Positions 1-64,000 of a stretch of 64,000 bases of DNA are shown one piece after another. Made by a program: the position numbers and the translations under genes. The notes beneath the pieces were generated by a model that saw nothing but the letters and a program-made list of their open reading frames with translations, did not search any database and had not been told where the DNA came from. The stretch is from Microvirga sp. 17 mud 1-3 (lineage in GTDB: Bacteria; Pseudomonadota; Alphaproteobacteria; Rhizobiales; Beijerinckiaceae), in assembly GCF_003151255.1 (NCBI RefSeq), contig NZ_CP029481.1, positions 3,100,001 to 3,164,000 of the forward strand, given 5' to 3'. The first letter of the stretch is position 1. The number at the start of each line of letters is the position of its first letter.

Positions 1-1004
1 ACGGCATCGTCATCGGCCTGATCACCTATTTCTCCATCGTGGTGGGCGAGCTCGTCCCCAAGCAGCTGGCGCTCCGGAACCCGGAGAACATCGCCTGCCT
101 GGTCGCTCCCCTGATGCTGCTCGTCTCGAAGGTCGCCGCCCCTGCGGTCTGGCTTCTCAACGCCTCGACCCGCCTGATTTTCGGCCTGTTCGGGTCGAGC
201 GCGGAAGGCGAGAGCACCGTCACCGAAGAAGAGATCAAGATGCTCGTGGGCGAGGCCGAGAGCGCCGGCGTGATCGAGGAGGAGGAGCGCCGGATGATCG
301 GCGGCGTGCTCCGTCTCGGGGACAGGCTGGCCCGCGCCCTCATGACGCCCCGCACCGACGTGGACTGGATCGACCTTGAGGACGGGCCGGAGGCGATCCG
401 CGAGCTTCTCATGACCACGCCCCATTCACGCCTGCCCGTGAGCGAGGGCAACTCGGACAACATGATCGGCGTCGTCGAGGCGCGGGAACTCCTGGCCGCA
501 ATCCTGGCCGGAGAGGAACTCGACCTGCGCAAGCACGTGAAGACCGCTCCCGTGATCCCGGACACTCTCGACGCCCTCGATGCCCTGACGGTCCTGCGTG
601 ATTCCGCCGTGCCCATGGCCCTGGTCCATGACGAATACGGCCATTTCGAAGGGGTCGTGACCCCCGCCGACGCCTTGGAGGCCATCGTCGGCGCCTTCCG
701 GTCGGACGGAGAGGCGCCCGAGCCGGATGCGGTGCGTCGCGACGATGGCTCCTGGCTGCTGTCCGGCTCCATGCCGGTGGACGAGATGGCCGAAGTCCTG
801 GTTCTCCCCCTGCCTGAGAACCGCAGCTATCACACGGTCGGTGGCCTCGTGATCAGCGAGATCCAGCATCTGCCCGCGGTGGGCGAGCATGTGGACGCTT
901 TCGGCTGGCGCTTCGAGGTGGTCGACCTGGACGGGCGCCGGATCGACAAGGTCCTTGCCATTCCGTTGAACCAACGAGCAGGAGCTACGGCTCCGGTGCC
1001 TTAG
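1..1004 (+). CDS. CNNM/CBS-domain membrane protein (HlyC/CorC/TlyC family), 5' truncated by window
   Basis: The reading frame is open from base 3, so the true start lies before the window. The visible part begins inside the CNNM transmembrane domain, with the motif VVGELVPKQLALRNPE typical of this family. A cytoplasmic linker follows, then a CBS-pair region (MTPRTDVDWID, then SRLPVSEG and VVEARELL), then a C-terminal CorC_HlyC domain with the usual SYHTVGGLV motif. Proteins of this family (YtfL, CorB/CorC-like) act in the inner membrane in divalent cation homeostasis; the older name hemolysin is misleading. The gene converges with the GntR gene 12 bases downstream. The family call is secure. 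The transported ion cannot be told from sequence. Confidence 0.93.
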   Translation, partial: GIVIGLITYFSIVVGELVPKQLALRNPENIACLVAPLMLLVSKVAAPAVWLLNASTRLIFGLFGSSAEGESTVTEEEIKMLVGEAESAGVIEEEERRMIGGVLRLGDRLARALMTPRTDVDWIDLEDGPEAIRELLMTTPHSRLPVSEGNSDNMIGVVEARELLAAILAGEELDLRKHVKTAPVIPDTLDALDALTVLRDSAVPMALVHDEYGHFEGVVTPADALEAIVGAFRSDGEAPEPDAVRRDDGSWLLSGSMPVDEMAEVLVLPLPENRSYHTVGGLVISEIQHLPAVGEHVDAFGWRFEVVDLDGRRIDKVLAIPLNQRAGATAPVP

Positions 1005-1016
1005 AGGGTCTTCTCC

Positions 1017-1751
1017 TCAGGGGGCTTCCGGCCAGAAATTTGCCTCGCGGCCCGATGCCGGCGCGTGCGTCCCCATGATCGCCTGGATAGCCCTGAGATG
1101 GTCCGCCATCACGCGTTGCGCCGCATCGGCGTTGTGCTCCGCAATGGCGTCCACGATGGCGCCGTGCATGCGGCCCTGCTGCGCCGCATATTCCCGCTTG
1201 CGCGCCTGGCGGAAGGCCCTGTCGTGCTGGCGCTGCCACCGGGCGCGACCGCGCACCGACGACAGGACATCGAGAAAGGCGATCAGCAGAGGGTTGCCGG
1301 AGATCCGGGCGATCCCTTTGTGAAAGGCATCGTCCGCCTGTTCGTAAGCCTGCCAGTCGGGCGCCGTGCTGCTCCTGAGCGCATAGTCGCGCAGCAGCGC
1401 CACATCCTGGGGAGTCGCGTGCAAGGCTGCGAGCCCGGCGATGGGCGGTTCGATCAGGAGCCGGGCCTCGAGCACGTCCGCCGGAGAGGCGAGCTCGGCC
1501 AGAACCGAGGGGCGGATCGGCTCCGTGGCGGGGCGCGGGCCCATGAAGGTCCCCTGCCCCACATGGCGCCAGATCAGCCCCTCCTTTTCGAGAATGTCGA
1601 GCGCAGCCCGCAGGGTTGCGCGGCTGCAGCCGAGCTGGGCGGCCAGGACCCGTTCCGGCTCCAGCCGGTCCTGCGGACCATAGGCCTGCCGTTCCAGATA
1701 GGTGCGCAGCCACTGGACCGCATCGCCTGTCGTCACGCGTGTTCCGGGCAT
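1017..1751 (-). CDS. GntR family transcriptional regulator, FCD (FadR-type) domain
   Basis: This 244-residue regulator has an N-terminal winged helix (about residues 5-70, with LGCSRATLRAALDILEKEG as the recognition segment) and a C-terminal all-helical FCD ligand domain. The usual FCD metal-binding pattern is visible: an Asp three residues before a His in DDAFHKGIA, then His residues in RMHGAIVDAI and MADHLRAI. The ATG at 1751 is preferred; a TTG 15 bases upstream would lengthen it slightly. It is divergent from a bile-acid-symporter-like transporter, and tandem repeats lie directly before its start. The likely role is local control of that transporter and of itself. The ligand is unknown, perhaps an organic acid as for many FCD proteins. 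Confidence 0.9.
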   Translation of the reverse strand: MPGTRVTTGDAVQWLRTYLERQAYGPQDRLEPERVLAAQLGCSRATLRAALDILEKEGLIWRHVGQGTFMGPRPATEPIRPSVLAELASPADVLEARLLIEPPIAGLAALHATPQDVALLRDYALRSSTAPDWQAYEQADDAFHKGIARISGNPLLIAFLDVLSSVRGRARWQRQHDRAFRQARKREYAAQQGRMHGAIVDAIAEHNADAAQRVMADHLRAIQAIMGTHAPASGREANFWPEAP

Positions 1752-1758
1752 CGCACTC

Positions 1759-1780
1759 CAGACCAATTTTCAGACCAATT
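1759..1780. promoter_or_regulatory. Tandem CAGACCAATT repeats, putative operator of the adjacent GntR regulator
   Basis: The decamer CAGACCAATT occurs at 1759-1768 and again at 1771-1780, 12 bases apart. The opposite-strand half-site, AATTGGTC, resembles half-sites of GlcC/LldR-type FCD regulators. The repeats sit 8 bases upstream of the GntR start and in the divergent region shared with the transporter. Binding by this regulator is an inference. Confidence 0.45.
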
Positions 1781-1932
1781 CGAATTTCCTTTATGTAGCA
1801 GGTCCGGGGCTGTTACGACAGGCTGAGCGGCCGAAGCGGACGCCCTGGTCCAGGCCGGGCACTCCCGGCGCCACCCTAACACCCGATCCGATCGCCCGAT
1901 GGCGCCCGGACCACCCGAGCGGACATGCGACG

Positions 1933-2907
1933 ATGCGCAAGATCGACCCGTTTCTCCTGCTAATCATGGCAGCCGTGGCCCTTGCCAGCATCCTGCCGGC
2001 ACAGGGCTCCGCTGCCGAGATCCTCGGCCATCTCGGCATCCTCGGCATTGCGCTGCTGTTCTTCGTCCATGGCGCCGCCCTGCCACGGGAGGTGGTGCTA
2101 AACGGGCTCGTGCAATGGCGGCTGCACCTGCTCATCTTCGCCATTACGTTCGTGGTGTTTCCCCTGGTGACGATGCCCTTTGGGGCGCTGCCGCCGCAAT
2201 GGATTCCGCCGGATCTGCTCCTGGGCTTTCTCTATCTCTCGGCGCTGCCCTCGGCCGTGTCATCCTCCATCGCGTTCACGGCCATGGCCAGAGGCAACGT
2301 GCCGGCGGCCATCTGTAGCTCGGCGGCCTCCAATGTCTTCGGCCTGCTGCTGACGCCCCTGCTCCTCTCGCTACTGACGCGGACTTCCGTCGAGGGTGGG
2401 TTCGACCTCACCCAGGCCCTGGCGGATGTGATCGTGCAGCTCCTGGTCCCGTTCATGGCAGGCCATTTGGCCCGGCCCTGGCTCGCCGGCCTCATGGCCC
2501 GCTACGAGCATCGGATCAACCTGCTCGACCAGGGCATCATCCTGCTGATCGTCTATGCGGCGTTCTCCCAATCGGTGGTAGATGGGCTCTGGTCCCATCT
2601 CCCGCCGAGCAGTGTAGCCCTCGCGGCGGCACTCTGCCTTGTTCTTCTGGGAATCGTTCTGGCCATCACGGCCTTTGCGGCCCGCCGGCTCGGCTTCTCC
2701 CGGCAGGACGAGATTGCGGCCGTCTTCTGCGGGTCGAAAAAGAGCCTCGCATCCGGCCTGCCGCTCGCGAAGGTGCTGTTCGGAGTGGCGCCGGGCTTCG
2801 GCATGATCGTGCTGCCGATCATGTTCTACAATCAGATCCAGATTCTTGTGGGCGCCGTCATTGCGCGCCGCTATGCGCAAAGCGAAACGGCTCAGGCACC
2901 GGGCTGA
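1933..2907 (+). CDS. Bile acid:sodium symporter-like transporter (SBF-like family)
   Basis: This is an integral membrane protein of 324 residues with about nine to ten hydrophobic segments, starting at MRKIDPFLLLIM. The conserved crossover region of the SBF-like family (PF13593 type) is visible in LSALPSAVSSSIAFTAMARGN and later in FCGSKKSLASGLPLAK. Family members move organic anions, usually with sodium. Upstream codons in the same frame are open back to 1702, but they lie in the divergent promoter and overlap the GntR gene, so the ATG at 1933 is chosen. It faces away from the FCD regulator and is probably its target. The substrate is unknown. Confidence 0.88.
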   Translation: MRKIDPFLLLIMAAVALASILPAQGSAAEILGHLGILGIALLFFVHGAALPREVVLNGLVQWRLHLLIFAITFVVFPLVTMPFGALPPQWIPPDLLLGFLYLSALPSAVSSSIAFTAMARGNVPAAICSSAASNVFGLLLTPLLLSLLTRTSVEGGFDLTQALADVIVQLLVPFMAGHLARPWLAGLMARYEHRINLLDQGIILLIVYAAFSQSVVDGLWSHLPPSSVALAAALCLVLLGIVLAITAFAARRLGFSRQDEIAAVFCGSKKSLASGLPLAKVLFGVAPGFGMIVLPIMFYNQIQILVGAVIARRYAQSETAQAPG

Positions 2908-2946
2908 ACGGAAGGCCCGGCACTGGCCTTACCCGCACTCGGAACC

Positions 2947-3990
2947 TTACCGGGCCGTGGCATGCTCCATCTCTCGGGCGGCAATTTCGGCGAGAACAAG
3001 AGCCTGGTCGATACCCTCGGCCGGAGCGCCGGCTTCGACCGCCTGCACTCGCTCGATGAGGGCAGCGATCGTCGCCACAGGCAGGCCGTGACGACGACCA
3101 ATCTCGACCACGGGCCCGAGCTGGTAGGGCACCTCGGTCGGGCGGCGGCGGACCATGATGTCGCGCCAGACCCCGCTGTAGAGCTTGGTCGAACCCTTCC
3201 GGCTCGCGATGATCGCCTCGATGCAGGCATCGGCGTCCGCATCCCGACCCGTCAGGAAAGCCGCCGGGTCGAATGATTGGAACGGCATCGGCCGCACACG
3301 CTCCGCGACGGCAATTGCCAGAACCGAGCGGATGAGCCAGCGGATCAACGGTCGCAGGCGCGGCTCGGAGAGGAAGCCGACGATGGTTTCTTGCGTGATC
3401 CCTTCGGCCTTCAGCACCGTCGCCCAGGCAAGCTTGCTCCAGAGATAGCCATAGATGTTGTCGGTCAGGATCGCATCCGGCTCGAAATCCTTCAGCGTGG
3501 CATGAAGATCGACCACGCGAGGCGTGAGCGCACCATCGAGTTCTCCGACGACAACGGCACCGCGCCCGCCGAAGGTGATGCGGCCCGGCTCCTGCCAGTC
3601 GGAGCCAAAATTCACGAAAGCGCCCATTGTCCGCCTGTCGCCCGCGACTGCCGCAATCTGCGGCTCGTTCATGCCGTTCTGGCAGGACAGAACGTAGCCG
3701 TCGTCGGCGAGATGCGGCATCAGCCCATCCAGCGCCGTCGCCGTGTGCTGAGCCTTTACGGCCAGGAAGATGCGGCCATAACGGCCCTTCACCTCGCCGG
3801 GCAGCATCGCCCGGCAGCGCACCGAAAAGGCATCCACAGGACCGTCGATCTCCAATCCGCGCCGCTCGATGGCACGCACGTGATCTTCGACCAGATCGGC
3901 GAAATGGACCTCGTGTCCTGCGCGCGCCAGGAAGGCGCCGATGGTGCCGCCAATGGCTCCGGCGCCCCAGATGAGGATCGGATCGCTCAT
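2947..3990 (-). CDS. Ketopantoate reductase family protein (ApbA/PanE-like)
   Basis: The 347-residue protein opens with a Rossmann dinucleotide motif, GAGAIGGTIGAFLARAG at about residues 10-26. A central segment, LSCQNGMNEP, matches the family's CQNG loop, and the C-terminal half is the helical ApbA_C domain, with KLAWATVLKAEG carrying the expected catalytic Lys. Family members reduce 2-oxo acids to 2-hydroxy acids with NADPH; PanE acts in pantothenate synthesis. Here the gene follows a NIPSNAP gene by 10 bases on the same strand, within a catabolic island and behind a shared operator. A role on an oxo-acid intermediate of that pathway is therefore more likely than pantothenate synthesis. It is somewhat longer than typical PanE (about 300 residues). 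Confidence 0.85.
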   Translation of the reverse strand: MSDPILIWGAGAIGGTIGAFLARAGHEVHFADLVEDHVRAIERRGLEIDGPVDAFSVRCRAMLPGEVKGRYGRIFLAVKAQHTATALDGLMPHLADDGYVLSCQNGMNEPQIAAVAGDRRTMGAFVNFGSDWQEPGRITFGGRGAVVVGELDGALTPRVVDLHATLKDFEPDAILTDNIYGYLWSKLAWATVLKAEGITQETIVGFLSEPRLRPLIRWLIRSVLAIAVAERVRPMPFQSFDPAAFLTGRDADADACIEAIIASRKGSTKLYSGVWRDIMVRRRPTEVPYQLGPVVEIGRRHGLPVATIAALIERVQAVEAGAPAEGIDQALVLAEIAAREMEHATAR

Positions 3991-4000
3991 TCCTGATCTC

Positions 4001-4615
4001 CTATTGCAGCGGCGAGCACGGCAGCGGCAGGCAGATCATTGCCTGCATCGGCGGCGGCAGCGATCCCGGGAAGGCGTTTGGCGGCCAAATGCCCGCCTTG
4101 ACCGCCTCGGAGCGAATCCGCAGCCGTTCGTCGAAACTTGAATAGGGCCAGAGGTGGGTGAAACGTGGGGGTCCGTCGAGCGCAGTTCCGGCGGCAAGGA
4201 CCGGCGACATCTCGGCTCGGGCCGGCAGCTTACGCTTCCAGGCTTCCATCAGAACCGGCAGCGTCCCAACGCGAAGATCGTAAGTCCGCAACTCGTAGCA
4301 GGGACCAAAGCGCCCCGCCGGCACCGGGTCAATCCAGGAAAAGGGCAGATAGGCCTCGGCGCTGTAGCCGGTCATCAGGCTTTCGCAAAAGAACGGGTCG
4401 GTCGCCATAGCTAGTTGCCGCCGCTCGGCCATGAACTCCATGTCCGTCACGTAGCCGCGCATCAGCACGATCCGGTTCAGCGTTCCGACCTCAGTCGCCC
4501 AGCAACCGAGCATGCGGCCCCCTGCGGCACCTTTCGCGATGTACTCCGCCAGCCTCTCGGACGCTTCGGCATGATGTCGGGCAGGGACGCTCAGAAAGAC
4601 ATACTCATGGATCAT
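4001..4615 (-). CDS. NIPSNAP family protein
   Basis: This 204-residue soluble protein contains two ferredoxin-like alpha-beta barrel repeats typical of NIPSNAP proteins. The second begins at CYELRTYDLRVGTLPVLMEAW, the family signature, and ends with FTHLWPYSSFDERLRIR. No signal peptide or membrane segment is seen. NIPSNAP and related dimeric alpha-beta barrel proteins often sit in aromatic or amide catabolic operons; their enzymatic role is mostly undefined. It is the first gene of the minus-strand pair with the ketopantoate-reductase-like gene and is divergent from the MFS transporter, with a regulon operator between them. Confidence 0.82.
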   Translation of the reverse strand: MIHEYVFLSVPARHHAEASERLAEYIAKGAAGGRMLGCWATEVGTLNRIVLMRGYVTDMEFMAERRQLAMATDPFFCESLMTGYSAEAYLPFSWIDPVPAGRFGPCYELRTYDLRVGTLPVLMEAWKRKLPARAEMSPVLAAGTALDGPPRFTHLWPYSSFDERLRIRSEAVKAGIWPPNAFPGSLPPPMQAMICLPLPCSPLQ

Positions 4616-4686
4616 CGCGACCAGCCCACTACTAAGATCAAAATCTGCAAAAACTTGTCATTGTTATTTGGATACGTCAATGTACA

Positions 4687-4698
4687 TTTGTATGCAAA
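4687..4698. promoter_or_regulatory. Operator site A of the GntR regulon (TTTGTATGCAAA)
   Basis: The near-palindrome TTTGTATGCAAA lies in the 140-base divergent region between the NIPSNAP gene and the MFS transporter. It shares the ATTTGTATNC core with the sites at 13950, 17267, 19941 and 23177. It could control both divergent genes. The assignment rests on the shared motif only. Confidence 0.5.
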
Positions 4699-4755
4699 GA
4701 GCCGAAGCGGCGGCCCTCCCCACCCTTCAACCGCGCCTGTTCAACGGAAAAACCC

Positions 4756-6249
4756 ATGACATCAGACCTGGCATCGAAACCGGATGAGTCGCGCCGGCTG
4801 TTCCTGCGGGTCTTCCCATCAATCATGCTGCCGATGTTCATCGCGATTTCGGACCAGACGCTGGTCGCGACCGCCTTGCCGGCCATCGCGGCGGATCTCG
4901 GACAGGTAACGCTGATCACCTGGATCGTCGTCGCGTTCCTGATGATGAACAGCCTGGCCGCACCAGTCTATGGCCGCTTCGGCGACTTGATCGGACGGCG
5001 GCAGATGATGCTGATCGCGCTGACATTCGTCATCCTGGGAGCGTCGATCGTCATCACGGCCACGAACGTCCATGTCATCATTTTCGGACGCGCCATTCAG
5101 GGGCTCGGCGGCGGGGGGCTCATGAGCCTGAGCCAAGCCCTGATCGGTCAAATGGTCCCGCTGCGAAAGCGCGGCAGCTATCAAGGCTATCTGGCGGCCG
5201 TCAATGCCACGGCGACCGTTGCGGGACCGATGCTCGGAGGCCTTCTGACGCAACAGTTCGGTTGGCGCATCGCCTTGGCACTGACGATCCCGCTGGCCCT
5301 GATCGCGCTGGTGCTCACATTACGACTGCCGAAGGTGCCGAGCCGTGGTTCGGTTGCCAATTTCGATGCTCCAGGCCTGATCTTCTTCGCCGCAACGGTG
5401 GTTCTTCTCCTGCTCGCCGTTCAGCAACTTGAGGGAATAGCGCGGGGCGGCTCCCCGTTCCTCATGCTGCTCCTGGTCTGCGGCGCCGTCGCTACCTTGA
5501 CCCTGCTTGCAAGACGCGAAAAGCGGGCCGCAAGCCCGCTTTTTCCCCTGCCCGTCCTGTCGCATCCAGCGATCTGGCGCAGCGCCTGTTTCGCGGCCTG
5601 CCATGGGGCGACCTATGTCTCCCTCGTCGCCATCACACCGCTCTATCTCATCGCTGCGCGTGGTCTCAATGCCAACATGGTCGGCTTCCTGCTTCTCACG
5701 TTAACGATGGGCGTCGGCGTCTCGTCGATGATCACCGGTCATCTGGTCAGCCGGACCGGGCGCACGATGGTGTTCCCTTCGATCGGCGTGACCGTCCTGG
5801 CAGCGCTCCTGCTGGTCTTCGCCTGGCGTTCGCCGACCTTGAACACATGGCAACTGCCGATGTTCTATTTCGCGATCTCCCTGTGCATCGGCACGGTCAT
5901 GGGGGTTCTGCAGGTGACGGTGCAGTACGTCGCTGGACCGGAGAACCTCGGCGTGGCGGCGTCCGCTGTCCAGTTCTCGCGCACGCTCGGCGCCTCCCTG
6001 GGCACCTCGCTTGTCGGCGCCGTCATCTTCATTTCGCTACAAGCAGGGGACGGGCGCGCGGCCGAAGCCTTCGGGATGGCCCTGCGTGGTGCGATGGAGC
6101 TGCCCGCCAGCGAGGCGCTGCAGATCCGCGGTGAAATGCTGGCCGCCTTCCGCCCCGGCTTCCTCACCGTCGCGGCCTTTGCGGTGCTTGGATGCCTGAT
6201 GGGGTGGTCGAACCCGGTTCGCCGTATGACCGCCGAACCGAGTGAATGA
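4756..6249 (+). CDS. MFS transporter, DHA2 (14-TM, EmrB/QacA-type) family
   Basis: A 497-residue integral membrane protein. The loop 2-3 motif is visible as GRFGDLIGRRQMM, the first helix carries the DQTLVATALPAIAADL pattern of the DHA2 family, and GPMLGGLLTQQFGWR matches motif C. The length suits the 14-helix subfamily. Family members export drugs or metabolites by proton antiport; some DHA2-like proteins in catabolic clusters act in uptake or efflux of pathway intermediates. It is divergent from the NIPSNAP operon behind operator site A and abuts the convergent M20 gene with no gap. Direction of transport and substrate are not evident. Confidence 0.9.
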   Translation: MTSDLASKPDESRRLFLRVFPSIMLPMFIAISDQTLVATALPAIAADLGQVTLITWIVVAFLMMNSLAAPVYGRFGDLIGRRQMMLIALTFVILGASIVITATNVHVIIFGRAIQGLGGGGLMSLSQALIGQMVPLRKRGSYQGYLAAVNATATVAGPMLGGLLTQQFGWRIALALTIPLALIALVLTLRLPKVPSRGSVANFDAPGLIFFAATVVLLLLAVQQLEGIARGGSPFLMLLLVCGAVATLTLLARREKRAASPLFPLPVLSHPAIWRSACFAACHGATYVSLVAITPLYLIAARGLNANMVGFLLLTLTMGVGVSSMITGHLVSRTGRTMVFPSIGVTVLAALLLVFAWRSPTLNTWQLPMFYFAISLCIGTVMGVLQVTVQYVAGPENLGVAASAVQFSRTLGASLGTSLVGAVIFISLQAGDGRAAEAFGMALRGAMELPASEALQIRGEMLAAFRPGFLTVAAFAVLGCLMGWSNPVRRMTAEPSE

Positions 6250-7398
6250 TCAGGAGAGCGTCTGCATCAGCCGCTCGAGCAGCAATGCCCTGTGGGGAAT
6301 GGTCGAGACGACCAGACGTTCGCTGTGGCTGTGGCTGCTGCCCTGCCCGTCGACGCCAAGACCGTCCAAGGTCGGCGCATAGCTGGCCGTGAAATTGCCG
6401 TCGCTGCAACCGCCAGTCTGCACATCATCGAGCTGGAATCCGTACGTCGCAGCAAGCCCCCGTGCGGTCTCGAACAGGTCCGCGATGCCGGCAAGCTTTT
6501 CATAAGGTGGCCGGTTGAGCCCGCCCGTGACGGTGATGGTGCAATCAGGATCGTACGGCTTGAGGTTCAGCACTTTGGCGACCGCCGCCTCGGCCACGGC
6601 CGGGTTCGGCACGCGCATATCGACCTCTGCCTTACACTCATAGGCAACGACGTTAGGCCGGGTGCCTCCGCTGACGACGCCGACATTCACGGTCAGACCG
6701 CTCTCGTAGTCGGTCATATTTTCCAGATCGAGGATCTGGCGCGCCATTTCCTTGATCGCACTGCGCCCATGGACATGCCGGGAGCCGGCATGAGCAGCAC
6801 GTCCGTGAATCGTGATGTCGAACCGCGCCGTTCCCTTGCGAGCCGTCACGCAACGACCGCCGTCACGCGCTGGCTCAGTCACGAGGACATATTTGGCGCG
6901 CTTGGCCTCCTCCTCGATCCGCGCCCGCGATGTGAGACTGCCGATCTCTTCGTCCGAGACATAAAGATGGCGGATCGGCAAGGGCGTGCGGTTGCCTCGG
7001 GCAATCAGCTCCCGCAAGGCCGCAAAAGCCAGGTACGCTCCCCCTTTCATGTCGGAAATGCCGGGCCCATAAGCGAGATCGCCTTCGACCCGGAACGGCA
7101 GGACACTGGTCAATGTCCCCTCCGCATGGACCGTATCGTAGTGGCTCAGAATGAGGATCCCCTTCTCGTCTTCCTCTCCCCAAGGGGATTGCACGAAGAC
7201 ATGGTCTCCACAGCCATCGCGGCCCGGAATTCGCTCGACCCGGGCACCGGCAGCGCTTGCATCGGCCTCGACCTTATCGGCCATCCGGTTCACCAGATCG
7301 GCGTTCAACGAGGGGCTTTCGATCTCGACCCAGGATCGGATCCCTTCCAGCATCTTCTCGGGCATGTATCGGGCCAAGGCGGCTGTATCGTCGCTCAT
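6250..7398 (-). CDS. M20 family metallopeptidase (glutamate carboxypeptidase/CPG2-like)
   Basis: The 382-residue zinc amidohydrolase shows the M20 signatures: SHYDTVHAEG (zinc His and adjacent Asp), GPGISDMKGG (bridging Asp), YVSDEEIGS (catalytic Glu and zinc Glu), TEPARDG and a C-terminal GQGSSHSHSER (final zinc His). The dimerisation domain sits between, with IHGRAAHAGS. Relatives such as carboxypeptidase G2 cleave amide bonds next to a free carboxylate such as glutamate. No signal peptide is seen, so it acts in the cytoplasm. It is the last gene of the operon headed by the ABC binding protein, with a good AGGAGG site before its start, and probably works on the imported compound. Confidence 0.92.
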   Translation of the reverse strand: MSDDTAALARYMPEKMLEGIRSWVEIESPSLNADLVNRMADKVEADASAAGARVERIPGRDGCGDHVFVQSPWGEEDEKGILILSHYDTVHAEGTLTSVLPFRVEGDLAYGPGISDMKGGAYLAFAALRELIARGNRTPLPIRHLYVSDEEIGSLTSRARIEEEAKRAKYVLVTEPARDGGRCVTARKGTARFDITIHGRAAHAGSRHVHGRSAIKEMARQILDLENMTDYESGLTVNVGVVSGGTRPNVVAYECKAEVDMRVPNPAVAEAAVAKVLNLKPYDPDCTITVTGGLNRPPYEKLAGIADLFETARGLAATYGFQLDDVQTGGCSDGNFTASYAPTLDGLGVDGQGSSHSHSERLVVSTIPHRALLLERLMQTLS

Positions 7399-7427
7399 TC
7401 AGAACCTCCTGCAAGTGATCTTCACGC

Positions 7428-8180
7428 TCAGAGCGAACCGCCGTCGATCGACAGCACCTGCCCCGTGACATATTTCGACAGATCGGAGGACAGCCAGAAG
7501 ACGCCATTGGCGATGTCTTCAGCCTCGCCCAGGCGGCGCAACGCGGTTTGGGCGAGCTTGGCCTGGCGCTTCTCCGGAGTGTATCCCTCCCAGCGGCGCA
7601 CCTTGGCCTCGTCGGTCAGCACCAGGCCCGGCGCAACCGAATTCACCCTGATGCCATGCGGGCCGAGCTCGACGGCAAGCTGCCGGGTCAGGCCGACCAG
7701 CGCATGCTTGGATGCGCAGTAGCCCTGAACTCCGGTGAGCGAGGGCTTCAAACCTGCGCCCGAGCTGATGTTGATGATCGCTCCCCGGCCGTTGCGCTTC
7801 ATTCCTGCCGCGGCCGCGCGGCTCGTCACGAAGGAGGCATGGATGTTGACGTTGAAGAGGCGGTCCCACGACTCGTCCTCGACTTCATCAATGGGCTGAA
7901 ACGGCGTGCCGAGCGATCCGCCGGCGTTGTTCACCAGAACGTCGATCGGTCCACCGGACTGCGCCTCGACCTCAGCGATCCAAGCTGCCGCCGCCTTGCG
8001 GTCGGACAGATCGACGATGGCCGTCGTCAAACCGGGAAGCGCGGAAATCTGTTTGAGCCCCTCGGGCTGGATGTCGCAGCCCCAGACCCGGGCGCCCATG
8101 CGGGAGAAACCTTCGGCAATAGCGCGGCCGAAGCCGGATGCGGCGCCCGTGAGCGCCACAGTCTTGTTCTCGAAATTCAT
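7428..8180 (-). CDS. SDR family NAD(P)-dependent oxidoreductase
   Basis: A classical short-chain dehydrogenase of 250 residues. The cofactor motif is TGAASGFGRAIAEG near the N-terminus, NNAGG follows, and the catalytic Ser and YxxxK appear in ISSGAG and GYCASKHAL. The C-terminus has the usual GQVLSIDGG. An Asp at the end of the second strand (GCDIQ) favours NAD(H). The start at 8180 has an AGGAG-type site upstream; upstream in-frame codons overlap the permease gene. It lies 23 bases after the ABC permease and 29 before the M20 gene, so it is part of the import/catabolism operon. It probably oxidises an alcohol intermediate. Confidence 0.93.
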   Translation of the reverse strand: MNFENKTVALTGAASGFGRAIAEGFSRMGARVWGCDIQPEGLKQISALPGLTTAIVDLSDRKAAAAWIAEVEAQSGGPIDVLVNNAGGSLGTPFQPIDEVEDESWDRLFNVNIHASFVTSRAAAAGMKRNGRGAIINISSGAGLKPSLTGVQGYCASKHALVGLTRQLAVELGPHGIRVNSVAPGLVLTDEAKVRRWEGYTPEKRQAKLAQTALRRLGEAEDIANGVFWLSSDLSKYVTGQVLSIDGGSL

Positions 8181-8203
8181 CCTTCTCTTCTCCTTTGAGA
8201 CGG

Positions 8204-9097
8204 TCAGCCACGAGACTTCGGATCGAGAATGTCGCGCAGGCCATCTCCGAGCAGGTTGAAGGACAGCACGGTCATGAAGACGAAGAGGCCGGGGAAGATC
8301 GACAGGAAGGGGGCCGTCGTCAGATAGCGCTGAGCTTCCTGCAGCATGGCGCCCCACTCCGGTGTCGGCGGCTGCGCCCCGAGTCCAAGGAAGCTCAGGA
8401 CGGCCGCGGCCAGAATGGCCTCACCCAATGAGAGCGTGGAATAGACCACCAGTGGGCCGAGGATGTTCGGCAGGATTTCCCGCAGGATGATCCGCCGGTC
8501 CGTCGCTCCGATACAGCGAGCCGCCTCCACATATTGCAGCCTCGCGGTCGCGATGGTTGCAGCGCGGGCCACACGGGCGAAGCGCGGAATGCGGACGATG
8601 CCGATTGCAATGATGCCGTTCTGCAGGGACGGTCCCAGCACGGCGGCGATGAGGACGGCCAGCAGCACGTAAGGCATGGCCATTACGACATCCATCAACC
8701 GCATGAAGGCATTGTCGAGCCAGCCCCGATAGTAGCCCGCCAGAATACCCAGCGTTACGCCGAAGACGAGCGAGATGCTGACCGCAAGGAAGCCTACGCT
8801 CAACGAGATGCGGCTGCCCAGGATCACCCGTGAGAACACGTCACGGCCGATCTGGTCGATGCCGAAAGGATGCTCCCAGCTCGGCCCCACCAGCACACCG
8901 CTGGTGAACTCATCGGCCTCATAGGGCGCAATCAGAGGCGCAAAGATCGCAATCAGGGCCAGCAGGATGAGAAAGGCCAGCCCGAACATGGCGCTCTTGC
9001 GTTCAGCCAGGCGCGAGAAGGCAATACGCAGCCGGGTCGTGAACGTCTTCCCGCCTGCGCTCGGGACCGGCACGGCGTCAATGGTCTGATGTGTCAT
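8204..9097 (-). CDS. ABC transporter permease, DppC/OppC family
   Basis: A 297-residue inner-membrane permease of the peptide/nickel class. An OppC_N region (residues 20-75) with one helix precedes the BPD_transp_1 domain. The EAA loop is visible as EAARCIGATDRRIILREILPN cut short, which contacts the ATPase. The start overlaps the stop of the DppB gene as ATGA, so the two permeases are translationally coupled. It is the second membrane subunit of the importer encoded at 8.2-13.8 kb. Confidence 0.95.
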   Translation of the reverse strand: MTHQTIDAVPVPSAGGKTFTTRLRIAFSRLAERKSAMFGLAFLILLALIAIFAPLIAPYEADEFTSGVLVGPSWEHPFGIDQIGRDVFSRVILGSRISLSVGFLAVSISLVFGVTLGILAGYYRGWLDNAFMRLMDVVMAMPYVLLAVLIAAVLGPSLQNGIIAIGIVRIPRFARVARAATIATARLQYVEAARCIGATDRRIILREILPNILGPLVVYSTLSLGEAILAAAVLSFLGLGAQPPTPEWGAMLQEAQRYLTTAPFLSIFPGLFVFMTVLSFNLLGDGLRDILDPKSRG

Positions 9098-10107
9098 TGC
9101 CGCACCCTCGGATCAATGAAGCCATAGGAAATGTCGACGATCAGGTTCACGAAGACGATGATGATCGCGTAGATGATGATTGCTCCCTGAACGACCGGAT
9201 AGTCGTTTGCCATGATGGCCTGCATCATGTGGCGGCCGAGCCCCGGCCAGGAGAACAGCGTTTCGGTCACGATGGACCCGCCGAGATAGACGCCGATCTC
9301 AAGCCCGATGATGGTGACCACGGGGATCAGGGCGTTGCGCATCACGTGCCTGGCAACGACCATGGGGAAGCTGAGTCCTCGCGCGAGGCCTGCATTCACA
9401 TAGTCTTCGTTGATGACCTCCAGCACGCTCGCCCGGGTCGTCCGCGCGATCAGTGCTGCCGGCGCCGTTGCCAGCGTGACGGCCGGGAGGACCATGTGCG
9501 AGAGCACATCGACGAAGGCCTTTCCGTTCAGCGTCAGGATGCTGTCCAGGAGACTGAATCCGGTCACCCGCGTCAGAACAGTACTGTAGGAGAGCATGCC
9601 GCCGGTCGGGAAGATATTGAAATAGACCGAGAAGACGACGATGAGGATCATTCCGAACCAGAACACGGGCAGCGAGATGCCCGAGAGGGTCAGGAACATG
9701 GTCGCAGAGTCGAACCAGCTTCCTTTCCGGATCGCCGCGATCGTGCCGGCAATAACTCCGAAGATCGAGCCGAGCAGCGTCGCAAGAATGGCGAGTTCCG
9801 CCGTGGCCTTCAGCCGGTCGAGCAGGATCGGCAGGACCGGATCGCGGCTCTGCAGGCTTTGTCCCAGATCTCCATGGAACACGTTGCCCAGCCAGGAGAG
9901 ATATTGGACGTAATAGGGCCGGTTGAGGCCCATCTCTTCGCGCAGCCGGTCAACGGCTTCCTGCGAGATGCTCTCTCCGCCCATCATGGTAATGACCGGA
10001 TCCCCCGGGATCGCCCGCATGAAGGCGAAGACGAGGATCGACAGAAGCAGAAGAACCACGAGACTGTTCAACAGCCTCGATAGGACCGTAGAAAAGACGC
10101 GCTTCAT
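9094..10107 (-). CDS. ABC transporter permease, DppB/OppB family
   Basis: A 337-residue permease with six predicted helices and a DppB-type N-terminus containing RAIPGDPV. The EAA-type loop follows RTTRASVLEVINEDYVNAG, the family signature. It overlaps its neighbours on both sides through ATGA junctions (start at the DppF stop, stop at the DppC start). It pairs with the DppC-type subunit to form the channel of the oligopeptide-type importer. Confidence 0.95.
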   Translation of the reverse strand: MKRVFSTVLSRLLNSLVVLLLLSILVFAFMRAIPGDPVITMMGGESISQEAVDRLREEMGLNRPYYVQYLSWLGNVFHGDLGQSLQSRDPVLPILLDRLKATAELAILATLLGSIFGVIAGTIAAIRKGSWFDSATMFLTLSGISLPVFWFGMILIVVFSVYFNIFPTGGMLSYSTVLTRVTGFSLLDSILTLNGKAFVDVLSHMVLPAVTLATAPAALIARTTRASVLEVINEDYVNAGLARGLSFPMVVARHVMRNALIPVVTIIGLEIGVYLGGSIVTETLFSWPGLGRHMMQAIMANDYPVVQGAIIIYAIIIVFVNLIVDISYGFIDPRVRQ

Positions 10108-11195
10108 GCTAAGGCTCCGTTCGGTGCAGGGGCGATCGGCGCCTCATTGTAGAGATGGCAGCGCACTTCCCGGTCGTCGACCATTCGTGGTGCAGGCAGG
10201 ACCGTATCGCAAATCGCTCCTATGCGTTTGGTGCAACGGGTATGGAACGGACACCCTTTCGGAACCCGGACGTTCGAAGGGATCTCACCCTCAAGTGGAG
10301 CACGGTCTGTCTGCGCACCGGCGACAGGCTTCGGCGTGGCCGCCATGAGGGCCGCCGTGTAAGGATGAAGCGGATTGGCGAAGATGCGCTCGACCGGGCC
10401 GGTCTCTACGATACGCCCCAGGTACATCACCGCAAGACGGTCGACGAGATATCCGATCAGGTTCAGATCGTGCGAGATGAAGAGGCAACCAAGCCGCAGG
10501 TGACGGCGAAGATCTTCGATCAACGCGATGATCTTAGCCTGCACCGAAACGTCCAGAGCGGAGGTCGGCTCATCCAGGACGAGGAACTTCGGATCCAGAA
10601 TCAGCGCTCGCGCAATGGCGATCCGCTGCCGCTGCCCACCGGAGAATTCGTGCGGGTAACGGTCGAAATGAGCCTCCGTCAGCCCTACCCGCTCGAGCAT
10701 CTGAACCGCCAGCCTGCGCCGTTCGGCCGAGGTGCCGCGATTGTGGACGACCAGCGACTCCATGATGATGCTGCCGGCGGTCCGGCGCGGATTCAGGGAG
10801 TTGTACGGATCCTGGAAGACCATCTGCACCTGTTCGCGCAATTCGAGCGCGGGCAGATTGTCGATTGGAGTGCCGCTTAAGGTTACGCTCCCGCCGGTCG
10901 CCGGCTGGAGCCGCACGAATGCGCGCGCAAGCGTGCTCTTCCCGCACCCCGATTCTCCGGCGATGCCGACCATCTCTCCACGGCGCACCGAAAGATTGAC
11001 GCTTTGCACGGCACGGACGGCCGGTATCTCGCGCTGCCTGTTCAAAGGCCAGATGCCCTGGCCGCGGATAGGAAAGCTGACCGAGACGTTACGCGCCTCG
11101 AGAACCTCGTCATCTTGCATTGTCGCCGCAGCCGGTGCTGCGGAGGTCTGAATGATCATTTTGCGCCCTCGATGATCTTCTGTTTCTCCGCTCAT
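10104..11195 (-). CDS. Oligopeptide ABC transporter ATP-binding protein, DppF/OppF type
   Basis: The 363-residue ATPase has Walker A GESGCGKST, Q-loop VFQDPYNSLNPR, signature LSGGQRQRIAIARAL within HEFSGGQRQR, Walker B FLVLDEPTSALD and the H-loop ISHDL. The C-terminal oligo_HPY region carries GCPFHTRCTKRIGAIC, whose Cys residues bind an iron-sulfur cluster in some relatives. The gene is coupled by ATGA overlaps to DppD upstream and DppB downstream. An internal Met at MIIQTSAAP could also serve as start, but the coupled start is preferred. Confidence 0.95.
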   Translation of the reverse strand: MSGETEDHRGRKMIIQTSAAPAAATMQDDEVLEARNVSVSFPIRGQGIWPLNRQREIPAVRAVQSVNLSVRRGEMVGIAGESGCGKSTLARAFVRLQPATGGSVTLSGTPIDNLPALELREQVQMVFQDPYNSLNPRRTAGSIIMESLVVHNRGTSAERRRLAVQMLERVGLTEAHFDRYPHEFSGGQRQRIAIARALILDPKFLVLDEPTSALDVSVQAKIIALIEDLRRHLRLGCLFISHDLNLIGYLVDRLAVMYLGRIVETGPVERIFANPLHPYTAALMAATPKPVAGAQTDRAPLEGEIPSNVRVPKGCPFHTRCTKRIGAICDTVLPAPRMVDDREVRCHLYNEAPIAPAPNGALA

Positions 11196-12292
11196 TCCGG
11201 CAAGCAGGCCACGAAGTGGCCCGGCTCGACCTCGATCATGTGCGAAATTTCAGGGCTGATGGACCCGTCCGGCAGACGCCGGGTCGAGTAGCGGTAACCC
11301 GCAGGAGGCGGGACATGACGGGTGGCGCGACCGATCGGCTTGCCACGGTCCGCGGCTGATGGCAGGGAGGCCATGAGCGAACACGTATACGGATGCACCG
11401 GGTTGCCGAACAGCATCTGAGCCGGCGCCATTTCGACGATCTGCCCCAGATACATCACGGCGATCCGGTCACAATTTTCCGCCGCAACACCCAGATCGTG
11501 CGTGATGAGGATCAGTGCCGATCCCAAATCGCGCCGCAGATCGCGCAAGAGCCGCAGGATCTGCGCCTGGATGGATACGTCGAGAGCCGATGTCGGCTCG
11601 TCCGCGATGATGAGCTTCGATCCCCCGACGATTGCGATCGCGATCATGACGCGCTGCGCCATACCGCCGGACAATTCGAAGGAATAGCTGTCCATGATAC
11701 GCGCGGGATCAGGCAGACCGACCTTGGCCAGCGTGGAGATCCCAAGCTCTTTGGCCCTGGCGCGTGATACGCCCTGCGCCTGCACGGCAGCCTCGATGAT
11801 CTGGTTACCGATGGTGGAGACCGGATTCAGCGCCCGCTTGGCCTCTTGAAAGACCATCGAGATCTGTCGCCCACGGATCTTGCGCCATTCCTTTTGGCTG
11901 AGCTTGATCAGCTCTTGGCCCTCAAGCTTGATTGAGCCTCCCTCGATGCTCCCCGGATGCGGCACAAGGCCCATGATGGCGCGAGCCGTCATGCTCTTGC
12001 CGCTGCCCGTCTCACCGACGATGCCGAGGCATTCTCCCGGAGCCAGATCGATATCGATCCCTTCCAGCGCGCGCACGAGCCCCGTCTTGGTATGAAAATG
12101 AAGCCGTAGTCCGCGGATCTGCAGCAGCGGCGCCGCTGCTGCGCTGTTCTCGGGGATCTGAATGGACGTCACGCGGTGCACCTGTACATTCTCGTTGAGC
12201 AGATGTGACATAAGACTAGAGCCGCCGGGCCCGAGGCCCGGCGTCAGAGCGTTGTCCACGGGCGAAGATATCGCCCGTGGCTGTCGCGTCAT
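11192..12292 (-). CDS. Oligopeptide ABC transporter ATP-binding protein, DppD/OppD type
   Basis: The ATPase shows Walker A GETGSGKSMT, Q-loop VFQEAKRALNPVS, signature ELSGGMAQRVMIAIAI, Walker B LIIADEPTSALD and H-loop ITHDLG, followed by a C-terminal oligo_HPY-like tail. The start is uncertain. The ATG at 12292 overlaps the binding-protein stop as ATGA, like the other junctions of the operon. It would encode 27 unusual residues across two strong hairpins. A start at 12211 (MSHLLNENV) would leave those hairpins in an intergenic gap, but it lacks a clear ribosome site. Function as an importer ATPase is not affected by the choice. Confidence 0.92.
   Translation of the reverse strand: MTRQPRAISSPVDNALTPGLGPGGSSLMSHLLNENVQVHRVTSIQIPENSAAAAPLLQIRGLRLHFHTKTGLVRALEGIDIDLAPGECLGIVGETGSGKSMTARAIMGLVPHPGSIEGGSIKLEGQELIKLSQKEWRKIRGRQISMVFQEAKRALNPVSTIGNQIIEAAVQAQGVSRARAKELGISTLAKVGLPDPARIMDSYSFELSGGMAQRVMIAIAIVGGSKLIIADEPTSALDVSIQAQILRLLRDLRRDLGSALILITHDLGVAAENCDRIAVMYLGQIVEMAPAQMLFGNPVHPYTCSLMASLPSAADRGKPIGRATRHVPPPAGYRYSTRRLPDGSISPEISHMIEVEPGHFVACLPE
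12223..12243 (-). promoter_or_regulatory. GC-rich hairpin between binding-protein and ATPase genes
   Basis: CGCCGGGCC at 12223-12231 and GGCCCGGCG at 12235-12243 form a perfect 9-bp stem with a 3-base loop. There is no downstream T run in the minus direction. With the second hairpin at 12256 it looks like an mRNA stabiliser or attenuator just behind the solute-binding-protein gene, a common way to raise binding-protein levels over membrane subunits. Confidence 0.5.
12256..12280 (-). promoter_or_regulatory. Perfect 10-bp stem hairpin just after the binding-protein stop
   Basis: CCACGGGCGA at 12256-12265 and TCGCCCGTGG at 12271-12280 form a perfect stem with a 5-base loop. It begins 9 bases past the stop codon of the substrate-binding protein on the minus strand. 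It lacks a T run, so stabilisation of the upstream message or partial read-through is more likely than full termination. Confidence 0.55.
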
Positions 12293-13842
12293 TTCGCCAG
12301 CGTGGCGCTGTTCAGGTAAACCTGGTTTGCCGGATTGCGGTACACACCCTTTACTTCGGAGCGAACACCAAGGCTGTAAACCGGGTGTACGAGGAAGACC
12401 GCGGCAGCTTCATCGGCGATGATATTCATCGCTTCCGCGTAAAGCTTCTGGCGTTCGGCGTCGTCATAAGTCGAGCGAGCCTTGTCCAGCAGCGCATCAA
12501 CCTTCGGGTTCTTGAACCGCGACGCGTTGTCTTCACCGATGAACTGCGAGTGGAATGTGGGGTAGATCACCCCTTCGGGATCGACAGTCGAAGCTGTCCA
12601 GCCGCCGACCGTTATTCCGAAATCGCCTGCGCGACGGCGTGTAATCCAGTCCGCCCAGGTTGCCATCGAGACAGTCGCCTTGATGCCGACGGCCTTGAGA
12701 TCCGCTTGGATGATCGCAACACCATCGGTGGGCGACGGGAAGTACGGACGCGGATTGGCAAAGGACATGAACTGGAGTTCGAAGCCGTCCGGATAGCCGG
12801 CCTCGGCCAGGAGCGCCTTGGCGCCCTTTGGATCATAGTCGTACTTGGGCAGGTCCTTCGAATGTCCGAGCTCGCCGGGGGGCATGGCCTGCTGGCCGAT
12901 CTCACCCAGTCCGAAGAACGAGACCTTGTAAACCCGCTCTCTGTTGATCGCCTTCTGGATCGCCTTGCGGACACGAATGTCCTTCAGCGGCCCTTTCTCG
13001 ACATTCAACCAGATTCCGGAGAAGCCGACCGCACCGATGGTCTGGATGTCCAGGGACTTGTCGGCCTTCAGGTCGTTGATCCGGTTGAACGGCACGTCAT
13101 CAGTCAGGTGGATTTCGCCCTTTTGCAGAGCAAGCAGACGCACATCATTCTCTGGAATGACACGCAGGACCACGCGCTCGACCTTGGGCACTTCCCCCCA
13201 ATACTCGTCGTTCCGGACCAGTTCGATCAGGTTGTTCTTTTCCCACCGCACAAACTTGAAGGGACCGGTGCCTACCGGCCGCTCCACGAGTCCATCCGGT
13301 TTTCCGGCGATCGACTTCGGGTTGACGATGTAGGCGGGGTAGATCGCAAGGTTATAGAGAAGCGCCGGCTGCGGCAGCGAGAAGTGGAGTTTGACGGTGT
13401 GATCGTCGACCACTTCGACCGACTTCATCGCCCCCAGCTTACCGCCCCAGCGGACGAAGCGCGGCGAGTAGGAAGGGTTTTCCTTGATGAACTGGCGCTC
13501 GAACGAAACCTTCACGGCTTCAGCCGTAAACGGCGTCCCATCGTGGAACTTCACGCCATTGCGCAGCTTGAAGGTCCAGGTCAGGCCGTCTTCCGAGCGT
13601 TCCCATGACTCGGCCAGGGCCGGAGCGATCTTGGTGGTCGGTCCGTCGAACCGGACGAGGCCATCGAAGACCCAGTCCGCAACCTTGAAGTCCTCGCTCG
13701 ACGTGGCCATAGCGGGGTCGAGCGAAAGCGAGTCCGCGCCACGACCATAGACCAGAGTTTGCGCCCAGGCGGCAGGTGCCGCGCTGAACGCCGCTATCGC
13801 CGCGACGAACAGCCCGGCAACAGCGGATCTGCTTAGCAACAT
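12289..13842 (-). CDS. ABC transporter substrate-binding protein, family 5 (DppA/OppA-like)
   Basis: A 517-residue periplasmic protein with a clear signal peptide (about residues 1-27, ending AAPAAWA before QTLVYGRG). The family-5 hallmarks are visible: the N-terminal LDPAMATSSEDFKV region, the segment LRNGVKFHDGTPFTAE, and the C-terminal HPVYSLGV part. Family members bind peptides, opines, glutathione or other compounds. This is the first gene of a seven-gene minus-strand operon (binding protein, two ATPases, two permeases, SDR, M20 peptidase). Regulon site B and a TTGACA -35-like element lie about 110-140 bases upstream. The specific ligand is unknown; the neighbours suggest a peptide-like or amide compound with carboxylates. 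Confidence 0.95.
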   Translation of the reverse strand: MLLSRSAVAGLFVAAIAAFSAAPAAWAQTLVYGRGADSLSLDPAMATSSEDFKVADWVFDGLVRFDGPTTKIAPALAESWERSEDGLTWTFKLRNGVKFHDGTPFTAEAVKVSFERQFIKENPSYSPRFVRWGGKLGAMKSVEVVDDHTVKLHFSLPQPALLYNLAIYPAYIVNPKSIAGKPDGLVERPVGTGPFKFVRWEKNNLIELVRNDEYWGEVPKVERVVLRVIPENDVRLLALQKGEIHLTDDVPFNRINDLKADKSLDIQTIGAVGFSGIWLNVEKGPLKDIRVRKAIQKAINRERVYKVSFFGLGEIGQQAMPPGELGHSKDLPKYDYDPKGAKALLAEAGYPDGFELQFMSFANPRPYFPSPTDGVAIIQADLKAVGIKATVSMATWADWITRRRAGDFGITVGGWTASTVDPEGVIYPTFHSQFIGEDNASRFKNPKVDALLDKARSTYDDAERQKLYAEAMNIIADEAAAVFLVHPVYSLGVRSEVKGVYRNPANQVYLNSATLAK

Positions 13843-13949
13843 TGATGTCTCCCTTACTTAAAGTCCCTGCTGGAAAGGTACGAACTTCAGGCTACCGTGC
13901 CCCGTCAGGTGTTCGTCACCTGATCAGGATGCCGCACTTTGTGTATTTG

Positions 13950-13961
13950 TTTGTATACGGT
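13950..13961. promoter_or_regulatory. Operator site B of the GntR regulon (TTTGTATACGGT)
   Basis: TTTGTATACGGT lies about 110 bases upstream of the binding-protein start and after the CocE/NonD gene. On the minus strand a perfect TTGACA hexamer sits at 13980-13985, just upstream of it, so a bound repressor would lie over or next to the -10 region. The core matches sites A, C, D and E. Confidence 0.5.
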
Positions 13962-14023
13962 TGCATCCGGATTGAACGCTGTCAAACGAAATTGGCTCAA
14001 TCCGGCTCCTTTTTGCGTCATCG

Positions 14024-15841
14024 TCAGGATGAAGAATTGGGCACGACCGGCAGCCGGATGGAGCTGGGACGTGAGGCATCAAGGTGCACCGTATTGACGG
14101 CCACCCGCTTCCGCCGTGCCTCCCCCTCTGGCTCACCCGTATTCGGATTGACGTCGAATTTGGGGAAGTTCGAGGAGGATACATCGACCCGGATGCGGTG
14201 GCCGGCGCGGAACAGATTGGCCGTCGGCAACAGCGTAACTTCGATCCGCGTGATCTCGCCCGGATTGCGCAGGCGCGGATTTTCCGGGTCCTCCGCATAA
14301 CGGAGCCGCATGATCCCGTCCGTCAGCCACACGGCATAGCCATGGGGATAGTCTTCATTGGGCGGATAGACATCAAGGAGCTTCACCGTGAAGTCCGTGT
14401 CGGGACCATCGGTCTCCACCCAGAGTTCGGCCGTGACCGGGCCGATGATCGTCATGTCCTCCTTCAGCGGTTCGGACTGGAAGGCAAGCACATCGCTCCG
14501 GGAAGCCAGGGGGATATAAGGCGCCTGACAGCCCAACAGCTTCTCGGTTTCGACCTGATCGAAAATTCCGCCCGGCACCACGATCGCCTCACGATTCAGC
14601 GCATGGCCGATGGTCGGCACCGGCTTCGACGGATCGAAATCGTAACTGAGCGATGCGGAATCCTCAGTTTGCGCCTTTGTCGTCAGATCACCATTAGCGT
14701 GGAGATGATAATGGCGGAAGTCGGTGTCCGGTGCCGGCCAATCGACAAGGCTGCGCCAGTGGCCCCCATGTTCGAACCGGCCGTCGCCGTTGCGCCGCCC
14801 GCTGCCGCCGCCCATCACGAACACGCGAACGGACGGCTCGTCGAAAGGCTTCCCTTTAATGACGTGGTCGAAGAAGCGCAGCCGATAGGTCCGCCAGTCC
14901 CCACACCAGGAGTCGATGGCCGCATCAGGCCCGAACTCGACATCGCCAAAGGCGGTCACGGAGCGGTCGCCGTGGGTCCAGGGGCCGAGGATCAGGAAAT
15001 GACGACCCTTTCCGGCCTTCTTGAGACCCATGTAGTTTTCCGCCTGTCCCCACGGATAGATATCCAACCAGGAGGACATCTGAATCGTGGAGGCCGGAGC
15101 GTAAGTCTCGTAATAGCCCTCGGCCCACAGGCCCGGCTGGCGCCAATAATCGTCGAAGGACCCATGGCGCCACTCGTCGAAGATATAGGCTTCGTAATCT
15201 GGATGATGGCGCAGGGGCGAATGTCCGGGCTTCCACGGCAGCCTCTGGTACCAGTCCCGCAGATTCTCGGCCTCGAGCGCAGCCTTCATCACCGGATTGG
15301 CCTTGGCCTCGGGCGACATGATGGCCTGGGCCAGCGCCCACGTGACCTGCTTCAGCTCAAAGGCGCCGAAGCAGCGAGCGCCATTCTTCCAGGCATTGGC
15401 GAAGCCACCTGAATCGACAGCCTGGGCCACGACGCCCGGAGCGTTGACGGAGCCCAGGGCAACCTGCGTGTGACCGCCATAGGAGAGACCAAGCGTACAG
15501 ATCCGCTTGTCGCTCCAGCTTTGCTGGACGATCCAGGCACAGGTATCGTAGCCGTCATAGGCCTCGTGCACGTACTTCGTGAACTGGCCCTCGGAGTCAT
15601 AGCGGCCGCGCACATCCTGGTAGATCATGCCGTAGCCATGCTCACCGTAGAAGGCCGCCATGGCGGCGCGGTCACGCGCCTTGAACTCGTCCCGGGTCAG
15701 TTCGCTGCGGCTGGTGATCGTGCGGCCATATGGTGTACGCTCGAGAATGACCGGGAAGGGCCCCTCCCCCTCCGGCAGATAGATGTCGGTCGCCAGCTTC
15801 ACGCCGTCCCGCATCTCGATCATCACGGTCTCAAGTCGCAT
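14024..15841 (-). CDS. CocE/NonD family hydrolase (alpha/beta hydrolase, X-Pro dipeptidyl-peptidase-like)
   Basis: A 605-residue protein with the architecture of cocaine esterase and X-Pro dipeptidyl-peptidase: an alpha/beta hydrolase domain then a C-terminal jelly-roll domain (PepX_C). The nucleophile elbow is GLSYGGHTQ, the oxyanion segment is MIYQDVRGRYDSEGQF, and the catalytic His lies in LILGPWTHGDRS. The jelly roll includes VWLTDGIMRLRY. Such enzymes cleave esters, amides or dipeptide units; glutaryl-amidases also belong to this family. No signal peptide is seen. It follows the enolase-superfamily gene by one base and is the second gene of that pair. It is a likely first hydrolase for the imported compound. 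Confidence 0.9.
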   Translation of the reverse strand: MRLETVMIEMRDGVKLATDIYLPEGEGPFPVILERTPYGRTITSRSELTRDEFKARDRAAMAAFYGEHGYGMIYQDVRGRYDSEGQFTKYVHEAYDGYDTCAWIVQQSWSDKRICTLGLSYGGHTQVALGSVNAPGVVAQAVDSGGFANAWKNGARCFGAFELKQVTWALAQAIMSPEAKANPVMKAALEAENLRDWYQRLPWKPGHSPLRHHPDYEAYIFDEWRHGSFDDYWRQPGLWAEGYYETYAPASTIQMSSWLDIYPWGQAENYMGLKKAGKGRHFLILGPWTHGDRSVTAFGDVEFGPDAAIDSWCGDWRTYRLRFFDHVIKGKPFDEPSVRVFVMGGGSGRRNGDGRFEHGGHWRSLVDWPAPDTDFRHYHLHANGDLTTKAQTEDSASLSYDFDPSKPVPTIGHALNREAIVVPGGIFDQVETEKLLGCQAPYIPLASRSDVLAFQSEPLKEDMTIIGPVTAELWVETDGPDTDFTVKLLDVYPPNEDYPHGYAVWLTDGIMRLRYAEDPENPRLRNPGEITRIEVTLLPTANLFRAGHRIRVDVSSSNFPKFDVNPNTGEPEGEARRKRVAVNTVHLDASRPSSIRLPVVPNSSS

Positions 15842-15842
15842 C

Positions 15843-16961
15843 CTATGCCCTCTTCTCCTGCCTCGTCATCGAGGCCTGGTCTGTTTCCCATGCGACGGCC
15901 ACTCCGAGCCCCGCCCCTTCCGGGATCGAAGCAAAGCCCCGTTGCAGCTCGAAGCCTTCGGCCGGGTTCTTCTCAAGACGATCCGGCCAGTTGATCTCAG
16001 GCAACGCAATCACCGGGTGCGCATGGATCAGATGGATCGCGGCCGCCGTGCCGATCGTCGTCGAGAGAGAGCCGATCTGACACACGATCCCCGCAGCCGC
16101 CGCGATGGCGGCGATCTGCGCTGCAGGATAGAGGCCACCGGCCTTCGGTAACTTGATGTTGATGTAATCGCAGGCGCCGATCGCGATGGCGCGCAGCGCA
16201 TCATCCGGCCCGTGAATGGACTCGTCGAGCATGACGGGGATGCTCGAGCGGCGGCGTAGCTCCGCATGGCCCGTGAGATCGCCCGCAGCCAAAGGCTGTT
16301 CGACAGCGAGGATGTCATAGGACGCGGCCTTATCGAGGAACCGCAAGGCCTCGCCTATGGTCCATCCCTGATTGGCATCGATCTTCAATCGGAAATCTGG
16401 ACCATTTTCCTCGCGGATGGCGCGCAGTGCGGCAAGCTCCTGGTCCGCGTGGCTCCCGACCTTCACCTTAATCGTCGTGTAGCCGGCCTCGATATTGCGC
16501 CGCGCCGCCGCAACCATATCCGCGACCGGCCCAGTCCCGATGGCACGGGACGTGGCGACGGGCCCTCTGGGCACGCCGCCGAGCAGCACCGAAACGGGCG
16601 CTCCCAGCGCGCGCCCAAGCGCATCATGCGCGGCCATGTCGATAGCCGAGAAGGCAGCGCGGTTCCCATGAGGGAAGACCTGGCGCATCGCCTCGTGCAG
16701 TCCACGTATGTCGCGAATATCATGGCCGATCAGCGCCGGCGCGAGATAATCACGCAATGCGATCAACATCGTTTCCGATGTTTCACCGGTAATGAAGGGC
16801 ACGGAAGGTGCCTCTCCAAATCCTGTGTGGCCGCCTTCGGTTACAAGCTTCAGGATGACATAGGATTGACGCGTATCACCCGCATGGAGCGAGGTCGTCA
16901 GCGGATCGCGCGAGACCGTTTCGTAAAGGCGAGCGGTCATCGACGTAATGGCAAATTCCAT
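15843..16961 (-). CDS. Enolase-superfamily enzyme, muconate-lactonizing/dipeptide-epimerase-like
   Basis: The 372-residue protein has the MLE subgroup active-site pattern: KVKVG (the KxK strand-2 acid/base), DANQGW, VEQP and MLDES as metal ligands on strands 3-5, and NIKLPKAGG with a Lys on strand 6. A Lys on both sides of the barrel is characteristic of the dipeptide epimerase and o-succinylbenzoate synthase group, which acts by 1,1-proton transfer. The ATG at 16961 has GGGAGG eight bases upstream and is preferred over the ATG at 16985. It leads a two-gene unit with the CocE/NonD hydrolase. Epimerisation of a peptide-like or N-acyl intermediate is plausible; cycloisomerisation cannot be ruled out. 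Confidence 0.85.
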   Translation of the reverse strand: MEFAITSMTARLYETVSRDPLTTSLHAGDTRQSYVILKLVTEGGHTGFGEAPSVPFITGETSETMLIALRDYLAPALIGHDIRDIRGLHEAMRQVFPHGNRAAFSAIDMAAHDALGRALGAPVSVLLGGVPRGPVATSRAIGTGPVADMVAAARRNIEAGYTTIKVKVGSHADQELAALRAIREENGPDFRLKIDANQGWTIGEALRFLDKAASYDILAVEQPLAAGDLTGHAELRRRSSIPVMLDESIHGPDDALRAIAIGACDYINIKLPKAGGLYPAAQIAAIAAAAGIVCQIGSLSTTIGTAAAIHLIHAHPVIALPEINWPDRLEKNPAEGFELQRGFASIPEGAGLGVAVAWETDQASMTRQEKRA

Positions 16962-17230
16962 CTGGACGCCCTCCCAGAGCATCACTACACGGCCTGAACC
17001 TGCTTGCTGTCTCCAGGGACGAAGCTTGGCGTCCGAGGCGCTCCATTCCAGCAGTCAGAACAAAGGCGACGGTCGTTTCTCCCACAGCACGAAGGTCTGA
17101 AGACCCTTCCGGCTTCCAGCCGGTCTCCACCGCACATCGGGTCCGACAAGGAATGGCCACAGGAGAGCCGCTGATCGGCCCTTCCCCTCAACTCAACCAT
17201 CTCGTCGATCCCTGTCTCTGCTCTGCTTTT
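16962..17230. other. Non-coding stretch upstream of the enolase-superfamily gene
   Basis: About 270 bases with no ORF that has a ribosome site or recognisable family. Minus-strand frames are open for 70-90 codons but have Cys-rich, low-complexity translations and no support. It may contain the minus-strand promoter of the enolase-superfamily gene or the decayed end of an older gene. Confidence 0.4.
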
Positions 17231-17259
17231 TTGTTAGCGCAGAGTCTTATTGATCGAAT
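17231..17259 (+). promoter_or_regulatory. Putative sigma-70 promoter of M28 peptidase gene 1
   Basis: TTGTTA (17231-17236) and TCGAAT (17254-17259) are separated by 17 bases. The predicted transcription start near 17266 falls directly on operator site C. The -10 match is only four of six, so confidence is low, but the layout repeats at sites D and E. Confidence 0.3.
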
Positions 17260-17266
17260 GCATCTG

Positions 17267-17280
17267 AATGTATACAAATG
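17267..17280. promoter_or_regulatory. Operator site C of the GntR regulon (AATGTATACAAATG)
   Basis: The site contains the perfect palindrome TGTATACA at 17269-17276 and, read on the minus strand, the shared core ATTTGTATAC. It lies between the divergent enolase-superfamily and M28 genes and overlaps an in-frame ATG at 17278. That argues for the downstream ATG at 17344 as the true M28 start. A repressor bound here would cover the predicted start of transcription. Confidence 0.6.
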
Positions 17281-17343
17281 AATTCAATGCAAGCTGTCAA
17301 GCCGCTTACACTGCCTTCCAGAACCGCGACAAAGGAAATTGGG

Positions 17344-19029
17344 ATGCCCCAGACCACGCCCACCGCACTGGCCGCTCAAGTTGATGGCGCCGCCTTGATG
17401 GATACCGTCCGCACCTTGGCAAAATGGGTCAAGCTCTCGGGCACGCCGGAAGAGCGCGAGAGCTTCGACTACGTTAAGTCAGTGCTCGACAAGATGGGTT
17501 GGCGCACGGAGATGATCCTGCACGAGGCCTATATCAGCCTCCCCGGCCGGGCCCGTGTCGAGGTCGACGGAAATGTTCTGGGCTGCATCACCCATTCCCA
17601 CTCGGCCCAATCGCCCGCAGCGGGAACGACCGGCGAACTCGTCTATCTCGGCGAGGGTACGGCCGAGGACTTCAAGGGCAAGGACGTCGCGGGAAAAATT
17701 GTCGTCATCGAAGGCATCGCCAAGCCACCGCAGGCCTGGCTTTCATCTCAAGCCGGTGCGGCGGGACAGATTCACATCACTCCTGGCAACATGCTGCATG
17801 AGATGTGCATTTCGCCCGTCTGGGGCAGCCCGTCGGCGGAAACGATCGGCCTGATGCCGAGCACAGTGATCGTCACGGTATCGGGTGCCGACGGCGAAAT
17901 GCTGAAGCAGCGCATCGCAGCGGGCCAGACCGGCGGCGTCACGCTCTTTGCCGAGGTCGACACGAAATGGACCGAAACACCGATTCTCGTCGCTGAGCTG
18001 GACGCTCCGAATGCGGCACCGGACGCCCCCTTCGTCATGTTCTCGGGCCATATCGACACCTGGTATCATGGCGTGATGGATAACGGCACCGCCAATGCCA
18101 CCATCATCGAGGTCGCACGCCTCGCGCAGGCCCATCGCCAGGAATGGAAGCGAGGTCTGAGGCTTTGCTTCTGGTCGGGCCACTCCCATGGGCGCTATTC
18201 GGGATCCGCCTGGTATGCGGATGCGAAATGGCGGGAGCTCGACAAGCGCTGCGTGGCCCACGTGAACGTGGATTCGACCGGCGGAAAAGGGGCCAATGTG
18301 CTGACCAACAGCGGCTCGAACGCCGAGCTCCGCGCGATCGCCACCGACGCGATCAAGGCTGAGGCGGGCCAGGATTACGCCGGCAAGCGCCTGGGGCGCC
18401 AGGGCGACGAGTCCTTCTGGGGCGTCGGCATCCCGTCCATGTTCGGCAGCCTCAGCCATCACGCCCCGACCCCCGGCGAAAAGGCCCATATGCATCTTGG
18501 CTGGTGGTGGCACACCGCGGAGGACACGCTCGACAAGATCGACGAGGCAAACCTTGTCCGCGATACCAAGGTCTTCGCTCATGTCATCTGGCGTCTGCTG
18601 ACCGATTCTCTGGTTCCGCTGGACTATACGATCCACGCCGACGACCTTCTGGCAGAGCTCGGTAAGCTGGGTGACGCGGTCGACTTGTCCGAAGTCCGGG
18701 CCGGGGCGATTCGGCTACGCCAGAACATGAAGGCCCTGAAAGCCAAGGCCAGCGGTGCGGACGAAAAGGGACTTGCGGCCATGAATGCCGCCCTTCTCAA
18801 GGTGTCCCGCGCTCTCGTGCCCATGGATTCGACCAAGGGAGACCGCTTCGTCCACGACCCTGCGCTGCCGCAGCCCGGCTGGCCGGTTCTGCAACCGGTC
18901 CGTGCATTGGCGGGCCATTCCAAGGGTTCGGATGCCTGGCAATTCCAGAAAGTCAGCGCCACCCGCGCGGTTAACCGGATGGTTCATGCCCTTGACACGG
19001 CCAACGAGACGCTAGAGTTGCACCTTTGA
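17344..19029 (+). CDS. M28 family peptidase-like protein 1 with PA domain insertion
   Basis: A 561-residue protein starting at MPQTTP, preceded by an AAAGGAAATTGGG ribosome site; the frame is open back to 17278 but that ATG sits in operator C. A PA-like insertion (KGKDVAGKIVVIEG) precedes the peptidase core. Expected M28 features are present at GHIDTWYHGVMDNGTANA (His, Asp-Asn), VNVDSTGG (metal Asp) and WWWHTAEDTLDK (metal His). The usual Glu-Glu catalytic and metal pair is replaced by WSGHSHGRYSGS. No signal peptide is seen. It is similar to the gene at 21037 and shares its operator type. It may be an amidohydrolase with an altered metal site. Confidence 0.85.
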   Translation: MPQTTPTALAAQVDGAALMDTVRTLAKWVKLSGTPEERESFDYVKSVLDKMGWRTEMILHEAYISLPGRARVEVDGNVLGCITHSHSAQSPAAGTTGELVYLGEGTAEDFKGKDVAGKIVVIEGIAKPPQAWLSSQAGAAGQIHITPGNMLHEMCISPVWGSPSAETIGLMPSTVIVTVSGADGEMLKQRIAAGQTGGVTLFAEVDTKWTETPILVAELDAPNAAPDAPFVMFSGHIDTWYHGVMDNGTANATIIEVARLAQAHRQEWKRGLRLCFWSGHSHGRYSGSAWYADAKWRELDKRCVAHVNVDSTGGKGANVLTNSGSNAELRAIATDAIKAEAGQDYAGKRLGRQGDESFWGVGIPSMFGSLSHHAPTPGEKAHMHLGWWWHTAEDTLDKIDEANLVRDTKVFAHVIWRLLTDSLVPLDYTIHADDLLAELGKLGDAVDLSEVRAGAIRLRQNMKALKAKASGADEKGLAAMNAALLKVSRALVPMDSTKGDRFVHDPALPQPGWPVLQPVRALAGHSKGSDAWQFQKVSATRAVNRMVHALDTANETLELHL

Positions 19030-19146
19030 CCTACTCGCCCGGCCTTTACTGACAAGTCTCTTTTGGAGAGTTGAGGCTCCATGTACAAGTGCTTCTAACC
19101 CATGGAGCGAGGACCGGTTAGGTCTGACGAGGGAGACTTGAATAGA

Positions 19147-19845
19147 ATGGCCGGACGCGCGGTAAACTCGAGCATCCCAGGGCAGTCCCGCTCTGATTAT
19201 GTCTATGATCAGATCCGCGCCGGTCTACGGCGCGGAGAAATAAAGCCGGGGCAGCGGCTGCTGGAGGCCGACCTGGCCCAGCAACTCAACGTGAGCCGCA
19301 CCCCGATCCGCGATGCCATCCGCCGTCTGATCTCGGAAGGTCTTGTCACAATTGCCCCCTCCCGTGGGGTCATGGTGACCGAACTCAGCAAACAGCAGGT
19401 GCGAGAGATCTATGCTCTACGCGAAGTCCTGGAAGGTGCTGCCGCACGACTTGCCGCACAGTTCGCCACCAAGGATGAGCTTGCCATCCTGCGGCAAGCC
19501 TTGGAATCCTCGGCAAACATCGACGAGCCTGCTCGTTATGCCGACTTTAATGCGGTTTTTCACCAGGCCATCCATGATGCGGCGCATAACAAGTATCTCG
19601 CCCTGGCACTGAACCAGCTTGCGAACTCCCTTGCGCTTCTGCCGGGGACGACCTTCCAGGCACCTGGGCGCCTTGCGACCGCAAAGCAGGAGCATATGGC
19701 GATGCTGGAGGCCATCGAAAGCCGGGACCAGGACCTGGCGGAGCTTCTGGCCCGCAAGCACATCCGCCACGCCCACATGACACGGGCGAACATGATGTTC
19801 GACTCCTCCTGGCAGGACAGCAGGATAGCTGCGACCGACGACTGA
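19147..19845 (+). CDS. GntR family transcriptional regulator, FCD domain; likely regulator of the island
   Basis: A 232-residue regulator with a winged helix at about residues 10-75 (LNVSRTPIRDAIRRLISEG as recognition segment) and an FCD ligand domain. The latter shows the Asp-x3-His motif (ADFNAVFHQAIHD) and later His residues (QEHMAMLEAI, RKHIRHAH) that bind a metal and often a carboxylate ligand. The start at 19147 follows GAGGGAGA with about ten bases of spacing. It sits in the middle of the catabolic island between the M28-1 gene and the dehydrogenase gene. FCD proteins of the VanR/FadR type commonly bind TTGTATACAA-like operators, exactly the motif repeated through this island, so it is the natural candidate repressor. 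Confidence 0.9.
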   Translation: MAGRAVNSSIPGQSRSDYVYDQIRAGLRRGEIKPGQRLLEADLAQQLNVSRTPIRDAIRRLISEGLVTIAPSRGVMVTELSKQQVREIYALREVLEGAAARLAAQFATKDELAILRQALESSANIDEPARYADFNAVFHQAIHDAAHNKYLALALNQLANSLALLPGTTFQAPGRLATAKQEHMAMLEAIESRDQDLAELLARKHIRHAHMTRANMMFDSSWQDSRIAATDD

Positions 19846-19860
19846 GCCGCCCCTGGCGGC
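19846..19860 (+). terminator. Weak hairpin directly after the GntR gene
   Basis: GCCGCC and GGCGGC form a 6-bp stem with a 3-base loop right after the stop codon. There is no T run, so termination is doubtful. Confidence 0.25.
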
Positions 19861-19909
19861 GACCTGCCACCTCCCTGAGCAATAACTTCCCGAAGGTAAC
19901 AGAAAGAGG

Positions 19910-19939
19910 TTGCCTGCGCAGACCCATCGTGGCTATTCT
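19910..19939 (+). promoter_or_regulatory. Putative sigma-70 promoter of the dehydrogenase-M28-2 operon
   Basis: TTGCCT (19910-19915) and TATTCT (19934-19939) are separated by 18 bases. Operator site D follows at once, over the expected transcription start. The arrangement matches sites C and E. Confidence 0.35.
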
Positions 19940-19940
19940 T

Positions 19941-19957
19941 CGTATACATTTGTATCC
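19941..19957. promoter_or_regulatory. Operator site D of the GntR regulon (CGTATACATTTGTATCC)
   Basis: The site has GTATACATTTGTATC, with two GTAT half-sites, and shares the ATTTGTATNC core. It lies about 50 bases before the start of the dehydrogenase gene and about 100 bases after the stop of the candidate regulator. Confidence 0.55.
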
Positions 19958-20002
19958 ATCTGCGGACACAATGAGCAAGACGAACTCCGAAGGGGCGATG
20001 AG

Positions 20003-21004
20003 ATGAAGGCTGCCTGGTACGAACGAAACGGTCCTGCACGCGACGTCATGATCGTGGGGGAGATGGAGATACCGGAGCCGGGCCCTAATCAGGTTCTTGT
20101 CCGCATCCATGCCTCGGGCGCCAATCCACATGACGTGAAGGCGCGCTCCGGATGGACCGGGAAGGCCCTTTATGCCGACAAGGTTGTGCCTCATGCGGAT
20201 GGAGCCGGCTTTATCGAGAAGGTTGGCCCCGGCGTTCCTGCCTCTCGCGTAGGCCAGCGCGTCTGGACATTCCGGGCAGACGCCGCCCGTCCTGGCGGCG
20301 GCACTGCGGCCGAATTCGCCGTGGTGAATGCCGCCCATGCGGTGCCGCTTCCGGACAACATCCCTCTCAGCACCGGCGCCTCTTTAGGCGTGCCCGCCAT
20401 TACGGCCCACACGGCCGTCCTGCGCGATGGGACTGTCGCCGGCCAATGGGTTCTGGTGCATGCGGGCGCCGGAGCCGTCGGTCAGTTTGCGATCCAGTTC
20501 GCTCGCTGGAGCGGGGCGCGCGTGATCGCTTCCGCCAGCACACCCGAAAAGGCCGACATCGCCCGTGCATGTGGGGCCGATGAGGTCCTGGATTATCGGG
20601 ACCCGGATTTCGTCGCGAAGGTACGCGACATGACGGATGGTTTGGGTGTGGACCGGATCGTCGAAGTCGATCTGGGCGAGAACCTCACTGCAGATATCGG
20701 CGCGATCCGCATGAATGGCGTCATTGCCAGCTATTCCTCCACGCGGGTTCCCAAGCCGGAAGTGGATTACTACGCAGTCGCCGCCAAAGGCATCACGCTC
20801 CATACCGTGCAGGGTCGGCACCTGTCCGAGGAGCGTCGGGCCGCTGCAGTGCGCGATATCTCCGCTTTGCTGTCGCGCGGTCTTCTGAAGGCTCCCGAAC
20901 CCGCCGTGTTCGCCTTCGACGATGTCGCCTCAGCCCACGAGATGATCGAGGCCGGCGCCGGCATCCGCAAGGTGATGCTCGCTGTGCGTTCGCTCGACGC
21001 CTGA
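20003..21004 (+). CDS. NADPH:quinone reductase-like medium-chain dehydrogenase (zinc-independent MDR)
   Basis: The 333-residue protein starts at MKAAWYERNG behind GAAGGGGCGATGAG. It has the GroES-like N-terminal domain (PGPNQVLVRIHASGANPHDVK) and a Rossmann domain with the HAGAGAVGQFAIQFARW motif of quinone oxidoreductases. The structural and catalytic zinc Cys residues of alcohol dehydrogenases are absent, which supports the quinone-reductase/enoyl-reductase branch. It is soluble. The M28-2 gene follows 32 bases later, so the two form an operon behind operator D. In the pathway it could reduce an enone or enoyl intermediate. Confidence 0.92.
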   Translation: MKAAWYERNGPARDVMIVGEMEIPEPGPNQVLVRIHASGANPHDVKARSGWTGKALYADKVVPHADGAGFIEKVGPGVPASRVGQRVWTFRADAARPGGGTAAEFAVVNAAHAVPLPDNIPLSTGASLGVPAITAHTAVLRDGTVAGQWVLVHAGAGAVGQFAIQFARWSGARVIASASTPEKADIARACGADEVLDYRDPDFVAKVRDMTDGLGVDRIVEVDLGENLTADIGAIRMNGVIASYSSTRVPKPEVDYYAVAAKGITLHTVQGRHLSEERRAAAVRDISALLSRGLLKAPEPAVFAFDDVASAHEMIEAGAGIRKVMLAVRSLDA

Positions 21005-21036
21005 TCTCCCGCCCGAGAAACTACAGGAACACGACC

Positions 21037-22803
21037 ATGAATGAAGCCCTCCAGGCCGCCGCGCGCGATCTGATCTCGCCTGAAGCCCTGACCGAAACCG
21101 TAGCCTACCTCTGCTCGCTCGGAGAGAAGGTTTCGGGCTCGGACGAAGAGGCAAAGGCCTGCGACTACATTACCGGCAAGTTGCGCGAATATGGCTATGA
21201 GCCGGTCGTGCACCGCTTCGACTCCTACCTGTCCTATCCACGCTCGGCCGCTCTCCACGTCGGCGGAGCCGATGGCTACGACCTGCCCTGCGTCGGCGTT
21301 GCTTTCGGCACCTCCACGCCGGAAGGCGGCTTCACGGCCGAGGTCGTCCTCGTCGGTTCGGGCAGCGAAGCCGAATACGAGGGCAAAGATGTTGCCGGCA
21401 AGATCGTCCTCGTCACCAAGCTTCCTTCGCCCGGCAATTCGGTCGTCGCCGCCGCCAAGGGGGCCAAGGGCATGATCTGCATGTCCGCCGGCAAGCAACG
21501 CCACAAGATGACCATCACGCCGGTCTGGGGAACGCCTGAATTCGACCAGGCCAAGGACATTCCGCGCCTTCATCTCGTTTCGATCAGCAAGACTGATGGC
21601 GACCGCATCCTTGCAGACCTGGCCAAGGGCCGCGTCGAAGCCACCATCGTCACCGATGTGTTCGAAGGCTGGCGCAGCGTTCGCCTGCCGGTCGCGGAAA
21701 TCAAGGGCGAGGAGCCGCTGTTCTCGCTGGTGGGCGCCCATTACTGCTCATGGTTTGACGGCTCGACCGACAACATCACCGGCGATGCCTGCGTGCTGGA
21801 ACTCGCGCGCGTCCTGAAGCAGTTCGAGGGCAAGCTTCGGCACGGGCTGCGCTTCGCCTGGTGGCCAGGACACTCCCATGCCCGCTATTCGGGCTCCACC
21901 TGGTACGCCGACACCTTCTTCCACGATCTGCACGAGAATGCGATCACCTACTTCAACATCGACAGCCCTGGCGTGAAGGGCGCGACAGTCTACGTCCCGC
22001 GGCACCAGATGGCGGAACTGTCGGCCTATAACGAGAAGACGACCAAGGATGTCACGGGCTGGACCACGCTTAATTCGTCGAATGCTCAGCTCGCATTGGG
22101 CAAGCGCAAGGACAAGTACGTCAGCCCGACCCGCCCCTCGCGCGCGGGCGACCAGTCCTTCTGGGGCGTCGGCGTCACGTCCCTGGCCGTCTACTCGATG
22201 CTGACCCCCGAAGACGAGAACCGCGACCTGAATGTCGGCGGCTCGGGTGGCGCCTGGTGGTGGCATTCTGAGCACGAAACCTTCGACAAATATTCGCCGG
22301 AGGTGCTCAGCCAGGATGCAAGGCTTTACGCGACGATCCTCCTGGGTCTTTCGACTGCCGATGTGTTGCCCTTCGACCCAGCGGCGATCACGGGCGATTA
22401 CCTGGACAGCCTGCGGGAATTCGAGGAGGCAGCGGGAGAGCATCTGCCGATCGCCGAACTCGCCGATGAAGTACGCTCCCTGAAGGCAAGGCTTGAAAAG
22501 CTGCGTGCCAGCGCTGGGAGCCGCGCGGCCGATAAGAGCGAAACCGCCCGCCTGAACCGGCTCTTCCTGCGCGTTTCCAGGCTGCTGAACCCGGTGCTTT
22601 ACCAGTCCGGCTCCGACTTCCATCACGATCCGGCGCTGGGCAGCCGTGCCCTGCCCTCCCTGAGCCCGGCGCTGACGCTCGGCAAACTGTCACCCGACAG
22701 CGACGCCTACCGTTTCACGCGCGTCGGCCTGCTTCGTCGGATGAATCGGATCCGCCACCAGCTTCGTGAAACGAGCCGCCTGCTGGCAGAAAACGGGCAT
22801 TGA
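21037..22803 (+). CDS. M28 family peptidase-like protein 2, paralogue of the 17344 gene
   Basis: A 588-residue paralogue of the M28-1 protein: both share GKDVAGKIV, a PVWG segment, DGSTDN or GVMDNG, a GHSHxRYSGSxWYAD motif, QSFWGVGV or ESFWGVGI, and a WWWH segment. The metal Asp (FNIDSPG) and last His (WWWHSEHETFDK) are kept. The Glu-Glu pair is absent (WWPGHSHARYSGS). The His-x-Asp motif is altered to HYC in GAHYCSWFDG, so this copy deviates further than its paralogue. No signal peptide is seen. It ends the dehydrogenase operon, and a strong hairpin follows its stop. Catalytic activity should not be assumed. Confidence 0.85.
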   Translation: MNEALQAAARDLISPEALTETVAYLCSLGEKVSGSDEEAKACDYITGKLREYGYEPVVHRFDSYLSYPRSAALHVGGADGYDLPCVGVAFGTSTPEGGFTAEVVLVGSGSEAEYEGKDVAGKIVLVTKLPSPGNSVVAAAKGAKGMICMSAGKQRHKMTITPVWGTPEFDQAKDIPRLHLVSISKTDGDRILADLAKGRVEATIVTDVFEGWRSVRLPVAEIKGEEPLFSLVGAHYCSWFDGSTDNITGDACVLELARVLKQFEGKLRHGLRFAWWPGHSHARYSGSTWYADTFFHDLHENAITYFNIDSPGVKGATVYVPRHQMAELSAYNEKTTKDVTGWTTLNSSNAQLALGKRKDKYVSPTRPSRAGDQSFWGVGVTSLAVYSMLTPEDENRDLNVGGSGGAWWWHSEHETFDKYSPEVLSQDARLYATILLGLSTADVLPFDPAAITGDYLDSLREFEEAAGEHLPIAELADEVRSLKARLEKLRASAGSRAADKSETARLNRLFLRVSRLLNPVLYQSGSDFHHDPALGSRALPSLSPALTLGKLSPDSDAYRFTRVGLLRRMNRIRHQLRETSRLLAENGH

Positions 22804-22811
22804 TCTCATCA

Positions 22812-22842
22812 CCTCTGGCCCTGCCGCTGGCAGGGCCAGAGG
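22812..22842 (+). terminator. Strong hairpin terminator after M28 peptidase gene 2
   Basis: CCTCTGGCCCTGCC (22812-22825) and its exact complement at 22829-22842 form a 14-bp stem with a 3-base loop, nine bases after the stop codon. The tail TAATTCCT is only weakly T-rich, so it may be a stabilising or partial terminator. Confidence 0.7.
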
Positions 22843-23149
22843 TAATTCCTCCAATCAGAGGAAGATCCAGTGTGAACTTCCCTCAATGGGAGGAAGTCAC
22901 GGTAGACCGCCCTCGGTAAGGGGCGGCCGGCCCGAGTACGAATGCCACACCGCGCATGGACTCGGTGCTCCCCTTCCTGCGAGCAATGGTGGTCGGGGCC
23001 TTCCAGCACGAGGAACCTGGCAGAGCGACCTGGACACTTCGCTGCCGATAGGCGCCGAAGTTTAGCCGGCCGGTTTCTCCCTATGTGAAGATCGCTTCAC
23101 CATCCGCCCCGAGAATGCGGTCAATCTGTGGGGCGCCACATAATCGGGG
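22843..23149. other. Non-coding stretch between M28-2 and tcuA with two further small hairpins
   Basis: TTCCTC and GAGGAA (22846-22863) and CTTCC and GGAAG (22877-22896) form two short stem-loops in tandem behind the terminator. Open frames across 22.8-23.07 kb on either strand have no ribosome site and no recognised family. I see no gene here. Confidence 0.45.
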
Positions 23150-23177
23150 TTGACTGGAGCAAGCTCTTGGATATTTC
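23150..23177 (+). promoter_or_regulatory. Putative sigma-70 promoter of tcuAB
   Basis: TTGACT (23150-23155) and TATTTC (23172-23177) are separated by 16 bases, with operator site E immediately downstream. The leader to the tcuA start is about 220 bases, unusually long, and no riboswitch fold was recognised in it. Confidence 0.35.
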
Positions 23178-23189
23178 TGTATACAAAGG
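23177..23189. promoter_or_regulatory. Operator site E of the GntR regulon (CTGTATACAAAGG)
   Basis: The site contains the perfect palindrome TGTATACA at 23178-23185; on the minus strand it reads CTTTGTATAC, matching the shared core. It overlaps the expected transcription start of the tcuAB operon and so ties the tricarballylate genes to the rest of the island. Confidence 0.6.
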
Positions 23190-23404
23190 TGTTCAAAGTT
23201 TAAATCATAGACCAAGGCGATACTGAGAGCGGCATACCTCACTGCTGGTGAAGAACCGAACAGACCTCATTGAGAGTGATGCACCTGGCGCCTCGTCAAC
23301 GCTGCGACGCTGTTTCCCAGCCCGCAAGCCAAGTTTGAAAAGCAGGGACCTGCTTCGGGCCGCACCAGCCGGAGCTCCGACAGCTATGCCGGAGGATTGG
23401 AGAG

Positions 23405-24889
23405 ATGAAGGTGGGAATCGCGGTCTCAAGGGACTTTCCGCAAGAGCAGACAAAAGTGGCCTTACGTTCCGAAGCGCAGGTTAAGCCCGTTCCGGTCGAG
23501 CTGACACGCAGATACGACGTCCTTGTGGTCGGCGGCGGGAACGCTGCCCTTTGCGCGGCCATCAGCGCCCGTCGCTCCGGCGCTTCCGTGCTCGTCCTCG
23601 AAGGCGCGCCGAAATTCTATCGTGGCGGCAATACCCGCCACACGCGCAATATGCGCTGTGCTCACGACGCGGCCACCGAAATCCTGACTGGCCCCTATAC
23701 GGAAGAGGAGTTCTGGGAAGACCTTCTGCGTGTGACCGGCGGGCAGACCGACGAGGAACTTGCCCGCTTCATGATCCGTGAATCCAAGGAGATTCTGAAC
23801 TGGATCGTCGAGCAGGGCGTGCGTTGGCAGCCATCGCTTGGCGGAACCCTCAGCCTCGGTCGTACGAACTCGTTTTTCCTGGGCGGCGGGCGCGCGATGC
23901 TGAATGCGCTCTACTTCACCGCGGAGCGCCTGGGCGTCGATGTCCTGTACGACGCGGAGGTCGTCGACCTGGATATTCGGGACGGTATGTTCCACTCCGC
24001 CACGGTCGCCTATGGCGGACAGCGGCATGAAGTCCACGCCGCAAGCCTGGTCGCGGCCGCCGGAGGCTTCGAGGCCAATATCGAGTGGCTGAAGCAGTAT
24101 TGGGGTGACATCGCCGAGAACTTCCTCATCCGCGGCACGCCCTATAACCGTGGCTCCGTGCTCAAGATGCTGCTCGACAAGGGCGTGCAGAAGATCGGCG
24201 ACCCCACCCAGTGCCACGCGGTGGCAATCGATGCCCGTGCGCCTAAATTCGACGGCGGCATCATCACACGGCTCGACTGCGTCGTCTTCGGCATCGTGGT
24301 GAACAAGAACGCCGAGCGCTTCTATGACGAGGGCGAGGATCTCTGGCCGAAGCGTTACGCCATCTGGGGGCGGCTCGTTGCGGCCCAGCCCGACCAGATC
24401 GCCTATATCATCTTCGACGCTCCATCCCTCGAGATGTTCATGCCGTCGCTCTACCCGCCCATCAAGGCGGACAGCATCGCGGAACTCGCCGGGAAACTCG
24501 GCCTCGACCCACAAGCACTCGAAACCACGGTCGAAACGTTCAACGGGGCTGTGCGCCCTGGCACCTTCGACCACACAATCCTGGACGATTGCCGGACGGA
24601 AGGGCTCACCCCGCCGAAAAGTCACTGGGCCCGGCCGATCCGCAATGCGCCTTTCTATGCCTATCCGGTCCGTCCCGGCATCACCTTCACGTATCTGGGT
24701 ACGAGGGTGAACAAGGAGGCGCGGATGATCATGGCCGACGGGAGGCCCGCAGCCAACATGTTCGCCGCCGGGGAGATCATGGCCGGCAACGTGCTCGGCA
24801 AAGGGTATGCCGCCGGCATCGGAATGACCATCGGCAGCGTCTTTGGGCGCGTCGCCGGACGAGAGGCCGCTAAGAATGCATGCAACTAA
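23405..24889 (+). CDS. tcuA: FAD-dependent tricarballylate dehydrogenase TcuA-like
   Basis: The 494-residue flavoprotein belongs to the fumarate reductase/succinate dehydrogenase flavoprotein superfamily. The FAD motif VVGGGNAALCAAISARR lies at about residues 41-57, after an extension of about 36 residues. YRGGNTRHTRNMR, VAAAGGFEANIEWLK and a C-terminal GEIMAGNVLGKGYAAGIGM match TcuA proteins. The start has GGAGGATTGGAGAG directly before it. TcuA of Salmonella oxidises tricarballylate to cis-aconitate, passing electrons to TcuB. The tcuB gene overlaps its 3' end. No TcuC-type citrate/proton symporter is next to it, so the substrate may arise inside the cell by hydrolysis. A related polycarboxylate as true substrate is possible. 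Confidence 0.88.
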   Translation: MKVGIAVSRDFPQEQTKVALRSEAQVKPVPVELTRRYDVLVVGGGNAALCAAISARRSGASVLVLEGAPKFYRGGNTRHTRNMRCAHDAATEILTGPYTEEEFWEDLLRVTGGQTDEELARFMIRESKEILNWIVEQGVRWQPSLGGTLSLGRTNSFFLGGGRAMLNALYFTAERLGVDVLYDAEVVDLDIRDGMFHSATVAYGGQRHEVHAASLVAAAGGFEANIEWLKQYWGDIAENFLIRGTPYNRGSVLKMLLDKGVQKIGDPTQCHAVAIDARAPKFDGGIITRLDCVVFGIVVNKNAERFYDEGEDLWPKRYAIWGRLVAAQPDQIAYIIFDAPSLEMFMPSLYPPIKADSIAELAGKLGLDPQALETTVETFNGAVRPGTFDHTILDDCRTEGLTPPKSHWARPIRNAPFYAYPVRPGITFTYLGTRVNKEARMIMADGRPAANMFAAGEIMAGNVLGKGYAAGIGMTIGSVFGRVAGREAAKNACN

Positions 24890-26033
24890 AGCCCTCGAAG
24901 AAGCCGACCGTCTGATGACGGTCTGCAATTCCTGTCGCTATTGCGAAGGACTTTGCGCCGTGTTCCCGGCGATGGAACTGCGGCGCGCCTTCACGGACGG
25001 CGATCTCAATTACCTGGCCAATCTCTGCCACAGCTGCGGCGCCTGCTATACGGATTGTCAGTTCTCGCCGCCACACGAGTTCAACGTCAATGTCCCGCAG
25101 ACATTGGCGAAAGTCCGTAACGACTCCTACAAGCTTTACGTCTGGCCGCGCGCGTTGGCGCCTCTCTTCGAGCGCAACGGCCTGGCGATCAGCCTTATCG
25201 CGGCCCTCAGCGTGGGCATCTTCTTCTTCGGCCTGATGGCGTTCAACGACCCGGCCGTGATGTTCGGGGTACAGACCGGGCCGGGAGCGTTCTACCGGAT
25301 CATGTCCCACAATGCGATGGCAGGGGTGTTCGGCGCTGCGTTCTTCTATGCGATTGCGGCCCTGATCATGGGCTTTCGCATGTTCTGGCGCGACATCGGC
25401 GAAACCCGGGAGACGCTGACCAACGGCGTCTCGGTCTGGCAGGCGATGAAGGACACTATGGCTTTGCGCTATCTCGATGGCGGAGGGCCCGGATGCTTCA
25501 ACGAGGATGAGCGGCCCACCGACCGTCGCCGGCTCTACCATCACATGACGTTCTACGGTTTTTTCCTCTGCCTGGCTGCGACGAGCACGGCGACGCTCTA
25601 TCACTATCTGCTCGGCATGGAAGCGCCCTACACCTGGTATGACCTTCCCGTGATCCTTGGAACGTTTGGCGGGATTGGTCTCGTCGTCGGCCCGGCGGGT
25701 CTCATCTGGGCGAAGCTCAAGCGCGATCCGGCCCTGAGGGACGAGAACGGGCGCAGCATGGAGATGGCGTTCGTCGTGATGCTGTTCCTGGTGAGCGTCA
25801 CCGGCCTGCTGCTGCTGATTCTTCGGGCCACGCCCGCCATGGGAACGATGCTGGCGCTTCACATGGGCTTCGTGTTCGGCTTCTTCATGACCATGCCCTA
25901 CAGCAAGTTCGTCCACGGCATCTACCGGTTCGGAGCCCTTGTGCGCTACGCGAAGGAACGTCGCGCGCTTCATGAGCCGACGCCGTCGAAGGCCAAGGCT
26001 TTGTCCATCCCCGATGCCAAAGCGGGAGCTTGA
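24876..26033 (+). CDS. tcuB: Tricarballylate utilization 4Fe-4S membrane protein TcuB (CitB-like)
   Basis: A 385-residue protein that starts inside the tcuA 3' end (14-base overlap). The N-terminus has two ferredoxin-like Cys clusters, CNSCRYCEGLC and CHSCGACYTDC, followed by six or so membrane helices, with His residues such as YHHMTFYGFF and LHMGFVFGFF that may bind heme. In Salmonella, TcuB reoxidises the FADH2 of TcuA and passes electrons to the quinone pool. The pairing and order tcuA-tcuB match that system. A terminator-like hairpin lies 40 bases after the stop. Function by homology is well supported. Confidence 0.9.
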   Translation: MHATKALEEADRLMTVCNSCRYCEGLCAVFPAMELRRAFTDGDLNYLANLCHSCGACYTDCQFSPPHEFNVNVPQTLAKVRNDSYKLYVWPRALAPLFERNGLAISLIAALSVGIFFFGLMAFNDPAVMFGVQTGPGAFYRIMSHNAMAGVFGAAFFYAIAALIMGFRMFWRDIGETRETLTNGVSVWQAMKDTMALRYLDGGGPGCFNEDERPTDRRRLYHHMTFYGFFLCLAATSTATLYHYLLGMEAPYTWYDLPVILGTFGGIGLVVGPAGLIWAKLKRDPALRDENGRSMEMAFVVMLFLVSVTGLLLLILRATPAMGTMLALHMGFVFGFFMTMPYSKFVHGIYRFGALVRYAKERRALHEPTPSKAKALSIPDAKAGA

Positions 26034-26072
26034 CGTACCATTGGTTGTCACGCTCCGATGAGACAAAGGAAA

Positions 26073-26109
26073 GGGCGCGGTTCGCATAAGCAAACCGCGC
26101 CCAATTTCT
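26073..26109. terminator. Intergenic terminator between tcuB and the PRC-barrel gene
   Basis: GGGCGCGGTT (26073-26082) pairs exactly with AACCGCGCCC (26093-26102) and is followed on the plus strand by AATTTCTT. It lies between convergent genes and could serve both directions, most clearly tcuB. Confidence 0.75.
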
Positions 26110-26140
26110 TCCTACCGCCGAGAAGTGGGCGGAAGCGCCG

Positions 26141-26551
26141 TTACTCCTTCCAACGTCCTTCGTACTTGAACTCCGGAACGGCCTTAAGCTGATCCTTTGT
26201 GGCGTTGATCGTCGCATGCCACTTCTTGTCGTTCTCGTTATAGCTCACGTTGACCATGCCCGGATCGACGACGATGTTCCGGTCGCCGACGCCGAGGAAT
26301 CCGCCGACCGAGATTACATACCCGACGACGCGACCTTGGCTGATGACAATATCCTCGATCTCGCCGACCTTCTCGTTGGCACTATTGCGAAGGTCCAGGT
26401 CGTCCAGCTGGCCGCTCATGATGGCGTCCTGCGGAACCTGCACGGCATGGGCAGCCGGTGCCGAAGCGGCCGGCGCGGCGGGAGCCGTCTGGGCGTAGGC
26501 TGCGCCGCTGAGGAATGTGGCGGCCGTGAAGGCGATCATGAATGAGCGCAT
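26141..26551 (-). CDS. Secreted PRC-barrel domain protein
   Basis: A 136-residue protein with a signal peptide (residues 1-20, ending GAAYA before QTAPAAP), an Ala/Pro-rich linker and one PRC-barrel domain (LRNSANEKVGEIEDIVI through DRNIVVDPG). The start has an AAAGGAG site. PRC-barrel proteins of this secreted kind are frequent in Rhizobiales and are thought to act at the cell envelope, but no reaction is known. It is a single gene, convergent with tcuB. Confidence 0.88.
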   Translation of the reverse strand: MRSFMIAFTAATFLSGAAYAQTAPAAPAASAPAAHAVQVPQDAIMSGQLDDLDLRNSANEKVGEIEDIVISQGRVVGYVISVGGFLGVGDRNIVVDPGMVNVSYNENDKKWHATINATKDQLKAVPEFKYEGRWKE

Positions 26552-26652
26552 CGTTCTCTCCTTTTTGATGTTCGTGCAGAGAACCGCTTCGTAACGCCAA
26601 GGTTCCGAACGATGCTGACGATTGAGGAGGATACGCTCCGTGCAAACGCAGT

Positions 26653-27282
26653 CTAAACGGGAGAATGGTCCAGCCCGCGTGCCCTCAGATCGCCCGGCAT
26701 CGGCGCGATATTGTGCGCCACAAGCCGTGCTTTGTGCGGACGAGCCGAACGGTCGATATCAAAGATCGTAAGGGCAGCCGGCGCCACAGGCGACAGGCTG
26801 GAGGGAGGCAGGCCCAAGAGGATGTCGCAGGACGCCCGGACCACCCCTTCATGCGCGACGATGACGACATCGCCATCCTGCTCATGAAGGGCCTCTTCGA
26901 TGGCCGCTCCGATACGGTCGCAAAACTGGCGCCACGTTTCCCCACGCGGCGGCGTATAGGATCCGAGCCGCCATTCACGATAAGTGCCCCTGTCGGAAGT
27001 CTCGATCTCGTCGATCAGACGGCCCGTCCATTCCCCGAGATCCATCTCGCGCAGGCGCTCATCGGTTGCAACATCGGCAAAGCCGAGGATTTCGGCCGTC
27101 CGGCGCGCACGGCTCAGGTCCGATGTTACCACGTGTGCGGGAGCAGGCCCCTCGGCGAAGAACCGCGCCGCGCGCCGCGCTTGGTCGATCCCACGCTCTG
27201 AAAGGGGTGCATCCGCATGCCCCTGAAGGCGGCGCTCGGCATTCCAGACGGTCTCGCCGTGCCGCACCAGGATAAGCTTCAT
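26653..27282 (-). CDS. Histidine phosphatase family protein (phosphoglycerate mutase-like)
   Basis: The 209-residue protein starts at MKLILVRHG, carrying the catalytic RHGET motif at residues 7-11. The second His lies in VIVAHEGVVRA, and the acid/base Glu in LREMDLGEWTG. This fits the cofactor-dependent phosphatase branch (CobC/GpmB-like). The frame is open 13 codons further upstream, but the ATG at 27282 begins the conserved fold exactly. It follows gph by 53 bases on the same strand and may be co-transcribed. The substrate is unknown; proximity to an importer suspected of carrying organophosphates is suggestive only. Confidence 0.9.
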   Translation of the reverse strand: MKLILVRHGETVWNAERRLQGHADAPLSERGIDQARRAARFFAEGPAPAHVVTSDLSRARRTAEILGFADVATDERLREMDLGEWTGRLIDEIETSDRGTYREWRLGSYTPPRGETWRQFCDRIGAAIEEALHEQDGDVVIVAHEGVVRASCDILLGLPPSSLSPVAPAALTIFDIDRSARPHKARLVAHNIAPMPGDLRARGLDHSPV

Positions 27283-27335
27283 GGTCGTGGTTCCGGTGTG
27301 GAGGTTAGGATTCTTCTTCAAGCTCGCCGGAAGCG

Positions 27336-28004
27336 TCAGGCTGCCGCGGCGCTTTCGACGACCGGCAGAAGCTCCGGCATGGTGTCGATGAGTCTGTCGG
27401 CACCGAGTTCTGCGTGCGGCTTGTGGCTGTAGCCGTAGGTCACGGCGACGGCACGGGTCCCGGCTGCGCGGGCAGCCTGCACATCGTGATAATTGTCGCC
27501 GACCATCAGCGCCGCTTCGGGCGTCACACCCAGTCGTTCCAACGCGGCGAGGAGTGGGGCCGGATGCGGCTTGCGCTCAGGCAACGTATCGCCTCCGACA
27601 ACGGCACCGAAGAACCTATGCAGGCCGAGCGTTTGGAGAATATCCATCGTCGCCGCATAGGGCTTGTTGGTCACGACCGCCAGGACGAGACCCCGGTCCC
27701 TCAGGCCCTCCAGCGTCTCCGGTACGCCCGGATAGGCTTCGGTATAACGAGCCGCATCGGCCTCGTAGATTTCAAGGAATCTAGCGGCGAGCGCCGACAG
27801 GCGGGACAGGTCTCCGCCCGTCGCCGTCAGGGCGCGCTCGACCAGCTTCACGACCCCGTCCCCGACCATCGCCTTAACCTCATCGAGGCTGACATTCCGC
27901 AGGCCCTGCTCCGCCAGGAGCACGTTTGTCGCATTCTGAAGGTCGCGCGCACTGTCGACGAGAGTACCGTCGAGATCGAAGATGATGGCTTTCAGCGATG
28001 TCAT
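27336..28004 (-). CDS. gph: Phosphoglycolate phosphatase, HAD superfamily
   Basis: The 222-residue HAD hydrolase has motif I DLDGTLVDS, motif II VVTNKP, motif III Lys in ERKPHPAP and motif IV VGDNYHDVQAAR, with the helical cap domain between I and II (subclass IA). This matches Gph, which removes phosphate from 2-phosphoglycolate made by DNA repair or by Rubisco oxygenation. Close HAD relatives with other sugar-phosphate substrates cannot be excluded. A hairpin separates it from the ABC ATPase gene upstream. Confidence 0.87.
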   Translation of the reverse strand: MTSLKAIIFDLDGTLVDSARDLQNATNVLLAEQGLRNVSLDEVKAMVGDGVVKLVERALTATGGDLSRLSALAARFLEIYEADAARYTEAYPGVPETLEGLRDRGLVLAVVTNKPYAATMDILQTLGLHRFFGAVVGGDTLPERKPHPAPLLAALERLGVTPEAALMVGDNYHDVQAARAAGTRAVAVTYGYSHKPHAELGADRLIDTMPELLPVVESAAAA

Positions 28005-28047
28005 GGAATGACCTTGAACCGGTTCACGAGAAAGGGCGCCGCAGACG

Positions 28048-28069
28048 AGAGGCGGATCGCTCCGCCTCT
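28048..28069 (-). terminator. Hairpin between the ABC ATPase gene and gph
   Basis: AGAGGCGGA (28048-28056) and TCCGCCTCT (28061-28069) make a 9-bp stem with a 4-base loop, extended by CCGC/GCGG outside. On the minus strand it is followed by CCCTTTCTCG, a weak T tract. It probably ends or attenuates the ABC transporter transcript before gph. Confidence 0.55.
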
Positions 28070-28107
28070 GCGGTCAACGGCATGGTCCGGACCTGGATAG
28101 CGCGGCC

Positions 28108-29205
28108 TCAGGCCGCGAGCCAGAGCGCGGAACGCAGGGACAGGCCTACATCGACCCGGTCTCCCGGCTGATGGAGAGCATCACCCGTCTGGAACGGCGT
28201 ATCGATGGAGACCTCAGCGGAGCCGATCTTGACGCCGTAGCGGAGCGTGGCGCCGAGGAACTCGCTATGCACGATGGTCCCGGGCAGCCAGACGTCGCTC
28301 TGCCTATCCCGTCCTAAGGATGCATGCTGGGGTCGGAAGACGAGCTTCGCGCCCTCCGGTACGACCACATTGGCCGGGATCGGCAGGCGCACGCCCCCTT
28401 CGATGTCGAAGAAGCGCTCCCCCGCCTCGCGCAGAACCCGGCCCGGCAGGATATTGGCGGTGCCGAGGAAGTTCGCGACGAACAGGTTGGCGGGCTTCTC
28501 GTAGAGCTCCATGGGCGTGCCAACCTGCTGCACGATGCCGTCGTTCATAACCGCGATGCGGTCACAAATGGTGTTGGCTTCCTCCTGGTCGTGGGTGACG
28601 AAGATCGTCGTCAGTCCCAGCCGCTGCTGCAGGTCGCGCAGTTCCCGCCGCACCTGGACGCGCATCTTGGCGTCGAGGTTGGACAGGGGCTCGTCGAGGA
28701 GCAGCACCTTCGGCTCGATCGCGATGGTGCGTGCGACGGCAACCCGCTGCTGCTGGCCGCCGGAGAGCTGCGAGGGACGCCGGTCCGCCAGGTGGGCGAG
28801 CCCGACAAGCTCCAGGGCGGCAGTCACGCGCTTGTCGATTTCGGCCCTCGGCACCTTCCGCTCCTCGAGGCCGAAGGCGACGTTCCGCCTGACCGTCATG
28901 TGCGGCCACAGAGCGTAGGACTGGAACACCATTCCGACATCGCGTTTCCAGGGGGGCAGGCGGGAAACGTCCCGCCCTCCCACGAGGACCTCGCCGCCAT
29001 CGGCGTGGTTGAAGCCCGCAATGAGGCGCAGCAGTGTGGTCTTTCCGCAGCCGGATGGGCCAAGGAAGGCGAAGAACTCGCCCGGCCGGATGTGCAGGTT
29101 GATGCCCTTGAGGACATGGTTGGCGCCGTAGGACAGGTCGACATTGCGGATATCGACGTCCACGGCATTGGCCCGAAGGGCCGTAGCGGGAAGAGGCTGG
29201 TTCAT
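28108..29205 (-). CDS. ABC transporter ATP-binding protein (AfuC/FbpC/PotA-like) with TOBE domain
   Basis: A 365-residue ATPase with Walker A GPSGCGKTT, Q-loop VFQSYALWPHMTV, signature QLSGGQQQRVAVARTI, Walker B VLLLDEPLSNLDAK and H-loop VTHDQ. The C-terminal third is a TOBE-type domain, as in CUT1/FeT/POPT importers. It is the last of three importer genes (binding protein, fused permease, ATPase). Automated tools usually call such systems ferric iron transporters, but AfuABC members move sugar phosphates; the sensing operon upstream favours an organic ligand. Confidence 0.94.
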   Translation of the reverse strand: MNQPLPATALRANAVDVDIRNVDLSYGANHVLKGINLHIRPGEFFAFLGPSGCGKTTLLRLIAGFNHADGGEVLVGGRDVSRLPPWKRDVGMVFQSYALWPHMTVRRNVAFGLEERKVPRAEIDKRVTAALELVGLAHLADRRPSQLSGGQQQRVAVARTIAIEPKVLLLDEPLSNLDAKMRVQVRRELRDLQQRLGLTTIFVTHDQEEANTICDRIAVMNDGIVQQVGTPMELYEKPANLFVANFLGTANILPGRVLREAGERFFDIEGGVRLPIPANVVVPEGAKLVFRPQHASLGRDRQSDVWLPGTIVHSEFLGATLRYGVKIGSAEVSIDTPFQTGDALHQPGDRVDVGLSLRSALWLAA

Positions 29206-29236
29206 GGGTCTCGTTTCCTCGTTCTCGTAGGCGGCA

Positions 29237-30979
29237 TCAATGTCCGGCCGCCTTGGCCTTCTGGCTTTTCTCGATGATCAGATGGGACGCGAAGGTGCAT
29301 AGGGCGACGAGCAGAACCGCGATGACGCCCAGCGCAGCCCCGGGACCCCGCCCGGCCGCCGACTGCATGAACACGTAGAGTCCATAGGCGAGCGGCGCGT
29401 CCGCGTTCGACTGGACAAGCATGAGTGTCGCCGAGAGCTCCACGGCTGCCGTCGCGAAGCTCGTGACGAAGCCGGCCAGGATGCCGCCCGCCATCAAGGG
29501 CAGGACGATCCGCCGGATCGTGCGCGTCTTCGTGGCGCCGAGGTTCTCGGCTGCCTCCTCGAGCGAGACGGAGATCTGCTGCAGGGCCGCGTAGCAGGCC
29601 CGCAGGGCATAGGGCAGACGCCGGATCGCGAGCGCCAGCACGATCATGATCCACAAGGCGGCCAGAGGCGTGCCGTCGGGAAGCTGCACGCCGTAGAAGG
29701 TGCGCAGATAGCCGATGCCGAGCACCACGCCTGGGATCGCCAGGGCAGCGGTCGCCGCCCAGTCGAGCCATTCCCGGCCAACGAGCCGCGTCCGCAGCAC
29801 CAGATACGCGATGGCCGTGCCGAGGACGACGTCGATGAGCCCCGCGATGGACGCATAGATGAACGTGTTCTTCACGTACACGAAGCTCTCGCCGAACACG
29901 CGCCCGTAATGGGCCACGGTGAAGCCGTCCGGCAGCGGGCTGAAGGACCAGATCGTCGCGAAAGAGAGGAGCAGCAACCCGATATGGGGCGCCAGGACCA
30001 GGAGCAGGATGAGCAGGACCGCCGCATAGGCGATGACGCTCTCCCAGGGGCGCATCCGGCGCTTTGCGAGGCCGCCGCCGCCGCGCTGCACGGTGGCGTA
30101 ATCCTTGCCGCGCATGGCGCGCGCCGAGATCCACATGGCCAGGATCGACATGCAGATGAGCACGACCGAGATCACGTATCCCATCGGGTCCGCGATGCCG
30201 ATCGACGTGACGCGCAGATAGGCCTGCGGCGCCAGCATGTCCTTGACGTTCAGGAGCAGCGGCGTCGCGAGATCGTCGAACACCTTGACGAAAACCAGCG
30301 ACGCGCCCGCGATATAGCCCGGCATGGCGAGCGGGAAGACGATGCGGCGGAACAGGCGGAAGCCCGAGCTGCCGAGATTCTGCGCCGCCTCCTCCATGGC
30401 CCGGTCGATGTTGCGCAGGGCAGCCGAGAGGTTGATCAGGATGAACGGGAAATAATGGACGGCCTGAACGAAGATGACGCCGTTCAGCCCTTCCATGAAG
30501 GGAATCTTGAAGCCGAACCAGTCGTCGAGAAGGAGGTTCACCGTGCCGTTGCGCCCGAACAGGAGCAGCATCGCGACGGCGCCGACGAAGGGCGGCATGA
30601 TCAGCGGCAGGAAGCCCAGCGTCTGGATGATCATGGCGCCGCGGAACTCGAAGCGCGTCGTGATATAGGCAAGCGGCAGCGCGAAGAGAGACGCGACGAC
30701 CACCGACATTGCGGACGCGTAGAACGAGTTCCAGAACGAGCGGATGAACAGGTCCGTCCGGGCGAAGTCCAGGAAATTGACGAGGGTGAACCCGCCGGTC
30801 CCCTTCTCGGTGAAGGCGACGTAGATCACCGTTCCGACGGGGATGACGAGGAAGAGGACGAGAAAGGCGGCGATCCCGAGTGCCAGGGCGATCTGCCCCG
30901 GCGTCGCCGATGTCCTGAAGAAATGCCTGGGGGGCGCGGACGGCGCATGCGCGCGTCCGACCGTCGTGGCGCCGGCCAT
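29237..30979 (-). CDS. ABC transporter permease, fused two-domain FbpB/AfuB type
   Basis: The 580-residue membrane protein contains two BPD_transp_1 domains in tandem, each with six helices. The two EAA loops are visible as EEAAQNLGSSGFRLFRRIVFP and EEAAENLGATKTRTIRRIVLP cores. The duplicated fold is normal for FbpB, AfuB and PhnU-like permeases. It lies 31 bases before the ATPase gene and about 80 bases after the binding-protein gene on the minus strand, forming an operon. Confidence 0.94.
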   Translation of the reverse strand: MAGATTVGRAHAPSAPPRHFFRTSATPGQIALALGIAAFLVLFLVIPVGTVIYVAFTEKGTGGFTLVNFLDFARTDLFIRSFWNSFYASAMSVVVASLFALPLAYITTRFEFRGAMIIQTLGFLPLIMPPFVGAVAMLLLFGRNGTVNLLLDDWFGFKIPFMEGLNGVIFVQAVHYFPFILINLSAALRNIDRAMEEAAQNLGSSGFRLFRRIVFPLAMPGYIAGASLVFVKVFDDLATPLLLNVKDMLAPQAYLRVTSIGIADPMGYVISVVLICMSILAMWISARAMRGKDYATVQRGGGGLAKRRMRPWESVIAYAAVLLILLLVLAPHIGLLLLSFATIWSFSPLPDGFTVAHYGRVFGESFVYVKNTFIYASIAGLIDVVLGTAIAYLVLRTRLVGREWLDWAATAALAIPGVVLGIGYLRTFYGVQLPDGTPLAALWIMIVLALAIRRLPYALRACYAALQQISVSLEEAAENLGATKTRTIRRIVLPLMAGGILAGFVTSFATAAVELSATLMLVQSNADAPLAYGLYVFMQSAAGRGPGAALGVIAVLLVALCTFASHLIIEKSQKAKAAGH

Positions 30980-31062
30980 GAGCGCTCTCCTAAATCCGAA
31001 AAGGGGATGCTGCGGGCGGCCCGCTACAGCGAGCCGCCCAGGGGACCGATCGGAGGATCAGG

Positions 31063-32388
31063 TCAGCGTGCGAGCTTCAGCGCCTGCTCGGCCTTGGCCT
31101 GGGCCTGCTGGTAACGCTCCTTGGCGAAGGCGGCCCATTGCTGCTCGAGCTCGGCCTGGCGGGCACCCTTCTGCTTGCCGCCCGTGAAGGCACCGGCGAT
31201 CTCCGGCGAGGAAGCCTGCTGCTCGGTGACCGGCATGGCGGCCACGAGGTCGCGCGCCTCCTTCACGAGAGCCTTGGCGTCGGCATTGTCCTTCTTGGCG
31301 AGGGCCGCTTCGGCGTCGTGGATGGCCTTGGTGGCTGCCTTGAGAGCATCGAGCTGGAACGTGATGGTCTGGTCGTAGAGTACGTCGACGACGTTCGTGC
31401 GCTTCTCCGACACGTCCACGTCGAACTTCACCTTGGAGCCGAGGGACGGATCCTTGAAGGGATTCGGATAATCCGCCGGAGCCTTGGCGTAGACCGCCGG
31501 GTTGACCGGCAGACGGCGGATGCTCGGCTCGAGCAGCACTTCCTGACCCGCGGGAGAGACCAGGTAATCGACGAAGGCCTCGGCCCCGGCCTTGTTGGGC
31601 GCGTTGGCGATCACGGCGACGTTCGCCGGCACGATGGTCGTGACGGTCGGGTAGACGAACTTCACCGGGAAGCCCGAAGCCTGGGACGAGAAGGCGAAGA
31701 AGTCGATCACGATGCCGTAGCCGACCTGGCCCGAATTGACCGCCTCCGGCACACCGAAGGAGCGCTCCGTGATCTGGCTGAAGTTGCCGGACACTTCCTT
31801 AAGGGTCCGCCAGCCCTTCTCCCAGCCCTCGCCCTGGAGAATCGTCTCCACGGTCAGATGGGTCGTGCCCGAGCGGGACGGCGCCGCCATGGCGACGTGA
31901 TCATGGAAGATGGGCTTGGCGAGATCCTGCCAGTCCTTCGGCTCAGGCAGCTTGTTGGCCTTGGCATAACGGTCGTTCCACATGATGCCGTAGCCGGATG
32001 CCGCAAAGCCGGAATAGAAGTTCTCCGGGTCGTTGATCGGATAGGAGCCGATCTTGTCCGGAATGCCCTCTGCCTTCGGCTTGTACTTCTGCAGCAGGCT
32101 CTTGCCCTTGAGAACCTCGAAGGCATCCGGCGCCGAGGCCCAGAAGACATCGACCTGATTGTTGGCTTTCGTCTCCTCGACGAATTTCACGCCCGCGTTG
32201 GTGTTCCGGTTCTGGACATCCAGGGTCACGCCCGGATGCGCTTTCTCGAAAGCCTGCTTGAACGGGTCGGTTACGTCCTTCGAGAACGAGGTCACGACCG
32301 TGACCTTGCCGGATTGGGCGAAGGCGGTTCCCGTAAACAGGGCGGCGCCGGCGATGAGCGCCGCGGCGGCGGCGGAATGGCGAAGCAT
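31063..32388 (-). CDS. ABC transporter substrate-binding protein (AfuA/PgtC-like, family 1)
   Basis: A 441-residue periplasmic protein starting at MLRHSAAAAAL behind a GGAGGAAACTG ribosome site, with a signal peptide ending TAFA before QSGKV. The binding-protein fold shows VTVVTSFSKDVTDPFKQAF, FWASAPDAFEVLKG and APSRSGTTHLTVE (a phosphate- or anion-binding-like Ser/Gly loop). The C-terminal 100 residues form an Ala/Lys-rich helical tail, absent from ordinary FbpA, ending in repeated coiled-coil heptads. It is clearly homologous to the sensor-operon protein at 35830. The Tyr pair that binds iron in FbpA is not evident. It is expressed from a predicted sigma-54 promoter 60 bases upstream. Confidence 0.92.
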   Translation of the reverse strand: MLRHSAAAAALIAGAALFTGTAFAQSGKVTVVTSFSKDVTDPFKQAFEKAHPGVTLDVQNRNTNAGVKFVEETKANNQVDVFWASAPDAFEVLKGKSLLQKYKPKAEGIPDKIGSYPINDPENFYSGFAASGYGIMWNDRYAKANKLPEPKDWQDLAKPIFHDHVAMAAPSRSGTTHLTVETILQGEGWEKGWRTLKEVSGNFSQITERSFGVPEAVNSGQVGYGIVIDFFAFSSQASGFPVKFVYPTVTTIVPANVAVIANAPNKAGAEAFVDYLVSPAGQEVLLEPSIRRLPVNPAVYAKAPADYPNPFKDPSLGSKVKFDVDVSEKRTNVVDVLYDQTITFQLDALKAATKAIHDAEAALAKKDNADAKALVKEARDLVAAMPVTEQQASSPEIAGAFTGGKQKGARQAELEQQWAAFAKERYQQAQAKAEQALKLAR

Positions 32389-32450
32389 CAGTTTCCTCCA
32401 ACGTGATGGCTCTATGTTGGGCCCGCCCGAAGGCGGCCGACGATGCTTCA

Positions 32451-32467
32451 TGCAAGAATCGTGCCAA
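32451..32467 (-). promoter_or_regulatory. Sigma-54 (RpoN) promoter of the AfuABC-like importer
   Basis: On the minus strand the sequence reads TTGGCACGATTCTTGCA. The -24 element TGGCACG and the -12 element TTGCA are separated by four bases, a full match to the RpoN consensus. The predicted start lies near 32440, about 50 bases before the binding-protein ATG. The gene immediately upstream encodes a sigma-54 activator. Confidence 0.9.
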
Positions 32468-32540
32468 CCTGCTTTTCAGCTCACCGCCGATGGCACGGGG
32501 TACGCCGTCCGCCCGGAGTTCGTGATCGGAGGGAAAGAAA

Positions 32541-32582
32541 CGTAACGTCAGCTCCACCGGATGGGTCAGAACCGTAACATCA
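32541..32582. promoter_or_regulatory. Tandem CGTAAC repeats, putative enhancer sites for the response regulator
   Basis: CGTAACGTCA at 32541-32550 and CGTAACATCA at 32573-32582 are direct repeats 32 bases apart, about three helical turns. They lie roughly 105 and 137 bases upstream of the predicted sigma-54 start, the usual enhancer distance. The second overlaps the response regulator stop codon. Binding is inferred. Confidence 0.5.
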
Positions 32583-33929
32583 CTCTTTCAGTTCGCCCGC
32601 GCGGCCGAGATCGTATTTGCGCATCTTCAGGTAGAGGGTCTTGCGCGTGATCCCGAGCGCTTCGGCGGTGGCGCCAATGCGCCCTCCCATGCGCGCGAGG
32701 GTCTCGTCGAGCACGCGCCGCTCAGCGATTTCCATCTGCTGTTCGAGGGTCATCATCTCGCGGGAGCCGGCTTCGGCCTGCGGCGCCTCGTCGTCGTCCA
32801 GGCCGAGGAGATACCGCTCGGCGGCATTCCGCAATTCGCGCACATTCCCGGGCCAGTCCTGCTGCTGGAGCCGCTCCTGGAACGACGGGTCGAGCGCGGG
32901 AGCCGCCCTGCCCTGCCGCGCTGCCGCGAGCGCCAGGAAGTGGTGAAATAGCCGGGGAATATCGTCCCGCCGCTCCCGCAGCGGCGGCAGGCGGACCGTG
33001 ACGACGTTCAGCCGGTAGACCAGGTCTTCACGGAAAGCGCCCTTGCCGGCGAGTTCGGCGAGGTCCGCCTTCGTGGCCGCGACAACGCGGATATCGACCG
33101 GGATCTCCTTGTTGGACCCAAGGCGCTCGATGGTCCTTTCCTGAAGCACACGCAGCAGCCGGATCTGTGCCGTCATGGGCATGGACTCTATCTCGTCGAG
33201 AAAGAGCGTGCCGCCACTCGCATGCTCGATCTTGCCGATCCGCCGCTCGCGAGCGCCCGTGAAGGCGCCAGGCTCGTGGCCGAACAACTCACTCTCGATC
33301 ATGGTTTCGGGCATGGCGCCGCAATTGACCGCCACAAACCTCCCCTTCCGACGACGGCCGAAATCGTGGAGCGCGCGGGCCGCAACCTCCTTGCCGGTGC
33401 CCGTCTCACCGAGGAGAAGAACATCGGTCTCAGCCTCCGCGAGCGTCCGCAGGTTTCGCCGCAGGCGCTCGATGACGGTGGAGCGGCCCACGAGCCGGCC
33501 CGCGAAGGGATCCTGATCGGCGGAGCCCGCCTTGAGAGCCCGGTTCTCCAGAATGAGGCTGCGATGCGCAAAGGCGCGCCGAACGGTCTCGACGAGCCGG
33601 ACAGGATCGGCCGGCTTTTCGAGGAAATCCCAGGCGCCTGCCCGCACGGCCTTGATGGCCATCGGCACGTCGCCGTGGCCCGTGACCAGGATGACCGGAA
33701 TCTCGGGATCGACCGCCTGGACGGCCTCTAGGAAGTCGAAGCCGTCCTTTCCGGGCATGCGCACGTCGCTCACGACGACGGCCGGAAGATCCGGCGACAG
33801 GACGCTCAGCCCTGCCCCAGCGGACGCGAAAGCCGTCACGTCGAGGCCGTCGAGTTCCAGCGTCTGCCGATAGGCGTCGCGCACCTCCGCGTCGTCGTCG
33901 ACAAGGATGACCCTGGGCTGAAGGCTCAT
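32580..33929 (-). CDS. Sigma-54-dependent response regulator (PgtA/DctD-like)
   Basis: The 449-residue protein has a receiver domain (acidic pocket VDDDAE, phospho-acceptor Asp55 in SDVRMPG, Lys in FLEKPAD), a AAA+ domain with Walker A GETGTGKE, the sigma-54 contact loop GAFTGA (in GHEPGAFTGARERR) and Walker B GGTLFLDEIE, and a C-terminal Fis-type helix-turn-helix (AEALGITRKTLYLKMRKY). It is therefore an RpoN activator. Its start overlaps the kinase stop as ATGA. The next transcription unit downstream has a perfect sigma-54 promoter, so the AfuABC-like importer is its likely target. Confidence 0.94.
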   Translation of the reverse strand: MSLQPRVILVDDDAEVRDAYRQTLELDGLDVTAFASAGAGLSVLSPDLPAVVVSDVRMPGKDGFDFLEAVQAVDPEIPVILVTGHGDVPMAIKAVRAGAWDFLEKPADPVRLVETVRRAFAHRSLILENRALKAGSADQDPFAGRLVGRSTVIERLRRNLRTLAEAETDVLLLGETGTGKEVAARALHDFGRRRKGRFVAVNCGAMPETMIESELFGHEPGAFTGARERRIGKIEHASGGTLFLDEIESMPMTAQIRLLRVLQERTIERLGSNKEIPVDIRVVAATKADLAELAGKGAFREDLVYRLNVVTVRLPPLRERRDDIPRLFHHFLALAAARQGRAAPALDPSFQERLQQQDWPGNVRELRNAAERYLLGLDDDEAPQAEAGSREMMTLEQQMEIAERRVLDETLARMGGRIGATAEALGITRKTLYLKMRKYDLGRAGELKE

Positions 33930-35833
33930 GACGGATCCGCTGCCGTCAGCTCGATCACGAAGGTCGTGCCATCCCGTCCGGTCTTCGCCAAAACCAAATC
34001 TCCTCCAAAGTCTTTCGCGATGTTGTACGACATGGAAAGCCCCAGGCCGAGCCCCAGGCCGGCGGGCTTCGTCGTGAAGAACGGGTCGAAGATTGCTCCC
34101 CGGTGGCGCTCCTCGATCCCCGGTCCGTTATCTGCGACCGTTAGACTGATCCGACGCCCTGCTGTTCGTGCGACGATCTCGATGCGCCTCTCATTCCGCC
34201 CATCGAGGGCATCGAGCGCGTTCGACAGAAGATTGACCACGACCTGCTCCAGCCGGACCTCCTCGGCCCGCACCGCGAGGGGCGTCTCGGGAAAGCTCAC
34301 GCGCACATCGACCCGTTCCTCCGTGATACGCTGCTCGAACAGGGTCAGGGCGCCCTCGACAGTCGCGCGCAGGTCGACCGTGTCCAGCGCATCGGCCGGA
34401 CGGCGGGCGAACCTCTTGAGGTGCCTGATCAGCTCGGCCATCCGGGTCGTCAGCTGCTGGATGCGGTCGAGGCTCGTCCTGGCATCGTCCGTCCGGCCGC
34501 GTTCGAGCAGGACCGCGCCGTTATGGGCATGGGAGCGGATCGCCGCGAGGGGCTGGTTGAGCTCGTGGCTGATCCCGGCCGCCATCTGCCCGAGCGCCGC
34601 GAGTTTGGCAGCCTGGACCAGGTCGTCACGGGTCTGTCGGAACACTGTCAGCGCCCGAGCAAGATCCCCGAGTTCGTCATCCGTGGGTGGAGGCAGGGCC
34701 GGCATGGACGGACCGCTCGCAATGGTCGTCGCCGCCGCGGTCAATCCCCGCAGACGCACCACGAGACCGCGCCGGACATAGAACCAGCCGACCAGGATCG
34801 TGATCCCCAGGGACGCGACCGCGATGGCGAAGAGGAGGTTGCGGCCGACCACGATGGCATTGGCGGAGCGCTCCGCCGCACGCCGCGCGATAGCCTCCGT
34901 CCGGCTGACCTCCTGGGAGATCAGCGCGCCGAGCTGAGTGACCAGCCGCCTGTTGTCCGCAAGAAGGCCCTGAGCCTCGGCGATGGCTTCGAGCTCCGCC
35001 CGCTTCACGGCCGCAAGACCGGTCTTCGGATCGGAAACCGTCAGCAGGCGCGCGGCGATCTGACTGATCGTGATCGTATCGGTCCAATTGGCGAGCGTTT
35101 TCGTCTCGACATCCAGCTGGTCCGCCATCTCGCCGATGAAATTGCTCGTCTCCTGAAGATCCTCGATGGTCGGGACCGTTGCGAGCCGCCCCAACAGGCC
35201 CACGATGAGGTTGGCCTGTGCATTGATGGTCAGCAGCGCCTCGCTCTTGCGGCTTTCCTCCCGCAGGGTCCGGCGCCCGGCCTCGGCGGCTTCGCCCGGC
35301 GCGACGCGGCCGATCGCCGATTCGATGTTGAAGCGCGCATCGTCGATGAGCGGATCGACCTCCTCGATCAGGTCGGCCTGGAGCCACCGCAGTTCCTCGC
35401 TGATCTCCCGCGAGCGCTCGTGCAGGGGAAAGCGCCTGTCCGCGACCCGGTCGATGGCATCGAGATTGGTCTTGATCGCCTCCGTCACGATGAACAGATC
35501 GGGCGACAGCGACCCGTTGTCATTCCGCTCGTTGAGAACGGTCCGCAGAGCCGTGAGGCGGTCGACGAGGGTCTCGCGGATGCGGTTATAGGCCTCCTGC
35601 CGCTCGGCGACGGCAAGGTCCGGCGTGCTCGCGATCACGTTGGCGCCCGCCTCCGCAAGACGTGCCGAGAAGGACAGGGCCGGCAGGTGAGCCTTCGCGA
35701 CGGAGTTCAGCTCCTCACTGAGCCGGGCATAGGACAGCCACCCCACGATGCAGGCGCCGACCGCAAGGCCGCCCACACCCAGAAAGGCGATCGTGAGGCG
35801 GCCACCGATGCCCAGTCTCCTGCGATAGATCAT
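33926..35833 (-). CDS. Membrane sensor histidine kinase (PgtB-like)
   Basis: A 635-residue kinase. The start at 35833 (MIYRRRLGIGG) overlaps the stop of the binding-protein-like gene as ATGA; the open frame further upstream is a shadow of that gene. A first helix at about residues 13-35 and a second near 320-340 enclose a long helical periplasmic sensor. Cytoplasmic parts are HAMP, the HisKA motif with the phospho-His in GQMAAGISHELNQPLAAIR (near residue 420) and HATPase motifs NLLSNALDAL, DNGPGI and GLGLGLGLS. Architecture and neighbours match PgtB, which senses phosphoglycerate together with periplasmic PgtC. Confidence 0.92.
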   Translation of the reverse strand: MIYRRRLGIGGRLTIAFLGVGGLAVGACIVGWLSYARLSEELNSVAKAHLPALSFSARLAEAGANVIASTPDLAVAERQEAYNRIRETLVDRLTALRTVLNERNDNGSLSPDLFIVTEAIKTNLDAIDRVADRRFPLHERSREISEELRWLQADLIEEVDPLIDDARFNIESAIGRVAPGEAAEAGRRTLREESRKSEALLTINAQANLIVGLLGRLATVPTIEDLQETSNFIGEMADQLDVETKTLANWTDTITISQIAARLLTVSDPKTGLAAVKRAELEAIAEAQGLLADNRRLVTQLGALISQEVSRTEAIARRAAERSANAIVVGRNLLFAIAVASLGITILVGWFYVRRGLVVRLRGLTAAATTIASGPSMPALPPPTDDELGDLARALTVFRQTRDDLVQAAKLAALGQMAAGISHELNQPLAAIRSHAHNGAVLLERGRTDDARTSLDRIQQLTTRMAELIRHLKRFARRPADALDTVDLRATVEGALTLFEQRITEERVDVRVSFPETPLAVRAEEVRLEQVVVNLLSNALDALDGRNERRIEIVARTAGRRISLTVADNGPGIEERHRGAIFDPFFTTKPAGLGLGLGLSMSYNIAKDFGGDLVLAKTGRDGTTFVIELTAADPS

Positions 35834-37212
35834 GGCCGCCCTGCCTCCGGGAGGCGCTTCGCCTGCTCGCCGGCAGCTTCCAGTCTGAGCGCGGCCTCGG
35901 ACAGGGCCTTCGCGGCCCGCCGCATGTTCTCTTCGATTCCCTCTTTGATGCGGGTCTCGAGCTGGATCTGGGGCTCCGGCCTCGGCAGGCCCCGCGGCAC
36001 CCTGATCAGGCCTTTCCAGCGCTCCCGATCCATGGCCTCGTCCCGGCCGAGAGGCGGCCGCGTCAGCGCGGCCCGAGCCTCGCTCACCAGGCGGGCGGCC
36101 TGCGTGTCGGCCCGCTCGGTCAGGGCGGTTTCCAGCGCCCGAACCGAGCGCCAGAGACGCCCGAGCTCGGCCCTTCGGAAGGTGATCGCCTCGTCGAAGA
36201 GGATGTTCACGAGCTCGTAGCGCGCGGCCGAGAGGCTCGCGTCGAACAGGCTCCTGGCGAAGAGCCCATCCCGGGAGAAGGGCAAACCCTCGGCAGCCTT
36301 GTCGGCCGGATAGGCAGCGGGGGAGATCGGCAGCCGGGCCACGGCGGGATCGAGCAGGAGGGCCTGTCCCTCGGGCGACAGCACGAAATCGACGAAGCGC
36401 TCGGCCCCCTCGCGATTCTCTGCATCGGCCGGAATCGCGATGCTCGCGGGCACGAACAGCGTCTCCTCGGGAAGGATGAACCGGGTCGATCCGGCAGGAC
36501 CGCTCTCCGGATTGGCCAGGAAATCGATCGAGGGGCCGATTCCGAAGCGGCCGCGGGCGACGCCTGCCGACACCCCGAAGCTGCGGGCCGTCACGGTGGC
36601 CAGGTTGCCGCCGATCTCGGACCAGATGCCCCAGCCGCGCTCCCATCCGTAAACCTGGAGGATGGCCTCGACCATGAGGTGCATGGTGCCCGACCTGGAC
36701 GGGGAGCTGATGCCGATATGTCCGGCATAGATCGGCGCCGTCAGATCGCTCCAGCCCTTCGGGACCGGCAAGCCTTTCTCGTTCAGGTAATGCGGATTGT
36801 AGACGAAGCCGTAGCCCGAGAGCGCGAAGCCGAGATAGGTCAGGTCCGGATCGTTCACCGGATAGCCGGCGATGAAATCCGGCGCGCCCGTCGGGCGAGG
36901 CTTCAGCCGCGCCAGGCGCCCGGCGCCCTTCAGAATCTCGAAGGCATCGGGCGCCGAGGCCCAGAAGATGTCCGCCCTATGCCTCTCGCCGAGAATGTCG
37001 ACGACGGCGGCCGTCGTCTTGCGCTGTACGAATTCGAGGGCGATCCGTGGATGGCGCTGCCCGAAGGCAGCCCGGAAAGGTTCGAAGAACTGCGGCGGGA
37101 AGGAGGTCAGGATCCGAACGGGACGCACCTGCTCGCTCGCTCCGGCCGGCATGGCCGACAAGGTCAGCAAAGACAGGATAGCCGCCCATGCGGCAATGAA
37201 GGTGCGGAACAT
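35830..37212 (-). CDS. Periplasmic solute-binding-protein homologue of the sensing operon (PgtC-like)
   Basis: A 460-residue protein that starts with a signal peptide (MFRTFIAAWAAIL, cleavage after AMPAGA). It is a paralogue of the importer binding protein at 31063: VRILTSFPPQFFEPFRAAF, FWASAPDAFEILKG and SSPSRSGTMHLMVEA match segment by segment, and the long C-terminal helical tail is shared. It is coupled by ATGA to the histidine kinase, not to a permease. This is the layout of pgtC, whose product works with the kinase PgtB to sense phosphoglycerate. The inference is that it is a periplasmic co-sensor. ATGs at 37248 and 37278 are alternative starts. Confidence 0.88.
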   Translation of the reverse strand: MFRTFIAAWAAILSLLTLSAMPAGASEQVRPVRILTSFPPQFFEPFRAAFGQRHPRIALEFVQRKTTAAVVDILGERHRADIFWASAPDAFEILKGAGRLARLKPRPTGAPDFIAGYPVNDPDLTYLGFALSGYGFVYNPHYLNEKGLPVPKGWSDLTAPIYAGHIGISSPSRSGTMHLMVEAILQVYGWERGWGIWSEIGGNLATVTARSFGVSAGVARGRFGIGPSIDFLANPESGPAGSTRFILPEETLFVPASIAIPADAENREGAERFVDFVLSPEGQALLLDPAVARLPISPAAYPADKAAEGLPFSRDGLFARSLFDASLSAARYELVNILFDEAITFRRAELGRLWRSVRALETALTERADTQAARLVSEARAALTRPPLGRDEAMDRERWKGLIRVPRGLPRPEPQIQLETRIKEGIEENMRRAAKALSEAALRLEAAGEQAKRLPEAGRP

Positions 37213-37437
37213 GTATCCGTCCGGAAAGCCCGATTCTGGGCGCATCATAGGCTGCCGGGAAGCCGACAGGACAGGCACCCTTTTCGACTGACATTCCCGG
37301 CACCCGTGATTCGCCCGGGCTATGAAGAGCAGAGCTGCCGGGCGTTATCCACCGCCGAGACCTGCCGCAAGGGAACCGTTCCGGATGTCCGGCGGTTGAG
37401 GAATGGAACTTGGTGATTGTTCCTCCCTCTGGACCTT

Positions 37438-37465
37438 GCTCCCTCCCCTCGGAGGGAGCTTTTTT
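37438..37465 (+). terminator. Intrinsic terminator 1 without an upstream gene
   Basis: GCTCCCTCC (37438-37446) and GGAGGGAGC (37451-37459) form a perfect 9-bp stem with a CCTC loop, followed by six T residues. It is a canonical plus-strand terminator. Confidence 0.85.
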
Positions 37466-37712
37466 GTGGGTCACCGCCGGCGTCCCAAACGACAAAGGCC
37501 GCGCCGGTCTTTCGACTCTCTGCGCGGCCCCTGGACAAGCCTGCCCCCAGGCCCGTTCTCAGGTCGATATCTGATTTGCCGGGACGTCCGCAATGCGACC
37601 GAAAACGGCACGCGCATCATGTCGCAGGATTTTTCTCTTTCGTCGGGAACCCAGTCCGAACCTGAGCGTTATGAGGCTTCCGGCCCTACGCCCCCGTGGG
37701 CTGGTCCACTTC

Positions 37713-37738
37713 GGGCGCCCTTCATGGGCGCCCTTTTT
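37713..37738 (+). terminator. Intrinsic terminator 2 without an upstream gene
   Basis: GGGCGCCC occurs at 37713-37720 and 37726-37733 around a 5-base loop and is followed by five T residues. It points to a plus-strand transcript ending here. Confidence 0.75.
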
Positions 37739-37771
37739 CGTAAGGGCACTCACCCATCGCCATAACGAAAT

Positions 37772-37789
37772 GCCCCGCTTTCGCGGGGC
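37772..37789 (-). terminator. Hairpin terminator of the 54-residue ORF
   Basis: GCCCCGC and GCGGGGC form a 7-bp stem with a TTTC loop, followed on the minus strand by ATTTCGTT. It lies 30 bases after the stop of the small gene. Confidence 0.65.
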
Positions 37790-37818
37790 ACCGTCGCTCG
37801 ACGAATTGTATCGGAGCC

Positions 37819-37983
37819 TTACTTCGCCGGCACGCTTTCCCTAACGGGCTCGGCTTTCTCGGCGGCCTTGCCGGCATCCTGGCGAAGCTTGTCGACGGTC
37901 TCGGCGCGCTTCGCCTCGGTTTCCTTCCGACGCTCGGCTTCCGCCTTGGCGTCAGTCATAGAGGATTGGCGATAATAGCACAT
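37819..37983 (-). CDS. Small charged protein of 54 residues, hypothetical
   Basis: The ORF begins MCYYRQSSMTDAK behind a strong GGGAGG site with five bases of spacing and ends with a stop followed by a hairpin terminator. The product is rich in Ala, Glu, Lys and Arg (AEAERRKETEAKRAETVDK) with few hydrophobic residues, and probably forms one long amphipathic helix. No family is recognised. A start at the inner Met (MTDAKAE) is possible. The ribosome site and terminator make it a real gene candidate in spite of its size. Confidence 0.7.
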   Translation of the reverse strand: MCYYRQSSMTDAKAEAERRKETEAKRAETVDKLRQDAGKAAEKAEPVRESVPAK

Positions 37984-38066
37984 GCTGACCTCCCTTCATG
38001 GGACGTCAAGGCAACGCAGCGCGAGAACCGGGGTTCCGGTCCGGAGCTGCGACAGAGCGCGGCTTC

Positions 38067-38654
38067 TTAGCCCCGCTTGCGCCGCGCCGGGGCGCTGCTG
38101 CCGAGGCCGACCTCGATCTCGAAGGTGGACGCATCCATAGCCGGGACCACGATGCCCTCCTCGATCACCGCGAAGGAGCCCTGGGTGTCGCCGGCGGGAA
38201 TCGCCACGCTCGTGCGCTTGGACCGGTTCGCGATGACCCTGGAGCCGCTCTTCACGACGATCTGGACCGGAACGTCGTAGCGACCCGGCGCACCGCCTGC
38301 TCCGAGGAGGGCGCGTCCCTCGACGCCGACCTTCACGACGGTCGAGCCGTCCGGCTGGCCGGCGCATTCGCGGGCAAGATTGCTGATGGCGATCTGGCTG
38401 CGCAGGTTGCCCTGATCACCCACATGGCCGCCCGAGAAGGCCTGGATCGCCGAGCCTCCCTCCATCACGTCGACCGAAGGGCAATAGACGTCCTCGAGGA
38501 CCTTCTTCTGGGGCGGCGGCACCGAGGGGCCGGCGAGCAGGACCATGTTGCCCAGGCTCGACCCGCCCTCTCCCGGCGCTCCGCAGCCGCCCAGGAGGGC
38601 CACAAGGCCCATCGCCGCCAGGGCAAAGCCCGCCTTCGCGCTCCATCCGCTCAT
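38067..38654 (-). CDS. Hypothetical lipoprotein
   Basis: The 195-residue product has a lipoprotein signal ending LVALLGGC at about residue 24, so it should be lipid-anchored. The body shows CPSVDVMEGGSAIQAF and a beta-rich C-terminal half (VQIVVKSGSRVIANR, then FAVIEEGIVVPAM), and ends in a basic tail (ARRKRG). Such proteins are seen in Rhizobiales without known function. It lies 41 bases after the IalB-family gene on the same strand and may be co-transcribed. A much longer open frame upstream is a shadow of the IalB-family gene. Confidence 0.8.
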   Translation of the reverse strand: MSGWSAKAGFALAAMGLVALLGGCGAPGEGGSSLGNMVLLAGPSVPPPQKKVLEDVYCPSVDVMEGGSAIQAFSGGHVGDQGNLRSQIAISNLARECAGQPDGSTVVKVGVEGRALLGAGGAPGRYDVPVQIVVKSGSRVIANRSKRTSVAIPAGDTQGSFAVIEEGIVVPAMDASTFEIEVGLGSSAPARRKRG

Positions 38655-38695
38655 GATGTACCCCCCAACGTCTTTAAAACTGGCCAGGCCGCTCT

Positions 38696-39208
38696 TTAAG
38701 GCAGCGCGTCGAATCCGGCCGCGAACCCGTTCAGCGACACCGGAATGCCGATCCCCTCCTCCGGGGTCTGGAACACGATGAAGGTGGCCGTCTGGCCGGT
38801 CTTCATCTGGTTCACGAGGTTGTCCTCCATGACCACCTCGGCGACGCATCCCGTGGACAGGCAGCGCACGAAGCCCGCGCGGCCGATGTCGGTCTGGTCG
38901 ATCTTGAGGCCCAGGCCGGAGGGCAACAGAATACCCAGCGGTGCCACGACGCGAAGCAGGCGACTCTTCCCGTCGGCGGTTTTCAACACAATAATCACCA
39001 GGGTGACGTTGGGACGGTCCTCGGCCGCCACGTTCTGCACGAGGGCGCATTGCTCGCTCGTGGCCCCGGCCGGGGTTTCGCAGCGCATCTGCCAGTCGCC
39101 GTACGTGTTCTTGACCATGCCCTGAGCCTGGACGCCGCCGGCATAAGCCAGTCCGCACAGTCCAAGCACAGCGGCCGCCGCGCGGCCAACCCAACGAGAC
39201 ACGCTCAC
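38696..39208 (-). CDS. Invasion-associated locus B (IalB) family protein
   Basis: The 170-residue secreted protein has a signal peptide ending VQA before QGMVKNTYGDW. The family pattern follows: GDWQMRCETP, EQCALVQNV, RCLSTGCVAEV (a Cys pair) and LNGFAAGFDAL at the C-terminus. The GTG at 39208 has ACGGAGGTGCCT in front, a near-perfect ribosome site, so it is preferred over the ATG at 39232. IalB was named for erythrocyte invasion in Bartonella; in free-living Rhizobiales it is a periplasmic protein of unknown role. Confidence 0.88.
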   Translation of the reverse strand: MSVSRWVGRAAAAVLGLCGLAYAGGVQAQGMVKNTYGDWQMRCETPAGATSEQCALVQNVAAEDRPNVTLVIIVLKTADGKSRLLRVVAPLGILLPSGLGLKIDQTDIGRAGFVRCLSTGCVAEVVMEDNLVNQMKTGQTATFIVFQTPEEGIGIPVSLNGFAAGFDALP

Positions 39209-39530
39209 AGGCACCTCCGTCCTCGATTCCATCGTGCAAAGGGCGGCTGTGCCGCGCCAATCCGTTAAGGTCCGTTGGGACCATGCCGAGGGCCGGAATG
39301 TCAAGCGAGAGGGCCCCTTGGCAGGCGATATTGATCGCGAACGGGCCCTTTGGCGGTTATGACGCACAAATTGCAACGCTTGCACCGTTGCACTCCCGTC
39401 CATCCTGTGGTCATAGACGCAGATCAAAGGTGATGGCGCAGGCCGGGCACCGCATTTTGCACGCCCACGCCCTCCCCGATCCTACTCGTGGCCAGGCCGG
39501 CCACTATATCTTAGGAGCTTTGGAACACCG
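39209..39530. other. Divergent promoter region upstream of ctaC
   Basis: The 320 bases separate the IalB-family gene from the oxidase operon and hold no supported gene. TTGCA occurs three times in close spacing at 39371, 39380 and 39388, a possible regulator site. AGGAGC at about 39512 is the ctaC ribosome site. Confidence 0.4.
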
Positions 39531-40391
39531 ATGCGGATCGAGACCTCAAGACTTCGATCGGTGACTGCCCTTTCCACGGCGGCGGTCGCACTTGTGTTGG
39601 GCATAAGTGAGGCAGCCGCAGGCACCGGCGCCCCTTCCCCTTGGGAAATGAGCATGCAGGGCATGGTCACGGAGGTGGGACGCGACCTGTCCAACTTCCA
39701 TACCTACCTCGTCTGGCTCATCGCCGCGATCTGCCTCTTCGTGCTGGCGCTGCTCATCATCATCGTAGTCCGCTTCAACGAGCGGTCGAACCCGGTTCCG
39801 TCGCGGACGACTCACAACACCATGCTCGAGGTGGCCTGGACGATCGTCCCGGTCCTGATCCTCGTGGCGATTGCGATCCCGTCCTTCCGGCTCCTGCGTC
39901 AGCAGCTCGTGGTTCCCCAGGCCGACCTGGTCGTGAAGGCCACCGGCTACGCCTGGTACTGGGGCTACGAGTACCCGGCCGACCAGGGCGGCGGCTTCAA
40001 GTTCGATTCGAACATGATCACCGAAGCGAAGGACCTGAAGCCCGACCAGCCGCGCCTGCTCGGCGCCGACAACCCGCTGGTGGTTCCGGTCGGTAAGGTC
40101 GTGAAGGTCCAGGTCACGGCCGCCGACGTGCTGCACTCCTTCGCCATGCCGTCCTTCGGCGTGAAGGTCGACGCCGTCCCCGGCCGCCTGAACGAGACCT
40201 GGTTCCGGGCCGAGAAGGAAGGCGTCTATTTCGGCCAGTGCTCGGAGCTTTGCGGCAACGGCCACCCCTATATGCCGATCGAAATCCGCGTCGTGAGTGA
40301 GCAGCAATATGCCGCCTGGCTCGCCGAGGCGAAGCAGAAGTATGCTTCCGTCGACGGCTCCGGCTCGCTCAAGCTTGCGAACGCTCAGTAA
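39531..40391 (+). CDS. ctaC: Cytochrome c oxidase subunit II
   Basis: A 286-residue subunit with a signal peptide (ending EAAAG), two transmembrane helices (about residues 60-85 and 103-125) and a periplasmic cupredoxin domain. The CuA site is visible as CSELCGNGHPYMPIE, with the earlier His in DVLHSFAMPSFG and the electron-entry aromatic patch YAWYWGYEYP. It receives electrons from cytochrome c in the aa3 oxidase. It is the first gene of ctaC-ctaD-ctaB-small ORF-ctaG-ctaE. Confidence 0.97.
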   Translation: MRIETSRLRSVTALSTAAVALVLGISEAAAGTGAPSPWEMSMQGMVTEVGRDLSNFHTYLVWLIAAICLFVLALLIIIVVRFNERSNPVPSRTTHNTMLEVAWTIVPVLILVAIAIPSFRLLRQQLVVPQADLVVKATGYAWYWGYEYPADQGGGFKFDSNMITEAKDLKPDQPRLLGADNPLVVPVGKVVKVQVTAADVLHSFAMPSFGVKVDAVPGRLNETWFRAEKEGVYFGQCSELCGNGHPYMPIEIRVVSEQQYAAWLAEAKQKYASVDGSGSLKLANAQ

Positions 40392-40396
40392 CTTAG

Positions 40397-42034
<1,638 letters not shown>

Positions 42035-42157
42035 GCATCAGAGCCGGGCGGCACCCGCCGCCCGCTCCTCCCCCGAGGGCTTGGGTCCAAGCCTTCCGGC
42101 GAGGAGTTGACATCGAAAGACCCCGGGCAGGCCCGAGGTATTTGGAAGTTCACCGAC

Positions 42158-43114
42158 ATGAGCACTGTAACGAATAGCCTGACCGACGCTCGCCGCGAGA
42201 GCCTCGTCACCGCAGGGGTCTCGCAGGGCGACGTGTCCGATTTCTTCGCGCTGCTGAAGCCGCGCGTCATGTTTCTGGTCGTGTTCACGGCCCTGGTCGG
42301 CATGGTCGTCGTTCACTCGAACGTGCATCCCGTCCTGGCCTTCGCGTCGCTCCTCATGATCGCCATCGGGGCTGGCGCTTCCGGCTGCCTCAACATGTGG
42401 TGGGATGCGGATATCGACGCGGTCATGACCCGGACCCGCAAGCGTCCGATCCCGGCCGGAAAGATCCAGCCGGGCGAGGCGCTGGCCTTCGGCACGTTCC
42501 TGTCGGTGGCCTCCGTGATCATGCTCGGCCTCGTGAGCAACGTGCTCGCGGCCGGCCTGCTCGCGTTCACGATCTTCTTCTACGCCGTGATCTATTCCAT
42601 GTGGCTGAAGCGCTCGACGCCGCAGAACATCGTCATCGGCGGTGCGGCAGGCGCCCTTCCGCCGGTCGTCGCCCAGGCGGCGGTGGCCGGATATGTGGGC
42701 TGGGAGAGCATCATCCTCTTCGCCATCATCTTCATCTGGACCCCACCCCATTTCTGGGCGCTCGCCCTCGTCAAGTCGGGAGATTACGAGCGCGCCGGCA
42801 TCCCGATGATGCCGAACGTGGCCGGTCCCGATTCGACCCGTTTCCAGATCCTTGCCTATACGCTCGTCCTGGCGCCCCTCGGCCTCGCGCCCGTCGCTTT
42901 CGGCTTCGGCGGTATCGCCTATGCGATCGTCGCGACGCTCGGCGGGCTCGGCATGCTGGCCCTCGCCGTTCAGGTCTACCGCCTGCGGAAGGGAGAGCCC
43001 GCCATGCGCGTGGCGCAGCAGCTCTTCGCCTTCTCGATCCTCTACCTGTTCCTGCTCTTCGCGACGCTTCTGGCGGAGCATGGGCTCGGCTTCTTCCGTC
43101 CGGTCTTCGGGTAA
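42158..43114 (+). CDS. ctaB: Heme o synthase (protoheme IX farnesyltransferase)
   Basis: The 318-residue membrane prenyltransferase of the UbiA superfamily has the Asp-rich motif [19 protein letters not shown], the second motif [17 protein letters not shown], and [13 protein letters not shown]. It attaches a farnesyl group to heme b for the aa3 oxidase. The ATG at 42158 with GGAAG upstream is preferred; an in-frame TTG at 42107 would add 17 residues. Confidence 0.96.
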
Positions 43115-43118
43115 AGCC

Positions 43119-43277
43119 ATGGCAGAGCTCCCTCCCCGCCGTCTGACACCGGAAGAGCTGAAGCGCCGTCGCAAGCGCTCGATCGCCATCGGCCTGGCGC
43201 TCGCGGCCTTCGTCCTGCTGGTCTACGTAGTCACCTTCGCCAAGCTCGGCGTCGGCGTCCTGCAGCGCCCCTTGTAA
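43119..43277 (+). CDS. Small single-helix membrane protein of the oxidase operon (CoxF-like)
   Basis: A 52-residue protein that starts four bases after the ctaB stop and ends 15 bases before ctaG. It has a basic cytoplasmic N-terminus (LTPEELKRRRKRS) followed by one transmembrane helix (IAIGLALAAFVLLVYVVTF). A small ORF called coxF occupies this place in many alphaproteobacterial oxidase operons. Its function is not established; a role in assembly is plausible. Confidence 0.85.
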   Translation: MAELPPRRLTPEELKRRRKRSIAIGLALAAFVLLVYVVTFAKLGVGVLQRPL

Positions 43278-43292
43278 AGGGAGGAGGAAACG

Positions 43293-43886
43293 ATGAGCGA
43301 AGCCCCCCATGTCCAGCGCAACATCCGCCGCACGCTCCTCACCTGCGTGGGCGCCGCGGTTGGCATGATCGGTCTGGCCTATGCCTCGGTGCCGCTCTAC
43401 GACCTGTTCTGCAAGGCCACCGGCTATGATGGCACCCCGAGCGTGCGCACGGCGAACGATTCGACCGTCCTAGACCGTGAGATCTCCATCCGGTTCGATT
43501 CCAACGTCGCCCCGGGCCTGAACTGGCGCTTCTCGCCGGAGACCCCGGAAATCAAGGTGAAGCTCGGCGAGACTACCACGGTCCTCTACAAGGTCACCAA
43601 TACGGGCAGCAAGCCGACGACGGGCATCGCCACCTACAACGTCCAGCCCGACCAGGCCGGCAGCTATTTCTCGAAGCTCGAATGCTTCTGCTTCACCGAG
43701 CAGACCCTGCAGCCGGGCGAGACCATGGAATCGGCCGTGGTCTTCTACGTCGATCCCCGTCTCGTGGAGGATTCCGACGTGAAGGACCTCAGCTCCCTGA
43801 CCCTCTCCTACACCTACTTCCCGTCGAAGGCGGGCAAGCCGGTGGTGGAGGCCGCAACTTCATCCCAGAAACCCATCGTTCAATAA
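43293..43886 (+). CDS. ctaG: Cytochrome c oxidase assembly protein CtaG (Cox11)
   Basis: The 197-residue copper chaperone has one N-terminal helix (GAAVGMIGLAYASVPLYDLFC) with the conserved Tyr-Asp-Leu-Phe-Cys end and a periplasmic beta-sandwich. The copper-binding CFCFTEQ motif is present, and NVAPGLNWRFSPE is typical. It delivers copper to the CuB site of subunit I. It lies between the small ORF and ctaE in the oxidase operon. Confidence 0.97.
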   Translation: MSEAPHVQRNIRRTLLTCVGAAVGMIGLAYASVPLYDLFCKATGYDGTPSVRTANDSTVLDREISIRFDSNVAPGLNWRFSPETPEIKVKLGETTTVLYKVTNTGSKPTTGIATYNVQPDQAGSYFSKLECFCFTEQTLQPGETMESAVVFYVDPRLVEDSDVKDLSSLTLSYTYFPSKAGKPVVEAATSSQKPIVQ

Positions 43887-43952
43887 CAGACGTGACAAGC
43901 TGGACGGAAACGTCTTAAAGCGAGACACTTTCGAGGCACGGAGACGATACGA

Positions 43953-44813
43953 ATGGCCGAGGCCCACGCCAAACATCACGATTACCACCTTGTCGACCCG
44001 AGCCCGTGGCCGCTCATCGGCGCGTTCAGCGCCTTCGTGATGGCGTCCGGCTTCGTCACCTGGTGGAAGGACGTCCCGGTCGCCGGGATGCATATCGGCG
44101 CCTACATCTTCGGCGCCGGCATCATCGGCGTCATCTACACCATGATCAGCTGGTGGTCGGACGTGATCCGCGAGGCCAATGACGGCCATTCCCACACCCG
44201 GGTCGTCCAGCTCCATCACCGCTACGGCATGATGATGTTCATCGCCTCCGAGGTGATGTTCTTCGTCGCCTGGTTCTGGGCCTATTTCGACGTCGCCCTC
44301 TATCCCAACGAGGCGATCCAGTACGCCCGGACCGAGGCCCTCGGCGGCACCTGGCCCCCCAAGGGCATCGAGACCTTCGACCCCTGGCACCTGCCGCTCC
44401 TGAACACCCTCATCCTGCTGACGTCGGGCACCACCGTGACCTGGGCGCACCATGCGCTCCTGCAGAATGACCGTAAGGGCCTCAAGGCCGGTCTGTGGAT
44501 GACTGTGATCCTCGGCCTGATCTTCAGCTGCGTTCAGGCCTACGAGTACAGCCACGCCACCTTCGGCTTCAAAGGCAACATCTACGGCGCCACCTTCTTC
44601 ATGGCGACGGGCTTCCACGGCTTCCACGTGATCATCGGCACGATCTTCCTGGCCGTCTGCCTCCTGCGCACCTATCGCGGCGAGTTCACGCCCAAGCAGC
44701 ATCTCGGCTTCGAGTTCGCGGCCTGGTACTGGCACTTCGTCGACGTGGTGTGGCTGTTCCTCTTCGCCTCCATCTACGTGTGGGGCTTCGGCGGCCACGT
44801 CGCCGGGCACTGA
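43953..44813 (+). CDS. ctaE: Cytochrome c oxidase subunit III
   Basis: The 286-residue subunit has seven helices, beginning HHDYHLVDPSPWPLIGAFSAF. Typical segments are FIASEVMFFVAWFWAYFD, SGTTVTWAHHAL and FHGFHVIIGTIFL, with AWYWHFVDVVWLFLF near the C-terminus. It stabilises the proton-pumping core. A clear terminator follows about 30 bases after the stop, so the oxidase operon ends here. Confidence 0.98.
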   Translation: MAEAHAKHHDYHLVDPSPWPLIGAFSAFVMASGFVTWWKDVPVAGMHIGAYIFGAGIIGVIYTMISWWSDVIREANDGHSHTRVVQLHHRYGMMMFIASEVMFFVAWFWAYFDVALYPNEAIQYARTEALGGTWPPKGIETFDPWHLPLLNTLILLTSGTTVTWAHHALLQNDRKGLKAGLWMTVILGLIFSCVQAYEYSHATFGFKGNIYGATFFMATGFHGFHVIIGTIFLAVCLLRTYRGEFTPKQHLGFEFAAWYWHFVDVVWLFLFASIYVWGFGGHVAGH

Positions 44814-44841
44814 CACCGCAGGCATCAGATCGATCCAACGG

Positions 44842-44869
44842 GGGCGGCGACAAGCCGCCCTTCGTTTTT
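44842..44869 (+). terminator. Terminator of the cytochrome oxidase operon
   Basis: GGGCGGC (44842-44848) pairs with GCCGCCC (44854-44860) around a 5-base loop and is followed by TTCGTTTTT. It separates ctaE from the DUF983 gene. Confidence 0.85.
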
Positions 44870-44933
44870 GGCGCCCTCGCGCCTATGTGACAGGCCGTGC
44901 CTCCCTGTCGAAAGCACCTCCCGGAGACGCCCC

Positions 44934-45305
44934 GTGGCCCAGGACCCCGCCCTGCCGAACCCAGCCCTTACGGGCCTTGCCGGCCATTGCCCGCGCTGCG
45001 GCAAGGGGCATCTGTTCACGGGCTACCTGACCCTGCGTCCCTCCTGCGAGGTCTGCGGCCTGGACTATTCCTTCGCGGATACGGGCGACGGACCGGCCTT
45101 CTTCGTCATGTCCATCGTCGGAATCGTGGTCGTGGCCCTCGCTCTCTGGGTCGAGTTCGCCTTCGAGCCGCCGATCTGGCTCCATATCGTCATGTGGTTC
45201 AGCCTGTCCGTCATCCTCAGCATCGCCCTGGTCCGCCCCCTCAAGGGGCTGATGGTGGCGCTCCAGTATCACCACAAGGCCGGTGAAGGACGGTTCGGCA
45301 AGTGA
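44934..45305 (+). CDS. DUF983 family membrane protein with zinc ribbon
   Basis: The 123-residue protein has two Cys pairs, CPRCGKGHLF and CEVCGLDY, forming a likely zinc ribbon, then two hydrophobic helices (FFVMSIVGIVVVALALWVEF and a second near IVMWFSLSVILSIALV). The GTG start at 44934 has a CGGAGACG site. DUF983 genes sit behind cytochrome oxidase operons throughout Rhizobiales, suggesting a role in respiratory assembly, but the function is unknown. Its stop overlaps the SURF1 start. Confidence 0.9.
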   Translation: MAQDPALPNPALTGLAGHCPRCGKGHLFTGYLTLRPSCEVCGLDYSFADTGDGPAFFVMSIVGIVVVALALWVEFAFEPPIWLHIVMWFSLSVILSIALVRPLKGLMVALQYHHKAGEGRFGK

Positions 45306-46075
45306 CCAAGGCGGCCTCCCCTGTCTCCTCCCCTGTCTCCTGGCGCGCGCTCTTGGCGCCGGGCCTTGCGACCCTCGTCGCCCTGGCGATCCTCCTCGGC
45401 CTGGGAACCTGGCAGCTCCAGCGCAAGGCCTGGAAGGAGGGGCTGATGGCCCAGATCCAGGCCCGCGCCTATGCGGCGGAGCCCGGCGCCATTGTGCCGG
45501 AGGCCGAATGGGGCCGCTGGCAACCCGCGGACGACGAGTTTCGCCGCGTCCGCATCACGGGCACCTTCCTCCAGGATTTCGAGACGCCGGTCTATGGCCT
45601 CGCGCCCGGAGCGCCGGGCCACTCGGCCATGCAGGGCTATTACCTGATGACGCCCCTGCGCCTGCAGGACGGCGCCATTGTCATGGTCAACCGGGGCATC
45701 GTGCCCATGGAGCTGAAGGACCCCGCCTCCCGCCCCGAGAGCTGGCCCACGGGAGAGACGACAATCACCGGCCTCGTCCGCGCGCCTGAAGAACGCAACA
45801 TGTTCACGCCCGCCGACGACCCGGCGCGCAAGTCATGGTTCACGCGCGATCCCCAGGCCATCGCGAAGGCCCATGGCCTCGAGCGGGTCGCGCCCTTCTA
45901 CGTTGAGGCGGACGCGACGCCCAATCCGGGCGGCTGGCCGAAGGGCGGGCAGACGCGCCTCGAACTGCCCAACAATCACCTGCAATACGCGGTCACCTGG
46001 TACGGACTTGCCCTTACGCTCGTGGGCGTCTTCACGGCCTTCGTCTGGCGGAGGCTTCATCCATCCGAAGCCTGA
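45302..46075 (+). CDS. SURF1 family cytochrome oxidase assembly protein
   Basis: The 257-residue protein has a helix near residues 15-38 (GLATLVALAILLGLGTWQLQRK), a large periplasmic domain and a C-terminal helix (VTWYGLALTLVGVFTAFVWRR). The family motifs GTWQLQRKAWKE, YYLMTPLRL, VNRGIVP and NNHLQYAVTWYGLA are all present. SURF1 binds heme a and helps its insertion into subunit I. The GTG start overlaps the DUF983 stop as GTGA, so translation is coupled. Confidence 0.96.
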   Translation: MTKAASPVSSPVSWRALLAPGLATLVALAILLGLGTWQLQRKAWKEGLMAQIQARAYAAEPGAIVPEAEWGRWQPADDEFRRVRITGTFLQDFETPVYGLAPGAPGHSAMQGYYLMTPLRLQDGAIVMVNRGIVPMELKDPASRPESWPTGETTITGLVRAPEERNMFTPADDPARKSWFTRDPQAIAKAHGLERVAPFYVEADATPNPGGWPKGGQTRLELPNNHLQYAVTWYGLALTLVGVFTAFVWRRLHPSEA

Positions 46076-46187
46076 TGCCCTCACGGGTGGAGGGATGCGC
46101 GAACCGCCTCCGGCTGCAGGGTCGGTTATGGCTTGTCCTGGCCGGCTACGGCTCCTAATGTCCGCCCACCTTTCAGGAGATTGACCT

Positions 46188-47603
46188 GTGCTTCACGTCT
46201 CGACCCGGGGCGAGGCCCCCGCGCTCGGATTCGCCGATGCCCTGCTGGCTGGTCTTGCCCGCGACGGCGGCCTCTACGTGCCGGAAAACTGGCCCGGCCT
46301 GACGCGCGACACGATCCGGGGCTTTGCCGGGAAGCCCTATGCGGCCGTGGCCAAGGCGGTGCTGGGGCCCCTCGTGGACGGTGAGATCGCCGAGAGCGCC
46401 CTCGGAGCCATGATCGAGGAGGCCTACGCCACCTTCCGCCATGCGGCCGTGTGCCCGCTGACCCAACTCGGCGACAATCTCTTCGTGCTGGAGCTGTTCC
46501 ACGGGCCGACACTGGCCTTCAAGGACGTGGCCATGCAGCTCCTCGGCCGCCTGATGGATCATGTCCTGAAGGAAAGGGGCGCGCGCGCCACCATCGTGGG
46601 CGCAACCTCCGGGGACACGGGCAGCGCCGCCGTCGAGGCCTTCAAGGGCCTCGATAGGGTCGACGTCTTCATCCTCTACCCCCATGGCCGCGTCTCGAAC
46701 GTGCAGCGTCGGCAGATGACGAGCGTCGACTCGCCTAACGTTCACGCCCTCGCGGTGGAAGGCACCTTCGACGATTGCCAGGCCATGGTGAAGGGCATGT
46801 TCAACCATGCCCGCTTCCGGGACGAGCTTCAGCTCTCCGGGGTCAACTCCATCAATTGGGCCCGCGTGGCTGCCCAGGCGGTCTATTACTTCACCTCCGC
46901 GGTGGCGCTCGGCTCCCCGCACCGCCCGGTCTCCTTCTCGGTGCCGACGGGCAATTTCGGCGATATCCTCGCCGGCTGGGCCGCCAAGCGCATGGGCCTG
47001 CCGATCGAGCAGCTGATGATCGGCACCAACGCCAACGACATCCTGGCCCGCACGCTCCAGACGGGCACCTACGAGATCAGGACCGTCCAGCCCACCGCCT
47101 CCCCGTCCATGGACATCCAGATCTCGTCCAATTTCGAGCGCCTGCTGTTCGAGGCCTATGACCGCGACGGGGCGGCGATCCGCCGCCTGATGGCAGGGCT
47201 TGCCCAGTCGAGGGCCTTCACCCTCGACGAGGCGCCGCTCGCCCGTATCCGGCAGGAATTCGCCGCCGAGGCCGTCGGCGAGACCGATGTGGCGGCCGAA
47301 ATGGCCGAGACCTACCGATCCACCGGCTATGTGCTCGATCCGCACACCGCCGTCGGTACCCGGGCCGGGCGTGCTCTGCTTAAGGAACGCCCTGACGTTC
47401 CGGTGATCGCGCTCTCGACCGCCCATCCGGCCAAGTTCCCGGACGCGGTCGAGAAGGCGACCGGGATCCGCCCTGCCCTTCCGCCCCATATGGCCGATCT
47501 CATGGAACGGCCGGAGCGCTTCACGGTGCTGCCCAACGACCAGGGCGCCGTCGAATGTTTCATCCGGGAGCGCGCCCGCGCGGTCCGAGGTGTGGCGGCA
47601 TGA
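46188..47603 (+). CDS. thrC: Threonine synthase
   Basis: A 471-residue PLP enzyme of the longer thrC2 class. The PLP Lys lies in GPTLAFKDVAMQLLG, the phosphate loop in VGATSGDTGSAAVEA, and SVPTGNFGDILAGWAAKRMG is a strong family motif. It converts O-phosphohomoserine into threonine. The GTG start at 46188 has CAGGAG upstream. The homoserine kinase supplying its substrate is encoded at 54576 in this window. The stop overlaps the M16 start. Confidence 0.97.
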   Translation: MLHVSTRGEAPALGFADALLAGLARDGGLYVPENWPGLTRDTIRGFAGKPYAAVAKAVLGPLVDGEIAESALGAMIEEAYATFRHAAVCPLTQLGDNLFVLELFHGPTLAFKDVAMQLLGRLMDHVLKERGARATIVGATSGDTGSAAVEAFKGLDRVDVFILYPHGRVSNVQRRQMTSVDSPNVHALAVEGTFDDCQAMVKGMFNHARFRDELQLSGVNSINWARVAAQAVYYFTSAVALGSPHRPVSFSVPTGNFGDILAGWAAKRMGLPIEQLMIGTNANDILARTLQTGTYEIRTVQPTASPSMDIQISSNFERLLFEAYDRDGAAIRRLMAGLAQSRAFTLDEAPLARIRQEFAAEAVGETDVAAEMAETYRSTGYVLDPHTAVGTRAGRALLKERPDVPVIALSTAHPAKFPDAVEKATGIRPALPPHMADLMERPERFTVLPNDQGAVECFIRERARAVRGVAA

Positions 47604-48883
47604 ACCACCACTTCGTGCGCGAGAAACGGATCGACATCACCCGCCTCGCCAACGGCCTGACCGTGGCGACGGAGCAGATGCCCGAGATCGCCACGGCGAC
47701 CCTGGGGGTGTGGATCGGGACCGGCTCCCGCCATGAAGCGCCCCAGGAGCATGGCCTCTCGCACCTGATCGAGCACATGGCGTTCAAGGGAACCGAGCGC
47801 CGCACCGCCCGGCAGATCGCCGAGGACATCGAGAATGTGGGTGGGGACATCAACGCGGCGACGAGCGTGGAATATACGAGCTACTCGGCCCGTGTTCTCG
47901 GCGAGAACGCGGACGTGGCCCTCGACGTGCTCGGCGACATCCTCACGGGCTCCCTGTTCGATCCGGTCGAGCTCGCCCGCGAGAAGAGCGTGATCCTCCA
48001 GGAATACGCGGCCGTCGAGGACACGCCGGACGACCTCGTCTACGACGCCTTCATGGAGACGGCCTTTCCGGGCCAGCCTATCGGCCGCCCGATCCTCGGC
48101 ACGCCGGACACGGTCGGCAGCATCGACGGCGCGATGATTCACGCCTTCCTGGCGCGGGAATACATCCCGGCCAAGATGGTGGTCGCGGCCGCAGGCGACG
48201 TGGACCACGGGCAGATCGTGGCGCTGGCCGAGCGGTGCTTCGGCGCCCTGCCGTCCGTGCCCCAGCGTGAGCCGGAGCCCGGCCTTTACGGCGGCGGCGA
48301 GCGGCGGATCCAACGCAAGCTCGAACAGGCCAACATCGTCCTCGGGCTGCCGGGCCTGTCCTTCAAGGATCCGGGCTATTACGCGGCCCATCTTTTCGCC
48401 CATATCCTCGGCGGCGGCCTCACGTCCCGGCTGTGGCACGAGGTGCGCGAGACCCGGGGCCTCGCCTATTCGATCGAGGCCTTCCACTGGCCGTTCTCCG
48501 ATTGCGGCCTCTTCGGGGTCGGCGCCGGGACGGCCGGCAAGGACGTAGCCGAGCTGATGGACGTGACCCTCGCATGCATGCGCAAGGCCACCGAGGATAT
48601 CGGCGAGGTCGAGATGACCCGCGCCAAGGCCCAGATGAAGGTGGCCCTCCTGACCGCCCTGGAGACGCCGGGCGGGCGCCTCGAGCGGATCTCCCGCCAG
48701 CTCCTGTCCTGGGGCCGCATCATCCCGAGCGACGAGATCGTCCGGAAGGTGGATGCCCTGACGGTGGATCATGTCCGCGAGGCCGGCCGGAGCCTGCTCC
48801 GGGGCGCTCCGACCCTGACGGCGATCGGTCCCTTGAAGGGATTGCCTCCCCTTGCCGAGGTCGCCCAGGCCCTCCGTCCATAG
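47600..48883 (+). CDS. M16 family zinc peptidase (mitochondrial processing peptidase-like)
   Basis: The 427-residue protein carries the inverted zinc motif HLIEHMAFKGTERR near residue 55 and the downstream Glu in the EDIENVGGDINA region and after. The second half is the inactive M16_C domain with GGGLTSRLWHEVRETRGLAYS. This matches PqqL/MPP-beta-like peptidases found beside thrC in Rhizobiales. No signal peptide is seen, so it is probably cytoplasmic. The start overlaps the thrC stop as ATGA. Confidence 0.95.
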   Translation: MNHHFVREKRIDITRLANGLTVATEQMPEIATATLGVWIGTGSRHEAPQEHGLSHLIEHMAFKGTERRTARQIAEDIENVGGDINAATSVEYTSYSARVLGENADVALDVLGDILTGSLFDPVELAREKSVILQEYAAVEDTPDDLVYDAFMETAFPGQPIGRPILGTPDTVGSIDGAMIHAFLAREYIPAKMVVAAAGDVDHGQIVALAERCFGALPSVPQREPEPGLYGGGERRIQRKLEQANIVLGLPGLSFKDPGYYAAHLFAHILGGGLTSRLWHEVRETRGLAYSIEAFHWPFSDCGLFGVGAGTAGKDVAELMDVTLACMRKATEDIGEVEMTRAKAQMKVALLTALETPGGRLERISRQLLSWGRIIPSDEIVRKVDALTVDHVREAGRSLLRGAPTLTAIGPLKGLPPLAEVAQALRP

Positions 48884-49082
48884 GGTCGAAGCGCGAACTT
48901 TGTTGCAAATCCGGGCGCTTTTCCTCAATCCCGCCGCAAAGTCGCCCCATGGCCAAGGCTTAACTCCTCCAGGCCGTGAGTCTTGCGGACAAGTCGGGCC
49001 CATTCCCGACTTCGCCTTGCCCTCGCGCCCCCCGACCGATACCAATCCTTTCCACCTCGTAGCCGGACGGAAGACCGAAGCG

Positions 49083-51962
49083 TTGCGGATCGTTTCTTTC
49101 GCCATAACCGTCATCCTGACGGCCTTCATGTGCCTCGCGTGGCCCGCTTCGGGCCTGGCCGTCGAATCCGTCCGCGTGGACCCCAAGGTTCCGGCCATCG
49201 ACCTCACACCCATGATCGAGCGCTACCGCTCGGACGGGGACGAGATCCGGATCTCTACCGCGCCAGGGCGGGACGGCATCGTCCGCCGCATCGCCGTGAA
49301 GGCCCGCGAGGCCGGCACGCGGCCGGACTGGATCGTCTTCGCGCTCACCAATGACAGCGACGAGCAGGTGGACCGCCTGCTGGTCGCGCCGCATTTCCGG
49401 CTGACCTCCTCGGGCGTGATCTGGCCTGACCTTGGGTCATCCCGCATCGCCGCCATCACGGCGAGCCAGGGCATCAGGCCCGAGCGGGACGACAGCGCGG
49501 ATGCGGACATTTTCCTCGTCACCCTCGATCCCGGCACGACCGTCACCTTCGTGGCGGAGCTGCGCTCCAACAACCTGCCCCAGCTCCATCTGTGGGATGC
49601 GGATGCCTACAAGGAGCGGGTGAACGGCCTCACGCTCTACAAGGGCATCATCATCGGCATCGCGGGCCTGCTCGCCCTCTTCCTCACCATCGTGTTCGTC
49701 GTGAAGGGCGCGCTGATCTTCCCGGCCGCCGCCGCCCTCGCGTGGGCGGTTTTGGCCTATGCGTGCATCGATTTCGGCTTCTTCCAGCGCGTCTTCCCGA
49801 TCACCGAGAAGGCCGAGCAGATCTATCGGGCCGGCGCCGAGGCGGTGCTTGCCGCGACCCTGCTGGTGTTCCTGTTCGCCTATCTCAACCTGAATCGCTG
49901 GCACGTGCGCTACAGCCACGTAACCGCCTTCTGGCTCGTCTTCCTGGGCGCCCTCATCGGCCTTGCGGTCATCGACCCGCCCGTGGCGTCCGGCGTCGCG
50001 CGCATCTCGATTGCGGCGGTGGCCGGCATCGGCTTCGTCCTGGTGATCCATCTCGCGACCCACGGCTACGACCGGGCCGTGATGCTCGTGCCGACCTGGC
50101 TCCTGCTCATCGCCTGGGTCACGGCCGCGAGCTTCACCGTGATGGGCCATCTGGTGTCCGACCTCGTGCCCCCGGCCCTGATCGGCGGTCTCGTGCTCAT
50201 CGTCATGCTGATCGGCTTCACGGTGATGCAGCACGCCTTTGCGGGCGGTGCCTTCGCGCATGGCTTCGTCAACGACACGGAGCGGCGGGCGCTGGCCCTC
50301 GCGGGTGCCGGCGACATCGTGTTCGATTGGGACGTCGTGTCCGACAACATCTTCGTCAGCCCGGAGGTGGAGCATCAGCTCGGTCTCAAGCGCGGAGCCC
50401 TGGAAGGGCCCGCCTCCGCCTGGCTCAATCTGGTCCATCCCTTCGACAAGGACCGCTACCGCGCCGCCCTCGATGCGGTCATCGAGCAGCGCCGAGGCCG
50501 CCTGACCCAGGATTTCCGCCTCCGCGCCGCCTCGGGCGGGCACCACTGGTTCCGCCTCAAGGCCCGTCCGGTCATCGGCACCGACGGCGAGGTGATCCGG
50601 GTTGTCGGGACCCTGGCGGACGTCACGGATTCCAAGACCGCGGAGGAGCGCCTGCTCCACGACGCCGTGCACGACAACCTGACGAGCCTGCCAAACCGAC
50701 AGCTCTTCTACGACCGGCTCGAAGCCGCCCTGATATTCGCGAGCCAGGACGATTCCTTACGTCCCACGGTCCTCGTGCTCGATATCGACAAGTTCAAGGG
50801 CACCAACGATTCGGTCGGCTATGCGGCCGGCGACTCGATCCTGCTCACCCTCTCGCGCCGCCTCGGCCGCCTGCTGCGGCCGCAGGATACCCTGGCGCGG
50901 ATCTCGGGCGACGAGTTCGCCATTATCCTGCTCTCGGAGCGGGAGCCGGACCGGATCATCGCGTTCGCCGACATGGTCCGCCGCGCCGTCACGACCCCGG
51001 TCACCTATGCGGAGCGGGAGATCTTCCTCACGGCCTCCATCGGCCTTGCGCTCCACGATCCGCAGATCGCGACCCGCCGCGAGGAAGTCCTGCGCAACGC
51101 CGAAATCGCCATGGCCCATGCCAAGCGCCAGGGAGGCGACCGTATCGAGGTCTTCCGCCCGACCATGCGTTCGGACCGGAGCGACCGGTTCACCATGGAG
51201 GCGGATCTGCGTCGGGCGCTCGACCGCAACGAGATCAAGGTTCTGTTCAAGCCCATCGTGCGGCTGGAGGACCGGACCATCGCGGGCTTCGAATCGATGC
51301 TGCGCTGGGACCACCCCCGGCTCGGACGCATCGGCCCCGAGGACTTCATGTCCCTGGCCGAGGAGACGGGTCTCATCGTTACCCTCAGCTTCTACCTCCT
51401 GGAACAGACGGCGCGGGAACTCTCCGCCTGGCAGGAGGCGCTGGAGGTGGAGCCGCCGATCTTCGCGAGCGTCAACATGTCGAGCCACCACCTGCTGCGG
51501 CACGACCTGCTCCAGGACGTGAAGGCCGTGATCGCCCGCACGGGTGTCCTGCCGGGCTCGCTCAAGATCGAGATGACCGAGAGTCTGGTTATGGAGAACC
51601 CGGAATATTCCGCCCAGATGCTCACCCGCCTGCGGGATCTCGGCGCGGGACTGTCCCTCGACGATTTCGGAACGGGCTACTCGGCCCTGTCCTATCTCCT
51701 GCGTTTCCCGTTCGACACGATCAAGGTGGACGAATCCTTCGTGCGCCAGATGGCGGCCGGAAAGCCCGTCATCCTGCGCTCCATCATCAAGATGGCACAC
51801 GAGCTCGGCATGGCGATCGTGGCGGAAGGCGCGGAATCGGAATCGGAGGCCATCGAGCTCTATCAACTCGGCTGCGAATACGCCCAGGGACCGGTCTTCG
51901 GTGAGCCTATGTCGATGCTCCAGGCGCGCCAGCTCGTGGGCGCCGCCACCGAGGCGGCCTAA
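49083..51962 (+). CDS. Membrane GGDEF-EAL protein with 7TM and PAS sensor regions
   Basis: The frame is open from 48852, but a TTG at 49083 (LRIVSFAITV) begins a signal peptide and follows a GGAAGACCGAAGCG site, giving 959 residues. Order: signal peptide, periplasmic domain (to about 185), seven helices (to about 390, 7TMR-DISM-like), PAS (about 405-515), GGDEF with an SGDEF signature, and EAL. The EAL motif reads ESM (GFESMLRWDHP), but the other catalytic features are kept: SVNMSSHHLL, KIEMTES, DDFGTGYS, IKVDESF and VAEGAES. It probably makes or degrades cyclic di-GMP at the membrane in response to an outside signal. Confidence 0.92.
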   Translation: MRIVSFAITVILTAFMCLAWPASGLAVESVRVDPKVPAIDLTPMIERYRSDGDEIRISTAPGRDGIVRRIAVKAREAGTRPDWIVFALTNDSDEQVDRLLVAPHFRLTSSGVIWPDLGSSRIAAITASQGIRPERDDSADADIFLVTLDPGTTVTFVAELRSNNLPQLHLWDADAYKERVNGLTLYKGIIIGIAGLLALFLTIVFVVKGALIFPAAAALAWAVLAYACIDFGFFQRVFPITEKAEQIYRAGAEAVLAATLLVFLFAYLNLNRWHVRYSHVTAFWLVFLGALIGLAVIDPPVASGVARISIAAVAGIGFVLVIHLATHGYDRAVMLVPTWLLLIAWVTAASFTVMGHLVSDLVPPALIGGLVLIVMLIGFTVMQHAFAGGAFAHGFVNDTERRALALAGAGDIVFDWDVVSDNIFVSPEVEHQLGLKRGALEGPASAWLNLVHPFDKDRYRAALDAVIEQRRGRLTQDFRLRAASGGHHWFRLKARPVIGTDGEVIRVVGTLADVTDSKTAEERLLHDAVHDNLTSLPNRQLFYDRLEAALIFASQDDSLRPTVLVLDIDKFKGTNDSVGYAAGDSILLTLSRRLGRLLRPQDTLARISGDEFAIILLSEREPDRIIAFADMVRRAVTTPVTYAEREIFLTASIGLALHDPQIATRREEVLRNAEIAMAHAKRQGGDRIEVFRPTMRSDRSDRFTMEADLRRALDRNEIKVLFKPIVRLEDRTIAGFESMLRWDHPRLGRIGPEDFMSLAEETGLIVTLSFYLLEQTARELSAWQEALEVEPPIFASVNMSSHHLLRHDLLQDVKAVIARTGVLPGSLKIEMTESLVMENPEYSAQMLTRLRDLGAGLSLDDFGTGYSALSYLLRFPFDTIKVDESFVRQMAAGKPVILRSIIKMAHELGMAIVAEGAESESEAIELYQLGCEYAQGPVFGEPMSMLQARQLVGAATEAA

Positions 51963-51976
51963 GCTTCAGGACGTGA

Positions 51977-52597
51977 TCAGGCGTGACCGGCCTGGATCGA
52001 CAGCATTGCCGGATCGACCCCGATGCGGCGCAGGGCCATTTCGTAGCGCAGCTCCGCGGAGGCGTTGAAAATCAGCTCCGCATCGGCCGGGCAGTTGAGC
52101 CAGCCATTGGCCTGGATCTCCGTTTCGAGCTGACCCGCCTCCCAGCCCGCATAGCCCAGCGCCAGGATGGCATTCTCAGGTCCCTCGCCTTTGGCGATGG
52201 CCCGCAGAATATCGACAGTGGCGGTCAGGCAGACGCTCTCGTCGATGAGGAGGGTCGATTGGGCGATATGGTAATCGGCAGAGTGCAGGACGAAGCCCCG
52301 GCTTGTCTCCACAGGACCGCCCATGAGCACCTGCATCCGCCCCACGTTCTGAGGCAGGAGAATGCGTTCCAGCTCCGGGACGATCTCGAGCTGCACCAGG
52401 AGATCGGGCATGCTCACGTTCTGGGCAGGCCGGTTGAGGACGATGCCCATGGCGCCGTCATCCGAATGGGCGCAGATATAGATCACGGCCCGCGCGAAGC
52501 GCTCGTCCATCATTCCGGGCATGGCGACGAGGAGCTGGCCATCCAGGTAACGGGACTTCATATCGGTCGAAGGCGACAATAGACTCATTTCTCGCAT
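51977..52597 (-). CDS. YqgE/AlgH family protein (UPF0301)
   Basis: The 206-residue protein shows the family pattern: [21 protein letters not shown] cut short, [19 protein letters not shown] and [12 protein letters not shown]. The fold is known from structures, but the biochemical role is not. AlgH was linked to alginate regulation in Pseudomonas. The start is uncertain: ATGs at 52597 and 52588 and a GTG at 52612 are all possible, and none has a strong ribosome site. It is convergent with the GGDEF-EAL gene and divergent from the DsbD-N-domain gene. Confidence 0.92.
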
Positions 52598-52686
52598 CTG
52601 TGTTGCAGGCACTGCTCACGGGATCGTGGATGGCAGCGCCCGGAAGAAACCGCATAAGGGAAGCGCGTCAGGGAGGCGTCAGTTCC

Positions 52687-53520
52687 ATGACATTTCGTTT
52701 AACTTCCGCATCTGCGGCCCTTTTGTTTATTCTAGCGCTCTTCCCGGGTCTTGGGCAGGCCCAGACGGCGACCTCTCCGTCCTGGGTACAGGGATTTCAC
52801 TCCCGCGCGCGGCTCCTCTCGGGTGGACCCAGAGGAGACGCCTGGCTCGGCGGCGTCGAGATCGCTCTCGATCCAGGTTTCAAGACCTACTGGCGTACCC
52901 CCGGCGATTCCGGGCTGCCGCCCCGGTTCGACTGGTCCGCCTCCGACAATGTCGCCTCCGTCGATGTGAAATGGCCGCCGCCGTCCCGACAGGTGGATGC
53001 GGGCGGCACGGCCTATGTCTACCACGATGCCGTGGTCCTTCCGGCGCTCGTGAAGCCTGCCGACCCGGCGAAGCCCGTGACCCTTCGCCTGACCGTCGAT
53101 TACGGAGTGTGCAAGGATATCTGCATTCCGGCCCACGCGGAGCTTACGGCCGCCCCGGAAGCGGATGCGGCTCAGCGCGCCGCGCTGGAGAAGGCCCTGG
53201 CGAGTCTTCCCCGTCCTCAGCCCCTCGGTGCTCCGGGCGATCTCTCCATCCTGTTCGTGGCGCCCTCCGGCAGCGACAGGCCGGGCCTCAAGGTGACGGT
53301 GCGCGCTGCCGAAGGCACCAAGCCCGCCCTCTTCGCCGAAGGACCGGAGAACTGGTATTTCTCGACCTCCGAGGCCGGTCCCGACGGGGCCTTCGCGGTC
53401 GTCGTCGAGGACAAGCCGAGGGATGCGTCCGGCCCCGTTCCGATCCTGCTCACCCTCGTGGCCGGCGAGCGCGCGGTGGAGACACAGGTGATGCTCGACG
53501 GGAGCGGACAGCCGCGCTAG
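52687..53520 (+). CDS. Periplasmic protein with DsbD-type N-terminal (alpha) domain
   Basis: The 277-residue protein has a signal peptide (ending LGQA before QTATSPS) and one immunoglobulin-like DsbD_N domain containing the reactive pair CKDIC in VDYGVCKDICIPAHAEL. The membrane and thioredoxin domains of full DsbD are absent, so it is a stand-alone alpha domain, as in ScsB-like or CcdA-partnered systems. It would relay electrons to periplasmic thiol proteins. A GGGAGG site lies 11 bases before the ATG. The peroxiredoxin gene follows 78 bases later. Confidence 0.88.
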   Translation: MTFRLTSASAALLFILALFPGLGQAQTATSPSWVQGFHSRARLLSGGPRGDAWLGGVEIALDPGFKTYWRTPGDSGLPPRFDWSASDNVASVDVKWPPPSRQVDAGGTAYVYHDAVVLPALVKPADPAKPVTLRLTVDYGVCKDICIPAHAELTAAPEADAAQRAALEKALASLPRPQPLGAPGDLSILFVAPSGSDRPGLKVTVRAAEGTKPALFAEGPENWYFSTSEAGPDGAFAVVVEDKPRDASGPVPILLTLVAGERAVETQVMLDGSGQPR

Positions 53521-53598
53521 AGCATCATGCAGGAAAACCTGTCTACCCCTCCTTCGCGAAGAGCGCGAAAGCACCAGCCCATTTCTGGAGAAACGCCT

Positions 53599-54081
53599 AT
53601 GACCATTCAGGTTGGAGATCGCCTGCCGCAGGTGACGTTCCGCATCATGACGCCGGACGGCCCCGTGGCGAAGACCACCGACGACCTCTTCAAGGGGCGG
53701 ACGGTGGTGCTCGTGGCCGTTCCGGGCGCCTTCACGCCCACCTGCCACCGCAACCACCTCCCGGGCTACGTGCAGAAGCTGGACGAGATCAAAGCCAAGG
53801 GCGTCGACGCGGTCCTCGTGACGGCCGTCAACGACGTGTTCGTGCTCGATGCCTGGTCGAAGGCGGCGGGCGCCGAGAACATCGAGTTCATCTCCGACGG
53901 CAATGGCGACTTCGCCAAGGCGCTTGGGCTCGCCATGGACGGCTCGGGCTTCGGCCTCGGAACACGCTCGCAGCGCTACGCGATGCTCGTGGAGGACGAG
54001 GTCGTGAAGGTGCTCAACGTGGAGGATGCTCCCTCCAAGGCCCAGATTTCCGGGGCCGAGAACCTCCTGAAGAGCCTCTGA
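53599..54081 (+). CDS. Peroxiredoxin (Prx5-type)
   Basis: The 160-residue enzyme has the peroxidatic Cys in PGAFTPTCHRNHLPGY near residue 49, the family signature of the PRX5/AhpE-like redoxins. VNDVFVLDAW and LGTRSQRYAMLVEDEVV are typical. It reduces hydroperoxides, using glutathione or thioredoxin. The start follows GGAG with a nine-base gap. It is convergent with rnhA. Confidence 0.94.
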   Translation: MTIQVGDRLPQVTFRIMTPDGPVAKTTDDLFKGRTVVLVAVPGAFTPTCHRNHLPGYVQKLDEIKAKGVDAVLVTAVNDVFVLDAWSKAAGAENIEFISDGNGDFAKALGLAMDGSGFGLGTRSQRYAMLVEDEVVKVLNVEDAPSKAQISGAENLLKSL

Positions 54082-54090
54082 TCGAGCAGA

Positions 54091-54579
54091 TCAGACGGAT
54101 GCGGGCGGGGCCTTCGGTCCCGCTCGATTGCCGTTCCGTTTGAACGGCTGAAGCGCCGCGACGGCAAGTTGGTCCACCCGCACGTTGGTGGGATCGTCCG
54201 CGTGGCCCTTGACCCAGTGCCAGGCCACCTTGTGGCGGCCGGCCGCCTCGTCGAGCGCGCGCCACAGGTCTTCGTTCTTCACGGGCTTGTTGTCGGCCGT
54301 GCGCCAGCCGCGCCGCTTCCAGTTGTGCATCCAGGCCGTGATGCCCTGGCGCACATATTGGGAATCCGTGAACAGATCGACCGTGCAGGAGCGCTTGAGG
54401 GCGTTCAGGCCCTCGATGGCGGCCTGCAGCTCCATGCGGTTGTTGGTGGTCTGCGCTTCGCCGCCGGAAATCTCCTTCTCGACGCCGCGGAAGATCAGGA
54501 TTGCGGCCCAGCCGCCCGGCCCCGGATTTCCGGAGCAGGCGCCGTCCGTGTAGATCGTAACGCGCTCGGGCTCGCTCAT
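54091..54579 (-). CDS. rnhA: Ribonuclease HI
   Basis: The 162-residue enzyme has the full active site: Asp in [17 protein letters not shown], Glu in [12 protein letters not shown], Asp in [11 protein letters not shown] and the His-Asp end in [17 protein letters not shown]. It cuts the RNA strand of RNA-DNA hybrids. It overlaps the thrB stop by four bases (ATGA), forming the ispH-thrB-rnhA unit common in Rhizobiales. Confidence 0.97.
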
Positions 54580-55541
54580 GCGGCGAGTCCCAGCTCGCGG
54601 GCGTGCCTCACATGGCGATGGAAGTTGAGCTTCCGGTCGTATTCAAGGGGGTCTTTCGGCTTCACCAGGGCGCCCGGCGGCACGTTGAGCCAGTCGACCA
54701 GACGGGTGAGCATGAAGCGCATGGCCGAGCCGCGGCACAGGACGGGAAGCGCCTCGACCTCCTCGGCCGCGAGCGGGCGGACCGACCGGTAGCCGGCAAG
54801 CAGCGCCCTGCCCTTCGTCAGGTTGAAGGAGCCATCCGCCTCGAAGCACCAGGCATTGAGGCAGATGGCGACGTCGTACGCGAAGGCATCCGTGCAGGCG
54901 AAGTAGAAGTCGATGAGACCCGACACCTCGGCGCCGATGAAGAACACGTTATCGGTGAACAGGTCCGCATGGATGATGCCGGACGGCAGGCCCGAGGGCC
55001 ATTCGGCCGCAAGAGCTTCCAGCTCGCGCCTTGTCCGTTCCGCCAGCCTGGCCGAGACCGTATCGGCTTGCGTCTCGGCCTGGGCGAAGAGAGGCGGCCA
55101 GCCGTCGATGGAAAGGGCGTTCGGCCGAACCTGGCCGAAATCCTGGCCCGCCAGGTGAAGCCGCGCCAGGGCCGCGCCAAGGGCGCCGCAATGCTGCGCG
55201 GTCGGGCGGCGGACCGCGATACCGTCGAGGAAGGTACAGATCGCAGCCGGGCGCCCGGCAAGCCGGCCGAGAGCCTCTCCCTGGCTGTTATTGACCGGCA
55301 GGGGGCAGTTCAGGCCCTTGCGGGCCAAGTGCTGCATCAGGTCGATAAAGAAGGGCAGATCCTCCTGCCGGACCCGCTTTTCGTAGAGGGTCAGGATGTA
55401 GGAGCCGGCCGTGGTGTGGAGGAAGTAATTCGTATTCTCCACCCCCTCGGCGATGCCCTTGTAGGACAGCACCGTGCCGATATCGTAGGTGGCGAGGAAA
55501 GCTGCGAGCTCCTCGTCCTGGACTTCCGTGTAAACCGCCAT
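54576..55541 (-). CDS. thrB: Homoserine kinase (APH-fold, ThrB2 type)
   Basis: The 321-residue kinase of the aminoglycoside phosphotransferase fold has the catalytic loop [12 protein letters not shown] and the metal Asp in [17 protein letters not shown]. The N-terminus [21 protein letters not shown] cut short is typical of alphaproteobacterial ThrB. It phosphorylates homoserine for ThrC (46188). The gene lies three bases after the ispH stop and overlaps rnhA. Confidence 0.96.
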
Positions 55542-55544
55542 GAT

Positions 55545-56504
55545 CTATTCTGCCGCCTGTTCACGCAGCTCGCGGGGCAGCGGAAAGAACACGCTCTCGT
55601 CCGCCGTTGAAATGCTCTCGACCGAAACCTGATACCGCTCGGCGAAGGCGTCGATGATCTCCTCGACCAGCACCTCCGGAGCCGACGCGCCGGCCGTGAT
55701 GCCGAGCCGCCGGATATTGCCGAAGAGGCTCCAGTCGATGTCCTCCGCCCGCAGGATCAGCCGCACGATCGGGCAGCCCTCCCGCTCGGCCACCTCGCGC
55801 AGGCGCTGAGAATTGGACGAATTGGGCGAGCCGACCACGATCATCGCGTCCACCAGGGGTGCCACCCGCTTGACCGCTCCCTGGCGGTTCGTCGTGGCGT
55901 AGCAGATGTCCTCCTTGTGCGGCCCCACGATGGTCGGGAAGCGCGCCCTCAGGGCATCCACCATCTCCTGGGTGTCGTCCACCGAGAGCGTAGTCTGGGT
56001 CACGAAGGCGAGGTTCGTCGCGTCGGCAGGCTCGAATCGGGCGATGTCCTCGACGGTCTCGACCAGGGTTGCGGCGCCTTCCGGCAGCTGCCCCATGGTG
56101 CCGATCACCTCCGGATGGCCGCGATGGCCGATCAGGATGATGTGACGGCCGCGCTTGAAATGGACCTGGGCCTCCCGGTGGACCTTCGTGACCAGCGGGC
56201 ACGTGGCATCGATGGCGAAGAGCCGGCGGGCGGCGGCGGCCTCGGGCACCGATTTGGGCACCCCATGGGCCGAGAAGATCACGGGCGCATCCCCGTCGGG
56301 CACCTCGTCGAGCTCCCGCACGAACACCGCGCCTTTGCGCCTGAGGCTCTCGACCACGTATTTGTTGTGGACGATCTCGTGGCGCACATAGACCGGGGCG
56401 CCATGGGTCTCCAGGGCCTTCTCGACCGCGTCGATGGCACGAACGACCCCGGCGCAGAAGCCGCGTGGGGCACAAAGCAGGATGTCGAGAGGCGGGTTCG
56501 TCAT
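55545..56504 (-). CDS. ispH: 4-hydroxy-3-methylbut-2-enyl diphosphate reductase
   Basis: The 319-residue Fe-S enzyme has its three cluster Cys in [24 protein letters not shown] and [10 protein letters not shown]. Substrate-binding motifs are [24 protein letters not shown] and [11 protein letters not shown]. It performs the last step of the non-mevalonate isoprenoid pathway, making IPP and DMAPP. It heads the ispH-thrB-rnhA unit; its promoter should lie in the 142-base gap before the antiporter gene. Confidence 0.97.
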
Positions 56505-56646
56505 GATGCGGCGATGTGGCGAGACAGGGCCCGCCCTGTCAAGCGGGAGCGACGCTTATTCGCGTGACGTGACCCCTGAAGAAAGTCTCGCGCTCGGGAG
56601 CAAGACCCCCTAGAAAGAAGCATTCTCTCACCAATTGCGATCACCG

Positions 56647-58500
56647 ATGGCGGACACGGCCTCCCACGTCAGCTTCCTTCCCCCGATCCTGACCTTCTGC
56701 GGCGCGGCCGTGGTCGCGGTCCCGCTGTTCCGCCTCCTCGGCCTGAGCGCGGTGCTGGGCTATCTCGCGGCCGGAATCGTCATCGGCCCGTCGGGCCTCA
56801 GCCTCGTCGGGGAGCGCGAGACCATCGCGACGGTGGCCGAGCTCGGCGTCGTGCTGCTTCTCTTCATCATCGGGCTGGAGCTCAAGCTGAGCCATCTCTG
56901 GTCCATGAAGCGGGACATTTTCGGCCTGGGCATGGCCCAGCTCGTGCTCACGGCCCTGTGTCTCGGAGGCGGCGCCTACGCCTTCGGCTTCTCGTCCAAG
57001 GGCGCCTTCGTGACCGGGGTCGCGACGGCACTCTCGGCCACGGCCATCGCCCTGCAGATGCTGGGCGAGCGGAACGATCTCCAGACCCCTTACGGCCAGC
57101 GCTCCTTCGCGATCCTGCTGTTCCAGGACCTGTCGGTCGTGCCGCTCCTGGCGATCCTGCCCCTCCTGGCTTCCGGCCTCAACGCCATCGAGCAGAACTC
57201 CCTGTCCGACCGGCTGGTGACCGTCGGGACGACCCTCGGGGCTATCGGGCTTGTCGTGCTCGTCGGGCGCTACGGGCTCAATCCTTTCTTCCGCATCCTG
57301 GCGCGCAGCGGTGCACGGGAGGTGATGACCGCCTCCGCGCTCCTGGTCGTGCTGGGCGCGGCCCTGCTCATGGAGGAAGTCGGGCTCTCCATGGCCATGG
57401 GCGCCTTCCTGGCCGGCCTCCTGCTGGCGGAATCGAATTTCAGGCACCAGCTCGAGGCGGATATCGAGCCGTTTCGCGGCATGCTGCTCGGCCTGTTCTT
57501 CATGAGCGTCGGCATGTCCATCGACCTTGCCCTCGTGCACAGGCAATGGATGGCCCTGGCCATTGCGGCTCCGGCCGTGATCCTCGGCAAGACTCTGATC
57601 CTGACCCTGCTGTCCAGGATCTTCGGCGCCTCCTGGCACGACGGGCTGCGCTCCGCCATCCTCCTGAGCCCGGCCGGCGAGTTCGCCTTCGTCCTGCTTC
57701 CCTTCTCGTTGGGGCTCGGCCTTCTGACCCCTGCCGAAACCCAGCTCGTGACGGCGCTGGCGGCCATCACCATGCTCCTTGGCCCCATCGTTGCGACGGC
57801 GCTGGAAAGGCTCATCGGCGCGCGCAGCCGCGACGACGCCCATCCCGGATCCGCGGCCCTGCCGGGGCAGGAAGGCGAGCTGTCGAGCCGCGTGCTGGTG
57901 ATCGGGTTCGGTCGCTTCGGCCAGATCGTCAATCAAGTCCTGCTCGCCCAGGGCATCGAGGCGACGGTCATCGACAAGGACGTGGAGCGTATCCGGGACG
58001 CGGCCCGCTTCGGCCTCAAGGTCTTTTACGGCGACGGCACCCGCCTCGACGTGCTGCGCGCCGCAGGGGCCGAGAAAGCCGAGGTCGTCTGCATCTGCAC
58101 GGACCATCCGGACGTCACCCGGAAGATCGTCGAGATCGTCCACCAGGACTTCCAGAACGCCCGCAGCTTCGTGCGGGCTTACGACCGCATCCATGCCATC
58201 GATCTCATGGGCATGAACGTGGACTACCAGATCCGGGAATGCTTCGAATCGGCGATCGTCTTCGGGCGCACGACCCTGGAGGAGCTGGGCTTCGACCCCG
58301 AGACGGCAGCGGAGAGCGCCGACGAGATCCGCAAGCGCGACATCGCCCGGCTTGTGCTGCAGAAGTCGGTCGGCGACATGGGCGGCGCCGAACTTGTGGT
58401 GGGCGCGAAGATCACGCCCGAACCCCTTCTGAAGCCCTCCGGCAAGGCCCGCGGCCTCAGCCCAGAGACCCGAGACATCCTCAACGAAGGAATTTTCTGA
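56647..58500 (+). CDS. Monovalent cation:proton antiporter-2 (Kef-type) with RCK/TrkA-N domain
   Basis: The 617-residue protein starts at MADTASHVSF. About twelve helices of the CPA2 exchanger (GYLAAGIVIGPSGLSLV, ATALSATAIALQML, SVGMSIDLALV) are followed by a TrkA-N Rossmann domain (VIGFGRFGQIVNQVLL, residues about 418-540) and a short C-terminal extension. KefB/KefC proteins release potassium under electrophile stress; the ion here is not proven. Its stop shares a base with the start of the MATE gene (TGATG), so the two are translationally coupled. Confidence 0.94.
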   Translation: MADTASHVSFLPPILTFCGAAVVAVPLFRLLGLSAVLGYLAAGIVIGPSGLSLVGERETIATVAELGVVLLLFIIGLELKLSHLWSMKRDIFGLGMAQLVLTALCLGGGAYAFGFSSKGAFVTGVATALSATAIALQMLGERNDLQTPYGQRSFAILLFQDLSVVPLLAILPLLASGLNAIEQNSLSDRLVTVGTTLGAIGLVVLVGRYGLNPFFRILARSGAREVMTASALLVVLGAALLMEEVGLSMAMGAFLAGLLLAESNFRHQLEADIEPFRGMLLGLFFMSVGMSIDLALVHRQWMALAIAAPAVILGKTLILTLLSRIFGASWHDGLRSAILLSPAGEFAFVLLPFSLGLGLLTPAETQLVTALAAITMLLGPIVATALERLIGARSRDDAHPGSAALPGQEGELSSRVLVIGFGRFGQIVNQVLLAQGIEATVIDKDVERIRDAARFGLKVFYGDGTRLDVLRAAGAEKAEVVCICTDHPDVTRKIVEIVHQDFQNARSFVRAYDRIHAIDLMGMNVDYQIRECFESAIVFGRTTLEELGFDPETAAESADEIRKRDIARLVLQKSVGDMGGAELVVGAKITPEPLLKPSGKARGLSPETRDILNEGIF

Positions 58501-59879
58501 TGGACGCGCCTCGCGTCGAGACACCGCGTCCGGCGGAAGCGGCGGTGCCGCGCTTCGTGGCGGGCTCCACCATGCGCCACGTGCTGGTCATGACCGGAAC
58601 GGGCGCGGCCGGCCTGATCGCCATCTTCATCGTCGATTTCATCTCGCTGCTCTACATCTCCTGGCTCAACGACCCGAGCCTTACCGCAGGCGTGGGCCTC
58701 GCCACCGTAGTGATGTTCTTCACGGTCTCGATCAATGTGGGCCTGATGATCCCCATCGGCGCCCTCGTATCGCGCGCCCTCGGCGCACGCGATCCGGCCC
58801 GTGCCCGCCGCTGGGCCACATCGGGGTCCGCGCTCATGGTCCTCGTGGCGAGCCTCGTCAGCCTTGCGATGCTGGCCGTGCTGCCCTGGATGCTGGAGGC
58901 CATGGGCGCGTCCGGCCGGACCTTCCAGGTCGCCCACGACTTCCTGTGGATCGCGCTCCCGACCAACGGCGTGATGGCTCTCGGCATGGGCCTGTCCAAT
59001 GTGCTGCGCGCCGCCGGAGACGCCAAGCGCAGCATGTACGCGACCCTCTCGGTCGCGGCCGTCACGGTCCTTTTCGATCCGCTCTTCATTTTCGGCCTTG
59101 GACTTGGGTCGAACGGCGCGGCCCTGACCATCGACCTGGCGCGCTTCGCCTATGTCTATGTGAGCTTCCGTTATGTGATGCGCCACCACGACCTCCTGTC
59201 CTGGCCGCGCCTCGACCATGTGCTCACGGATTCCCGCTCGTTCTTCGCCATCGCGGTCCCGGCGATCCTGACCAACATTGCGGCGCCGGTCTCCAATGCG
59301 TTCTTCACGAGCATCATGTCCCGCTTCGGGGACCAGGCCATCGCGGCGTCCGCGATCATCGACCGGGTGACGCCGGTCGCCTTCGGCGGCCTCTTCGCGC
59401 TTGCGGGCGCCATCGGTCCGGTCATGGGGCAGAACTGGGGCGCACGGCAATATGGCCGGGTCAGGCAGGTCCTGAAGGACGCGCTCACGTTCATGGTGAT
59501 CTATGTGGGCAGCGTCTGGCTGCTCCTCTATCTCGTCCGGGTACCGCTGACCCTGCTCTTCAATGCGCCGCCCCTGACGGCCGACGTCGTCCAGTTCTTC
59601 TGCCAGTACAGCGGCCTGATCTGGTTCTTCGTGGGCCTCGTCTTCGTCGCCAACGCGTCCTTCAACAATCTCGGCTTCCCGCTGCTGTCGACGTTCTTCA
59701 ACTGGGGTCGGGCGACCCTGGGCATGATCCCCTTCGCGTATGTGGGCGCCGAGATGGGCGGGCCGAAGGGTGCTCTTTTGGGGATCGGCGCCGGTTCCGT
59801 CGCATTCGGCATCGGGGCGATCATCACTGCGTTCTGGACAATTCGGCGCTTGGAGCGTCAAGCTACGGTGCCCCTGTAG
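58500..59879 (+). CDS. MATE family efflux transporter
   Basis: The 459-residue protein starts at MDAPRVETPRP, with the ATG sharing its A with the antiporter stop. Twelve helices in two MatE domains follow, with typical LGARDPARARRWA, GLSNVLRAAGDAKRSMY and GPVMGQNWGARQYGRVR. MATE proteins export drugs or metabolites in exchange for Na or H. An open frame extends far upstream in a shadow of the antiporter gene and is not part of this protein. Coupling to the Kef-type gene suggests joint expression. Confidence 0.94.
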   Translation: MDAPRVETPRPAEAAVPRFVAGSTMRHVLVMTGTGAAGLIAIFIVDFISLLYISWLNDPSLTAGVGLATVVMFFTVSINVGLMIPIGALVSRALGARDPARARRWATSGSALMVLVASLVSLAMLAVLPWMLEAMGASGRTFQVAHDFLWIALPTNGVMALGMGLSNVLRAAGDAKRSMYATLSVAAVTVLFDPLFIFGLGLGSNGAALTIDLARFAYVYVSFRYVMRHHDLLSWPRLDHVLTDSRSFFAIAVPAILTNIAAPVSNAFFTSIMSRFGDQAIAASAIIDRVTPVAFGGLFALAGAIGPVMGQNWGARQYGRVRQVLKDALTFMVIYVGSVWLLLYLVRVPLTLLFNAPPLTADVVQFFCQYSGLIWFFVGLVFVANASFNNLGFPLLSTFFNWGRATLGMIPFAYVGAEMGGPKGALLGIGAGSVAFGIGAIITAFWTIRRLERQATVPL

Positions 59880-59919
59880 ACCGTAGTCCCAGCGGGCCTT
59901 TCGCGGAAAGGAGCCTGCG

Positions 59920-60618
59920 ATGCTCAACTGGTTCGATCTGATGCGGCAGGCCCAGGAGAACCCCGGCTTCGACCTCCTGACCCGCCAGTTCCGCCTTTCG
60001 GATGATCAGGCCACGAAGGCCCTGGCGGCCTTCCTGCCGGCCTTCGCGATGGGCATGCAGCATCTCATGCTCACGGCGCCGTCGAATCCGTTCCTCCAGA
60101 GCCTGGCCGGGACCGCCTCCGCCAATCCCTGGCAGGCCATGGGCCAAGCCTTCTCGCCCCAGGCTCCGCAGAACGGCAAGCTGGTGATCGACAGCATCTT
60201 TGCTACCGATGAGGCGAGCCGGCGCGTTGCCCAGCAGGTCGCCGATTTCACGGGCCTCAATATCGACCTCATGCGGCAGATTCTGCCGCTGATGGCCGGC
60301 CTCCTTGCCGGGACCCTGCACGGGATGATGACGAGCCAGGAGCGCATGGCCGAGATTCTCTCGCCGCCTGCGAAAAAACCCCGGAAGGTTGCACCCGCCG
60401 AACCATGGGCCGAGCTCTGGACGGGATGGATGCAGGCTTTCCAGCCGAACGGGGGAGAGGCCGGGACACGCAAGCCCTCGCCGTCGTCGCCGAAAGAGGA
60501 TGCGCTTCCACCCTGGCAGGGCGTGATGCAGCAGGGACACGAGATGCAGATGCAGTATCTCGCGTCCCTCCAGTCGATTCTGGACGAGGCCTGGAAGCCG
60601 CGTGGCTCAGGGCGCTAA
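59920..60618 (+). CDS. DUF937-like protein, hypothetical
   Basis: The 232-residue soluble protein begins MLNWFDLMRQAQENPGFD and has LSDDQATKALAAFLPAFAMGM, reminiscent of DUF937, followed by SIFATDEASRRVAQQ and a helical LMRQILPLMAGLLAG. The C-terminal half is Pro-rich and then ends in a helix (WQGVMQQGHEMQMQYLASL) similar in character to polyhydroxyalkanoate-associated helical proteins. The function is unknown. The start follows GGAAAGGAG. It is 40 bases after the MATE gene. Confidence 0.78.
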   Translation: MLNWFDLMRQAQENPGFDLLTRQFRLSDDQATKALAAFLPAFAMGMQHLMLTAPSNPFLQSLAGTASANPWQAMGQAFSPQAPQNGKLVIDSIFATDEASRRVAQQVADFTGLNIDLMRQILPLMAGLLAGTLHGMMTSQERMAEILSPPAKKPRKVAPAEPWAELWTGWMQAFQPNGGEAGTRKPSPSSPKEDALPPWQGVMQQGHEMQMQYLASLQSILDEAWKPRGSGR

Positions 60619-60623
60619 CGCCC

Positions 60624-60950
60624 CTAGGCTTGGGCGCCCGAGAACCGCGGCTTCACCATGGGAACGGCAGGCCGAGCCTTTGCGGGGACGGCCTTTTCGC
60701 CGCGCGAATGCTGCCCGACGGATCGAACCAAGACCCAGGACGGATCATGGAAAAGGGACTCGGAGAGAGCGCCTTCCACATCGCCCCGAACGAGGCCGAT
60801 ATCCTTGAGCATGCGGTCGTCGAACTCGGCCAGGTGCCTGATCTCATGGCGATGTTGCAGAGCCCTGGCGAAGTTGGCGACGGAACGGACGAACACTCCC
60901 AGAAACGTCGCTCCGGGGAGACTCGTGACGGAGGTGGCGGACCGGTTCAT
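60624..60950 (-). CDS. DUF1127 domain protein
   Basis: The 108-residue protein has the YjiS/DUF1127 core: RHEIRHLAEFDDRMLKDIGLVRGDVEGAL. An AAGGATT site precedes the start. Short DUF1127 proteins in alphaproteobacteria are RNA-binding or act in phosphate and carbon adaptation; longer ones like this are uncharacterised. It is divergent from the LysR gene and convergent with the DUF937-like gene. Confidence 0.85.
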   Translation of the reverse strand: MNRSATSVTSLPGATFLGVFVRSVANFARALQHRHEIRHLAEFDDRMLKDIGLVRGDVEGALSESLFHDPSWVLVRSVGQHSRGEKAVPAKARPAVPMVKPRFSGAQA

Positions 60951-61195
60951 GACGGAATCCTTCGCGTTCGGATTTCAGCGGGACAGGCGGGCACGGAGGC
61001 GCGCTCCCACAGGGACTTCAGGGCATTTCCAGAAGGACGACAGGGCGTGCCTTCAAGGCAAAATTCATCGATAAGCCATTGATGAGAAATGGCTTTCCGA
61101 GATCGTGCGCATCATTGATACGCCAGTCCTATCATCACTTGAAGCGATTGTTTGAGATGTGTATCATCAGCAATCGTGATGAACGGAGAATCCCC

Positions 61196-62086
61196 GTGCA
61201 CCTTCTGGATATCGATCAGCTGCGGACTTTCGTCGCCATTGCGGATACGGGCTCCTTCACCCGCGCGGCCGATGTAGTTCACAAGACGCAGAGCGCTGTT
61301 TCCATGCAGATGAAGCGCCTGGAAGACCGGATCGGTCGTCCGGTCTTCGAGCGTGACGGGCGTCTCTCGAAGCTCACCGAGGAAGGCGAGCGGCTGTTGG
61401 ATTACGCCCGCCGCATCGTGCGCCTGAACGCCGAATGCATGGCCTCTTTCAACGACAACGAGCTGGTCGGCCGGGTCCGTCTCGGCCTGCCGGACGATTA
61501 TGCGGATCGCTACCTGCCCGAGATCCTGGCGCGCTTCTCCCGCTCCAACCCGAAGGCCGAGGTGACGGTGATGTGCGAGCCGACACACAACCTCATCGAG
61601 CGGGTGCAGCACGGGGATCTGGATCTCGCGATCATCACCCATGTGGACCGTCGCGGCCCGTCCGAGATCGTGCGCATCGAGCAGCTGCTCTGGGTCACGT
61701 CCGGCCGCCATGCAGTGCATGAGGAGAAGCCGATCCCGCTGGCGCTCGGACGTCCGAACTGCGACTGGCGCCACTCGGCCACGGAAGCGCTGGAAGGCGC
61801 CGACCGTGCCTTCCGCATCGCCTATGTGAGCTGGCATTCGACCGCGGTGGGTGCCGCGGTCCTGGCCGGGCTTGCGGTCTCGGTGCTGCCGGAGAGCGCG
61901 GTGCGGCCCGGCATGCGCATTCTTGGCCCATCCGACGGCTTCCCTGCCCTGCCCTCGTGCAAGATCGGCCTGATCCGCGCCCGTGGCGGCGAGAATCCGC
62001 TGGCGGACGCGCTCGGCTTCCACATCAAGCAGTCCCTCGACAATTTGGGCTCGACCCGCCCGCTTTTGGCTCCGGCGGCCGAATAG
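61196..62086 (+). CDS. LysR family transcriptional regulator
   Basis: The 296-residue regulator starts at a GTG with GGAGAATCCCC in front. The helix-turn-helix is at residues 5-65 (FVAIADTGSFTRAADVVHKTQSAVS), followed by a LysR substrate domain (VGRVRLGLPDDYADRYLPE). The frame upstream of 61196 is open but lacks a ribosome site. It is convergent with an EamA transporter and divergent from the DUF1127 gene; either could be a target. The ligand is unknown. Confidence 0.93.
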   Translation: MHLLDIDQLRTFVAIADTGSFTRAADVVHKTQSAVSMQMKRLEDRIGRPVFERDGRLSKLTEEGERLLDYARRIVRLNAECMASFNDNELVGRVRLGLPDDYADRYLPEILARFSRSNPKAEVTVMCEPTHNLIERVQHGDLDLAIITHVDRRGPSEIVRIEQLLWVTSGRHAVHEEKPIPLALGRPNCDWRHSATEALEGADRAFRIAYVSWHSTAVGAAVLAGLAVSVLPESAVRPGMRILGPSDGFPALPSCKIGLIRARGGENPLADALGFHIKQSLDNLGSTRPLLAPAAE

Positions 62087-62107
62087 GCCGGCGGACCGGC
62101 CTTTTCG

Positions 62108-63058
62108 TCAGGTCCGGGCCGCGGGACGGCGCAGCACCAGCACGTTCCCGGCCAGCGCCAGGACCACCCCGATGGCTGCGAGGGGCGTCCAGACATAGCC
62201 CTCGACCAGGGTCGAGACCGCGAGCGCAATGATCGGGAACAGCACGGTTGCATAGCCGGCGCGGGCAGCGCCGAGCCGCCGCAGGAGCGTGAGATAGGAC
62301 GCGAAGGCGAGCACCGACGCACCGACCGCGAGATAGACCAGCGCGCCGAGATAGGTCACCGTCGGCTCGACGATGAAGGCATTGCCGCGAACGAGGTTCA
62401 GCACGAGGAGCACGACCACTCCGTAGGTCATGGCCCAGGCGTTGGCGGAAATCAGCGGGATGCCGCGGCGCTGCACCACGGTCGAGATCATGTTGCCCGA
62501 GCAGAAGAACAGGGTGCCGAGCACGCACAGGCCGAGCCCTTTCAGGGCTGCAAGGTTGAAGCCCGCTCCGGTGATTTCCGGCCAGAACAGCAGCACGATC
62601 CCGGCGGCCCCGAGGCATCCGCCCAGGGCGACCCTGGCGTCCACCTTCTGGCGGAAAATCACGAAGCCGAGAACGAGATTGAAGATCGACGCCAGGGAGA
62701 ACACCACGGAGAGAAGCCCCGAAGGCACCGTGAGGCCGCCGTAATAGAAACAGATGAAGTTGAACGAGAACAGGCACACGCCCACGGCCATGAAGCGCAG
62801 GTGGTCGGCCAGCGAGAAGCGCAGGCGCATTCCGGCCACGAGGGCCCAGCCCCAGGTGCAGAGCGCCGCCAGGACGAAGCGCCACAGGACCGACATTTCC
62901 GGCGCCACCACCCCGAGCTGGGCATGGATGCCGATCCAGCTCACACCCCACAGGAGGACGGTCGCCACATAGAGTCCCAGGGTGCTGCCTTCGAGCCGGG
63001 CCGGCTCTGCCTCTGAGACGGCCCCGGCCCGGGGCATGGTGGCTTGCGACATGGTCAT
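62108..63058 (-). CDS. EamA family transporter (DMT superfamily)
   Basis: The 316-residue membrane protein has ten helices in two EamA repeats, the first with VLLWGVSWIGIHAQLGVVAPE and the second around LFFCSGNMISTVVQRRGIP. Family members export amino acids or metabolites, or import some solutes. The promoter would lie in the 316-base gap upstream, which is richer in A and T than its surroundings. Confidence 0.92.
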   Translation of the reverse strand: MTMSQATMPRAGAVSEAEPARLEGSTLGLYVATVLLWGVSWIGIHAQLGVVAPEMSVLWRFVLAALCTWGWALVAGMRLRFSLADHLRFMAVGVCLFSFNFICFYYGGLTVPSGLLSVVFSLASIFNLVLGFVIFRQKVDARVALGGCLGAAGIVLLFWPEITGAGFNLAALKGLGLCVLGTLFFCSGNMISTVVQRRGIPLISANAWAMTYGVVVLLVLNLVRGNAFIVEPTVTYLGALVYLAVGASVLAFASYLTLLRRLGAARAGYATVLFPIIALAVSTLVEGYVWTPLAAIGVVLALAGNVLVLRRPAART

Positions 63059-63374
63059 CGTTTCCCGCGAAAGGTGACTCGATTACGCCGCCGGACCCAT
63101 CAAGGCAAATGATGAAATATGATCAATTCCGCCTGAAGCGGTGATGAAACATTCCTGAGCAGCATCGGCGAACCACGGAATGCGCAAGTATACAAATTCC
63201 GAAAGGGAATATCAGGCGAATAAAGAAATCACCGGCACCACTCATAAGTCTTCGGGGTTCTTCACTGCGAAAAGCGCGATCAACGCAATATCGCCCACAG
63301 AAAAACTATGGGTCCTAACTCGCCTTTCCGACAGAACTGCACAATACTCTCGCCGGAATGGGAGGGTTGAAATC
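63059..63374. other. Intergenic region upstream of the EamA and secreted-protein genes
   Basis: No gene is supported in these bases; they are less GC-rich than the flanks. AAGTATACAAAT at 63186-63197 matches the core of the island operators (ATTTGTATAC on the minus strand) exactly, about 37 kb from the last island site. It may be chance. The frame from 63180 is open but lacks a ribosome site. Confidence 0.4.
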
Positions 63375-63929
63375 ATGAAGGCCGGACTGTGCTTGGAAAT
63401 ACCTCTGCGGCATCCTTCGGGGCGGCGGATGAGCCGCACCTCGGCCTGGGCTACGGCCTTTACGATACTGGGCCTCCTGACCGCGCCGGCCGCGTTCTCG
63501 CAGGAGGCTCCGACTCAGCAGGCGAAACCACATAAAGCGGACGCACAGAACACCGCTTCCTCGCGCATCGTGGTCGTCGAGTGGCGGATCAAGAAGGGGC
63601 GCGAGCAGGACTTCCTCGATTACTGGTCGACCAAGGCGACAGTTGCGGACCGGACAGGCCTCGTGGGCGAATTCCTGAGCCGGGTGGAGGACCGCAACCA
63701 GTTTCCCTGGATGGTGTGGGATCTCGATTCTAACTGGACCACGTTCCTGAATGTGGGCTTCTGGCGCACCGGCTCCGATTTCCATGAGCAGATCGGCCGG
63801 TTCATCGACAACGCGAAGCCGCCCCTCGACTTCGAGGCGCAGAAGCGCAGGCGCGTGCTCATAGCGCCCGAGCGCTGGCGCGTCGGCGAGACGCCGTTCC
63901 CGGTTTCCGACGCCGCAGGCGTGAAATGA
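63375..63929 (+). CDS. Secreted protein of unknown function with ABM-like fold
   Basis: The 184-residue product starts at MKAGLCLEI behind GGGAGGG. A signal-like segment, FTILGLLTAPAAFS, precedes QEAPTQQ; an alternative start at MSRTSAWATAF fits a signal peptide better. The mature part (RIVVVEWRIKKGREQDFLDYW) resembles the dimeric alpha-beta barrel of antibiotic biosynthesis monooxygenase-like proteins. No family is certain. Its stop overlaps the start of the next, truncated gene. Confidence 0.7.
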   Translation: MKAGLCLEIPLRHPSGRRMSRTSAWATAFTILGLLTAPAAFSQEAPTQQAKPHKADAQNTASSRIVVVEWRIKKGREQDFLDYWSTKATVADRTGLVGEFLSRVEDRNQFPWMVWDLDSNWTTFLNVGFWRTGSDFHEQIGRFIDNAKPPLDFEAQKRRRVLIAPERWRVGETPFPVSDAAGVK

Positions 63930-64000
63930 GCGAGCCCCATCCCGAGCGGGAGACGCGGCACGCCGCGCGCCAGCGCTCGAGGCCGGGGCAGCCTCTCCGG
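63926..64000 (+). CDS. Unknown protein, 3' truncated by the window
   Basis: An ATG overlaps the stop of the preceding gene as ATGA and opens at least 25 codons (MSEPHPERETRH) up to the window end. The visible part is polar and basic; too little is seen to name it. The overlap supports co-translation. Confidence 0.5.
   Translation, partial: MSEPHPERETRHAARQRSRPGQPLR

Follow-up and report, generated by a model that had tools for sequence, protein, structure and literature searches.

Two adjoining gene modules and a possible common switch at a tcuAB locus of Microvirga sp. 17 mud 1-3

In Microvirga sp. 17 mud 1-3, the genes tcuA and tcuB lie directly beside a large set of importer, hydrolase, and dehydrogenase genes, which raises the question of whether the whole region is one catabolic unit. 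The window analyzed here is a stretch of 64,000 nucleotides, and all positions refer to it. A preliminary description had read positions 2947–26033 as a single catabolic island that may release a tricarballylate-like polycarboxylate from an amide- or ester-linked compound and oxidize it. Its gene calls, the importer, the absence of tcuC and, by indirect evidence, joint control are upheld by the present analysis; the single island is not.

Gene content and the seam between two modules

Eighteen genes across 2947–26033 carry recognizable families, and the Pfam and NCBIfam profiles agree with those named before. Module A comprises 16 of these genes (2947–22803), from ApbA through the second M28 gene. 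Its left end is an ApbA/PanE-type reductase (2947–3990, minus strand; Pfam ApbA), followed by a NIPSNAP-domain protein (4001–4615, minus; Pfam), an MFS transporter of the DHA2 efflux-like type (4756–6249, plus), an M20 peptidase-like hydrolase (6250–7398, minus), and an SDR dehydrogenase (7428–8177, minus; Pfam). The start of the latter was shortened from the listed 8357 to about 8177 because the ORF as listed, which runs into oppC, has some 60 residues ahead of the domain. The genes for OppC, OppB, OppF, OppD, and OppA (8204–13842, minus) encode a complete Opp-type importer, as previously claimed, consisting of two permeases, two ATPases, and a family-5 binding protein (Pfam). Next to it are a CocE/NonD hydrolase (14024–15841, minus; TIGR00976, 345.1 bits against 66.3) and an enolase-superfamily (MR/MLE) protein (15843–16985, minus; Pfam). 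The remaining genes are on the plus strand and encode the M28 protein M28a (17278–19029), a GntR/FCD regulator (19102–19845; Pfam), a zinc-type MDR dehydrogenase (19910–21004; Pfam), and M28b (21037–22803; Pfam), a second M28 protein with a PA domain, which forms the right end. For M28a, the true start is probably at about 17332–17344, since the listed position holds no start codon in the Bosea-type sequence and the N-terminus of the relative P0007 reads MEIRMPQT.

Module A is present gene for gene, with all 16 genes syntenic and M28b included, in the genome G687, which belongs to another genus, probably Bosea. The DNA similarity between the window and G687 spans 2949–22824 and thus ends just past the stop codon of the last M28 gene. 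In a lake metagenome-assembled genome (G101), 13 module A genes are syntenic; the NIPSNAP gene is retained in both genomes, and the MFS, M20, SDR, Opp, CocE, and MDR genes were likewise part of this comparison. tcuAB was not seen beside module A in the 58 kb examined of G687 or in the G101 locus, and a module A that is complete without these two genes speaks against grouping all 18 as one island.

Module B consists of tcuAB (about 23143–26033). In nine same-genus relatives, these two genes form a separate locus, with similarity edges at about 23143 and 26033, the latter being the end of tcuB. The similarity to relatives is thus interrupted after 22824 and resumes at about 23143; the seam in between (22825–23142, no strand) is matched by neither set. 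As judged from these comparisons, the region consists of two modules of different ancestry, and its grouping as a single island is not supported. No common direct or inverted repeat of at least 11 bases, as might mark the edges of a mobile element, was found among 2601–3000, 22781–23200, and 25991–26400.

Hydrolases and the enolase-superfamily protein

Both M28 proteins belong to the M28 family by Pfam score (68.5 and 38.4 bits against 21.3), and the predicted fold resembles that of glutamate carboxypeptidase II (GCPII). In M28 peptidases, a Glu-Glu pair supplies the base and a metal ligand. Both window proteins carry His-Ser at this position instead; in M28a, His302-Ser303 lies opposite Glu-Glu in alignments to 2ek8 and 4twe. 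The His-Ser pair is invariant in 42 of 42 sequences. A search for this subfamily reported 3330 matches; of 122 sequences checked, 120 have the GHS pattern. In the records examined, from bacteria and haloarchaea, genes of GHS-type M28 proteins adjoin importers, M20 enzymes, or dehydrogenases. A further difference from GCPII-type peptidases is the lack, by eye, of a signal or membrane anchor.

For the MLE protein, the nearest solved structures are dipeptide epimerases and N-acylamino acid racemases of the MR/MLE type. Asp-x-Asp is the specificity motif of dipeptide epimerases and is found in 1jpm and 3jva, whereas the window protein has Glu-x-Asn; its best match, 2p88, has Glu-x-Thr. A search for the MLE protein on plasmids gave no match at E 1e-60.

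CocE–Opp sets are also found elsewhere in the same bacterial order: in six of six additional loci, including one in this genome, CocE adjoins an Opp set. Herein, CocE is merely 43 to 50% identical to the window CocE, and the M28, MLE, and M20 genes of module A were not found in these stretches. The top models for the MFS gene are drug-efflux types (among the best 25 of 60 matches).

Identity and surroundings of tcuAB

The gene tcuA (23405–24889, plus) encodes an FAD-dependent tricarballylate dehydrogenase and tcuB (24843–26033, plus) a 4Fe-4S electron-transfer protein, both as assigned by NCBIfam. TcuA reaches 722.9 with NF006130 (cut-off 369) and 600.3 with TIGR02485 (cut-off 372.55). TcuB scores 467.2 against 246.6 (TIGR02484), does not reach the narrower NF011607 (476 against 524), and has no Pfam match. 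What the locus has in common with TcuABC of Salmonella enterica is a TcuA and a TcuB above curated cut-offs. Studies cited in PMC10468695 and PMC8593673 report that TcuA converts tricarballylate to cis-aconitate and that TcuB passes on its electrons.

Compared with the Salmonella enterica system, the window lacks tcuC, in line with the preliminary description: no TctC match was found among 21 scanned ORFs, including the one at 26141, and the MFS gene is efflux-like. In the same-genus relatives, a TctC receptor gene and a GntR regulator gene take its place. The receptor gene follows tcuB in eight of nine same-genus tcu loci; the Microvirga genome has three TctC genes at other sites. Because TctC follows tcuB in those eight loci, the window tcuAB looks, from gene content, like a clipped locus whose receptor and regulator genes are gone. 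The loss of the regulator would not be peculiar to the window, since L085 and L092 lack a neighboring GntR yet keep the palindrome described below. The further step from a missing tcuC to release of the acid inside the cell is not borne out.

Alternatively, tcuAB might be a split CobZ and serve as a pair of enzymes in cobalamin synthesis. In favor of this, CobZ_N-term is the short name of the TcuA model, the nearest scanned ORF on the right side matches a model for alpha-ribazole phosphatase, albeit under the cut-off, and the genome has no CobG. However, no cobJ match, which would point to corrin-ring synthesis, exists in the genome, no cob gene lies among 10 ORFs at 27336–40391, and the tcu loci of the genus have the TctC gene beside tcuB. 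A relative at 80% adjoins acnA and a gene with a PrpF domain, which likewise speaks against it. No cobalamin riboswitch was matched by Rfam at the gathering threshold in the window, and at 22600–27500 Rfam gave only three weak matches, all to unrelated families. A cobalamin role is very improbable, and this candidate was rejected on a genome with neither a cobJ nor a cobG match.

The preliminary description had proposed TcuA neighborhoods as a check, and their outcome goes against it: M28 and M20 are absent from the 24 other TcuA loci examined, some of which are short (L099, 5.9 kb; L101, 4.8 kb; L102, 10.6 kb). One metagenome contig of 41,220 bases may be an exception, as it seems to hold relatives of both M28a and TcuA; this comparison covered contigs of at least 10 kb and, for MLE, the first ten matches, and used a crude null model. 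Matches to other module A families at some tcu loci make the picture less clean. In L103, an Opp set precedes TcuAB, here at 39%; sharing a stretch with TcuAB, L133 has MLE matches of 29 to 31%, L135 an OppF match, and L136 OppF and OppD matches plus a 26% CocE match.

A parallel to fumonisin degradation had also been drawn. The Sphingopyxis cluster (fumD, fumI) shares with the window an esterase-type hydrolase and, in name, the link to tricarballylate. It differs in transporter type, no aminotransferase family as expected from FumI is present among the 18 proteins, and the consulted portion of PMC4843849 names a carboxylesterase and an aminotransferase but not tcu genes. Within the searches made, no publication was found that joins tcu genes with the gene set of module A.

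A shared palindrome and the connection between the modules

Three copies of a TTTGTATACAAA-like palindrome are found in the 64-kb window, compared with 0.05 expected. These operator-like sites, to which no strand is assigned, are TTTGTATGCAAA (4687–4698, between NIPSNAP and MFS), AATGTATACAAA (17267–17278, between MLE and M28a), and TCTGTATACAAA (23176–23187, upstream of tcuA), i.e., at two module A promoters and at the tcuA promoter. The 58 kb of G687 contain two palindromes, both in the matching intergenic regions, and a palindrome lies upstream of tcuA in nine of nine same-genus tcu loci; control DNA from the genus, 241 kb in all, contained none. The module A GntR is 42 to 45% identical to the GntRs of same-genus tcu loci, as opposed to 18 to 28% to GntRs whose genes adjoin those of M28 or CocE proteins, and its ligand domain is 48 to 51% identical to that of the former. 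The G101 locus has neither GntR nor palindrome; hence, the oldest core did not include them.

We hold with moderate confidence that two modules of separate origin have come under one common switch, which gives indirect backing to the joint control proposed earlier. Against a shared switch, 11 of the 15 TcuA loci from outside the genus are without the palindrome, and 8 of 14 plasmid GntR loci whose status was not known beforehand have no TcuA. The modules may instead be merely adjacent, with no common control or substrate, and two regulators may happen to use a common FCD operator type; palindromes of such a kind are common among FCD regulators. The separate origins, module A without neighboring tcuAB in G687 and G101, the 24 TcuA loci without M28 or M20, and G058 (genus g12, a congener of G687), where no TcuA was found above the cut-off, are all in keeping with this. 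It is nonetheless somewhat unlikely in view of a palindrome that marks module A and tcuA promoters and is not found in control DNA, the kinship of the regulators, and the possible second linkage on the metagenome contig.

A stronger form of the shared-switch explanation is a single pathway, wherein module A would release a tricarballylate-like acid within the cell for TcuAB to oxidize, and adjacency would have been selected. The adjacency itself, the palindrome common to both modules, the likeness in the ligand domain, the possible second M28a–TcuA linkage, and the cytoplasmic appearance, by eye, of all hydrolases argue for it. However, the DNA examined of G687 and G101 has module A but no tcuAB, G101 (completeness not given) has no TcuA above the cut-off, and the hydrolases are not tied to any tricarboxylate, so that a single pathway seems unlikely.

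In the favored explanation, that of two modules under a shared switch, the Opp-type transporter would import a small compound resembling a peptide, amide, or ester, which CocE, M20, and the two GHS-type M28 proteins may cleave in the cytoplasm. The MLE protein would epimerize an intermediate, the SDR, MDR, and ApbA enzymes would alter its oxidation state, and TcuAB would form cis-aconitate by oxidizing tricarballylate or a near analogue. The module A GntR would bind the palindrome at the two module A promoters and probably also at the tcuA promoter, and a carboxylate would likely induce both modules together.

What appeared to be a single island thus falls into two modules, and the seam between them is visible, which corrects a tempting guess at a pathway. 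Since the modules are probably tied to one operator, their joint control is directly testable. The analysis also brings to notice a widespread M28 subfamily without the usual Glu-Glu pair. It is conceivable, but quite unlikely, that a tcu-type GntR runs a two-module regulon in which cytoplasmic GHS-type M28 proteins, whose active site would be a His-Ser variant, together with CocE, M20, and MLE dismantle an imported peptide-like tricarboxylate conjugate, the freed acid passing through TcuAB to cis-aconitate. If true, this would be a new route for conjugated tricarboxylates and would explain what a large M28 subfamily does.

Two modules with separate relatives

The 18 genes at 2947–26033 belong to the families named in the preliminary description (Pfam, NCBIfam), and the Opp importer is complete with one family-5 binding protein, two permeases, and two ATPases. 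A single contig of 4,403,107 bases contains the whole window. That description's observation was itself right; its reading of these genes as one island is not supported. They are treated here as module A (16 genes, 2947–22803, with ApbA at one end and the second M28 gene, M28b, at the other) and module B (tcuAB, about 23143–26033).

Among 397 genomes of the family (own included), the MLE protein of module A was found at E 1e-60 or better in one other, G687, which belongs to another genus (probably Bosea; 88% identity). Herein, all 16 genes from ApbA to M28b are kept in order at 88–94% (rounded); blastn similarity of 85–87% spans window positions 2949–22824 and stops 21 bases beyond the M28b stop codon. 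TcuA and TcuB were not found in the 58 kb of G687 around module A. In the MLE gene of G687 (L143), one TAG is reported inside the match despite a stated open frame of 419 aa. The freshwater MAG G101 (L069) retains NIPSNAP, MFS, M20, SDR, five Opp genes, CocE, MLE, and M28a with order and strands kept, at 47–78% identity to the proteins of the window, on a contig that runs out past NIPSNAP. The dehydrogenase adjoins M28a but on the opposite strand, and GntR is absent at this locus. A relative of M28b (66%) lies on a separate G101 contig with TctC, CoA-ligase, acyl-CoA dehydrogenase, and Asp/Glu racemase genes. No TcuA scored above the cut-off in this MAG of unstated completeness (best 260.7 versus 372.55).

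Module A is present at one of the 16 M28a loci found in genome contigs. SDR and ApbA genes recur beside its M28 type at four loci (L033, L034, L082, and L083), where M28a relatives also adjoin a PotA-type ABC gene. The genome of the window carries a CocE paralogue (50–51%) with its own adjoining Opp set at G000:C1:3025702-3027519 (L123).

Of 101 genomes, 21 have a TcuA above the cut-off, a count that takes in the genome of the window; nine of the others are of the same genus, with 88–91% identity. TcuB is followed by a TctC receptor gene in eight of these nine loci, and a divergent GntR adjoins tcuA in six; none was seen at L085 and L092, and the contig of L087 begins at the GntR position. Neighborhood comparison gave no M28 or M20 match (tblastn, E 1e-8, over 60 bits) within any of the 24 TcuA loci examined other than the window (L085–L104, L133–L136). 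On a Shinella plasmid, an 80% relative lies next to genes for an aconitase and a PrpF-domain protein, which is consistent with aconitate chemistry. A cobalamin (CobZ) reading of tcuAB was rejected; cobJ and cobG gave no match. A second TcuA/CobZ-type flavoprotein is encoded at G000:C1:241607-243073 (L038; 291.5 bits versus a cut-off of 372.55). A TctC receptor encoded far from tcuAB (G000:C1:1176233 region; L130, from 8233) shares 64% identity with its tcu-linked counterpart in a same-genus locus and may be a displaced tcu partner or a paralogue.

On the minus strand, 26653–36646 holds phosphatase genes (His_Phos, phosphoglycolate phosphatase), a 2-aminoethylphosphonate-type ABC importer, an NtrC-type regulator, and a histidine kinase best matched by the PgtB model (phosphoglycerate transport); the set may serve for uptake of a phosphorylated acid.

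The seam and its palindromes

Similarity to the same-genus tcu loci is confined to 23143–26035 by blastn, the tcuB stop being at 26033, and 22824–23143 matches relatives of neither module. The palindrome TNTGTATACANA was derived from the tcuA promoter before the remaining sites were known. With at most one mismatch, it has three occurrences in the 64 kb (4687, 17267, and 23176), as compared with a mean of 0.05 and a maximum of 1 in 100 shuffles. These sites are the divergent promoters NIPSNAP/MFS and MLE/M28a and the tcuA promoter, in a region (2947–26033) whose noncoding share is 6.4%, assuming an M28a start at 17311; the listed start would put the middle palindrome in contact with the start codon.

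With at most two mismatches, TTTGTATACAAA lies upstream of tcuA in all nine same-genus loci (seven perfect), which contain three more sites elsewhere, each with two mismatches. G687 has two palindrome sites in 58 kb, both in intergenic regions matching those of the window. The palindrome is absent from 11 of the 15 TcuA loci in other genera; of the remaining four, two (L096, L100) have it between GntR and tcuA, L095 at its GntR, and L094 elsewhere. It was found at one of 28 M28a or CocE loci (L127), nowhere in G101, and nowhere in 241 kb of control DNA from the genus.

Kinship of the module A regulator

The module A GntR is 42–45% identical to six same-genus tcu GntRs (48–51% in the FCD domain), 34–43% to nine from other genera that adjoin tcuA or lie near it, and 18–28% to eight adjoining M28 or CocE genes. 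A plasmid search with it gave 164 records, and neighborhoods were examined for 15 from the best 60, including Paracoccus yeei, whose TcuA proximity was known beforehand from coordinates. The other 14 comprise five with TcuA (60–61%) within 8 kb (Halomonas, Roseivivax, Rhizobium leguminosarum, Pseudorhodobacter, and Gemmobacter), one with a 37% TcuA-like protein, and eight free of TcuA, two of which have an Opp set instead. Among the matches listed, coordinates place TcuA within 8 kb of GntR in Methylobacterium nodulans, Thalassospira, Pseudosulfitobacter, and three Shinella records, and about 100 kb away in Palleronia. Because of these neighborhoods and coordinates, the subfamily is tied to tcuAB often, not always. 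On Sagittula and Ponticoccus plasmids (L165, L167), a related GntR adjoins three consecutive MmgE/PrpD genes.

Proposed working and a possible second linkage

Most likely, the Opp importer would take up the compound, which would be cleaved in the cytoplasm, with epimerization and redox steps following. The GntR of module A would respond to a carboxylate and probably governs tcuAB here as well; joint control of both modules is plausible. Each enzymatic step in this scheme is an inference; the gene content, the seam, the palindrome sites, and the kinship of the regulators are observed. We consider it rather unlikely that a product of module A is a substrate of TcuA.

Two metagenome proteins, P0007 (M28a relative, 85%) and P0285 (TcuA relative, 81%), each lie on a 41,220-base contig from the same source, and the chance of any such contig match is 0.018 under a crude null (contigs of 10 kb and over). 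The same approach recovered M28a–MLE pairs already known to share a contig (67,359 and 16,783). P0007 and P0285 are thus possibly linked on one contig, and this linkage, if real, would be the best evidence for a coupling of module A and tcuAB.
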